Origin: Mactra quadrangularis
Lineage: Eukaryota > Mollusca > Bivalvia > Venerida > Mactridae
DNA: 64,000 nucleotides
NCBI GenBank assembly: GCA_025267735.1
Contig: CM046309.1
Location: 36,493,202-36,557,201 of the forward strand
Direction of reading: 5' to 3'
In this document: positions 1 through 64,000 of the stretch, piece after piece
Layout: the number at the start of each line of letters is the position of its first letter
How positions within the stretch are numbered: the stretch's first letter is position 1
The notes under the pieces: generated by a model
Told to the model about the DNA's origin: nothing
Seen by the model: the letters and a program-made list of their open reading frames with translations, nothing else
Database searches by the model: none
Position numbers and translations under genes: made by a program

Positions 1-62
1 ACTCGAACCCGCGATTTCCGGATTCGAAGTCAGACATGCTAACCATTACGCCACGGCCGCGG
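1..62 (-). repeat. tRNA-derived SINE (family A), 5' head fragment cut by window edge
   Basis: The reverse complement reads as a tRNA-like head with an A-box-like segment (GTGGCGTAATGGTTAGC) and the start of a B-box-like segment (GGGTTCGA). It matches the full copy at 7691-7907. It is a retroposon head, not a free tRNA gene. Confidence 0.8.
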
Positions 63-1149
63 CTTCTTTTGTATGTTTAAACGAAATGATCACAATGGCT
101 CTGAAATCAATGCAATCTGAATATTACCAAAAACATAATAATTTGTATTCATAATCTAAAAGCCGGAAATGTGCAGAAACAAAAAATAGCAAAATGAGAC
201 AGTGAGTCAGCGTGACTAGCTACATGCATGCAACAACAGGGGGATTACTTTGCATGTATTTCTAGCACTCCTATCACAATATGAATGAATAATTCATTGA
301 TTCCCCCTATCGATTATCTGTTGAAATCTTAACAACATAATTCATTCCGTTGCTATGGAAATACGTGACTCAGCGTCTGCAACGGAAATCGTATTTCTAA
401 ATATTCCAGTCCTGCACGCAAGTTTCATATAATATCGATATTGGAGATGTGAAAGGTCTTCATTAAAATCAATTTACATATTCAAATATCTATACAAACA
501 CACTGTGGCTGCAACATGCTGTCTCGCTAGCTCGCTCTCTCTCTCTCTCACACTGGAGAAGGTCTATGACGTCACCATGGGAACTAGAAAATACTAGTAG
601 ACAAATATTACAGATATTGATATTTTACAGAAACGTTTCCCTATAAGACCATCTCATACATGATCTTAATAGCAAAACGGCCTTGATAAAAGGAGCCTCT
701 TCTTTTAAATTCTATAATATGGGACTTTTTTGTTTTTGCTTTTGCAATATCAAAAGCATTCTGTACACAAACGGTCTAACTTCACCTTCTATTTATAGAA
801 TGATAGCAAAAGTGGTTTAAATATCGAAATATTGCATTTTCAAATAACATTGTTGATATTACAACAGCAGTGTACTAAATAGGATACTTAAGGATGCTAT
901 CAACCCCCGCCGCACACCATATAAAAACCGCATGATAGCTCCCAGAGTGTGAGCATTGTATTACATTTAGGGTTTCACTTAAATCAGTGTAAACCTTTAT
1001 TTCCAAATTACCTTTTGTTAATTTTGTCTTCGGAAGAACCAAAACATGTACTTGACGTAACAAGAATTTATAAAATATAAGCACATAAATGTTTACATAC
1101 TCAGAGAAAATAATAATAACTAAGAGAAACATAGAAATCTTATTCTCCT
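63..1149. other. Intergenic, no gene recognised
   Basis: AT-rich sequence without a supportable exon on either strand. A short CT microsatellite lies at about 534-549. Nothing else of note. Confidence 0.5.
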
Positions 1150-1160
1150 GAAAAAGGTTG

Positions 1161-1366
1161 AGCCGCGGCCATGTCTGACTTCGAATCCGGAGATCGCGGG
1201 TTCGAGCCCGGTCGCGGTTGGTCATACCCTATACATGAGTTGTCGGCCTCGTGGTCGTGGGTAAGTTAGTACTGATGATAGAAAAGTGTCCAGGAAACTT
1301 ATAGAAGGAGGAGCTGGCCGTCGTATATATGACCTAAATATGTGTTGAATACGACGTTAAAAAGAA
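1161..1366 (+). repeat. tRNA-derived SINE (family A), A-box deleted
   Basis: Collinear with the copy at 7691-7907, including the B-box region and the 3' end GAATACGACGTTAAAA, but it lacks the 17 bp GTGGCGTAATGGTTAGC that holds the A box. An imperfect target duplication flanks it (GAAAAAGGTTG at 1150-1160, GAAAAATGTTG at 1367-1377). The A-box loss may have arisen after insertion. Confidence 0.8.
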
Positions 1367-1377
1367 GAAAAATGTTG

Positions 1378-2203
1378 AAATTGAAATTACGGCAATTATC
1401 CGTTGTATACTCTCGACACACCTGCGATGCTTTTTGCATGCAGCACCTATCTATGAGATTAGTTTAAGAGATGATTAATTTCTTTAAAATGTTTTTAACT
1501 ATAAGGTCGGCATATTGCATTGATTAAACTAGTTCATTTGATCTATACAGAAAGGCACAACTGTAAGGTGGCAATGCCATTTGTATCAGACCGTGGATCT
1601 CTATGCTATCGTACTATAGTAGCGGAAATATGCTGGAGTGAAAATTTTTGATTTAATTAAGACTTGTATGGTGATGCCCCGGATACATGCTGTCTATCAA
1701 ACTCCTCACAGCAGTTACGTCACGCGTTGCTATTGATTTGATAGAGGGAGATAACCGCTGCGGGGAGTTTGGTTGTCTATGACCTGTCTATATAGCATGC
1801 ATGATTGGAGTATTTAAAGTCGAACACACAACTAATCTCACTTAGCGACAATTTATCAGCACACGCTTGAATAAACCCATCTTTTTAAGTCATGATGCAT
1901 TTTATTTATTGTTCTTTGTGTCTGGTGCTGTTTATTGATTTTTGTTTACAAGGCAGATCGATCAAAGAATAATAAAATTTGTTGAAAATAGGAACATGGA
2001 TATGCAACATAAATCAAATACAGGCATGAATGGTTCATTGCGCACTTCGCAACGACAACAGAACATTAAAGGCTTAATTGCTACAATAAATCATCAGTCC
2101 CCTCACAGAGGTATTACGAATGCGTTTCCATATACATGACCTTTAATAGGAACAGAATAGAATAGAACAGTGCAGAACATATACTTCATTTACGATTTGT
2201 ATA
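1378..2203. other. Intergenic; imperfect palindrome and possible promoter-like stretch
   Basis: An imperfect inverted repeat spans about 1690-1785 (CAAACTCCTCACAGCAG against CCGCTGCGGGGAGTTTG) and contains TTACGTCACG, which resembles a CRE half site. A TATTTAAAG box at about 1810 precedes a small signal-peptide-like reading frame (separate entry). No strong gene evidence. Confidence 0.35.
1892..1972 (+). other. Possible first exon or micro-ORF encoding a signal-peptide-like segment
   Basis: A 26-codon frame starts with two Met codons, then a hydrophobic run (FIYCSLCLVLFIDFCL) followed by QGRSIKE and stop. It lies about 80 bp downstream of TATTTAAAG. It could be the first exon of a secreted peptide gene using a donor near 1950, but no good GT donor is present, so chance is the simpler explanation. 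Confidence 0.15.
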
Positions 2204-2593
2204 GTGCGACAATATTAACCTGAGCTTGAGCTACCTCATTATAATAATTACACGTTTCACTTACAATCAACCGTCAGTTTCCGCATGCGTGTATACAATT
2301 GTACGCGTGTTTGTAACAGCCTATTTGACTATAAATCAATTTTGTAAAAATGGCTTATATTGTACTTTTAATTTTGGACACATTCGTTCCAAAAGAAACA
2401 CTTCAGTCCGCAATATCGTGGCACTGTTTCGAAGTATTTATTAATATGAAAACAAAATTAATTGTTCAATGCGTGTATTTTGCCGAAAGCTTCCGACAAA
2501 ACGCGATTTACAGCCGAAGACAAAAATAGAAAATAAATACTGAGTTTAATGTATTCTTGCATAAAGGTCAAGCTCAGGTTAATCCTGTTGGAC
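2204..2593. mobile_element. MITE family 1 (TA-flanked, GTCCAAC termini), copy 1
   Basis: About 390 bp, collinear with the copy at 59982-60359. The right end reads TCAAGCTCAGGTTAATCC then TGTTGGAC next to TA; the left end is the diverged inverted counterpart (AATATTAACCTGAGCTTGA). Both copies share an internal region with TATAAATCAATTTT. The TA flanks suit a Tc1/mariner-type non-autonomous element; there is no ORF. Confidence 0.8.
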
Positions 2594-6965
<4,372 letters not shown>

Positions 6966-7154
6966 AACAAAAATGTTGAAAAAAGGACTTAGTATAAAAC
7001 ACGCGGTATAATGAATAATTTGGACATCCTTGCTTGGCAATCAAATTAAATTTTCGAACTTATTGCTGAAGCACATTGCAATACGATGATTAACGGCTCA
7101 TCTTAACAATACCCGGTAGTTTATCTTTGAATGCTGATATTTGTATGAATGCCT

Positions 7155-7160
7155 AATAAA
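7155..7160 (+). promoter_or_regulatory. Polyadenylation signal of the alpha-tubulin gene
   Basis: AATAAA lies 190 bp after the stop codon, followed by further AATAAA-like repeats and a T/G-rich stretch (TTCTTGTCAGTTTGTT). It is the first canonical hexamer downstream of the stop. Confidence 0.7.
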
Positions 7161-7211
7161 ATAAAATAAGTGATATCTTCTTGTCAGTTTGTTAATGATT
7201 GATTGAGTTTT

Positions 7212-7937
7212 AGCTCACCTGACCTAGCTTAGGGTGAGCTTTTAAGATCGTTGAATGTTCGGCGTCCGTCGTCTGTCCATATTTGTTTGTGAACACTTTA
7301 GAGGTCATTTGTTTGCCTCAATTATCATCAAACTTTTTGATGATGCTTGTCTAGGTAATTGCTTGGATGAGTTCGAACATGGGTCTTTTACTAGGTCACA
7401 TGACCTTAATATAAAATAGAAAAAATCATGTTAACAATCTAGTGGCTACTTTTTATCCAAATATCCTGGAAATTTGTTTGATTGTTTGTTTTGATGATTT
7501 ATCGGCCAAGATCCAATACAGGTCATCTTCCAACACAAGGCCTACATTTAAGACATTTGGTGTGATGGAAGATGTGATAGACCAATACCAAGATAAATCA
7601 CGTCATGTTACTACATTCAGGGGTTCACTATTTGCAAAAAAAATGTTTCATTACTTGATCCTTACTTAATCTGATTCATGTATATATCAAAGCCGCGGCC
7701 GTGGCGTAATGGTTAGCATGTCTGACTTCGAATCCGGACATCGCGGGTTTAGCCCGATCGCGGTTGTTCATACCCTATACATCAGTTGTCGGCCTTATTG
7801 TAGGGTAAGTTAGTACTGGTGATAGAAAGATGTCCAGGAAACCTATAGTAGGAAGAGCTGGTCGTCGTATATATAACCTAAAAATGTGTTGAATACGACG
7901 TTAAAAAATGTATATATCAATAGTACTAAGGTGAGCT
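7212..7937. mobile_element. AGCTCACCT interspersed repeat with a nested SINE
   Basis: Begins with AGCTCACCTGACC and ends with TAAGGTGAGCT, giving inverted termini; the first 30 bp also form their own hairpin with GGGTGAGCT. No coding capacity. A family A SINE has inserted at 7691. The GCGTCCGTCGTC segment at about 7262 resembles repeats common in bivalve genomes (recollection, not a search). Confidence 0.65.
7691..7907 (+). repeat. tRNA-derived SINE (family A), full length
   Basis: tRNA-like head (A box in GTGGCGTAATGGTTAGC, degenerate B box GGGTTTAGCCC), a body of about 130 bp and a 3' end GAATACGACGTTAAAAA. A perfect 13-bp target duplication ATGTATATATCAA flanks it (7678-7690 and 7908-7920), as expected of LINE-mobilised retroposition. 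Confidence 0.92.
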
Positions 7938-10029
7938 ATAAAGGGCCATCAAAACCCTCTTGTGTATTTATTTACCCACTGCTAAATGATCCTGATGCAG
8001 TATATACCGGTATACATAGCTGTTAAGGATCCGATTGCTTCAGGCTGAGGGTTTCTGGTGCCTTGGTGAATCCAGGACAACGTCGTAGCCAAGGGACCGG
8101 AACCCTTGGAGGCTCCTGACAGGCATCGTGAACACAAACATTTTAATCGCGTAGTCTTTTTTGAGAAAAAAGTGCAGACGGTTAAGAGAACATTAGACAA
8201 TAATAATAGAAACTTTCTTTTGTTTTTGCATTTGTTTTTGAAATCATATTTAACGATGTAGAATTAGATACAGAGATTTTCGACATATTTTCTTTATGAA
8301 GTGGACAATAGAAATGTTTGACCAATTAAGTTTTTAATCCATTTTTAAACTCATGAGATATTAATCTGTTTAGATACTGAAAGATTAAGTATCAATGATA
8401 ACTTTAACACTCATCAAAAAACAAACAAGAACTTATTTGTGACAAGTAAACAATCCACAGCGTAGCTTGAAATACTCCAATACTCATATGATATTATATA
8501 AATAACACATAGCAGTGAGGGCGACAGTACAGATTATCAACCCTTGGAAAATAATATCAACCGAGGCGCTAGCCGAGGTTGATATTATTTTCCAAGGGTT
8601 GATAATCTGTACTGTCACCCTCACTGCCATGGGTTATTTGTTTTATTATACCGAACAAAACTGTAACATGTAAATATTTATTGAACAACAAATAACAACA
8701 CAGTAAAGACAACAATCATTACAATAAAAAAACTGAATTATATCACTTATATACCATGACTTACGGCTAATAATCGTTAATAAGTTGTCTCCCTTAGATA
8801 GCGGGTAATATTACCATGTGATCGAACAAAATATCACCCGCTCCGGTATAGGGCTTTAGCATAGGGAAATTCCAGTGAGGTATAATAAATGATTATATAA
8901 CATGTACTGGAATATACTTGTGCTATTTCAAATCTACTCAAAGTTAGAAAAATGTGTTGGACAATTTCTAATGAATTTGAAAATGTTATCATACTTTTTG
9001 GTAAAGAAGTGTATACCGTTTAAGAATTTAGGTACCTTATAAATTGGTTTAATTGTTGTTGTATTTTTAACAGCATAAAAACTAATCTGTTACAAGATAA
9101 AAAATGAAAGCCATTTAGAATAAAAAAGATCTTACTTCGATGAACGCACTGAAAATGAGACCGAGACAATGACCAAGAGTTGATGGATGGTCTAAACCTT
9201 CACAAATTGTTATTTCTTATATATTGGGACACCAAAAATGCTTTACGTATTAGTTTAGTGGAAAAAATCGGTGACAAAATAGAGATTAGCACAGACACAC
9301 TAAATTTTGACTTGGGCTTTCAAATGTTTGGCAAGAGGACCACATTTGCTCCCCAATATATATAAGTAACTTTAGGCATTGCTTAACATTTAAAAGGTTC
9401 AAGCTACGCCACTGACTATATGAGAATGATGACTGATCTTATATTCAAATATTTGTATCACAATGGCTATACTACAATGTAACAATAAATATACGTTAAA
9501 TCCTATAATAAATAGAGTCCAAGTGATGAGGCCGTAAAGTTTCATTTTCAAAGAATGTTTTGGATTTGATACACGTTTGTTGTATTACATTATATATTCC
9601 GAAATGGGTAATTGAAACTTGAAATCCAATATCCTGGCAAGGCTATGAGAAATCAAAAATGGCGTCCAAGATGGCCGCCAAAATATCTTGAAAAGTTATT
9701 CGTATTTTTTTATTATTAACAACTGGCTACTTTGAGGGCGATGAAATAACGTGGAGTGTTTCATATTTTCAACAATGTATCTCGACATCGCATCCCATTT
9801 ACGCTTTATTGTATCGTGTTATCGTATATTCGCCCTTAAGGCGACAGAGCGAAAATACGACGCATGTCAACATCCGGGCACCGTAGAATTATCATTCAAG
9901 ACTACGTCACATGATGTATCTTCGCAAACATGATTTGGATTCAGAAAAACTAGCTCATAATACATTCTTATTTTATGCGTAGTTTATAATATTTTTCTTC
10001 TTTTTGTTTATTTATACATGTGCTAGGTT
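7938..10029. other. Intergenic with palindromic repeats
   Basis: No gene recognised. Holds the long hairpin at 8499-8641 and a second inverted-repeat unit at about 8641-8888 (TTTATTATACC against GGTATAATAAA). The short ORFs at 9180 and 9751 show no recognisable domain. Confidence 0.5.
8499..8641. repeat. Near-perfect long palindrome (hairpin of ~50-bp arms)
   Basis: The arms run AGATTATCAACCCTTGG then AAAATAATATCAACC, and back as GGTTGATATTATTTT then CCAAGGGTTGATAATCT. The loop GAGGCGCTAGCCGA is short. The outer parts (CAGTGAGGGCGACAG against CTGTCACCCTCACTG) also pair, with one mismatch. Probably a foldback MITE, young given the near identity of the arms. Confidence 0.85.
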
Positions 10030-10232
10030 TTTTACACCGTGTCAACACCATTTATATGTTATTTTACGCCCAGCGCACCTAACCTAGCTTTCCTGGACCC
10101 TTGTCATCACAAATGTATCAGTACTCACCAGACCTTCCACAAGGCAGGAAACTTCTTCGTATAATGCAGGAAAATCGACATTATTGCCAAATTTTAATGG
10201 AAGGGTATAACCTCCCCAGGTGGGATTGGAAC
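10030..10232 (-). repeat. SINE family B, truncated
   Basis: Body matches the other family B copies (CACCTAACCTAGCTTTCC, CACAAGGC, TGGAAGGGTATAACCTCC). It stops at the B-box region, so most of the tRNA-like head is missing. Confidence 0.75.
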
Positions 10233-10865
10233 CGATATAGTATTTTTCTAATAGTTATGGTAATATGATTACAAAGAACACATGTTGTCGTTGTATAATG
10301 TGAAGTACATGTATATTACTCTAGATCGAATAATTTTACCTAATTAGAAATTAATTCATACCATAGAGAAAACAGAACTGTCAATAAATCTTCTACCATC
10401 AAAATAAATGAATTTTGAATATTTTCAATATATATATTTTATTTTAGGATACCAGAACATTAACAGAGAAATATTTGATTCTGCTAAAATGACCCACCCA
10501 TAAAAAACACCATTAGTATCTATATAGATCTATAGCTATTTGAATATCTATTTAGAGTGTTCGGTTCAGTAACCGAACGATGGCTTTTACTGTTTTAGTG
10601 GACACCGTATATTAATGCTATAGTTTAGTTATGAAAAAAAAAGATTTATTGGTGAATTAATGGGTTAGTATACCCTTGGGAACATTTTAATACATTACAT
10701 TTGTACATAAGATATACAATCGCGTGGCAATGGCAAAATACATTTAAATATAATTATAAATAATTATATAGTGTTAGAAAGATAATTCTGTCGACCTGAA
10801 AAGACAGATCATGTGAGTACAAATAGGTACAGACGTCAGCAATGAAATGTCTAAATTTTTAATAC
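10233..10865. other. Intergenic, no gene recognised
   Basis: AT-rich. The only structured element is a short hairpin GTTCGGTTCAGTAACCGAAC at about 10559. Confidence 0.5.
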
Positions 10866-11211
10866 TGGGTTTAACGCCATGTCAGCACATTTTTAGGTTA
10901 TTTTACGGCATCCACAGCACTTAACCTAGCTTTCCTGGACCCTTGTATATAACAAATACTCAACTACACTTCCACACGGCCGGAAACTTCTCCATATACT
11001 TTATTAATGGAGGAAAACATTCTATGAATAGAAGGTGAAGATATCAGATGTCAGTAAGATCGTTTGTGTACAAAACGTGGAGGAAAATTTACATTGTTGT
11101 CAAATTTTCATGGAAGGGTATAACCTGCCCGAGTGAGATTCGAATCCGTGTCCCCTTCGGGACACTAGATTCGAAATTCAGGCGCGCTAACAACTGCGCT
11201 ACCGATCCGGG
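10866..11211 (-). repeat. SINE family B, complete head, with a 70-bp internal insertion
   Basis: Reverse-strand head contains CGGTAGCGCAGTTGTTAGC (A box) and GGATTCGAATC (B box), then the family body. The body is interrupted: TGGAGGAAAA occurs at 11008-11017 and again at 11078-11087, bracketing 60 bp absent from other copies. This looks like a small insertion with a 10-bp target duplication, or a local duplication. Confidence 0.8.
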
Positions 11212-12406
11212 TTGAAATGTGCTAACGCATAGAGGCAAAATGCCGGAATATGTTTTCTTGTTATTTCTTGTCGAAAAAAACCATGTGAGTAAATGATTTG
11301 TCAAAAATGATTGAAAATTGTAAGGTTTTGATAGCGTGAACATCAATGGCCGTTCCAAATATCGTGAACATCAATGGCCGTTCCAAATATAGATTGTCCC
11401 AATTTAAGGATCTCCAACCAATAGTATTTAATTCATGTTTAGTTAAGGTTTTACTGTATTTATATATAAGCAATGGTATGCGACTAATGTATTTTTATTA
11501 TTTGCCCCTTGGTGAGTGTTTCAGTTAGTCAGTTTTAATCACATCCACTCATCTGGCGACTGTACCTAACTGCACGAGTCCAGTCAATCATGAAAAATCA
11601 CATGTATAGGTCGTTGTTAAAAATTTCAAACTTTGCTTGCATTTACGAGTGGGAATACTTTCATTTGGTCATGAAATATATTCTACGGTCATTCTCCCTC
11701 CTACATATGATTATTAATCATGACGGGCAGTTGTCAGTTCTGACGAACGTATACACGTATGTGCCTAGTAACTTGTTAACAGCTAAATCAAGAGATTGAT
11801 CTTTTTTAGGAATATTGATTGAGTGCCATGATATGACCTATGCAATATGTTGCTAGGGTGTTAAACCCAACAAAAAAATGCTTTTTTTAAATATGATTTG
11901 TTATACGTTTTGCTTGTTGAACAAAAAAAAACCGCCATATTGATAGTAATTGTTTGATAATTTAGTAATTTACTGCACTCTTGTGGTATTTTATAACTCT
12001 TTTAACAGTGGCTCAAGTACATTTATATTGTTGTAAAATATATGGGTTATGCTTAAGTTGTACACAGATGAGATTTTGAATAAATACAAGTTGTTGATTT
12101 AAAACTAAATTACATTGAAATTACAATTTATAAGCTAAGTAAATAAACCAATCCCATCAATAAATAATAGACACCTTGTAGACTTATGGGTCTATTAAAT
12201 CTAAACAAATTGCTATCAAAAAAACGCTGACTGATTTGAAAAATAGCATACAGTTCTATACATGTGAAATTGTAGGGGCCTAAGTATAGATGAAAAAATA
12301 ATGTTAATTATCTGATTTACATAATATACAAGAACTTATAAGAACATTACACTAACTGAGCTAAGCATCATACTTGATGCAATTATTCATGTCATTTACA
12401 TGTATG
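11212..12406. other. Intergenic; small tandem duplication
   Basis: No gene recognised. A 28-bp unit (starting CGTGAACATCAATGGCC) is repeated exactly at 11335-11362 and 11363-11390. Confidence 0.5.
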
Positions 12407-13021
12407 TACATATGTTCATCTTTTTATCTCTATTATCTATAGTTTATGTCCATAATTATATCATGCTTGTATCTTCAAATCTGAAGGAAATAAAGTTATA
12501 TATGGAACCACTTTAATTGCAACGTTTTTGAATGTAAGCGATCATACCAAAAGATTTGATTCTCGAATAGGCGGACCATATCCGTTATGACATAAGACCC
12601 AAAGTGCTTTGCACTATACGCGACCGGCACGGTTCTGAGTCAAAAATATTACATACGACTTAGGTACATAGCTCCGTAAATGATTTTAGTCGAAGTTCTA
12701 TAAGCGGACAATATCAACTGTGCCGACTTACAAAATCTGCGTTGAGTGTGGTTGCAAAGCTTTAATCGTGCATGTATAAATCCGAGAAATAGAATACCAT
12801 GGAGAAGTAGACCACTGATAAACGTTATGATAACCAACATTATCAATATTAATAAACCTCATAAATATATGAAGCGTTTTTGACTGGCAACTGTGCGGAC
12901 CGACTGTGTATTACAAACAATGATAACTTAAACAAGGAATAAGCCACATGTATTGTCATTGAACATATAATTTGATAATTTAATGAAGAAATCGAAAAAT
13001 AACTATAACTACCTAAAACCT

Positions 13022-13172
13022 GGGGCGAGTTGCCTAATCATATCGCTAGCTAGCGCTTGGTCCCCTGGTACCCTTAATATGATATCATATATATGTATAT
13101 TCTTATTTGTTAAAAATGGTACCAGGACACAAAGCGCAAGCTAGCTACATGTTTACGCAACTCATCCTTGGA
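13022..13172. repeat. Palindromic MITE, GCTAGCTAGC family, copy 1
   Basis: Arms of about 50 bp: ATCGCTAGCTAGCGC, then CCCCTGGTACC, against GGTACCAGGACAC, then GCGCAAGCTAGC. Related copies are at 51147-51296 (its duplicate) and 61679-61820. Confidence 0.8.
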
Positions 13173-13411
13173 CATATCTCAGGATCGATAGTGTAAAGTG
13201 ATAAAATATTACGCAAAACTGAGTTAAACTATATTATGCATTATGCAAACACAAAGATGGGGGAATACATCGGCTAAAAGCAATGCAATGGCAATTTCAC
13301 CCAATCATACAAATAATGAATTATTCTTCTGTATGCAGCAAGCCGACGTACTTGTATTTAACAAAAACAAAAATACATTAAAAGAGTCATTTCATCCATC
13401 ATTTTGTCCAC

Positions 13412-14875
13412 TTAGATATTGTTTGATCTTTTCCGACAAATGTCTTCTAATAAAGCCCGAGTTTTGTTTGTAATTACGTCAACTGGCACTATCGTATATC
13501 CGTGTTGCATGTTACGTGATTGGTCAACGTTTTCCCAAGAATCATAACTAATATTCCGCCATGTTGCAATTGAATGAAAGCATACGTTCCACGGCCGTAA
13601 CGTTTTAAATCCTAATTCAAATAGTTCCAAGATGGCGGCATGTTTAGGAAGAAAAATTGAATGGCTCATACCAGCTCCATGCATACCAATTAAAACATCC
13701 GTTTGACGAATTATATCAAGTTGGGATTCCATGGGAAGTGAATCCATGAGCACAGCTTTTACGCATGCGCGTGGAAATAATTTCATGAGAGCATTTAACA
13801 ATTCAGCTTCGTTGAATATTTTTCTACCGATTTCACCCGCTGCGTTCCGTGGGTGATAAACAGCATCGCGTCGGAGTATAATCGTTATTTTTGGTCGTTG
13901 ACAATCCAGCATAGTGTTACTAGGTAATGTAAACCGTGACAGCACAAATGAACGAAATTCTTCAAGAAATGGCACCTCAACATTTTTCCAATTCGTCACA
14001 GGTCCCTCAGTTTCTTCAAATCCTAAAATAAAATGTTTGAATATGATGGGTTGCGAAAGTCGACCTACTCTTAATGGTGTGTTAAAAATCATTGCCCATG
14101 ACTTGTCTAACTCGGAAACTGGATGACCATCCATGAATAAAACAGAGATATTGACTGGTTGAATTTTAAAATGCATCATAATCAAGAAGGTATTGTATAT
14201 ATTTCTAACCCAGTTATGCAAATTAGCATAATCTTGTCTACGAATGGCGATAGTGTACTTAAAATCATCTTGCTGAACAGTCACGTTGTCTTGGTTGCCA
14301 AAGTTGAATTCCACATTGTTCATCCACGGCATTTTTGAAGTCTTCCCATCTTCTTTCGGACATTTCACAACAAGAAAATTTGAATTGAATTGGTAAAACT
14401 CTTTACTTTCATCTTGATTTAAGACATCTTTGATTTCCTCTCCACCTTTGCTGGAAGACATTATGTCAGATCTTCTGTCCGGATATAGAATGACGTCATG
14501 GAGAATTCCAAACAAGTCATTGTAAACAACTACATTACCATCACAACGAATTTCCATATTTGCTTTGTCAATATATTTCGCTGTAAGATTAGAATCGGTT
14601 AAGCTATATTTATTCATGAAGTAATCAAACGTCTTTGAATGCATGTGATTCGTGGATATGTCTTCCAATTGGTCACATGACAAACAATTTGCATGAAAAA
14701 ATATTCCATTTTTATGCAAGACCTCTGCGGTCCCTCCTCTAGTTGGATAGTACATCCTCATTAACCGTTTGTTATTCAGTAAAAGCACAGGGTTATAAAT
14801 CCATAAAAGAAAGAGAATTTGAACTAACACCACAACACAAGTTGCAATTAGTATATTTTTACGTTCAGCAAACAT
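13412..14875 (-). CDS. GT61-family glycosyltransferase, copy A (487 aa, single exon)
   Basis: A type II membrane protein: a short basic N-terminus, one transmembrane helix (about residues 8-28, TCVVVLVQILFLLWIY), a stem, then a Golgi/ER-lumenal GT61 domain. The family hallmark DVLIGMHGAGMSH is at 393-405, followed by FLPKHAAILELF. GT61 members (EOGT, POMGNT2, plant xylosyltransferases) transfer GlcNAc or xylose to glycans or proteins; donor and acceptor here are unknown. Several N-glycosylation sequons are present (N96, N197, N242, N441). The ORF is intact and intronless. The start is fixed by the start shared with copy B. It is about 93% identical to copy B by eye, in the same orientation. 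It lies 176 bp from the 33-kb element, whose insertion separates it from its original upstream DNA, so its promoter may have been altered. Confidence 0.88.
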   Translation of the reverse strand: MFAERKNILIATCVVVLVQILFLLWIYNPVLLLNNKRLMRMYYPTRGGTAEVLHKNGIFFHANCLSCDQLEDISTNHMHSKTFDYFMNKYSLTDSNLTAKYIDKANMEIRCDGNVVVYNDLFGILHDVILYPDRRSDIMSSSKGGEEIKDVLNQDESKEFYQFNSNFLVVKCPKEDGKTSKMPWMNNVEFNFGNQDNVTVQQDDFKYTIAIRRQDYANLHNWVRNIYNTFLIMMHFKIQPVNISVLFMDGHPVSELDKSWAMIFNTPLRVGRLSQPIIFKHFILGFEETEGPVTNWKNVEVPFLEEFRSFVLSRFTLPSNTMLDCQRPKITIILRRDAVYHPRNAAGEIGRKIFNEAELLNALMKLFPRACVKAVLMDSLPMESQLDIIRQTDVLIGMHGAGMSHSIFLPKHAAILELFELGFKTLRPWNVCFHSIATWRNISYDSWENVDQSRNMQHGYTIVPVDVITNKTRALLEDICRKRSNNI

Positions 14876-15051
14876 TTTAAAAAAGTTTCCTTATAAGTTT
14901 CAAATTCTTCCAGTAAGTTTACTTCTGTCAACTCTGAGTGCTCAACTGTTCCTCGTTCTGAAAGTCCCATGTAGAATGACGCTTTTAAAACAAAATTGAA
15001 CTGTGTTCAAAATCAGTCACCGAGGAGATAATTTAGAGCATGCAAAAAATA

Positions 15052-15380
15052 TGAACGTAAAGTTGGCAGACTCAGCAGACACAGCAGACACAGCAGAAGG
15101 AACGATCCTTCTGCTGTGTCTGCTGGCAGAAGGATAAATCTACAGCAGAAGGAACGATCCTTCTGCTGTGTCTGCTGGCAGAAGGATACATTTACAGCAG
15201 AAGGATCGATCTTTCTGCTGGGTCTGCTGGCAGAAGGATTGAATTATAACAGAAAGATGTGTCTGTTGGCAGAAAGATTTTATAATAACAGAAAGATGTG
15301 TCTGCTGGCAGAAGGATTAAACAACAACAGAATCAATCTTTCTGCCACGTCTGTTGGCAGAATAATTGAATTATAATTTC
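15052..15380 (+). repeat. Left terminal inverted repeat of the 33-kb element
   Basis: Starts TGAACGTAAAGTTGGCAG and continues as about five degenerate ~55-65 bp subunits, each with ATCCTTCTGCTG or CAGAAGGAT and TCTGCTGGCAGAA. The reverse complement of 47910-48238 matches base for base apart from a handful of substitutions. Symmetry continues into the first satellite monomer, which has variants shared only by the two terminal monomers (GATAGTTATGAAAATG). Confidence 0.93.
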
Positions 15381-18300
15381 AAGCCTCAATTTAAGCAAAA
15401 CATGTGATATTATGCATCATTTTAAAGCTGATAGTTATGAAAATGTTTTGATGAGTACATTTTGAACAGTAAATAAAGAAGAAGGGCCTGGTGAGTAAAC
15501 AAAACAGGCCCATTTCGAATGTGAATTTTGTGTTCGACTGACATCCTTCTGCTGTTATTTAACACATGTTTTGTTAATCATTTCATCTATCTGTTCACAA
15601 AATCAAATTTTATATAGAACAAGCTTTAATCTGGTATATAGATGTGCGATAAACTCTATTTAATTGCGACAAATTATACGTTAATATATCGAGTACGAAA
15701 ATTCTCAGTGCGGAAGTTCGGTTCGATATTTTCATTAGAAAAGTGCCAATACATGCTATTTACCGAGTCTTATTGTAAGCCACAATTAAGACAAAATATG
15801 CGATATTATGCATCATTTTAAAGCTTATACCTAGAAAAAGGTTTAGACAGGTCGATTTTGATTTTTTGTAAAAGAATAACAACAAGGAGAGTGTATAAAG
15901 TAGCCCTATTTTCGGACGTACATTTCGGTTTGAGTGACATCCTTCTGCTATAAATAAATACACGTATTCTTAATTAATTTAAAAACTAAATCACAAAATC
16001 AAACTGGCAATAGAATGAGCTTTCTTTTGATGTATATAAGAGTGAATAACTCGACTTAATTTGGACAAAATATATGTTTATATGTCAAGTTCGTAAATTC
16101 ACCCGACCACAGATTGGTTTGATTTTTTCATTGAAATGTGCGAAAACATGCTAATTACCGAGTCTTATTGTAAGCCTTAATTTAGGCAAAACATGTGATA
16201 TAATGCATCATTTTAAAGCTGATTGTTGTAAAATGTTTTGACGGGTACATTTTGAACAGCAAATAAATAATAAGGGCCTGGTGAGTAAACAAAACAGGCC
16301 CATTTTCGAATGTGAATTTTGTGTTCGACTGACATCCTTCTGCTGTTATTTAACACATGTTTTATTAATCATTTCATCTATCTGTTCACAAAATCAAATT
16401 TGATATAGAACAAGCTTTAATCTGGTATAAAGATGTGCGATAAACTCTATTTAATTGCGACAAATTATACGTTAATATATCGAGTACGAAAATTCTCAGT
16501 GCGGAAGTTCGGTTCGATATTTTCATTAAAAAAGTGCCAATACATGCTATTTTCCGAGTCTTATTTTAAGCCACAATTAAGACAAAATATGCGATATTAT
16601 GCATCATTTTAAAGCTTATACATAGAAAAAGGTTTAGACAGGTCGATTTTGAATTTTTGTAAAAGAATAACAACAAGACGAGTGTATAAAGTAGCCCTAT
16701 TTTCGGACGTACATTTCGGTTTGAGTGACATCCTTCTGCTATGAATAAATACACGTATTCTTAATTAATTTAAAAACTAAATCACAAAATCAAACTGGCA
16801 ATAGAATAAGCTTTCTTTTGATGAATATATGAGTGAATAACTCGACTTAATTTGGACAAAATATATGTTTATATGTCAAGTTCGTAAATTTACCCGACCA
16901 CAGTTTGGTTTGATTTTTTCATTGAAATGTGCGAAAACGTGCTAATTACCGAGTCTTATTGTAAGCCTTAATTTAGGCAAAACATGTGATATTATGCATC
17001 ATTTTGAAACTGATTGCTGTAAAAATGTTTTGACGGGTACATTTTGAACAGCAAATAAATAATAAGGGCCTGGTGAGTAAACAAAACAGGCCCATTTTCG
17101 AATGTGAATTTTGTGTTCGACTGACATCCTTCTGCTGTTATTTAACACATGTTTTATTAATCATTTCATCTATCTGTTCACAAAATCAACTTTTATATAG
17201 AACAAGCTTTAATCTGGTATATAGATGTGCGATAAACTCTATTTAATTGCGACAAATTATACGTTAATATATCGAGTACGAAAATTCTCAGTGCGGAAGT
17301 TCGGTTCGATATTTTCCTTAAAAAAGTGCCAATACATGCTATTTTCCGAGTCTTATTTTAAGCCCCAATTAAGACAAAATATGCGATATTATGCATCATT
17401 TTAAAGCTTATACATAGAAAAAGGTTTAGACTGGTCGATTTAGAATTATTGTAAAAGAATAACAGCAAGACGAGTGTATAAAGTAGCCCTATTTTCGGAC
17501 GTACATTTCGGTTTGAGTGACTTCCTTCTGCTATAAATAAATACACGTAATCTTAATTAATTTAAAAACTAATTCGCAAAATCAAACTGGCAATAGAATA
17601 CGCTTTCTTTTGATGTATAAATGAGTGAATAACTCGACTTAATTTGGACAAAATATATGTTTATATGTCAAGTTCGTAAATTTACCCGACCACAGTTTGG
17701 TTTGATTTTTTCATTGAAATGTGCGAAAACGTGCTAATTACCGAGTCTTATTGTAAGCCTTAATTTAGGCAAAACATGTGATATTATGCATCATTTTGAA
17801 ACTGATTGCTGTAAAAATGTTTTGACGGGTACATTTTGAACAGCAAATAAATAATAAGGGCCTGGTGAGTAAGCAAAACAGGCCCATTTTCGAATGTGAA
17901 TTTTGTGTTCGACTGACATCCTTCTGCTGTTATTTAACACATGTTTTATTAATCATTTCATCTATCTGTTCACAAAATCAACTTTTATATAGAACAAGCT
18001 TTAATCTGGTATATAGATGTGCGATAAACTCTATTTAATTGCGACAAATTATACGTTAATATATCGAGTACGAAAATTCTCAGTGCGGAAGTTCGGTTCG
18101 ATATTTTCATTAAAAAAGTGCCAATACATGCTATTTACCGAGTCTTATTCTAAGCCACAATTAAGACAAAATATGCGATATTATGCATCATTTTAAAGCT
18201 TATACCTAGAAAAAGGTTTAGACAGGTCGATTTAGAATTTTTGTAAAAGAACAACAACAAGACGAGTGTATAAAGTAGCCCTATTTTCGGACGTACATTT

Positions 18301-20286
18301 CGGTTTGAGTGACATCCTTCTGCTATAAATAAATACACGTATTCTTAATTAATTTAAAAACTAAATCGCAAAATCAAACTGGCAATAGAATAAGCTTTCT
18401 TTTAATGTATATATGAGTGAATAACTCGACTTAATTTGGACAAAATATATGTTTAAATGTCAAGTTCGTAAATTTTCCCGACCACAGTTTGGTTTGATTT
18501 TTTCATTGAAATGTGCAAAAACGTGCTAATTACCGAGTCATGTTGTAAGCCTAAATTTAGGCAAAACATGTGATATTATGCATCATTTTAAAGCTGATTG
18601 TTGTAAAAATGTTTTGACGGGTACATTTTGAACAGCAAATAATAATAAGGGCCTGGTGAGTAAACAAATCAGGCCCATTTTCGAATGTGAATTTTGTGTT
18701 CGACTGACATCCTTCTGCTGTTATTTAACACATGTTTTATTAATCATTTCATCTATCTGTTCACAAAATCAAATTTTATATAGAACAAGCTTTAATTTGG
18801 TATATAGATGTGCGATAAACTCTATTTAATTGCGACAATTTGAACGTTAATATATCGAGTACGAAAATTCTCAGTGCGGAAGTTCGGTTCGATATTTTCA
18901 TTAGAAAAGTGCCAATACATGCTATTTACCGAGTCTAATTTTAAGCCACAATTAAGACAAAATATGCGATATTATGCATCATTTTAAAGCTTATACATAG
19001 AAAAAGGTTTAGACAGGTCGATTTAGAATTTTTGTAAAAGAATAACAGCAAGACGAGTGTATAAAGTAGCCCTATTTTCGGACGTACATTTCGGTTTGAG
19101 TGACATCCTTCTTCTATAAATAAATACACTTATTTTTAATTTATTTAAAATTTGAATCATAAAATCAAACTGGCAATAGAATAAGCTTTCTTTTAATGTA
19201 TAAATGAGTGAATAACTCGACTTAATTTGGACAAAATATATGTTTTTATGTCAAGTTCGTAAATTTACCCGACCACAGTTTGGTTTGATTTTTTCATTGA
19301 AATGTGCAAAAACGTGCTAATTACCGAGTCATATTGTAAGCCTAAATTTAGGCAAAACATGTGATATTATGCATCATTTTAAAGCTGATTGTTGTAAAAA
19401 TATTTTGACGGGTACATTTTGTACAGTAAACAAATAATAAGGACCTGGTGAGTAAACAAAACAGGCCCATTTTCGAATGTGAATTTTGTGTTCGACTTAC
19501 ATCCTTCTGCGGTTATTTAACACATGTTTTATTAATCATTTCATCTAATTTGGTATATAGATGTGCGATAAACTCTATTTAATTGCGACAATTTGAACGT
19601 TAATATATCGAGTACGAAAATTCTCAGTGCGGAAGTTCGGTTCGATATTTTCATTAGAAAAGTGCCAATACATGCTATTTACCGAGTCTAATTTTAAGCC
19701 ACAATTAAGACAAAATATGCGATATTATGCATCATTTTAAAGCTTATACATAGAAAAAGGTTTAGACAGGTCGATTTAGAATTTTTGTAAAAGAATAACA
19801 GCAAGACGAGTGTATAAAGTAGCCCTATTTTCGGACGTACATTTCGGTTTGAGTGACATCCTTCTTCTATAAATAAATACACGTATTTTTAATTTATTTA
19901 AAATTTGAATCATAAAATCAAACTGGCAATAGAATAAGCTTTCTTTTAATGTATAAATGAGTGAATAACTCGACTTAATTTGGACAAAATATATGTTTTT
20001 ATGTCAAGTTCGTAAATTTACCCGACCACAGTTTGGTTTGATTTTTTCATTGAAATGTGCAAAAACGTGCTAATTACCGAGTCATATTGTAAGCCTAAAT
20101 TTAGGCAAAACATGTGACATTATGCATCATTTTAAAGCTGATTGTTGTAAAAATATTTTGACGGGTACATTTTGTACAGTAAACAAATAATAAGGACCTG
20201 GTGAGTAAACAAAACAGGCCCATTTTCGAATGTGAATTTTGTGTTCGACTTACATCCTTCTGCGGTTATTTAACACATGTTTTATT
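15381..20286 (+). repeat. 792-bp dimeric satellite array, left arm, part 1
   Basis: Head-to-tail units of 791-792 bp. Each unit is two related ~396-bp halves: both contain ATTATGCATCATTTTAAAGC, ACATCCTTCTGCT and CCGAGTCTTATT but differ elsewhere (GGGCCTGGTGAGTAAAC only in one, CTATTTTCGGACGTACATTT only in the other). One unit near 19545 carries a 39-bp deletion. The last 9 bp (TGTTTTATT, 20278-20286) are duplicated across the inserted foldback element. Confidence 0.95.
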
Positions 20287-20376
20287 GGGTCCTCCTAAAA
20301 CACTGACCGCTTAACTGACGAGTTAAATATAGTGCGCTTAACTGACGAGTTAAATATAGTGCAATTATGTTCTTAA

Positions 20377-21211
20377 AGGCCGGGCTTCAACTATAAAAGA
20401 GAGAGAATCTGGAAAATGGCCACTTCTCTCTGACTCTCTGAGCAGTGAACGTGTTAAACCTGAGAAAGAAAATCTAGAACTGTGACAAAGTTACCCATCA
20501 GATTTTAATGAAATTTTACTAATTGATAGTTCAATACATTTTCAGCTTTATTTGAAATTTTCAGTTTTATATGTTACTTAAAAATAGTACTTTCAAAAGA
20601 AAAATTGATAAACAAGTTTAAAAAATTCAAATTTGACTGACAGGTGATTAGGGGTTCATAACCTTCACTTAGCCAATCGAAAGAGAGTTCACGACCTACA
20701 CTTAGCCAGTAATAATATCTTCTCACTGACCCTCATAAAAAATTCCCACAACTGTTGATTCATAGATTATTCCTGTAGTGCGGTGTTACATTTATATACA
20801 TGTATAATCTATTTTAGTATCAATCATGAAATAATTCCAGGATGACCAGTTACTGTATTTGAATTTAATTGTAGTTGTAAAATGAACAAAATCAGATGTT
20901 TTAGTGTAAAATAATTCTTGAAGTTATTTTGATAATGAAATATTGTTACACTATAGAAATATTTAGTAGTTTACAACACTAGATGGTTCAATACAAATAT
21001 GATATCTAACTTCTCTTATATTCTTAGATTAGAAACACATGTTGGAGTTTTCTCTGTATAAACATGTAGTAAATTTAGTAGTAACTTTGTTTACAATCTT
21101 GAAAATTCCAGCCGTTGGTAACCTCTGATAACGTAGGTCAAACCCTCCCCCTCTCTCCTTATCGGCTTAATTGCTAACCACCCGGTTTTTTCAAGAAATG
21201 AAGTCCGGCCT
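20377..21211. mobile_element. 835-bp TTAA-flanked MITE nested in the foldback left arm
   Basis: 13-bp inverted termini AGGCCGGGCTTCA / TGAAGTCCGGCCT, flanked by TTAA on both sides (20373-20376 and 21212-21215). The right arm of the foldback has the empty site: the complement of its sequence near 25556 reads TTCTTAACTGACC, with one TTAA. TTAA duplications are typical of piggyBac and Kolobok-type DNA transposons. No ORF of note. Confidence 0.92.
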
Positions 21212-22039
21212 TTAACTGACCAGTTAAACAAAGAAGGGATTAAAAATGACTGTTTCGCTTGATTGTTTTTGAGATATTGGCGATATTGTTAGATTATTTT
21301 TATATATTTTATGATGATGATGTGATTTATTACCAAATTTAATAATGTCATTATAAAAATTAATGATTTGTTTAAAAGAAAAATGTTTTTAAAAAATACT
21401 TAATTAAAAATAGAAAGATTAGATAGCGACATTTATGATTTTACATTAAGAATAATTTTTCAAATTAATATTTTCAGAGAATTTAACAAAAAAACAAGAT
21501 GTATTTATCTCAGAAGAAAATGATTTAAATATTATTGGATGTCAGAATATTTAACTGACCAAATGAGGGTAACATGTTTAACTGACCAAAATGAATAAAA
21601 AATTGTTTTACTGACCAAATGAGTAAGGGATTATATTTTAATTAAAAGCGTTAAATGAGCAAACTAATATGTCTTACACTTTACTGACCATTTAGTCATT
21701 GGTAAAATAAGAAATAAGATGTTTTTTTAGCAAATTAAATGGCCAAATGACTATAAAACGCTTAACTGACGAAAAGAATATTGAACGAATTACTGACCAA
21801 CGATTGCACGGATCAATAAACACTCTATGTCCAACTGGTCAGCGTTTTAGGATGTCAATTCTTAACTGACCAGTTAAATATAGAGTGGTTATTCGACCAT
21901 GAAAATATAACTGACCAAATTGAAAAAAAATATATATTGAAAGATTTTATTTCTTCTGTTTATTGCAATAGTAGATAAATGATTAAAGGATATGAATGAA
22001 AGCTTTTTTAAACTAACCAAAATGTTGAAAGCTTAACTG

Positions 22040-22560
22040 GACTAATATAAAATGCTTAACTGACCAAATGAATACTGAATGATTAACTGACCAAAAGAAT
22101 ATAGAATGCTTAACTGACCAAATGTATATAGAATGCTTAACTGACCAAATGTATATAGAATCTTTAACTGACCAAATGAATATAGAGTGCTTAACTGACC
22201 AAATGTATATAGAATGATTAACTGACCAAATGTATATAGAATGCTTAACTGACCAAATGAATATAGAATGCTTAACTGACCAAACGTATATAGAATCTTT
22301 AACTGACCAAATGTATATAGAATCTTTAACTGACCAAATGAATATAGAAGGCTTAACTGACCAAATGGATATAGAAAAGCTTAACTGACCAAAGAATGCT
22401 TAACTGACCAATTGAATATAGAGCACTTAACTGACCAATTGAATATGTGACACTTAACTGACCAAATGAATATGGAGCGCTTAACTGACCAATTGAAAAT
22501 AGAAAGCTTAACTGACCAAATGAATATAGAAGGTTTAACTGATCAAATGAGCATGGAATG
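22040..22560 (+). repeat. 27-bp minisatellite, left arm of foldback
   Basis: About 19 head-to-tail copies of a 27-bp unit beginning TTAACTGACCAAATG, followed by AATATAGAATGC, with one- or two-base variants and a few length-variant units. Mirror image of 24235-24770. Confidence 0.92.
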
Positions 22561-24234
22561 ATAGTTTAATAACGGACGTTAAACTGATCAAACTAATGTC
22601 GAAGACTTCACTGGCCTTTTATTCATGGTCTAAATAAATACCAAAAAAAATTTTTTAATCAATTTTAATGACCAAATCGCTGTAAAACGCTTAACTGACG
22701 ATACGAATATAGAATGCTTTACTGACCAATGATTTCACGGATCAATAAACACTCTTTGTTTAACTGGTCAGTTAAGGATCACAATTCTTAACTGACGAGT
22801 TAAATATAGAGTGGTCATTAGACCGTGAAAATATAACTGACCAAAATGAAGAAACTCTTTGTATTGAAAGATTTCCTTGTATTTGTTTCTTGCAATAACA
22901 GATGAATAATCAGAAGAAATGTAATCTAAAAAAATAAACCGACCAAAGGAATATAGACCATTTGAAAATGTATTGCTAAATGACTAAATAAATTTGAAGA
23001 CTTAACTGACCAAATCATAGCAGAATGCCCCCGTCTTTGTATAAAGGTTGCTGACAAACTTTCAAAAGAACTTTATTTGAAAGTTAAGCGTTCTATATTC
23101 ATTTGTTCAATCAAGGACCCTATGTCCTTGGTCAATAAAGCCTTCTATATTCAAAGACGGAAGATTTACATTACGGGTCGATGCACACTCTTTATTTAAT
23201 TGGTCAGTTTTTTAGGATCGTGATGTCTTAACTGACCAGTACAGCGACTCATGTTGTGTTTCATGTTGTAAATATTCATGACATAGTCGTTTTTACCGAT
23301 TCTCATGTATGGGAGCGAAATCTTTGAAAAAGCTTGACATGCCGGAAAATAATAATGTTTCCTTTCTTCATAAAATAAAATAAAGCGCACCGCCTACTCC
23401 AATAATACTTTTGCGCGGCGAATACGGACGATTACTTATTGCTACAAACCAAAAAAATTTAGATTATTTAATCACTGTACTGTCAAAACCAAGTGTTAAT
23501 GTGATAATTGGATTATCTCACACATGCTTTTAAGTGACCGACTAAGACACGTGTCATAAATGATTAGGTGCGAAAGTTACATTCAAGATTGGTCGTTTAA
23601 TTGAAACATGAGCGTATTTATCATATCAGTCAGAAGTAAGGTCTCGATTATTGAATATAACACATGATGCACTTTAACTGACCAAAAAGTATTGCTATTT
23701 TTTATATAGTAAATACACTGTAAATGTAAATTTAACTATTAAAATTTTTCAACATGTTTGTTTGTTATGTTAAAAATACAAACAGAAAAAAAACTTTGTT
23801 TGAATATATAATTAGACAGTTGACAAGTGACAATGGTCAATAGTGCGTAACTGATTGCTAAGTGTTTGACACTTGTCAAAACTTGATTACATTAACAAGA
23901 TTAACGGCAGAATTATTAATCGAATTATCTCCGATACACTGTTAATGACGATATTGTACTACAAAGGAATGTTGATCGACTACTATATTTATTTGGTCAG
24001 TTGATTAAATCTTCTATATTCATTTGGTGAGATAAGCGATCTACCATCATTATATATAATTTATTCGGCCAATTAAAAAATACTTTCTGTAGCGTTTTTT
24101 ATAAATAATTTTACGGTTGAATAACCACTATATATTTAACTGGTCAGTTAAGAATTATGATCCTTAACTGACCAGTTGAACATACAGTAATAATCGTGTA
24201 ATCATAATTTTTGTCAGCTAAGCAATCTTCTAGC

Positions 24235-24770
24235 CTTCTAGATTCATTTGGTCAGTTAAGCATTCTATATTCATTTGGTCAGTTAAGCCTTCTAGATTCA
24301 TTTGGTCAGTTAAGCATTCTATATACATTTGGTCAGTTAAGCATTCTATATTCATTGGTCAGCATTCTATATTCATTTGGTCAGTTAAAGATTCTATATA
24401 CATTTGGTCAGTTAAAGATTCTATATATATTTGGTCAGTTAAGCCTTCTATATTCATTTGGTCAGTTAAAGATTCTATATACATTTGGTCAGTTAAAGAT
24501 TCTATATACGTTTGGTCAGTTAAGCATTCTATATTCATTTGGTCAGTTAAGCATTCTATATACATTTGGTCAGTTAATCATTCTATATACATTTGGTCAG
24601 TTAAGCACTCTATATTCATTTGGTCAGTTAAAGATTCTATATACATTTGGTCAGTTAAGCATTCTATATACATTTGGTCAGTTAAGCATTCTATATTCTT
24701 TTGGTCAGTTAATCATTCAGTATTCATTTGGTCAGTTAAGCATTTTATATTAGTCCAGTTAAGCTTTCAA
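24235..24770 (-). repeat. 27-bp minisatellite, right arm of foldback
   Basis: Inverted counterpart of the left-arm array (CATTTGGTCAGTTAA repeated). Because 27 is divisible by three, a 180-codon frame runs through it as a nine-residue repeat; this is an arithmetic by-product and not a gene. Confidence 0.92.
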
Positions 24771-25657
24771 CATTTTGGTTAGTTTAAAAAAAGCTTTCAT
24801 TCATATCCTTTAATCATTTATCTACTATTGCAATAAACAGAAGAAATAAAATCTTTCAATATATATTTTTTTTCAATTTGGTCAGTTATATTTTCATGGT
24901 CGAATAACCACTCTATATTTAACTGGTCAGTTAAGAATTGACATCCTAAAACACTGACCAGTTAAACAAAGAGTGTTTATTCATCCGTGAAATCATTGGT
25001 CAGAAATTCGTTCAATATTCTTTTCGTCAGTTAAGCGTTTAACGGCTATTTGGCCATTTAATTTGATAAACACATCTTATTTTTTAATTTAACCAATGGT
25101 CAATAAATCATTCGACATTAGTTTGCTCATTAAACGCTCGTTATTGAAATATTAAAATATACTCACTAACTCATTTGGTCAGTAAACCATCTTTATTCAT
25201 TTGGTCAGTTAAGCATTTTACACTCATTTGATTACTAATTACTCATTTAAATATCATATTTAAATAATTTTATTAGGAAAATACGTCTTGCCCTACTGTT
25301 AAATACACTAAAATTAATTAATTTGATTTTGTGAAAAATTATCATATGTCACATCGCTATCGCATTTTTCTACTTCAAAGTATCTTTTATGCAATTTCAT
25401 AAAAAATCAATCTAATCATAATTTCTTACAATGACATTATTGAATAAGATAATATACCACATCATCATCATAAAATTTCAACAAAAAACTCCAACAATAT
25501 CTCAAAAACACTCAAGCAATACAGTCATTTTTAATCCCTTCTTTATTTAACTGGTCAGTTAAGAAGATAATTGCACTATATTTAACTCGTCAGTTAAGCG
25601 CACTATATTTAACTCGTCAGTTAAGCGGTCAGTGTTTTAGGATTCGCCTGTTTTATT

Positions 25658-28600
25658 AATCATTTCATCTATCTGTTCACAAAATCAACTTTTAGATAGA
25701 ACAAGCTTTAATTTGGTGTATAGATGTGTGATAAACTCTATTTAATTGCGACAGATTATACGTTAATATATCGAGTACGAAAATTCTCAGTGCGGAAGTT
25801 CGTTCGATACTTTCATTCAAAAAGTGCAAATACATGCTATTTACCGAGTCTTATTCTAAGCCCCAATTAAGACAAAATATGCGATATTATGCATCATTTT
25901 AAAGCTTATACATAGAAAAAGATTTAGACAGGTCGATTTAGAATTTTTGTAAAAGAATAACAGCAAGACGAGTGTATAAATTAGCCCTATTTTCGGACGT
26001 ACATTTCGGTTTGAGTGACTTCCTTCTGCTATAAATAAATACACGTAATCTTAATTAATTTCAAAACTAAATCGCAAAATCAAACTAACAATAGAATAAG
26101 CTTTCTTTTGATGTATAAATGAGTGAATAACTCGACTTAATTTGGACAAAATTTATGTTTTTATATCAAGTTCGTAAATTTATCCGACCACAGTTTGGTT
26201 TGATTTTTTCATTGAAATGTGCGAAAACATGCTAATTACCGAGTCTTATTGTAAGCCTAAATTTAAGCAAAACATGTGATATTATGCATCATTTTAAAGC
26301 TGATTGTTGTAAAAATGTTTTGACGGGTACATTTTGAACAGCAAATAAATAATAAGGGCCTGGTGAGTAAGCAAAACAGGCACCTTTTCGAATGTGAATT
26401 TTGTGTTCGACTGACATCCTTCTGCTGTTATTTAACACATGTTTTATTAATCATTTCATCTATCTGTTCACAAAATCAAATTTTATATAGAACAAGCTTT
26501 AATCTGGTATAAAGATGTGCGATAAACTCTATTTAATTGCGACAAATTATACGTTAATATATCGAGTACGAAAATTCTCAGTGCGGAAGTTCGGTTCGAT
26601 ATTTTCATTAAAAAAGTGCCAATACATGCTATTTACCGAATCTTATTTTAAGCCCAAAGTAAGACAAAATATGCGATATTATGCATCATTTTAAAGCTTA
26701 TACATAGAAAAAGGATTAGACAGGTCGATTTAGAATTTTTGTAAAAGAATAACAACAAGACGAGTGTATAAAGTAGCCCTATTTTCGGACGTACATTTCG
26801 GTTTGAGTGACATCCTTCTGCTATAAATAAATACACGTATTCTTAATTAATTTAAAAACTTAATCTCAAATTCAAACTCGCAATTGAATAAGCTTACTTT
26901 TGATGTATATATGAGTGAATAACTCGACTTAATTTGGACAAAATATATGTTTATATGTCAAGTTCGTAAATTCACCCGACCCCAGATTGGTTTGATTTTT
27001 TCATTGAAATGTGCGAAAACATGCTAATTACCGAGTCTTATTGTAAGCCTAAATTTAAGCAAAACATGTGATATTATGCATCATTTTAAAGCTGATTGTT
27101 GTGAAAATGTTTTGACGGGTACATTTTGAACAGCAAATAAATAATAAGGGCCTGGTGAGTAAGCAAAACAGGCACCTTTTCGAATGTGAATTTTGTGTTC
27201 GACTGACATCCTTCTGCTGTTATTTAACACATGTTTTATTAATCATTTCATCTATCTGTTCACAAAATCAAATTTTATATAGAACAAGCTTTAATCTGGT
27301 ATAAAGATGTGCGATAAACTCTATTTAATTGCGACAAATTATACGTTAATATATCGAGTACGAAAATTCTCAGTGCGGAAGTTCGGTTCGATATTTTCAT
27401 TAAAAAAGTGCCAATACATGCTATTTACCGAATCTTATTTTAAGCCCAAAGTAAGACAAAATATGCGATATTATGCATCATTTTAAAGCTTATACATAGA
27501 AAAAGGTTTAGACAGGTCGATTTTGAATTTTTGTAAAAGAATAACAACAAGACGAGTGTATAAAGTAGCCCTATTTTCGGACGTACATTTCGGTTTGAGT
27601 GACATCCTTCTGCTATAAATAAATACACATAATCTTAATTAATTTCAAAACTGAATCGCAAAATCAAACTGGCAATAGAATAAGCTTTCTTTTGATGTAT
27701 AAATGAGTGAATAACTCGACTTAATTTGGACAAAATATATGTTTATATGTCAAGTTCGTAAATTTACCCGACCACAGTTTGGTTTGATTTTTTCTTTGAA
27801 ATGTGCGAAAACGTGCTAATTACCGAGTCTTATTGTAAGCCTAAATTTAGGCAAAACATGTGATATTATGCATCATTTTGAAAATGATTGCTGTAAAAAT
27901 GTTTTGACGGGTACATTTTGAACAGCAAATAAATAATAAGGGCCTGGTGAGTAAACAAAACAGGCCCATTTTCGAATGTGAATTTTGTGTTCGACTGACA
28001 TCCTTCTGCTGTTATTTAACACATGTTTTATTAATCATTTCATCTATCTGTTCACAAAATCAAATTTTATATAGAACAAGCTTTAATCTGGTATATAGAT
28101 GTGCGATAAACTCTATTTAATTGCGACAAATTATACGTTAATATATCGAGTACGAAAATTCTCAGTGCGGAAGTTCGGTTCGATATTTTCATTAAAAAAG
28201 TGCCAATACATGCTATTTACCGAGTCTTATTCTAAGCCACAATTAAGACAAAATATGCAATATTATGCATCATTTTAAAGCTTATGCCTAGAAAAAGGTT
28301 TAGACAGGTCGATTTTGAATTTTTGTAAAAGAATAACAACAAGACGAGTGTATAAAGTAGCCCTATTTTCGGACGTACATTTCGGTTTGAGTGACATCCT
28401 TCTTCTATAAATAAATACACGTATTTTTAATTTATTTAAAATTTGAATCATAAAATCAAACTGGCAATAGAATAAGCTTTCTTTTAATGTATAAATGAGT
28501 GAATAACTCGACTTAATTTGGACAAAATATATGTTTTTATGTCAAGTTCGTAAATTTACCCGACCACAGTTTGGTTTGATTTTTTCATTGAAATGTGCAA

Positions 28601-31357
28601 AAACGTGCTAATTACCGAGTCATATTGTAAGCCTAAATTTAGGCAAAACATGTGATATTATGCATCATTTTAAAGCTGATTGTTGTAAAAATATTTTGAC
28701 GGGTACATTTTGTACAGTAAACAAATAATAAGGACCTGGTGAGTAAACAAAACAGGCCCATTTTCGAATGTGAATTTTGTGTTCGACTTACATCCTTCTG
28801 CGGTTATTTAACACATGTTTTATTAATCATTTCATCTATCTGTTCACAAAGTCAAATTTTAAATAGAACAAGCTTTAATCTGGTATATAGATGTGCAATA
28901 AACTCTATCTAATTGCGACAAATATACGATAATATATCGAGTACGAAAATTCTCGGTGCGGAAGTTCGGTTCGATATTTTCATTAAAAAAAGTGCAAATA
29001 CATGCTATTTACCGAGTCTTATTCTAAGCCACAATCACGACAAAATATGCGATATTATGCATCATTTTATAGCTTATATATAGAAAAAGATTTAGACAGG
29101 TCGATTTAGAAGTTTTGAAAAAGAATAACAGCAAGACGAGTGTATAAAGTAGCCCTATTTTCGGACGTACATTTCGGTTTGAGTGACATCCTTCTGCTAT
29201 AAATAAATACACGTATTTTTAATCTATTTAAAACTTGAATCACACAATCGAACTGGCAATAGAATAAGCTTTCATTTGATGTATAAATGAGTGAATAGCT
29301 CGACTTAATTTGGACAAAATATATGTTTATATGTCAGGTTCGTAAATTTACCCGACCACAGTTTGGTTTGATTTTTTCATTGAAATGTGCGGAAACGTGC
29401 TAATTACCGAGTCATATTGTAAGCCTCAATTTAGGCAAAACATGTGATATTATGCATCATTTTAAAGCTGATTGTTGTAAAAATGTTTTGACGGGTACAT
29501 TTTGTACAGTAAACAAATAATAAGGACCTGGTGAGTAAACAAAACAGGCCCATTTTCGAATGTGAATTTTGTGTTCGACTTACATCCTTCTGCGGTTATT
29601 TAACACATGTTTTATTAATCATTTCATCTATCTGTTCACAAAATCAACTTTTAGATAGAACAAGCTTTAATTTGGTGTATAGATGTGTGATAAACTCTAT
29701 TTAATTGCGACAGATTATACGTTAATATATCGAGTACGAAAATTCTCAGTGCGGAAGTTCGTTCGATACTTTCATTCAAAAAGTGCAAATACATGCTATT
29801 TACCGAGTCTCATTCTAAGCCCCAATTAAGACAAAATATGCGATATTATGCATCATTTTAAAGCTTTTACATAGAAAAAGATTTAGACAGGTCGATTTAG
29901 AATTTTTGTAAAAGAATAACAACAAGACGAGTGTATAAAGTAGCCCTATTTTCGGACGTACATTTCGGTTTGAGTGACTTCCTTCTGCTATAACTAAATA
30001 CACGTAATCTTAATTAATTTCAAAACTAAATCACAAAATCAAACTAACAATAGAATAAGCTTTCTTTTGATGTATAAATGAGTGAATAACTCGACTTAAT
30101 TTGGACAAAATTTATGTTTTTATGTCAAGTTCGTAAATTTATCCGACCATAGTTTGGTTTGATTTTTTCATTGAAATGTGCAAAAACATGCTAATTACTG
30201 AGTCATATTGTAAGCCTGAATTTAGGCAAAACATGTGATATTATGCATCATTTTAAAGCTGATTGTTATAAAAATGTTTTGACGGGTACATTTTGAACAG
30301 CAAATAAATAATAAGGGCCTGGTGAGTAAACAAAACAGGCCCATTTTCGAATGTGAATTTTGTGTTCGACTGACATCCTTCTGCTGTTATTTAACACATG
30401 TTTTATTAATCATTTCATCTATCTGTTCACAAAATCAAATTTTATATAGAACAAGCTTTAATCTGGTATATAGATGTGCGATAAACTCTATTTAATTGCG
30501 ACAAATTATACGTTAATATATCGAGTACGAAAATTCTCAGTGCGGAAGTTCGGTTCGATATTTTCCTTAAAAAAGTGCCAATACATGCTATTTACGGAGT
30601 CTTATTTTAAGCCCCAATTAAGACAGAATATGCGATATTATGCATCATTTTAAAGCTTATACATAGAAAAAGGTTTAGACAGGTCGATTTAGAATTATTG
30701 TAAAAGATTAACAGCAAGACTAGTGTATAAAGTAGCCCTATTTTCGGACGTACATTTCGGTTTGAGTGACTTCCTTCTGCTATAAATAAATACACGTATT
30801 TTTAATTCATTTAAAACTTGAATCACAAAATCAGACTGGCAATAGAATAAGCTTTCTTATAATGTATAAATGAGTGAATAACTCGACTTAATTTGGACAA
30901 AATATATGTTTTTATGTCAAGTTCGTAAATTTACCCGACCACAGTTTGGTTTGATTTTTTCATTGAAATGTGCAAAAACGTGCTAATTACCGAGTCATAT
31001 TGTAAGCCTAAATTTGGGCAAAACATGTGATATTATGCATCATTTAAAAGCTGATTGTTGTAAAAATGTTTTGACGGGTACATTTTGAAGAGTAAATAAA
31101 TAATAAGGGCCTGGTGAGTAAACAAAACAGGCCCATTTTCGAATGTGAATTTTGTGTTCGATTGACATCCTTCTGCTGTTAATAAAAACATGTTTTATTA
31201 ATTATTTCACCAATGTATTCACAAAATCAAATTTAATATAGAACAAGGTTTGTTTTGGTGTATAAATGTGAGATTAACTCATTTTAATTGCGACAAAATA
31301 TATGTATTTAAATATATCAAGTACGAAAATTCTCAGTACGAAAGTTCGGTTCGAATT
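25658..31357 (+). repeat. 792-bp dimeric satellite array, left arm, part 2
   Basis: Continues the first array in phase and orientation, about seven further dimers at 791-792-bp spacing. Variant units can be tracked: one with GTTCGTTCGATACTTTC (29.76 kb, also 25.80 kb) and one with a three-Phe run in the B-half frame (29.0 kb). The innermost unit is more diverged, for example GTTAATAAAAACATG in place of GTTATTTAACACATG. Confidence 0.95.
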
Positions 31358-31612
31358 TTTCTCACATTTGTATACCAAAAGAAAGCTTGTTCTATATATA
31401 ATTTTATTATAGATTGAATAGATTGGTGAAGTAATTTTATAAAAGATGCATTTATTAATAGCAGAAGGATGTCCAACTGTCGAACAAAAGTATACATTTG
31501 AAAATGGGCCTGTTTTGTCCACTCGCAGTGCCCTTATTGTTGACTTATTTTTCAAAATGTACCCGTGAAAACATTTTCCAAACAATCAGCCTGAAAATGA
31601 TGAAATTCTGAC
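31358..31612 (-). repeat. Inverted, diverged satellite monomer at the core boundary
   Basis: Orientation flips: from about 31358 the sequence reads as the complement of the satellite (ACCAAAAGAAAGCTTG, AGCAGAAGGATGTC, GGGCCTGTTTTG), ending near AAAATGATGAAATTC. The preceding bases (TTGGTGTATAAATGTGAG) pair with TCACATTTGTATACCAA, so a local palindrome centres at about 31.3 kb. Confidence 0.8.
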
Positions 31613-31702
31613 AGTAAGGCTTTACTGCTGTACTGCCGTTACTGCTGTCTTCACATACATGCACTAATTGACACTTATTTTTTTTAAATTGAAAAATGTT
31701 CA

Positions 31703-32915
31703 CTAGAAAACTGAGGACCTTAAAAGATTCTCCTTAAAAATCACAGTGATTGTTACTTTTGGTTTTAGATACAAATGAGTACAAAGTTATTTACTTCTTG
31801 ATCAAAGGTTGAAGCACATAGTGCAGAAACCTCAATCAAAAAGCAAAAAAATATTTGTACATGAAATACATTTATTTCTATGGTTGTGGGGATCCAAACA
31901 GAGTGCAAGTACCGAGTAATTACCCCGGTTATTTTTAACGGGGTAATTGGATCTTTAGGATTGGAGATCCTTTTCTATTTATTAAGTTTAAAGCCAAATT
32001 TTGATATATTGATGTAGAAATCAAAACTATTTAGGGAAATAAACTTTAATTGATGAAATTGTATAAACTATATATACTTATAAAGGTTTTTTAAGATTAA
32101 TATTCCAGCTATTTTCATTTCTAGAGTGGAATATAATGTTAACAAAGTGTGAAAAATCTAAAATATTGAGAATTTTAGTTCTGAAATTTGAAATTCTTAT
32201 GTTTTTAATATTGTTAATGTCATTTGGTCTATATTACAATGGTTGCATTGATACTATTATGTTTAATGACATCTTTATATGTCTCCAATCCATAAAGAGT
32301 GATTTTTTTGTAAAAATTTAAGGTTTTTAACCCTAATATGCAGTCTTTTATTGAAGGAGATGGGCAAAAAGTTGTCCTTTTTGTCAAAAATATCATACTT
32401 TTCAGTATTTAGTATATGTAAGGTAGTAATTAAATAGAAGAATTAAAATAATTTGAAAATGGTGTAAAATTCAACAATTTGAACTGTTTAAATAATAAAA
32501 TTGGTATTTTCCTAACCCGGAAAGTTATTCAGAATGATGTTTTTAAAGAATTTGACCCTGTTTTGTTTAATAATTTTTGTTTTTAGGTCTATGTATTTTG
32601 CTATTTAGTAAAAATCACTTGAATTTTAAACAAAACTAGTGGATAACAGTTTATATAAGAGGTTTAAATTACCTCATTGTTATAGTTTTATAGTTTATTA
32701 TGTGAAAAATAGCCATTTAAATGGTATTTTCTGCATTATAGTGTTATGTATACAGATTTCATTGAAACTCTTGAGGTACTTGCACTTATATTGGGTGATA
32801 TAAATGAAATAGACTGAGAATGGGGGCTCTAGATGTTATCGGTCATTTGGCAATCAACTATATAAGTTTCTAGAGCCATATAGACTGAACTCCTGACCGC
32901 CTTGCTTGGATCTAG
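31703..32915 (+). repeat. Core direct repeat, copy 1
   Basis: Begins near CTTAAAAGATTCTCC and ends near GCCTTGCTTGGATC. Shares with copy 2 an ordered set of blocks: a hairpin (AATTACCCCG / CGGGGTAATT, 31917-31949), GTATTTTGCTATTTAG-like AT-rich stretches, AAATGAAATAGACTGA and TCTAGAGCCATATAGACTGA. The two copies are clearly diverged, so the duplication is old. Confidence 0.8.
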
Positions 32916-33310
32916 TAGGATCTGGATGTCAAAGGGACATCACTGAAACCCATTGTTGCCTTTAGGAGCTCAATTTTGGCTCCAAATGGTGTAGGAGTAT
33001 TTTGAAAGCTCCTGTGGCAGAATGAACCAGTCCCAATGATGGCATTCAGGTTTTTTTTTAATTTTTTTGGTTTGAGCCCTGGCCCAGAATTTAACAGCCT
33101 GCCCAGACCTGAAAATGAGTGGCATGACTCCTGCCTCTGCTTCTAAAAGATGCTGTGGGGTGGTTGGTAAGGCCCTTAGAGCAATTCTCAATGCTTAATT
33201 CTGAATAATATTTAGTCTTTGGAGTTGGGAGGGGCTAGTTACAGAATAAATTTCAGCTCCATATTCATTTTTTGATCTTGTGAGAGATTTGTACATTAGT
33301 AATAGACTGT
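32905..33310 (-). pseudogene. Non-LTR retrotransposon (LINE) reverse-transcriptase fragment
   Basis: On the reverse strand, a frame from about 33290 reads YGAEIYSVTSPSQLQRLN, an in-frame stop, then ALRIALRALPTTPQHLLEAE and AGVMPLIFR, the pattern found downstream of the catalytic domain in Jockey/CR1-like RTs (tyrosine-glycine, IQN..LR..L, TP...LE.EAG..PL). A poly-A-rich frameshift follows, then further coding-like sequence (LNAIIGTGSFCHRSF). Broken by a stop and a frameshift; no catalytic motif is included. Confidence 0.7.
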
Positions 33311-33345
33311 TTTAATCAGTATTCTAAAAAGTTTAAAATTTGACA

Positions 33346-34572
33346 AAAAAATCCGGGCACGTTAAAAGATTCCTTGTAAAAAATCACATTGACTGGTATC
33401 TTTAATTTTTGTAACAAAAGATTAAAAGTTACACACAATGTAGTGTACTTTTTGAATGAAATCTTCTGTACAGAGCACAAAAGACTCAATCCATAAGTAC
33501 TATAGAAAAAGTTAAACAATAGTATTGTATTATTAATTGCGGGGATCCCAAAATAGTGCAAATACCAAGTAACTACCCCGGTTTATTAAACATATCCGGG
33601 GTAATTGGATCTTATGGACCGGAGAACCTTTTGATATATTAGTATACATATGTCAGTTGTTGACATATTTTTGAAAACTCTATAATATTTTCTTAAGAGT
33701 TATTCATTTTGATAATTTTTTTCAGTATTGGAACAGAAAATGAACTTTAATAGGTGTTCCAATAGATTTTTTGTTGATTTTTTAGTAAAAATATAATGTG
33801 AAATTCTAAAACCTAAGACATTTTAGCTCTAATTTAAAAGAATTTTGTCATTAGGTATATTAATGAAGTTTTTGATATATATATTACTGGGTTTAAGATG
33901 GTAATTTCAGGTCTTTTGTTTCTTTTACAAGTTCCTAACCGATAATTAGTTTAAGAAATTGTTAAATTAAAGGTTTTAAAGCCTTTTAATAGGCTAAATT
34001 GTATAAAATTTGTATTAAAATAGACAAAATAATGTCTTTTTGTATTATAAAAACATAAATTTCCACATTATATGATTAAAATATATATATTCCTGTATAG
34101 TAGGCATTAAATAATGTAAAATAGTTTTAAGATTCAACAGGTTTGTTGAATATTTGTTAAATTTATGGGTTTTAGTAACCCGGTAAGTCTGGTAATGGTG
34201 TTTTATCTGGGTAAAAAGACCCTGATAATGTATATTTAAGTAGGATTTGCATCCTAGGATATATTTAATTACAATGAATTTAAGGCATTGTTAATTTTGC
34301 TAGTAAATAGCATTAAAATTAGAGGTTTTGGGTACCTCAGAATTGATTTTAAGTCTTTTCAGTACTTTCAAATAAGTTTAATTAGATGTTTTAACTGCAT
34401 TTTGGTGTTTTTATGCAGTGTTTATGTAACTCATATGGTATTTGCACTTAATTGGGTGGAATAAATGAAATAGACTGAATTTGTGGGATCTAGATTTTGT
34501 CTTTCATTGTAGATTACTATGTAGATCTCTAGAGCCCTATAGACTGAGGTTCTAACTGCCTTGCTAGGATCA
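33346..34572 (+). repeat. Core direct repeat, copy 2
   Basis: Starts near CGTTAAAAGATTCCTTG and ends near GCCTTGCTAGGATC, ordered as in copy 1. The hairpin is kept with substitutions (ACTACCCCGG / CCGGGGTAATT, 33571-33606), as is AAATGAAATAGACTGA. Confidence 0.8.
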
Positions 34573-34575
34573 CCA

Positions 34576-36118
34576 CCAAATAACACCAAAATAAATCTTA
34601 TTCTATTGTTAGTCTGATTTTGCGAATAGGTTGGTAAATTAATAAAAAAATCGTGTATTTATTAATAGCAGAAGGGTGGCAGTCAAACCCAAATTTATAT
34701 CCGAAAACAGGGCTAACTTCTACACTCGCCATGCTGTTATTCTTTATTATTTTTTTCCCAAATAGACATTTCAAAACATTTTTAATTTGATGCATAATGT
34801 GTAAGGTTTAAGTCGAAACATTCTCGAAAATTGCTCTCGAAAATAGACCTGTTACTAGTCATTTCATAAAAAAGACCGAACCCAAATATCATTTAGAAAA
34901 AACTCAAACATCGATCCAGTTAGTATCGTTCGGCCTTATAAAAGTCAAGTTTTGTATGTTGATATATATCAAAAGAAAGCTTGTTTTATCTTCAGTCTGA
35001 TTATGTGTATGGATTTGTAAAATACATAGTCAAACATGTTTTTGTTTACAGCAGAAGGATGTCAGTCGAAATAAAATTCACATTCAAAAATTGGCCTGTT
35101 TTGAACACTCGACAGGCCCTTATTGTTTATTTATAGTTCTAAATTTACCCGTCAAAACATTTTCCAAACAATCAGCTTGAAAATGATGCATAAAAGCAAA
35201 TGTTTTAACTTAGTTGTGGTTTAAAATAAGACTCGGTAGTCAGAATGTATTTGCACATTTTTTGAAAATATCGAACCGAAATTTCGTACTGAGAATTTTC
35301 GTACTTGACATAAAAACATATATTTTGTCCAAATTAAGTCGAGTTATTCACTCATTTATACATTAAAAGAAAGCTTATTCTATTGCCAGTTTGATTTTGT
35401 GATTCAAATTTTAAATAAATAAAAAATACGTGTATTTATTTATAGCAGAAGGATGTCACTCAAACCGAAATGTACGTCCGAAAATAGGGCTACTTTATAC
35501 ACTCGTCTTGCTGTTATTCTTTTAAAAAAAATTCTAAATCGACCAGTCTAAACCTTTTTCTATGTATAAGCTTTAAAATGATGCATAATATCGCATATTT
35601 TGTCTTAATTGGGGCTTAAAATAAGACTCGGAAAATAGCATGTATTGGCACTTTTTTAATGAAAATATCGAACCGAACTTCCGCACTGAGAATTTTCGTA
35701 CTCGATATATTAACGTATAATTTGTCGCAATTAAATAGAGTTTATCGCACATCTATATACCAGATTAAAGCTTGTTCTATATAAAATTTGATTTTGTGAA
35801 CAGATAGATGAAATGATTAATAAAACATGTGTTAAATAACAGCAGAAGGATGTCAGTCGAACACAAAATTCACATTCGAAAATGGGCCTGTTTTGTTTAC
35901 TCACCAGGCCCTTATCATTTATTTGCTGTTCAAAATGTACCCGTCAAAACATTTTTACAACAATCAGCTTTAAAATGATGCATAAAATCACTTGTTTTGC
36001 CTAAATTTAGGCTTACAATAAGACTCAGTAATTAGCATGTTTTCGCACATTTCAATGAAAAAATCAAACCAAACTGTGGTCGGATAAATTTACGAACTTG
36101 ACATAAAAACATAAATTT
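34576..36118 (-). repeat. Diverged satellite monomers, right arm inner edge
   Basis: Satellite in inverted orientation. The first ~450 bp are strongly diverged (AGCAGAAGGGTGGCAGTC, then an unrelated stretch) and identity rises outward, typical of array edges. From about 35.1 kb full monomers are seen. Confidence 0.85.
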
Positions 36119-36675
36119 CATATTGTAAGCCTAAATTTGGGCAAAACATGTGATATTATGCATCATTTAAAAGCTGATTGTTGTAAAAATGTTTTGACGG
36201 GTACATTTTGAAGAGTAAATAAATAATAAGGGCCTGGTGAGTAAATAAAACAGGCCCATTGTCGACTGTGAATTTCGTGTTCGACTGACATCCTTCTGCT
36301 GTTAATAAACACATGTTTTATTAGTCATTCATCTATCTGTTCACAAAATCAAATTTTATATAGAACAAGCTTAAATTTGGTATATAGATGTGCGATAAAC
36401 TCAATTTAATTGCGACAAATTATATGTATATTTATCGAGTACGAAAATTCTCAGTGCGGAAGTTCGATTCGATATTTTCAATAAAAAAGTGCGAATACGT
36501 GCTATTTACCGAGTCTTATTTTAAGCCACATTTCAGAAAAAAACACATGATATTATGCATCATTTTAAAGCTTATACATAGAAAAAGGCTTCGACAGGTC
36601 GTTTTTGAATTTTCGTAAGATAATAATAGCAAGACGAGTGCATAAAGTAGCCCTATTTTCGGACGTATATTTTGG
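36119..36675 (+). repeat. Satellite fragment in left-arm orientation inside the right arm
   Basis: About 557 bp reads in the left-arm orientation. Its first half carries the variants of the innermost left monomer (AAATTTGGGCAAAAC, CATCATTTAAAAGCTG, TTTTGAAGAGTAAATAAA). Both borders are abrupt mid-monomer switches (near ATAAATTTCA and TTTTGGTCAACATCG). Confidence 0.85.
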
Positions 36676-39600
36676 TCAACATCGAAAATGGGCCTGTTTT
36701 GTTTACTTACCAGGCCCTTATTATTTATTCACTGTTCAAAATGTACCCGTCAAAACATTTTTACAACAATCAGCTTTAAAATGATGCATAATATCACATG
36801 TTTTGCCTAAATTTAGGCTTAAAATAAGACTCGGTAATTAGCATGTTTTTGCCCATTTCAATGAAAAAATCAAACCAAACTGTGGTCGGGTGAATTTACG
36901 AACTTGACATAAAAACATATATTTTGTCCAAATTAAGTCGAGTTATTCACTCATTTATACATTAAAAGAAAGCTTATTCTATTGCCAGTTTGATTTTGTG
37001 ATTCAAATTTTAAATAAATAAAAAATACGTGTATTTATTTATAGCAGAAGGATGTCACTCAAACCGAAATGTACGTCCGAAAATAGGGCTACTTTATACA
37101 CTCGTCTTGCTGTTATTCTTTTAAAAAAAATTCTAAATCGACCAGTCTAAACCTTTTTCTATGTATAAGCTTTAAAATGATGCATAATATCGCATATTTT
37201 GTCTTAATTGGGGCTTAAAATAAGACTCGGAAAATAGCATGTATTGGCACTTTTTTAATGAAAATATCGAACCGAACTTCCGCACTGAGAATTTTCGTAC
37301 TCGATATATTAACGTATAATTTGTCGCAATTAAATAGAGTTTATCGCACATCTATATACCAGATTAAAGCTTGTTCTATATAAAATTTGATTTTGTGAAC
37401 AGATAGATGAAATGATTAATAAAACATGTGTTAAATAACAGCAGAAGGATGTCAGTCGAACACAAAATTCACATTCGAAAATGGGCCTGTTTTGTTTACT
37501 CACCAGGCCCTTATCATTTATTTGCTGTTCAAAATGTACCCGTCAAAACATTTTTACAACAATCAGCTTTAAAATGATGCATAATATCACATGTTTTGCC
37601 TAAATTTAGGCTTACAATAAGACTCAGTAATTAGCATGTTTTCGCACATTTCAATGAAAAAATCAAACCAAACTGTGGTCGGATAAATTTACGAACTTGA
37701 CATAAAAACATAAATTTTGTCCAAATTAAGTCGAGTTATTCACTCATTTATACATCAAAAGAAAGCTTATTCTATTGCCAGTTTGATTTTGCGATTTAGT
37801 TTTTAAATTAATTAAGATTACGTGTATTTATTTATAGCAGAAGGAAGTCACTCAAACCGAAATGTACGTCCGAAAATAGGGCTACTTTATACACTCGTCT
37901 TGCTGTTATTCTTTTACAATAATTCTAAATCGACCAGTCTAAACCTTTTTCTATGTATAAGCTTTAAAATGATGCATAATATCGCATATTTTGTCTTAAT
38001 TGGGGCTTAAAATAAGACTCGGAAAATAGCATGTATTGGCACTTTTTTAATGAAAATATCGAACCGAACTTCCGCACTGAGAATTTTCGTACTCGATATA
38101 TTAACGTATAATTTGTCGCAATTAAATAGAGTTTATCGCACATCTATATACCAGATTAAAGCTTGTTCTATATAAAATTTGATTTTGTGAACAGATAGAT
38201 GAAATGATTAATAAAACATGTGTTAAATAACAGCAGAAGGATGTCAGTCGAACACAAAATTCACATTCGAAAATGGGCCTGTTTTGTTTACTCACCAGGC
38301 CCTTATCATTTATTTGCTGTTCAAAATGTACCCGTCAAAACATTTTTACAACAATCAGCTTTAAAATGATGCATAATATCACATGTTTTGCCTAAATTTA
38401 GGCTTACAATAAGACTCAGTAATTAGCATGTTTTCGCACATTTCAATGAAAAAATCAAACCAAACTGTGGTCGGATAAATTTACGAACTTGACATAAAAA
38501 CATACATTTTTTCCAAATTAAGTCGAGTTATTCACTCATTTATACATCAAAAGAAAGCTTATTCTATTGCCAGTTTGATTTTGCGATTTAGTTTTTAAAT
38601 TAATTAAGATTACGTGTATTTATTTATAGCAGAAGGAAGTCACTCAAACCGAAATGTACGTCCGAAAATAGGGCTACTTTATACACTCGTCTTGCTGTTA
38701 TTCTTTTACAATAATTCTAAATCGACCTGTCTAAACCTTTTTCTATGTATAAGCTTTAAAATGATGCATAATATCGCATATTTTGTCTTAATTGGGACTT
38801 AAAATAAGACTCGGAAAATAGCATGTATTGGCACTTTTTTAATGAAAATATCGAACCGAACTTCCGCACTGAGAATTTTCGTACTCGATATATTAACGTA
38901 TAATTTGTCGCAATTAAATAGAGTTTATCGCACATCTATATACCAGATTAAAGCTAGTTCTATATAAAATTTGATTTTGTGAACAGATAGATGAAATGAT
39001 TAATAAAACATGTGTTAAATAACAGCAGAAGGATGTCAGTCGAACACAAAATTCACATTCGAAAATGGGCCTGTTTTGTTTACTCACCAGGCCCTTATCA
39101 TTTATTTGCTGTTCAAAATGTACCCGTCAAAACATTTTTACAACAATCAGCTTTAAAATGATGCATAATATCACATGCTTTGCCTAAATTTAGGCTTACA
39201 ATAAGACTCAGTAATTAGCATGTTTTCGCACATTTCAATGAAAAAATCAAACCAAACTGTGGTCGGATAAATTTACGAACTTGACATAAAAACATAAATT
39301 TTGTCCAAATTAAGTCGAGTTATTCACTCATTTATACATCAAAAGAAAGCTTATTCTATTGTTAGTTTGATTTTGCGATTTAGTTTTGAAATTAATTAAG
39401 ATTACGTGTATTTATTTATAGCAGAAGGAAGTCACTCAAACCGAAATGTACGTCCGAAAATAGGGCTACTTTATACACTCGTCTTGTTGTTATTCTTTTA
39501 CAAAAATTCTAAATCGACCTGTCTAAACCTTTTTCTATGTATAAGCTTTAAAATGATGCATAATATCGCATATTTTGTCTTAATTGGGGCTTAGAATAAG

Positions 39601-42600
39601 ACTCGGTAAATAGCATGTATTTGCACTTTTTGAATGAAAGTATCGAACGAACTTCCGCACTGAGAATTTTCGTACTCGATATATTAACGTATAATCTGTC
39701 GCAATTAAATAGAGTTTATCACACATCTATACACCAAATTAAAGCTTGTTCTATCTAAAAGTTGATATTGTGAACAGATAGATGAAATGATTAATAAAAC
39801 ATGTGTTAAATAACCGCAGAAGGATGTCAGTCGAACACAAAATTCACATTCGAAAATGGGCCTGTTTTGTTTACTCACCAGGTCCTTATTATTTGTTAAC
39901 TGTACAAAATGTACCCGTCAAAACATTTTTACAACAATCAGCTTTAAAATGATGCATTATATCACATGTTTTGCCTAAATTGAGGCTTACAATATGACTC
40001 GGTAATTAGCACGTTTCCGCACATTTCAATGAAAAAATCAAACCAAACTGTGGTCGGGTAAATTTACGAACCTGACATATAAACATATATTTTGTCCAAA
40101 TTAAGTCGAGCTATTCACTCATTTATACATCAAATGAAAGCTTATTCTATTGCCAGTTGGATTTTGTGATTCAAGTTTTAAATAGATTAGAAATACGTGT
40201 ATTTATTTATAGCAGAAGGATGTCACTCAAACCGAAATGTACGTCCGAAAATAGGGCTACTTTATACACTCGTCTTGCTGTTATTCTTTTTCAAAACTTC
40301 TAAATCGACCTGTCTAAATCTTTTTCTATATATAAGCTTTAAAATGATGCATAATATCGCATATTTTGTCGTGATTGTGGCTTAGAATAAGACTCGGTAA
40401 ATAGCATGTATTTACACTTTTTTTAATGAAAATATCGAACCGAACTTTCGCACCGAGAATTTTCGTACTCGATATATTATCGTATAATTGTCGCAATTAG
40501 ATAGAGTTTATTGCACATCTATATACCAGATTAAAGCGTGTTCTATTTACAATTTGACTTTGTGAACAGATAGATGAAATGATTAATAAAACATGTGTTA
40601 AATAACAGCAGAAGGATGTCAGTCGAACACAAAATTCACATTCGAAAATGGGCCTGTTTTGTTTACTCACCAGGCCCTTATCATTTATTTGCTGTTCAAA
40701 ATGTACCCGTCAAAACATTTTTACAACAATCAGCTTTAAAATGATGCATAATATCACATGTTTTGCCTAACTTTAGGCTTAAAATAAGACTCGGTAATTA
40801 GCATGTTTTTGCCCATTTCAATGAAAAAATCAAACCAAACTGTGGTCGGGTGAATTTACGAACTTGACATAAAAACATATATTTTGTCCAAATTAAGTCG
40901 AGTTATTCACTCATTTATACATTAAAAGAAAGCTTATTCTATTGCCAGTTTGATTTTGTGATTCAAATTTTAAATAAATAAAAAATACGTGTATTTATTT
41001 ATAGCAGAAGGATGTCACTCAAACCGAAATGTACGTCCGAAAATAGGGCTACTTTATACACTCGTCTTGCTGTTATTCTTTTAAAAAAAAATTCTAAATC
41101 GACCAGTCTAAACCTTTTTCTATGTATAAGCTTTAAAATGATGCATAATATCGCATATTTTGTCTTAATTGGGGCTTAAAATAAGACTCGGAAAATAGCA
41201 TGTATTGGCACTTTTTTAAGGAAAATATCGAACCGAACTTCCGCACTGAGAATTTTCGTACTCGATATATTAACGTATAATTTGTCGCAATTAAATAGAG
41301 TTTATCGCACATCTATATACCAGATTAAAGCTTGTTCTATATAAAATTTGATTTTGTGACCGGATAGATGAAATGATTAATAAAACATGTGTTAAATAAC
41401 AGCAGAAGGATGTCAGTCGAACACAAAATTCACATTCGAAAATGGGCCTGTTTTGTTTACTCACCAGGCCCTTATCATTTATTTGCTGTTCAAAATGTAC
41501 CCGTCAAAACATTTTTACAACAATCAGCTTTAAAATGATGCATAATATCACATGTTTTGCCTAAATTTAGGCTTACAATAAGACTCAGTAATTAGCATGT
41601 TTTCGCACATTTCAATGAAAAAATCAACCAAACTGTGGTCGGATAAATTTACGAACTTGACATAAAAACATAAATTTTGTCCAAATTAAGTCGAGTTATT
41701 CACTCATTTATACATCAAAAGAAAGCTTATTCTATTGCCAGTTTGATTTTGCGATTTAGTTTTTAAATTAATTAAGATTACGTGTATTTATTTATAGCAG
41801 AAGGAAGTCACTCAAACCGAAATGTACGTCCGAAAATAGGGCTACTTTATACACTCGTCTTGCTGTTATTCTTTTACAATAATTCTAAATCGACCTGTCT
41901 AAACCTTTTTCTATGTATAAGCTTTAAAATGATGCATAATATCGCATATTTTGTCTTAATTGGGGCTTAAAATAAGACTCGGAAAATAGCATGTATTGGC
42001 ACTTTTTTAATGAAAATATCGAACCGAACTTCCGCACTGAGAATTTTCGTACTCGATATATTAACGTATAATTTGTCGCAATTAAATAGAGTTTATCGCA
42101 CATCTATATACCAGATTAAAGCTTGTTCTATATAAAATTTGATTTTGTGAACAGATAGATGAAATGATTAATAAAACATGTGTTAAATAACAGCAGAAGG
42201 ATGTCAGTCGAACACAAAATTCACATTCGAAAATGGGCCTGTTTTGTTTACTCACCAGGCCCTTATCATTTATTTGCTGTTCAAAATGTACCCGTCAAAA
42301 CATTTTTACAACAATCAGCTTTAAAATGATGCATAATATCACATGTTTTGCCTAAATTTAGGCTTACAATAAGACTCAGTAATTAGCATGTTTTCGCACA
42401 TTTCAATGAAAAAATCAAACCAAACTGTGGTCGGATAAATTTACGAACTTGACATAAAAACATAAATTTTGTCCAAATTAAGTCGAGTTATTCACTCATT
42501 TATACATCAAAAGAAAGCTTATTCTATTGCCAGTTTGATTTTGCGATTTAGTTTTTAAATTAATTAAGATTACGTGTATTTATTTATAGCAGAAGGAAGT

Positions 42601-45600
42601 CACTCAAACCGAAATGTACGTCCGAAAATAGGGCTACTTTATACACTCGTCTTGCTGTTATTCTTTTACAATAATTCTAAATCGACCTGTCTAAACCTTT
42701 TTCTATGTATAAGCTTTAAAATGATGCATAATATCGCATATTTTGTCGTGATTGTGGCTTAGAATAAGACTCGGTAAATAGCATGTATTTGCACTTTTTT
42801 TAATGAAAATATCGAACCGAACTTTCGCACCGAGAATTTTCGTACTCGATATATTATCGTATATTTGTCGCAATTAGATAGAGTTTATTGCACATCTATA
42901 TACCAGATTAAAGCTTGTTCTATTTAAAATTTGACTTTGTGAACAGATAGATGAAATGATTAATAAAACATGTGTTAAATAACAGCAGAAGGATGTCAGT
43001 CGAACACAAAATTCACATTCGAAAATGGGCCTGTTTTGTTTACTTACCAGGCCCTTATAATTTATTCACTGTTCAAAATGTACCCGTCAAAATATTTTCA
43101 CAACAATCAGCTTTAAAATGATGCATAATATCACATGTTTTGCCTAAATTTAGGCTTAAAATAAGACTCGGTAATTAGCATGTTTTTGCCCATTTCAATG
43201 AAAAAATCAAACCAAACTGTGGTCGGGTGAATTTACGAACTTGACATAAAAACATATATTTTGTCCAAATTAAGTCGAGTTATTCACTCATTTATACATT
43301 AAAAGAAAGCTTATTCTATTGCCAGTTTGATTTTGTGATTCAAATTTTAAATAAATAAAAAATACGTGTATTTATTTATAGCAGAAGGATGTCACTCAAA
43401 CCGAAATGTACGTCCGAAAATAGGGCTACTTTATACACTCGTCTTGCTGTTATTCTTTTTAAAAAAAATTCTAAATCGACCAGTCTAAACCTTTTTCTAT
43501 GTATAAGCTTTAAAATGATGCATAATATCGCATATTTTGTCTTAATTGGGGCTTAAAATAAGACTCGGAAAATAGCATGTATTGGCACTTTTTTAAGGAA
43601 AATATCGAACCGAACTTCCGCACTGAGAATTTTCGTACTCGATATATTAACGTATAATTTGTCGCAATTAAATAGAGTTTATCGCACATCTATATACCAG
43701 ATTAAAGCTTGTTCTATATAAAATTTGATTTTGTGAACAGATAGATGAAATGATTAATAAAACATGTGTTAAATAACAGCAGAAGGATGTCAGTCGAACA
43801 CAAAATTCACATTCGAAAATGGGCCTGTTTTGTTTACTCACCAGGCCCTTATCATTTATTTGCTGTTCAAAATGTACCCGTCAAAACATTTTTACAACAA
43901 TCAGCTTTAAAATGATGCATAATATCACATGTTTTGCCTAAATTTAGGCTTACAATAAGACTCAGTAATTAGCATGTTTTCGCACATTTCAATGAAAAAA
44001 TCAAACCAAACTGTGGTCGGATAAATTTACGAACTTGACATAAAAACATAAATTTTGTCCAAATTAAGTCGAGTTATTCACTCATTTATACATCAAAAGA
44101 AAGCTTATTCTATTGCCAGTTTGATTTTGCGATTTAGTTTTTAAATTAATTAAGATTACGTGTATTTATTTATAGCAGAAGGAAGTCACTCAAACCGAAA
44201 TGTACGTCCGAAAATAGGGCTACTTTATACACTCGTCTTGCTGTTATTCTTTTACAATAATTCTAAATCGACCTGTCTAAACCTTTTTCTATGTATAAGC
44301 TTTAAAATGATGCATAATATCGCATATTTTGTCTTAATTGGGGCTTAAAATAAGACTCGGAAAATAGCATGTATTGGCACTTTTTTAATGAAAATATCGA
44401 ACCGAACTTCCGCACTGAGAATTTTCGTACTCGATATATTAACGTATAATTTGTCGCAATTAAATAGAGTTTATCGCACATCTATATACCAGATTAAAGC
44501 TTGTTCTATATAAAATTTGATTTTGTGAACAGATAGATGAAATGATTAATAAAACATGTGTTAAATAACAGCAGAAGGATGTCAGTCGAACACAAAATTC
44601 ACATTCGAAAATGGGCCTGTTTTGTTTACTCACCAGGCCCTTATCATTTATTTGCTGTTCAAAATGTACCCGTCAAAACATTTTTACAACAATCAGCTTT
44701 AAAATGATGCATAATATCACATGTTTTGCCTAAATTTAGGCTTACAATAAGACTCAGTAATTAGCATGTTTTCGCACATTTCAATGAAAAAATCAAACCA
44801 AACTGTGGTCGGATAAATTTACGAACTTGACATAAAAACATAAATTTTGTCCAAATTAAGTCGAGTTATTCACTCATTTATACATCAAAAGAAAGCTTAT
44901 TCTATTGCCAGTTTGATTTTGCGATTTAGTTTTTAAATTAATTAAGATTACGTGTATTTATTTATAGCAGAAGGAAGTCACTCAAACCGAAATGTACGTC
45001 CGAAAATAGGGCTACTTTATACACTCGTCTTGCTGTTATTCTTTTACAATAATTCTAAATCGACCTGTCTAAACCTTTTTCTATGTATAAGCTTTAAAAT
45101 GATGCATAATATCGCATATTTTGTCTTAATTGGGGCTTAAAATAAGACTCGGAAAATAGCATGTATTGGCACTTTTTAATGAAAATATCGAACCGAACTT
45201 CCGCACTGAGAATTTTCGTACTCGATATATTAACGTATAATTTGTCGCAATTAAATAGAGTTCATCGCAATTCTATATACCAGATTAAAGCTTGTTCTAT
45301 ATAAAATTTGATTTTGTGAACAGATAGATGAAATGATTAATAAAACACGTGTTAAATAACAGCAGAAGGATGTCAGTCGAACACAAAATTCACATTCGAA
45401 AATGGGCCTGTTTGTTTACTCACCAGGCCCTTATCATTTATTTGCTGTTCAAAATGTACCCGTCAATACATTTTTACAACAATCAGCTTTAAAATGATGC
45501 ATAATATCACTTGTTTTGCCTAAATTTAGGCTTACAATAAGACTCAGTAATTAGCATGTTTTCGCACATTTCAATGAAAAAATCAAACCAAACTGTGGTC

Positions 45601-47909
45601 GGATAAATTTACGAACTTGACATAAAAACATAAATTTTGTCCAAATTAAGTCGAGTTATTCACTCATTTATACATCAAAAGAAAGCTTATTCTATTGCCA
45701 GTTTGATTTTGCGATTTAGTTTTTAAATTAATTAAGATTACGTGTATTTATTTATAGCAGAAGGAAGTCACTCAAACCGAAATGTACGTCCGAAAATAGG
45801 GCTACTTTATACACTCGTCTTGCTGTTATTCTTTTACAATAATTCTAAATCGACCTGTCTAAACCTTTTTCTATGTATAAGCTTTAAAATGATGCATAAT
45901 ATCGCATATTTTGTCTTAATTGGGGCTTAAAATAAGACTCGGAAAATAGCATGTATTGGCACTTTTTTAATGAAAATATCGAACCGAACTTCCGCACTGA
46001 GAATTTTCGTACTCGATATATTAACGTATAATTTGTCGCAATTAAATAGAGTTTATCGCACATCTTTATACCAGATTAAAGCTTGTTCTATATAAAATTT
46101 GATTTTGTGAACAGATAGATGAAATGATTAATAAAACATGTGTTAAATAACAGCAGAAGGATGTCAGTCGAACACAAAATTCACATTCGAAAATGGGCCT
46201 GTTTTGTTTACTCACCAGGCCCTTATTATTTATTTGCTGTTCAAAATGTACCCGTCAAAACATTTTTACAACAATCAGCTTTAAAATGATGCATAATATC
46301 ACATGTTTTGCCTAAATTTAGGCTTACAATATGACTCAGTAATTAGCATGTTTTCGCACATTTCAATGAAAAAATCAAACCAAACTGTGGTCGGATAAAT
46401 TTACGAACTTGACATAAAAACATAAATTTTGTCCAAATTAAGTCGAGTTATTCACTCATTTATACATCAAAAGAAAGCTTATTCTATTGCCAGTTTGATT
46501 TTGCGATTTAGTTTTTAAATTAATTAAGATTACGTGTATTTATTTATAGCAGAAGGAAGTCACTCAAACCGAAATGTACGTCCGAAAATAGGGCTACTTT
46601 ATACACTCGTCTTGCTGTTATTCTTTTACAATAATTCTAAATCGACCTGTCTAAACCTTTTTCTATGTATAAGCTTTAAAATGATGCATAATATCGCATA
46701 TTTTGTCTTAATTGGGGCTTAAAATAAGACTCGGAAAATAGCATGTATTGGCACTTTTTTAAGGAAAATATCGAACCGAACTTCCGCACTGAGAATTTTC
46801 GTACTCGATATATTAACGTATAATTTGTCGCAATTAAATAGAGTTTATCGCACATCTTTATACCAGATTAAAGCTTGTTCTATATAAAATTTGATTTTGT
46901 GAACAGATAGATGAAATGATTAATAAAACATGTGTTAAATAACAGCAGAAGGATGTCAGTCGAACACAAAATTCACATTCGAAAATGGGCCTGTTTTGTT
47001 TACTCACCAGGCCCTTATTATTTATTTGCTGTTCAAAATGTACCCGTCAAAACATTTTTACAACAATCAGCTTTAAAATGATGCATAATATCACATGTTT
47101 TGCCTAAATTTAGGCTTACAATATGACTCAGTAATTAGCATGTTTTCGCACATTTCAATGAAAAAATCAAACCAAACTGTGGTCGGATAAATTTACGAAC
47201 TTGACATAAAAACATAAATTTTGTCCAAATTAAGTCGAGTTATTCACTCATTTATACATCAAAAGAAAGCTTATTCTATTGCCAGTTTGATTTTGCGATT
47301 TAGTTTTTAAATTAATTAAGATTACGTGTATTTATTTATAGCAGAAGGAAGTCACTCAAACCGAAATGTACGTCCGAAAATAGGGCTACTTTATACACTC
47401 GTCTTGCTGTTATTCTTTTACAATAATTCTAAATCGACCTGTCTAAACCTTTTTCTATGTATATGCTTTAAAATGATGCATAATATCGCATATTTTGTCT
47501 TAAATGTGGCTTAAAATAAGACTCGGTAAATAGCATGTATTGGCACTTTTCTATTGAAAATATCGAACCGAACTTCCGCACTGAGAATTTTCGTACTCGA
47601 TATATTAACGTTCAAATTGTCGCAATTAAATAGAGTTTTATCGCACATCTTTATACCAGATTAAAGCTTGTTCTATATAACATTTGATTTTGTGAACAGA
47701 TAGATGAAATGATTAATAAAACATGTGTTAAATAACAGCAGAAGGATGTCAGTCGAACACAAAATTCACATTCGAAATGGGCCTGTTTTGTTTACTCACC
47801 AGGCCCTTATTCTTTATTTACCGTTCAAAATGTACTCATCAAAACATTTTCATAACTATCAGCTTTAAAATGATGCATAATATCACATGTTTTGCTTAAA
47901 TTGAGGCTT
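36676..47909 (-). repeat. 792-bp dimeric satellite array, right arm
   Basis: About fourteen dimers in inverted orientation at 790-792-bp spacing. Two of them (near 41.0 and 43.4 kb), like the units near 35.4 and 37.0 kb, share an A-run variant (TTTTAAAAAAAATTC) that breaks the 62-codon frame seen in the others. Variant units occur in mirror order to the left arm: going outward from the core, the GTATCGAACGAACTTCC unit (39.64 kb) precedes the three-Phe unit (40.2 kb), as 29.76 then 29.0 kb on the left. Confidence 0.95.
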
Positions 47910-48238
47910 GAAATTATAATTCAATTATTCTGCCAACAGACGTGGCAGAAAGATTGATTCTGTTGTTGATTAATCCTTCTGCCAGCAGACACATCTTTCT
48001 GTTATTATTAAATCTTTCTGCCAACAGACACATCTTTCTGTTATAATTCAATCCTTCTGCCAGCAGACCCAGCAGAAAGATTGATCCTTCTGCTGTAAAT
48101 GTATCCTTCTGCCAGCAGACACAGCAGAAGGATCGTTCCTTCTGCTGTAGATTTATCCTTCTGCCAGCAGACACAGCAGAAGGATCGTTCCTTCTGCTGT
48201 GTCTGCTGTGTCTGCTGAGTCTGCCAACTTTACGTTCA
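47910..48238 (-). repeat. Right terminal inverted repeat of the 33-kb element
   Basis: Inverted copy of 15052-15380, ending CTGCCAACTTTACGTTCA, directly followed by the 11-bp target duplicate at 48239-48249. The ORFs that cross this block (QQKERSFCCVCW-type repeats) are translations of the subrepeats, not genes. Confidence 0.93.
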
Positions 48239-48249
48239 TGCAAAAAATA

Positions 48250-50260
48250 AACAAAATATGTTATCAAGTAGTTTATAACCTCGATATATAAATAAAGTTA
48301 AATCAACATGTAGTACAAGTGCTAACTATTTTGATAAAACGTTGAATGCGATAAGATAACATGTGCAGATTATGCACTTCATTGTATTTCCTTCTATGGT
48401 CAAATTTGTGATTGGCATAGATATGGATACACTCCCCTCGCAGTAGAAAGTGAACGAGTACGAGTGAATCTTTCGAACCGATGCAATGGAGAGTAAGATA
48501 TGGAAATCGTCCAATTTTATCATAGCACTAATATCTTGGTATAACTTCAAAATTTATGCAGATTGGGGTATTCAAAATTTTAACCTAGCTTGATGAAAGT
48601 TGGTATCTGGATAATCAGTAGTGTGAAATTAATGAGTGTCATTTTCCTTAGTCTCTTGTTTGAAAATTGTTGTTGTTATGGTAATAGAATAAGTAAAAAC
48701 ATCATCACAACGTTTGGATATTTAGCTAACTTAGAAACAGGTAAGCTAGTCCAAAAAGATGTTGGGAGGATACTAGAAAGGAAGCAGTGGGTACATTTTT
48801 CCTCATGGCAAAAAGACCTAAGTTACCATGGCAGAGAAAATGGCCTCAAAATATTATTTCAGCAATATATTGATGCTGTTTGAGAAAGTTCAAACAAACT
48901 TTGGATACTGAGTTACCTGTACCAAATAGTGTTGAAATAATTCGCCTCTATTAGTTATTTGTTTCTGAAGTCAAGGTCATACTGCTGTCTTAAAAACAGA
49001 AAGATTTCACCAGCAGGAGACTTCTGTACTGCCTGCACTACTCAGTGAACTTGTTTTAAAGGACATTCAACATAAATTAAACACTTACAAGAAATAGCAA
49101 ATGTTCAAGTTTTTATTGTTCATTTTTATGCAGTTTAATAACACTTTTCACTAGTTTATGTACAGCAACTTCTTAATTACGCAGTTACACGATGGCAGAA
49201 ATAGTCCACCATATCATCCAGAGAGTCAACACAAAGTGTAAGATATCAAGACTATTTACTCTTCTAGAAATAAGTTGATATACAAACGCTATAATCATAT
49301 TACTTAAACTAATATCGGTAAAAAGTCATTGGCACTCAATTTGTAAAGATTGTGTAGCCATTGTACAAAGAATAAACAAACAATAGAAAAATAATAAAAA
49401 CAATGCAATAGAACTTTCATAAAAAAATGCATGTATAGTTAGTACAAAAAAATCAAAACACAGTTTGTATGTAATCAATACAATGAACTACGTAATCCAT
49501 GACAGGAGATACTCAGGATGACAAAAACGTATTTAATTTTATATAATATGTTTTATGAGTGCCTTGTTGATGTAATGGTAAAGCGTTTTACCATTACATA
49601 CATGATTGACCAGGGCTGGTGGTTTATCCGCCACACTAATTTTGTTAAAAAGAATTATACAATTTTTATTTTCAATACTGCCTACCTCTGGAAAGGATTG
49701 GTTCATTTTTAATGTTTTCACAAACACGTTTTGTTATTTTGTACGAAACTATAAGTTAATATGTTAGAGATCTGGTTCAGTTGGTTAGATATTTGATGAG
49801 TGAAGTGCGTTAATTAGCTCAGATGGGTGTCCAATGTCTAACATATTGGGCAACTCAAGTCTTTGTTTTTCTAAATTAAAGCAGTGCTCATTTACAAAAG
49901 AATATTTCAATGATACAAAATCTAATGTTTGCGTTGCACTTGTCCAAAAGCAATCGATACAACAACCATTTATAAGTGATTGGCATTCTTTCAAGTAAAA
50001 ACCACAATAGGTTGATCTAAAGATTTTTGAGTCCGCATTGATCGTATTGTTCGAAATTGGCCTATGAATGAGTTATTTGGCGTGTGCAAAAGTTGTTGGT
50101 GTCATTTTCAAGAGCAAAGACTTAGCTATGTGTGGCCGCATAATCCGTTGAATAGTATATCTTATAATGAAGAAACTGCATGGCCACTAACTGACTTTGG
50201 GTAAAACTACATGTACAATGTTCTGGTGTATTATTTAGAAAATGGTTTCATGTCATATAC
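48250..50260. repeat. Segmental duplication copy A, right part
   Basis: Collinear with about 53886-55610 of copy B: AACAAAATATGTTATC, then GATAAAGTT-like, ATTTTGATAAAAC, and later GTTAGAGATCTGGTTCAGT and GGGTGTCCAATGTC. No supported gene; a 97-codon frame at 48590-48883 has no recognisable domain. A small hairpin (TGTAATGGTAAA / TTTACCATTACA) lies at about 49570-49600. Confidence 0.85.
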
Positions 50261-51146
50261 ATACATGCATAGTCCGTTTTTTTCGCAACTGTCAAAACTT
50301 GAATAATTTCACGGTGACTGAATGCATTGTTTTTGTACTGGCGGCCTAATTGTTATTGAATATATCTTGACTAAAACATATCATTCGGCATTTATAAGCA
50401 GCTTTACTCAATCATAGTACACACTTTTGAAAACTTATGAATGTATCACGACGATAATTTTAACAAACGCATTCACCGTGAAATTATTCATGCTTTGACA
50501 GTTGAAAAAAAACCCCGAACTATACATATGTTCGCCTTTTCATTTCTATTATCTATAGTTATGTCCATAATTATATCATGTTTGTATCTTCAAATCTGGA
50601 GGAAATAAAGTTATATATGAAACCATTTTAATTGCAACGTGAAATAATCATACCAAATGGTTTATGATTCTCGCACAGGCGGACATATCCCCATAAGACA
50701 TAAGACCGAAAGTGCTTTGCACCATACGCGACCGGCACGGTCCCGAGTCAAGACATTACATAAGACCTAGGTACATAGCTCCGTAAATGATTTTAATCAA
50801 AGTTCTATAAGCGGCAAATTTCAACTTTGTCAACTAAACAGAATCAGTCTTGAAAGTGCGTTTTGAGTTTTTAAAAGAGTAAAGCTTTAATCGTGCATGT
50901 ATAAATCTGAGAAATAGAATATCATGGAGAAGTAGACCACTGATAAACGTTATGATAACAAACATTACCAATATTAATAAACCTCATAAATATATGAAGC
51001 GTTTAGACTCGGTACTGTGCGAACCGACTTTGTTTTACAAACAATGATAACTTAAACAAGGATTAAACCACACGTATTGTAAGTGAACATGTTATTTGAT
51101 AATTTAATGACGAAATAGAAAATAAAAACCTAATTACCTAAAACCT

Positions 51147-51296
51147 GGGGCGATTTGCCTAATCATATTGCTAGCTAGCGCTTTGTCCCCTGGTACTCTT
51201 AATATGATTTCACGTATATATATTCTTTTTTGGTGAAAAAAAGGGTACCAGGACACAAAGCGCTAGCTAGTTATATGCTAACGCCATTCGCCCCTG
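51147..51296. repeat. Palindromic MITE, GCTAGCTAGC family, copy 2
   Basis: The duplicate of 13022-13172: TTGCTAGCTAGCGC and CCCCTGGTAC against GGTACCAGGACAC and GCGCTAGCTAG. Present in both duplication copies, so it predates the duplication. Confidence 0.8.
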
Positions 51297-51596
51297 TACA
51301 CATCTCTAAGTCGATAGCGTCAAATGATAAAATATTATGCAAAATTGAGTTAAACTCATTCTCGCTGAGAATCCTACTAGACTCTGGGAACAAGAATGAG
51401 TTGAACTATAATATCTATTATGTAAACACAAAGATGGGGGAATACATCGGCCAAAATCAATGCAATGGCAATCTCGCCCGTGCATACAAATAATGAAATC
51501 ATGAATTATTCTTCTGTATGCAGCAGGCCGATGTACTAGTATTTAACAAAAACAAAAGTTCTTAAAAAGAGTCATTTCATCCATCATTTTGTCCAC

Positions 51597-53060
51597 TTAG
51601 ATATTGTTTGATCTTTTCCGACAAATGTCTTCTAATAAAGCCTGAGTTTTGTTTGTAATTACGTCAACTGGCACTATCGTATATCCGTGTTGCATGTTAC
51701 GTGATTGGTCAACGTTTTCCCAAGAATCATAACTAATATTCCGCCATGTTGCAATGGAACGAAAGCATACGTTCCACGGCCGTGACGTTTTAAATCCTAA
51801 TTCAAATAGTTCCAAGATGGCGGCATGTTTAGGAAGAAAAATTGAATGACTCATACCAGCTCCATGCATACCAATTAAAACATCCGTTTGACGAATGATA
51901 TCAAGTTGAGATTCCATGGGAAGTGAATCCATAAGCACAGCGTTTACGCATGCGCGTGAAAATGTTTTCATGAGAGCATTTAACAATTCAGCCTCGTTGA
52001 ATATTTTTCTACCGATTTCACCCGCTGCGTTCCGTGGGTGATAAACAGCATCGCGTCGGAGTATAATCGTTATTTTTGGTCGTTGACAATCCAGCATAGT
52101 GTTACTAGGTAATGTAAACCGTGACAGCACAAATGAACGAAATTCTTCAAGGAATGGCACCTCAACATTTTTCCAATTCGTCACAGGTCCCTCATTTTCT
52201 TCAAATCCTAAAATAAAATGTTTGAATCTGATTGGTTGCGAAAGTCGACCAACTCTTAATGGTTTGTTATAAATCATTGCCCATGACTTGTCTAACTCAG
52301 CAACTGGGTGACCATCCATGAATATAACAGAGATATTGGCTGGTTGAATCTTAAAATGCATCATAATCAAGAAGGTATTGTATATATTTCTAACCCAGTT
52401 ATGCAAATTAGCATAATCCTGTCTACGAATGGCGATAGTGTACTTAAAATCATCTTGCTGAACAGTCACGTTGTCTTGGTTGCCAAAGTTGAATTCCACA
52501 TTGTTCATCCACGGCATTTTTGAAGTCTTCACATCCTTTTGCGGACATTTCACAACAAGAAAATTTGAATTAAATTGATAAAACTCTTTACTTTCAGCTT
52601 GATTTAAGACATCTTTTATTTCCTCTCCACCTTTGCTGGAAGACTTTATGTTAGATATTCTGTCCGGATATAGAATGACGTCATGGAGAATTCCAAACAA
52701 GTCATTGTAAACAACTACGTTACCATCACAACGAATTTCCATACTTGCTTCGTCAATATATTTCGCTGTAAGGTTAGAATCAGTTAAGCTATATTTATTT
52801 GTGAAGTAATCAAACCTCTTTAAATTCACGTGATTCGAAGATATGTCTTCCGATTGGTCACATGACAAACAATTTGCATGGAAAAATATTCCATTTTCAT
52901 GCAAGACCTCTGCGGTCCCTCCTCTAGTTGGATAATACATCCTCATTAACCGTTTGTTATTCAGTAAAAGTACAGGGTTATAAATCCATAAAAGAAAGAG
53001 AATTTGAACTAACACCACAACACAAGTTGCAGTTAATATATTTTTACGTTCAGCTGACAT
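51597..53060 (-). CDS. GT61-family glycosyltransferase, copy B (487 aa, single exon)
   Basis: Same architecture as copy A: N-terminal membrane anchor (about residues 8-28), GT61 domain with DVLIGMHGAGMSH at 393-405, no intron, no disruption. An in-frame ATG lies 27 bp further upstream (MREIKEEFK), but the start at 53060 is chosen because copy A lacks that extension. About 35 substitutions separate the copies, crowded into residues 55-140; long blocks (about 179-240 and 300-365) are identical, which suggests gene conversion or strong constraint. Acceptor substrate unknown. Unlike copy A its upstream region is not disrupted by the 33-kb element. Confidence 0.88.
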   Translation of the reverse strand: MSAERKNILTATCVVVLVQILFLLWIYNPVLLLNNKRLMRMYYPTRGGTAEVLHENGIFFHANCLSCDQSEDISSNHVNLKRFDYFTNKYSLTDSNLTAKYIDEASMEIRCDGNVVVYNDLFGILHDVILYPDRISNIKSSSKGGEEIKDVLNQAESKEFYQFNSNFLVVKCPQKDVKTSKMPWMNNVEFNFGNQDNVTVQQDDFKYTIAIRRQDYANLHNWVRNIYNTFLIMMHFKIQPANISVIFMDGHPVAELDKSWAMIYNKPLRVGRLSQPIRFKHFILGFEENEGPVTNWKNVEVPFLEEFRSFVLSRFTLPSNTMLDCQRPKITIILRRDAVYHPRNAAGEIGRKIFNEAELLNALMKTFSRACVNAVLMDSLPMESQLDIIRQTDVLIGMHGAGMSHSIFLPKHAAILELFELGFKTSRPWNVCFRSIATWRNISYDSWENVDQSRNMQHGYTIVPVDVITNKTQALLEDICRKRSNNI

Positions 53061-53248
53061 TTTAAATTCTTCCTTTATTTCTCTCAACTCTGCATGCTCA
53101 CTTTTCCATGTTGTGAAAATTTGAAGTGTTAACCAATTTTATTAGATATAAATCAACTTAGTATAATAGTTGAAATAGTAAATACTGACTATACATAATG
53201 TATATATATATATTGATTGATAGGGATGATCACATATTTAACTTTACA

Positions 53249-53417
53249 GGGGTTTAAGCAAAGTATTTCTTGTTTAAACAGAAATCCAGGGGACAAATCA
53301 CGTGTATATTGTATCCATTTTGGGCCTATTTTAGGGGTTTTAGCAAAACATTTCTTGTTTGAACAGAAATCCAGGGAACAAAATATACGTATATCGTATC
53401 CAATTATGGCCTTTTTT
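53249..53417 (+). repeat. Two-unit tandem repeat, ~85 bp
   Basis: GGGGTTTAAGCAAAGTATTTC and GGGGTTTTAGCAAAACATTTC begin two collinear 85-bp units sharing AACAGAAATCCAGGG and ATCCA; they differ by roughly a quarter of positions. Confidence 0.75.
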
Positions 53418-55674
53418 CCTATTACTTGTTTTCTTTAACGCCGTATTTGATAAATTTCCTTTGGTGTTACATTTGTACGTGGCCTAATCTTCTTAACGCC
53501 GAATCTTCCTCGGACTTAGTAAATAAATAAAAATAACAACTTTATTTTACGAATATTACATTCTGATTCGGAAATACATACTAATGCTACTCGTTAAATT
53601 TATTTTTTAACTATCGAAATTGTAAAGAAACATTTTGGAAGTAAATAAAGCAGTGTTCTGAAAATGACACTTGAAGTGAAAATTGACGTACAACTGTATG
53701 AAAAAGTGATTTTATGTAATTTCTATAAAAATCTACCCTGTTAGTAATGGGACGAGTTTGAAGACCTTTTTTTCATTCCTCATACTCTTCAGGTAAATAT
53801 TTTTCCTTCAAGTATGGATCGAGAATTTATTTTAACACAAAAATCAGACATTGCGGAGTTATTATTTTAAGTATGCAAAAAATAAACCAAATCTGTTATC
53901 TGTTTATAACCTTGATTTATAGATAAAGTTAAACGAACATGTGGTTCAAGTACTAGAGCTCTATTTTGATAAAACTTTGAATGTGCAATAATAACAATGA
54001 GCAGATTATGCTCTTCATAGTATTCCTTTTTATGGTGAAAATTGTGATTAATATGGATATGGAAATAGTCAAATTTTATCGTAACATAAATATCTTGGTG
54101 TAACTTAAAAAATCATTGCAGAAACTTACTTACGTGAATAGATTACAGTTTGTATGCAGTATGCATATTAGTGTATCTTCTTTTTTGCATCTTAAGGATA
54201 CCCATTTTGTTAAAATTTCATAAAAACATTTGCAGCCTTGGATAACACCTAAATCTACTAATGAAACTTGGTATATGAACAGGTAGCAATATCTCTCTTT
54301 CATCTGGTCAACATTGTAGCTGTTATGGATGTAAAAATAGTCAAAATATTACACAAATATTTGTATCCTTGGGAAACTCAAGTCTAGTTAGCTTGATGAA
54401 CACTTTTTACTAGGTTATGTACATCAACTTAATTATGCAGTTACACGGTAGCATAAATAGGCCACCATATCATTCAGAGTCAACATGTAAGGTATTATGG
54501 AAAAGACGAATGTTTAAGGTATAGCATGAATTTTGACGAATTAATTTCCTAACACTAACCAAACTGAGTGTCGATGTTTTAGTTTTTTAGTTACCTCCCT
54601 TTGGTCGTTTTATAAATCAACTAAAAGGGAGATAACATACCCTCATTTCTTCGCATTCGGAACACCTGGGCCTTTCATGAATGGATAATATTAGTAGCGA
54701 ATGGTCAAGGAGTTCCGAATGATTTATTCGAGCAAAATTTGTACATTCCGAATGCTCCTGGTTCCTATGCTTACTAATCGTTGCATCGAGGGACAGTATG
54801 ACTAAAACATGCATTTAAGAATTTTGCGCGAAATGTGAAATTTATTACAGGCTCAATGAATTACTAACTACATCACTAAGTTGTATGTTTTTAAATCAAT
54901 AGGCCGTGCCTATAATTAGGTTGAACATCAAGACTATTTACTCTTGTTGATATGAGTTGATATACCAACAGCTTACGCTCTATTCATGTTCAGTAACTTA
55001 AACCAATATTGATAATTAAAACACGACATTCAGTTTGAATAGATTTTGTAGCCAATGATTAATAAACAAAAGAACAATTATAAAAACAAACAATAGGACT
55101 TTCATAAAAAATAAACATTTCAGTTTATTTGTTAGAGATCTGGTTCAGTAAGTTATGAGATTACTGAAGCACAGATCGATGGGTGTCCAATGTCCAACAT
55201 ATTGGGCAGCTCAAGTGTTTTTTTTTCAACTTTTGGCACTACTCACCCACAAAATAATACTTGGATGATACAAAATCTAACATTTGCATTGCAAATATCC
55301 AAAAACTAATGCTACAAAATTATAGGTGAATAGCACTCTTTAATAGAGTAAAAAAGACTATACATGAGTTGATTATAAGACTTTTATGTCAACTAATCTG
55401 CATCAATCGGTGTGCTCAAAATCAGCCATTGAATAAGTTATTAGGTGTGTTTGAAAGATGTTGGAGTCATTCCAAAGAGCAAAGCCATAGCTATGTGTGC
55501 ATGAATAAATCTGTTGAATAGTATATTTTATAATGAAGAAACTGGCCACTGACTATCGGTAAAACTACATGTACGATTTTCTTATTACTAAAAATGGTAA
55601 ATGTAGGTTTTACCAATCCAAGCAATCATTAGGTCCCATTAGACAGTTTGCATGATTCAATTTCATTTTTGTAC

Positions 55675-55966
55675 TAGGTTTAGCACCATTTCAACACAAA
55701 TATAGCCTAGGTTCCTTTAGTAAGGCCAGCCAGGGAATTAGATACATCTATGTCTCTGGGCCAGCACACATATCCTAGCTTTCCTGGACCCTTGTCTATA
55801 ACCAGTACTCACACTTCCAAAGCTGGTCTCCATGTACATAATAAATGGAAGGAAATTGTCATTTTTGTCAAATTTTCATGGAAAGATATACATGTAATTA
55901 GCCTGGGTGGGATTCATACTAGAGACTTTTTCACAACACTTGTTTCAAATTCCCTCACAGTATCCA
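55675..55966 (-). repeat. SINE family B
   Basis: Shares TCCTAGCTTTCCTGGACCC, TTGTCAAATTTTCATGG and GGTGGGATTCA with the other family B copies; a segment of about 60 bp near 55710-55770 is extra. It lies just 3' of the sulfotransferase gene. Confidence 0.75.
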
Positions 55967-56059
55967 ATATCTAACATATAGGACAGCTCTCTTGGTATAT
56001 CCCTTACACAATTAAAATCACCTACAGGCAGGTGATTCCTCACAGTATTGGTATACACC

Positions 56060-56190
56060 TTTATGGAGTGTAACAACTTCAGGTAAATTTCTTGCTCTAG
56101 GAAGTTAGCAGTGTCCCCAGTGGGGTTTAAACCTGGCACCTCTTGATTCCAAAGCAGGTATCCTACTACTTGACCACTGGTCCTACTAAT
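56060..56190 (-). repeat. SINE-like repeat, family C
   Basis: Matches 5385-5520 (GGTAAATTTCTTGCTC, a tRNA-like B-box region, and ACCACTGG near the end). It ends about 70 bp after the sulfotransferase stop codon, so it probably lies in its 3' UTR. Confidence 0.55.
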
Positions 56191-56259
56191 ATATAGGTCA
56201 ATGGCCATATAAAAATCAACTAGAATCATTAAAAAACTTCTTTTATTGTGTATTATAAA

Positions 56260-59200
56260 CTATTCAGTTCCATCTTTTATACTATCCTCAGATTCCACAA
56301 AATGAGTTCCTCGATATGAAAATTGCAGATCAGAGTTCATAAATCTATAAGCTATCATTGAATTCATTTTATTGTTCATTTGTTCATCAAAATGATTGGC
56401 CCAGTCTCCCACACAACCTGAAATAAGATAAGAAAATTGTGTATAGAATAATTCATAGTACAGAATTTTTTATTCTAGAATGACTCATGCTTGTAAGATT
56501 TGTTTCCCTTTGGTAAGATTACGATTTTGACATTGTTTTTAGGATTCAGATATGCTACAACACATGTGATAAGTATACAATATATCTGTTTGTGGAAAGA
56601 AATGTAGTGCATGTATTTATTTCATGATGCCACTTAATTATTAGTCTAAAAAAAGAAATCAACCAAAAATGTGCTTGATAACCTTATCAGTTGTATTAGT
56701 AGATCACAAGACTAAAGACCCTAAATTATGCTACAATATTAAATCTGTGGCGATCATATGTAAATTATATATTCACTTCCAACAGCCTTGTTGTTGGATT
56801 AACCCTTAAGCAATGCAGTTGAGTGTCTCCCCTACTACCTGGGAGAACCTGGCTCTATTCGAAGTCAGGGCATATAGTTTTTATTCTCCCAATTTACTTT
56901 AAATCTTTATTTAAAAATGTTTCCTGACCTTTTCTAATAAAGTCTCCCTTTTTAAAATCAGCCACACCATATGTTTCAAACCAGCTATGGTTAGTGGTTG
57001 GATTTGTCTTCATATTTTCAAAACTACAATATCTCATAATTTTATCAATTTGTTCCTTTGATAATGACTTATTAAAAAACCTTGCTAGTTTCTCAATGGT
57101 TCCTGCTGTGTCCTGTAAAGATAAATAGTATTTGTGTATGTTTTACTCAGAAATATTGTGATATTCAATAAAAATATACAATGAAAATACAAAAGTGACT
57201 TAGAAAATACAAAATCACAAGTGTAAACAGTACACTTACCGAAACTTCTAATTACCCTGATTTCCATATCATAGGATTTTTTTTCAACATTAATGTCTGA
57301 TGGATAATTTTTCAACACATGCATGACAAAACCGGTTTAGCATCGACAAAGAAGCATGAAAACCATGCATGCAGACGACAGTATGGTCCTATACACAATT
57401 CCAATATTGATCAGACTCAAATGTTGAAAAATAAAAATTTCCTACTATATGGAAATTCGGGGTACTTAGAAGTTTCGTTAAGTATATTTTAACATGAGCA
57501 GTCTACAGACAGAGTGGTCCACTTTTAAGAGAGCTTGGTAAGTCTAAAGTCAATATAATATACTATAAAACAATATTACATTGTTATGCACAGCTATTGA
57601 GATATGCTCAATTTCAAGTGGAAACTTACATTGATAGATGTGCTAGAATTTCCAATCAAAACTTCTAATTCATAGAAAAATCCAAGTAAAAACAGCCATA
57701 ATTGAAATTCAGTCTATAATTTTTGAAAGAGTTATGCACCTTGGTATTTAACCTCAAATAGTAACCTAGTATACAAGAATAAAATTTTGAGAGAATCTAT
57801 TCTGAAGATTTAAAGACACTAAACTGTGTAAGAATATTTTCGCATCAAAATTGTATTTTCTTACAGATTCTGATGCAGAAATTTAAATTTGCAATAAAAA
57901 AGATTTTGCACCATCAACTGCGCTACAAACCCGGGTGTTTGTTTTCTTATGTATGTAAACAGAACCAACCTTTTTGAGATCTTCATAAGTAAGGAAGAAT
58001 ATGTTATCATCATGACGATTTTCCCAGAATTCCTGCACATGTTTAGACCAGGGAGCATACATTACTGTAATAAAACAAGTAATATTTAGGCATTGAAGAA
58101 TTACATGTATGTGCATGCAGTAATAATTCAATTGTTTAGTACATACCATTTTGATATAGTCAATTTATTGAACTTGCCATAAGTTTATACACAACAAGAA
58201 GTAGAATAATTAAATAATTTAAGCTCAACTTAATGTTTTTCCCATCAGTAAATTCTTTGTTTGTACTGCATACATCTGTGCAGAACAGGGTTATTTTTCA
58301 TATAATTATTGAAAGGCACACCATACAGATTAATCATCATGTTCATGCACAAACATTTTGATTTCAACTGACTGAGTGAGCTGTTTGACTACCATCTACT
58401 GTAAGCAACTGCTTGTTTTTTTTTCTCAGAAGCCATGTTTAGTAGTAAGGCTTGAACCAATGTCTTAAACAATAAGAGATTAAATGATTTGAAGTAGACA
58501 ACAACAACCAGTTGCCATTACTAGTTAAGACAGACACTAACATGATAGCCAGTACTCATCTAAGCTTCCACAAAGCAGGCAACCTCTCCATATACCTTAT
58601 TAATTATTGAGAAAAACTGACATTATTGTCAAATTTTTATGAAGAGGTATAACCACCTCAGGTGGGATTTAAACCCATACCTCCATAGAAAAACAAGATT
58701 TGAAATCCTGATGCACTGTCAAATGCACTACAGACCTAGGGTAAAAAAAACCAACCTACCTTTATCATTACAAAATAACTCAAAGAAATTTTTAAACTCA
58801 GCATCATATCTTGTAACAGGATACAATAGACGTATAAAATAATAGTAAGATACGGCTACATCTTTAGGGTTACGTGCTATATAAACTATCTGAAATATAG
58901 AATCAAAGACAAACCAATTATTGTAGATTATTTGTCTCTTTTAGTAATTGGATTTCATGATGTTTAGCAATACCTTTTATTAGTTTGTGAATGGCAGCCT
59001 ACTCACATTACAACCTTTCCTGAATTTGTACACATATTCTCATACCTTTTTAATTGCATGTTATGCTTTTTAGTTGTGAATGGCAGCCTACTCACATTGC
59101 AATCTTTCCTGGACACTTTTTGTATATGTATACAATTACCTTTCCACAAGGCGCTGACAACTTTTCAATCTCTGGAGAAAAATTGATATTAAATATTGGA

Positions 59201-61122
59201 TTTTTGTGCAAGGTATGACATGCCTCTGCCTTGATTTCCTCTGGCACTCAACCACTAAGCCACGGCCATGACCATTTTTTTCACATAATATATTCAGTAG
59301 CAAAATTAACACATGTACCAGGAATATAACTAACTGATTTTTGAGCCAAGTGCAAAGTGATCAAAATTCAAGGTTGTCTGAACTCCAAATAGAAAAAAAC
59401 TTGCACAATAACATGACAATCTTTGTACATAAAGACACTTAATTTCATAAGTGGATACATGTAGCTCATTGCCCAAGAACCATACCACAAGGCAAATTGC
59501 TTCATCCAAGGGAGAAAGTAACAAAATAATGTGTACCTTAGGTTTCTTTTCATGTACACTGGTAGGCAGCAATGAATAGGGTAGATGGGATTTAATAAAT
59601 CTGGGTTTTTGCATTTTTTCTATTTCTTTAACACCAGGAGTCATGAACTCCAGATATGGAAATCTGTTGTCTAAAAATGAGCAATCAGCAGCATGAGTGT
59701 TGACATTGTTATTAATGAGGTAAACAATCTCTTGTATCCAAGTTGTACCTGCAAAAATATAAATTGTATGTTAAATACAATGTTTATAACATGAATAGAA
59801 AGTACAATGATGTCATATTTATTAACATGTGTACAACTACAATAAGAATTATTTTAATACATGCAAAATGAATGTTTTTTAATATTTCTACCACAATAAT
59901 TCAATAGCACATATAAAATTAATGCATAAAATGTAAAATGTACAATTATAAAAATATACAATGACAACACATTTATTTATAGTCCAACAGAATTAACCTG
60001 AGCTTGAACTACCTAATTATAATAATTACACACTTCACTTACATTAAATCGTGAGTTTCCAAATGTGTGTATACGGTTATACACGTGTTTATAACAACCA
60101 ATGTGACTATAAATCAATTTATTAAAAGTGGCATGTTATTGTACTTTTAATTTGGACACATTAGTTTTGGGGAAAACAAGTAAGTCAGCACAGTTTCAAA
60201 GTATTTATTCTTATGATAACAACGTTAATTGTTCAGTATGTGTGTTTTGCCAAAGCTTCCGATAAAGCGTGATTTACAAACGAAGACAAAATTAGACTGT
60301 AAATACTGAGTTTAATTTATTTTTGCATAAAGGTCAAGCTCAGGTTAATTCTGTTGGACTATTCATCTATTTAATTACTACTTAGATAAAACAGAACTGT
60401 GTCAAATGCCTTTGAACTCATTAACTCAAAGGGAAGGGACTGATTCCTGTAGAAGCATAATTATTGGATATGAAAGAGTTAGTTAAAAGAAACCTATCTC
60501 TCCCAAATCATGAATAAATAATCACTTACTGATATTAAAGTTTATCAGAGATAAGAATGTAATGTTCAAATTGTAATGTTCAACTCTAGTTAAAAAGATG
60601 GCTAAATTATGAAATGATTTCTGCAAAGAAATTACTAGTACCTGATCTAGGAAACGAAACAACCCATATATCATCTGTACATGTATCAAACTTTTCAATA
60701 TCATCTAAAGCATTTATAACAAACTCAGGTAGTACAAAGTCTTTATACTTATATAATGCCATTTTCTTGAACTCTGGTACATCCATTGATTGAATGCCTC
60801 TAAATAACAGTCTTTTCTTCTTGAACCATTTTAGAAATATAGCAAACCATAGACAAGCTCCTAACCCAAATGATCCATATATGGCATACATCAAAGCTTG
60901 CCTTCTAGACTCTGAGCTTTCTTGGTCAGATGTTGTCTTTGAGTAATAACGACGTGTAATTCTCTGGCAATCTTTTGACACATAATGCCATTCTGGCCGT
61001 TTACAATAAGTTAGAGTTCTACATGTTGCCATACAAACTGATGTGTGATGAATATCATTAAACGAAATCCTTGATAATGAGGCATGTCTTTTTATAATCT
61101 GTCGAATTTGATAGCCTGCCAT
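56260..61122 (-). CDS. Sulfotransferase with N-terminal extension and membrane segment (six exons, 419 aa)
   Basis: Exons, in gene order: 61122-60642, 59748-59537, 58889-58760, 58064-57970, 57112-56929, 56417-56260. All junctions are GT-AG and phases match. The product is a PAPS-dependent sulfotransferase of the cytosolic SULT fold: 5' phosphosulfate loop FPRSGTTW (157-164), catalytic His215 in KSHLP, 3' phosphate motif ARNPKDVAVSYY (236-247), C-terminal RKGCVGDWANHF (366-377). In that last motif the usual GDWKN Lys is Ala374. SULTs are normally about 290-300 aa; here some 110 residues precede the fold. They are rich in Arg/Lys and poor in acids (RRYYS at 57-61), like a mitochondrial presequence, followed by a hydrophobic helix (76-100) and KKKR. 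The enzyme may be membrane-anchored; substrate unknown. Introns hold SINE and MITE copies. It is divergent from MPC2. Confidence 0.93.
58505..58742 (-). repeat. SINE family B in sulfotransferase intron 3
   Basis: Contains AGTACTCATCTAAGC, CTCCATATACCTTATTAAT, TTGTCAAATTTTTATG and GGTGGGATTTAAACCC, then a tRNA-head remnant ending near ACAGACCTAGGG. It abuts the exon ending at 58760. Confidence 0.75.
59075..59275 (-). repeat. Degraded SINE family B in sulfotransferase intron 2
   Basis: CTACTCACATTGCAATC, TTTCCTGGACAC and CTTTCCACAAGGC match the family body; the end (CCACTAAGCCACGGCC) is tRNA-like. A partial duplication of its first bases lies at about 58995. Confidence 0.55.
59982..60359. mobile_element. 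MITE family 1 (TA-flanked, GTCCAAC termini), copy 2
   Basis: 378 bp with long inverted termini (GTCCAACAGAATTAACCTG against CAGGTTAATTCTGTTGGAC, continuing AGCTTGA), TA on both sides. Inserted in intron 1 of the sulfotransferase gene. No ORF. Confidence 0.9.
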
Positions 61123-61261
61123 TGTCTATATTCTAATTGTAGTTGAAAAAATCTGAAATGTAAAAAGAATAATAATGAAAAAAACCAGGAATGAAAAACA
61201 ATGTTCCTACTTATTGTACATGTAGCAGAGATATAATATGACACTTGCACTTCATAGCCTT

Positions 61262-61400
61262 CAAGCTAGCTTTTATGGCGACATAGGGTGTCGGCTTACG
61301 AATCAAGAGTGTTTCAAGAGTTGTGGGTTCGAATCTCATTTCAGACCATGGCTTTTTATCGGGTTTCATCTGGTGCCCAAAGTAAATAACTAACTAGGAA
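61262..61400 (+). repeat. tRNA-like repeat (family D), copy 1
   Basis: Starts near CAAGCTAGCTTTTATGGCGAC and has a B-box-like GTGGGTTCGAATCTC 60-70 bp later, then TTTTATCGGGTTTCAT. Resembles a SINE head; no full cloverleaf. Confidence 0.55.
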
Positions 61401-61524
61401 TTGTGAGCTTGCATCCAAGGATTGTTCCACAGATATGCAAGCTTCAAGTATTCGAGGACAAAAAATGTTAAGGAGGGTGTGTATATAGCAAAGGTATTAT
61501 ACGGCACTTGTTTTCTCTTGCCTT

Positions 61525-61640
61525 CAAGTTCAAGCTAGCTTTTAAGGCGACGTGGTAGTGTCCGCTTACGACCAGGTCGCGTGATTGAATCTCAGTTAGG
61601 ACAGTGAGATTTTAATCGGGTTACATAGAAAAAAATTGCG
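61525..61640 (+). repeat. tRNA-like repeat (family D), copy 2
   Basis: CAAGCTAGCTTTTAAGGCGAC, then GTGATTGAATCTCAG and TTTTAATCGGGTTACAT: same order as copy 1, about 265 bp away. Either a local duplication or two insertions. Confidence 0.55.
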
Positions 61641-61678
61641 TCAGATGCCTGTGCTATACTCAGTATAACTAAGACTAT

Positions 61679-61820
61679 GGGCACGTTCCGCAAGGAAATC
61701 GCTAGCTAGCGATTCGTCCTCTGGTACCTTTCCTGCACCAAAAGTATTTACCACGTGACACCAAATCGAGGGTACCAGGCGACGAATCGCTAGCTAGCGA
61801 TTTGCTTGCGGAACGTGCCC
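61679..61820. repeat. Palindromic MITE, GCTAGCTAGC family, copy 3
   Basis: GGGCACGTTCCGCAAG opens and CTTGCGGAACGTGCCC closes; inside, ATCGCTAGCTAGCGATTCGTC pairs with GACGAATCGCTAGCTAGCGAT. The arms are nearly identical, so this is the youngest of the three copies. TA lies next to both ends. Confidence 0.88.
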
Positions 61821-62216
61821 TAAGAGCAAGAAGGGGATAAGACGTTGCTATACTCAAGCAGCCAAATAGGCATGTTAACACAACATTAACTTGATCATAA
61901 GTTGATGATGATCGATGGAGACTTACCACAGGATAATCAACCAAACTAATGTGAGTAAAAATCAAGTAACAGTTAACAGGGAAAGCGACATTTTGAGCAT
62001 TAAAACAACTGTCATCATCATAAATACAACAGTCACGTCCTTGGTTACAAATGGCGTTTTAAATAAAAGGGGAATAACTTTGTACAAACTTTGTTAATTT
62101 GACTTTTTGTACAGTATGGTATAGGTTTTAAAATTTCTGATGCACTACTTCCAGTGGTTAGAGTTTTAGTTTGTTGAAAGTTGTTCTTTTCCCCTTGAAA
62201 ACGAAACAACTTGAAG

Positions 62217-63694
62217 ATGTCTATGATATACCGAAATGTCATCAGAGCTGTTGATAAGATCGTCCCAGCGAAATTCCAAGCAACATGGAATCACCCAGCT
62301 GGTACTTGTTTCTTCTTCTAGATTTTGACAGTGCGCAAAAATGAAGATATGCATTGACATTCGGATAGCAAATATTCGGATAAAATTATCTCAGTGTACC
62401 ATTTGGCATTTCATTAACGATTTCTTCTTAGTCTGACCAAAATTTTCATCTCATGATTCCGAATTACATTGTAAGAGCAATCTATCTGAACAAAGACCTA
62501 TCATTATGCATTTACTTTTGTCATTTTACATAAATTTCTCATAATCCAACTTAGGTCTCATGAAGTTAGGTTCAAGCTTTGAACTATCTAAATCTCAGGT
62601 GGCAGACACAATGCAAAATGAAGCTTATTCTGCGGCACCTATTTTGTGATGTTTAGAGTTAACAGTATGTCTCTTATAAAGATCAATAGTGAAAGTATTT
62701 AGACAAGGAACACGTTTTTCTGCGCTTATTATTCTTATGTGAATAAAAGTAGACTAAACTTTGACTTGACCAAATTATCACATGTATGGAGAATTATCTT
62801 AGCAAATGTTTTGTGTGTATTCTTTATAATATTTTGTCATTCAATACACGTGTCATGTTTATTTAAACTGATAGAAATATGTACACTCCATGTTATTGGT
62901 AAAATGAATTATTATCATTTCAGGTCCAAAGACTATTTTCTTCTGGGCACCTACAATGAAATGGGTGAGAAATCAATGCTTATTCCACACAGGAATTTTA
63001 TAGAACATCTCTGTTCCACATAACAGGATCCAGACAGCATGAAATATATCAACGATGACACTGCATAACCACTAATATCAGAACCCAATACCTTTAATAA
63101 TAAAACTTTTGTCTTTCACCAGCCAGTACTGGATTCCAGTCATCACAGCTCTAGCCTGATTTGTTATGTGATATAATAGAAGGCAAAATTATATACTACA
63201 GTGTAGCTTAACTATGTGGAATAAGTAACATTTAAGAGCACAAATCAATTTAATCTAGTCCTGTGCTTCTCTAATAGTAATGAGAAAAAATTAATCAAAT
63301 TCTGTCATTGTTTTGTCCGAGACATTTTATACTTGAATTGTTTGGGCTATAAACTATGGAATTGACTAGTCCATAAAATTTAAGCCACCTTTTCAAAAAG
63401 GTCATTGGAATAAATAAAATTTTCATGACAACACTATTGGTACAGTTTAAACAGTATTAGTTATACATACTTGCAGCTCTCCATTCTCGTTCCTAGGGGC
63501 TATCAAGATTCTAGATACTAGTTACTTCTAGAATATTGATAAGCTTGGGGTACGAGAATGGCAGCTCTCTTGTTATTAGCTTATTTACTTTCATATGTGA
63601 ATATTTCAGGCTCTAGTTATCGCTGGTATTGGTGATATTGCTAGACCAGCAGAAAAACTTAGTTTAACACAATCTACAGCTTTAGCTGCCACAG
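62217..63694 (+). CDS. MPC2: Mitochondrial pyruvate carrier subunit MPC2, first three coding exons (3' end outside window)
   Basis: MPC2 pairs with MPC1 in the inner mitochondrial membrane to import pyruvate. Exons: 62217-62301, 62924-62964, 63610-63694, with GT-AG junctions and matching phases. The peptide begins MSMIYRNVIRAVDKIVPAKF and continues QATWNHPAG, PKTIFFWAPTMKW, ALVIAGIGDIARPAEKLS and LTQSTALAATG, which is collinear with animal MPC2 (NHPAGPxTxFFWAPxMKW and ADMARPAEKLS motifs). About 71 of some 125 residues are present; the exon with the remaining FIWSRYS-like part is expected beyond 64000. The start is the first ATG of the frame, 27-30 codons before NHPAG as in the family. An SMI start at the next Met (codon 3) cannot be excluded. 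Confidence 0.93.
63481..63561. repeat. Short palindromic element, CATTCTCG family, copy 2, in MPC2 intron 2
   Basis: CCATTCTCGTTCC and GGGTACGAGAATGG are the outer arms; TATCAAGATTCTAGA pairs with TTCTAGAATATTGATA. Related to 3841-3915. It ends 48 bp before an exon. Confidence 0.8.
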
Positions 63695-64000
63695 GTATGA
63701 TTTAACTTAAAGTTGTGTTCACCTCTGTTACATGTGATAGCTCAGAACATATAATCTTTTACTGGAGGCAATAATTTTTTTCACTTGTTATTTAAGAACA
63801 AGGTACAAGTATTATGTGTCATCATTTATAATGTAGATTTTTTATTCTATCATGATGCAGGTCTTTCTATTCATAAACAAAGAACAAAATTTACTCATTT
63901 TTATTTGCAGAGTATCATCGAGCATCAAAATAAAATTATGTTAGTTTGCCATGGTTATTAGAACTTTCTACATTGGTTTCATCTATATATATTATATGTA

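Follow-up and report, generated by a model that had tools for sequence, protein, structure and literature searches.

Satellite arrays of about 11 kb in the terminal inverted repeats of a putative foldback transposon beside a duplicated GT61 gene in probable bivalve DNA

Are satellites born inside transposons, and are they carried by them? The locus described here allows both questions to be asked directly, as it offers, in base-level sequence and with adjoining genes, an element of exactly defined borders in which each of the two terminal inverted repeats (TIRs) contains an array of satellite scale, and the variants in these arrays record exchange within and between the two arms. Bivalve MITEs with internal tandem repeats have reportedly been found, to go by the title of a paper. 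The window, i.e. the whole 64-kb stretch of DNA that was analyzed, most likely comes from a bivalve by its sequence. The first of its two GT61 glycosyltransferase genes is matched best in Mactra antiquata, where 77% of the query aligns at 78% identity; other named matches, among the 50 listed, are from Mercenaria, Mya and Dreissena. The two GT61 copies are 95% identical over 1,676 columns, and the 33-kb segment at issue is placed between them, upstream of the first (Table 1). A search of the whole window against Rfam at gathering scores gave no match.

Table 1. Position of the features discussed, numbered from the first base of the window.
Feature	Position	Strand	Remarks
Tubulin gene	5946-6965		
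GT61 glycosyltransferase gene, first copy	13412-14875	-	Pfam PF04577
Left target-site duplication TGCAAAAAATA	15041-15051 (15042-15050 if 9 bp)	+	exact match to 48239-48249
Left terminal block	15052-15375	+	324 bp, differing from right block at 3
Left satellite array, outer part	15376-20286	-	792-bp dimers of 396-bp monomers; closes with the 9-bp left duplication of the nested element
Nested foldback-like element	20287-25648	.	5,362 bp; TIRs and inverted 27-bp tandem arrays
Left satellite array, inner part	25649-31361	-	
Centre	31362-36676	.	diverged satellite, non-satellite DNA, rearranged satellite
Right satellite array	about 36677-47914	+	11.2 kb, with a subset of near-identical dimers
Right terminal block	47915-48238	-	inverted copy of left block
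Right target-site duplication TGCAAAAAATA	48239-48249	+	exact match to 15041-15051
GT61 gene, second copy	51597-53087	-	orientation as first copy
Paralogous empty site, single TGCAAAAAATA	53874-53884	+	upstream of second GT61 copy

Exploring the borders of the segment, we found the matching inverted termini that a preliminary description had claimed: comparison of the terminal blocks over 324 positions, the right one reversed, yields 3 differences, a count that excludes a fourth, which is an end gap arising from the choice of block end. The terminal unit TGAACGTAAAGTTGGCAG opens the inverted ends at 15052 and, reversed, at 48238, and in the left block it is followed by tandem sub-repeats of 9 bp, 52 bp and 39 bp with internal palindromes. 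Without its duplications the element extends over 15052-48238 (33,187 bp), or 27,816 bp once the nested element and one copy of the nested duplication are taken away. When both strands of the window were searched, the 11-mer TGCAAAAAATA was present at three places, i.e. the two ends and 53874. The direct repeats noticed earlier are thus identical on both sides, while the length of 11 bp that had been assigned to them is not established. On either side, the base adjoining the inverted end is A when read in the direction of the element, and a 9-bp duplication GCAAAAAAT with ends ATGAACG...CGTTCAT therefore yields the identical string and the identical empty site; as the sequence reads, 11 bp with ends TGAACG and 9 bp with ends ATGAACG would fit equally well. 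P elements duplicate 8 bp of their target, and an assignment to the P superfamily of the Galileo type was rejected given the 9 or 11 bp here versus the 7 bp of Galileo. Scanning the window with the terminal 30 bp located them at the two outer ends only, the next best places having 10 mismatches, which implies that neither of the blocks has the two ends of a small, complete element. In viral contigs, a 19-mer of the terminus gave one match, which we attribute to chance as just 29 bases align to the termini (89.7%), and a satellite 24-mer with 25 occurrences in the window matched zero contigs of a scan that possibly did not cover the window's own genome.

The third TGCAAAAAATA stands upstream of the second GT61 copy, at a site with no satellite. 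The joined flanks of the element are identical to this site at 183 of 235 columns (E 5e-47), and the alignment crosses the junction. Most of the signal is supplied by the right flank, to which the left flank adds the 32 bases that precede the 11-mer. With the alignment anchored at the junction, 0.15% of 4,000 placements drawn at random from the flanking DNA attained the score of the left flank (P = 0.0015); when this flank is aligned freely and alone, its match to the paralogous site is unremarkable (score 27, shuffle P = 0.015), the eight best sampled windows elsewhere scoring 32-36 and overlapping one another at three places (20451-20461, 53951-53961 and 55381-55411). Between the GT61 gene start and the 32-base left match the copies align poorly and the second copy is ~650 bp longer; the divergence of these upstream regions is too great for a useful insertion date. 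Given that the paralogous empty site carries one TGCAAAAAATA, the segment most likely results from one insertion, in which either the whole segment or a smaller precursor entered. This support for a single insertion from a paralogous empty site, provided by the duplicated GT61 gene, is a new element of the present analysis.

Inside the terminal blocks, the satellite forms mirrored arrays of 10,615 bp (left, without the nested element) and 11,238 bp (right), giving TIRs of about 10.9 and 11.6 kb when terminal block and array are taken together. At a period of 396 bp neighbouring units are ~70% identical, and at a period of 792 bp the identity is 96-97% in the right arm and ~94-95% in the inner left arm. 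Both arrays start directly after the terminal block and at the same point of the monomer, with the first motif at offset 167 in both. This 13-bp motif, ACAGCAGAAGGAT, is present in the terminal block and, about once per 396-bp monomer, in the satellite. Allowing up to two mismatches, we counted 27 copies in the left array and 28 in the right, all of one orientation within an arm, plus six in each terminal block and six in the centre, while 30.8 kb of flanks and the 5.4-kb nested element contain none. That block and satellite have a 13-mer in common appears moderately unlikely by chance (P = 0.0135 versus 2000 shuffles of the satellite, where the longest match was 15), and the longest match between the terminal block and 74 flank windows was at most 12. 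Apart from the 13-bp motif, the similarity of the terminal block to two left-arm satellite monomers was not above that of shuffles.

The segment had been described as a 33-kb palindrome of opposed satellite, a picture that holds for the mirrored arrays of 10.6 and 11.2 kb and fails in two respects, as the left arm is interrupted and the centre is disordered and not a simple fold. At the centre, diverged satellite (31353-31602) gives way to ~3 kb of non-satellite DNA (31603-34582), which consists mostly of two diverged copies (31685-32911 and 33327-34570; 63% identity), both containing inverted motifs in their interior (GTGCAAGTACC or GTGCAAATACC), and the rearranged satellite at 34963-36676 flips its orientation at 36118 and again near 36677. 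There is no ORF of at least 110 aa in the centre, where the scan for ORFs of at least 60 aa covered 31341-35000. The Pfam matches of the 24 ORFs of at least 60 aa in 20281-25660 and 31341-35000 include no transposase: 17 of these ORFs had no match at E up to 1 and seven had weak matches. Within 31341-35000 alone, 12 of the 13 ORFs matched nothing at E values up to 1 and the other had one match at E 0.1, below the cut-off. The only match to pass its cut-off was TBCC (26.4 versus 24.8 bits), in an ORF of the nested element (24234-24779); it is probably a repeat artefact, as this ORF reads through the 27-bp array.

The nested element that interrupts the left arm is flanked by a 9-bp duplication of its own, TGTTTTATT, at 20278-20286 and 25649-25657. 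Its two ends differ at four of the first six bases and then have TCCTAAAACACTGACC in common, its arms of ~1.35 kb are 84.8% identical over 1,376 columns, and its 27-bp arrays (22044-22550 and 24232-24751, with ~19 and 19.5 copies) run in opposite orientation. Joining its flanks in a script restored a sequence in which 169 of 169 bases match uninterrupted satellite at 29531-29699. Judged by these matches, the nested element inserted into an array that was already present. It looks like a member of a second foldback-type family with tandem-repeat arms, a hint that the outer element may not be the sole case of such a process.

To characterize the history of the arrays we compared 13 dimers per arm, leaving out partial units at both array ends and at the centre. 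Mean identity within an arm was 94.6% on the left and 96.9% on the right, and it was 95.2% between arms, the left-arm values being lowered by dimer L06, which is without about 39 bp, as gaps were counted. The 169 left-right pairs differ by 1.5-7.7% (average 4.3%). Seven right-arm dimers (R02-R05, R08, R12 and R13) are 98.9-99.9% identical to one another, a degree of likeness that we read as recent local amplification or homogenisation in that arm. Among minor variants, i.e. alleles found in two or three of the 26 dimers, eight are common to L11 and R10 alone, ten more to L11, R10 and R07, and nine to L07, L12 and R11 alone. Types also switch inside single dimers, most clearly in R07; unequal exchange and conversion would be expected to produce such switching together with rare variants common to both arms. 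For 7 of the 26 dimers the nearest relative belongs to the opposite arm. Read from outside inwards, the order of types is alike in both arms, the best run pairing L10-L12 with R09-R11; in a test that was chosen after the pattern was seen, with 2000 permutations for each run length, this gave P = 0.004, with P = 0.0105 for runs of two and P = 0.0035 for runs of four. Pairing dimers by mirrored position raises their identity very little above that of the remaining left-right pairs (95.4% versus 95.2%), and mirroring over whole diagonals was not significant (P = 0.30 over offsets). Since dimer types are common to both arms and partly in the same order, the plain reading suggests that a multi-dimer array either existed in both arms ahead of their divergence or passed from one to the other by copying, and that the right arm was partly homogenised later.

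Together, these data make it probable, in our judgement, that the segment is a non-autonomous foldback DNA transposon whose TIRs consist of the 324-bp terminal block followed by a satellite array of about 11 kb. The element would have entered upstream of one of the duplicated GT61 copies in a single integration of transposase type that duplicated 9 or 11 bp of target, with a transposase supplied in trans. An enzyme of the Mutator superfamily is the most likely source, though none was seen among the ORFs scanned. Growth of the arrays within the TIRs would have come about through conversion and through unequal exchange, also between the arms, most likely in part before and in part after insertion, and the 13-bp motif, recurring about once per 396-bp monomer, is a candidate secondary site for the transposase. 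The preliminary description had likewise proposed a non-autonomous DNA transposon with a palindromic satellite; a transposon-type insertion carrying satellite is upheld, with the paralogous empty site behind it, and the satellite may either have been carried in or have grown there.

The last point leads to a variant of this explanation, not exclusive of it, in which what inserted was a small foldback element and almost the entire array is due to later growth at the site. We regard this variant as a serious contender, if one somewhat short of an even chance. The near-identity of the seven right-arm dimers speaks for it, as recent amplification or homogenisation, and so do the identical target duplications and the 3 differences in 324 bp of TIR, which suggest a fairly young insertion; moreover, the closest left-right dimer pair (12 of 791 positions) shows no significant excess of divergence over the terminal blocks (Fisher p = 0.57). 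It is opposed by the average left-right distance and by the outermost dimers, as L01 and R01 differ at 32 of 791 positions compared with 3 of 324 in the blocks (Fisher p = 0.0044). Divergence of dimers beyond that of the blocks implies that several types are older than the latest state that the blocks had in common, provided that the blocks were not specially conserved or converted. The partly shared order of types in the two arms argues in the same direction. Growth of most of the array after insertion is nevertheless compatible with everything observed.

Far less probable is that two copies of a short element, one on either side, came to enclose an older satellite palindrome, be it as a composite transposon or coincidentally. 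The modest length of the terminal block, merely 324 bp, and its lack of above-shuffle similarity to the two monomers compared, the 13-bp motif apart, would agree with such an origin, but it does not account for terminal 30-bp sequences confined to the two outer ends in the window scan, for a satellite that starts in the same register in both arms, or for a paralogous site without satellite. We consider it very unlikely that the palindrome is an assembly or library artefact produced by a fold-back chimera. Long palindromes are a known class of artefact in long-read libraries; however, every one of the 169 left-right dimer pairs differs, by at least 1.5% and up to 7.7%, the nested element is in the left arm only and the large near-identical dimer set in the right arm only, the flanking DNA is unlike at the two ends, and an empty paralogous site does not fit a chimera, although the exact array length may be affected by assembly. 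Least probable of all is a Helitron or Helentron with a central tandem array as in oysters, for although bivalve Helentrons carry satellite-like central arrays (PMC7492417, PMC11136912), Helitrons are described as making no target duplications (PMC7492417), and the present locus has a target duplication, matching TIRs and an array mirrored in both arms.

Returning to the foldback transposon, a further proposal is that the whole 27.8-kb element with more than 20 dimers moved as one unit, and that each monomer adds a transposase-binding motif, so that growth of the array would help movement. We advance it tentatively, as a possibility that we hold with less confidence than growth in place. If true, it would mean that cut-and-paste transposition is able to bring higher-order satellite arrays into the neighbourhood of genes.

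As far as sequence can tell, the outer element has the anatomy of a foldback transposon. Foldback elements are described as having long TIRs built of tandem repeats (PMC4079207), and here long TIRs comprise a terminal domain and tandem sub-repeats; a target duplication at a precise insertion is seen in the flanking repeats and the paralogous empty site, and the middle, variable and often non-coding in foldback elements, appears so here on the Pfam scan of the ORFs in 31341-35000. For Mutator-like elements (MULEs), TIRs of >100 bp are given (PMC5225508), a length that the 324-bp block with its array exceeds, and against the 8-10 bp of a Mutator duplication the outer element has 11 bp as read, with 9 bp fitting equally. 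Two described families tie the foldback architecture to the Mutator superfamily. Tm1, a Mutator/Foldback family of root-knot nematodes, is described with composite TIRs of variable tandem-repeat numbers, nested elements and mainly 9-bp duplications (PMC3169594). It resembles the bivalve element in its composite tandem-repeat TIRs, its nesting and, if the duplication here is one of 9 bp, its duplication length, and differs in having units of ~14 bp, copies of 1,080 and 2,593 bp and a Phantom-type transposase, none having been found here (PMC3169594). Muta1, a MULE of Aedes aegypti that is called a type 2 foldback element, combines a terminal palindromic motif with subterminal tandem repeats in its TIR and makes 8-9 bp duplications; unlike the bivalve element it is autonomous, with 3,198 bp and 12-bp repeats (PMC5225508).

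Further systems share traits with the locus. Galileo of Drosophila is reported to have long, internally repetitive TIRs whose internal repeats hold further transposase binding sites (PMC3688188, PMC3573991), and these extra sites, a tested ground on which repeats in a TIR can be of consequence, provide a model for the 13-bp motif (PMC3688188), although Galileo belongs to the P superfamily, makes 7-bp duplications and has longest TIRs of about 1.26 kb (PMC3688188, PMC3573991). The Helentrons of Crassostrea, with their satellite-like central arrays, are like the present element bivalve mobile elements carrying tandem repeats (PMC7492417, PMC8268682, PMC11136912); they differ in that the array lies between two flanking modules, without target duplication and without mirrored TIR arrays. 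Among the literature matches listed, as far as their titles and the starts of their abstracts tell and without this being proof of absence, none concerned a foldback element this large, or any foldback element in a mollusc, and in the accessible text of PMC8268682, PMC11136912, PMC5139131 and PMC7492417 foldback appears solely in mentions or references of Tetris.

It is Tetris of Drosophila virilis (PMC4079207) that was overlooked when the preliminary description stated that no described element has this layout. Described from D. virilis and D. americana, Tetris is non-autonomous, with a TIR made up of a terminal flanking domain, tandem repeats of 220 bp and an inner domain, a middle without apparent coding capacity, and duplications of 8-10 bp (PMC4079207). 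A 37-bp stretch is common to its terminal domain and its repeat, its TIRs reach up to 1,735 bp, its repeats have grown into satellite arrays of up to 66 copies, and DNA fibres show long repeat arrays between two terminal domains (PMC4079207). Its authors proposed that the TIR repeats of foldback elements seed satellites, adding that larger arrays may disrupt transposition (PMC4079207). Compared by description, Tetris is a close parallel in anatomy, with its terminal domain, TIR repeats, non-coding middle and growth into satellite. What the bivalve copy has beyond the description of Tetris is both ends with their duplications in one sequence, TIRs of ~10.9 and 11.6 kb, higher-order dimers of 792 bp and a position near genes, and in this sense it looks like a new and unusually large example of a known foldback kind.

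The duplicated GT61 glycosyltransferase gene, one copy of which lies on each side of the outer foldback-type segment, shows 95% identity between its tandem copies across 1.68 kb. Identity is 84% in the downstream DNA and 72-82% in the five best aligned pieces upstream. Comparing the coding sequences, we found 60 differences in 1,464 bases, distributed over codon positions 1, 2 and 3 as 13, 20 and 27, and this spread suggests that the copies have been under weak constraint or subject to conversion. Upstream of the second copy, ~650 bp have no counterpart upstream of the first and contain an 85-bp tandem duplication.

The centre of the outer element carries two diverged copies, possibly remnants of another element; both contain internal inverted motifs, GTGCAAGTACC or GTGCAAATACC. 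The satellite in the centre changes orientation at 36118 and near 36677, forming a small local palindrome. The left satellite arm hosts an inserted second foldback-like element, which has a duplication of 9 bp and inverted 27-bp arrays of ~19 and ~19.5 copies.

Outside the outer element, the first two palindromes listed are 88-90% self-complementary, and the second and third resemble each other (79-84%). A diverged repeat is dispersed at several sites in both flanks.

Positions of the features within the window
Feature	Position	Remark
GT61 glycosyltransferase, tandem copies	13412-14875; 51597-53087	
Tandem duplication	53248-53417	
Diverged copies, centre	31685-32911; 33327-34570	63% identity
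Satellite with orientation flips, centre	34963-36676	
Second foldback-like element	20287-25648	
Short imperfect palindromes	8500-8639; 3841-3915; 63481-63561	MITE size
Diverged dispersed repeat	4983-5238; 10031-11194; 55761-55890; 58545-58679	100-200 bp
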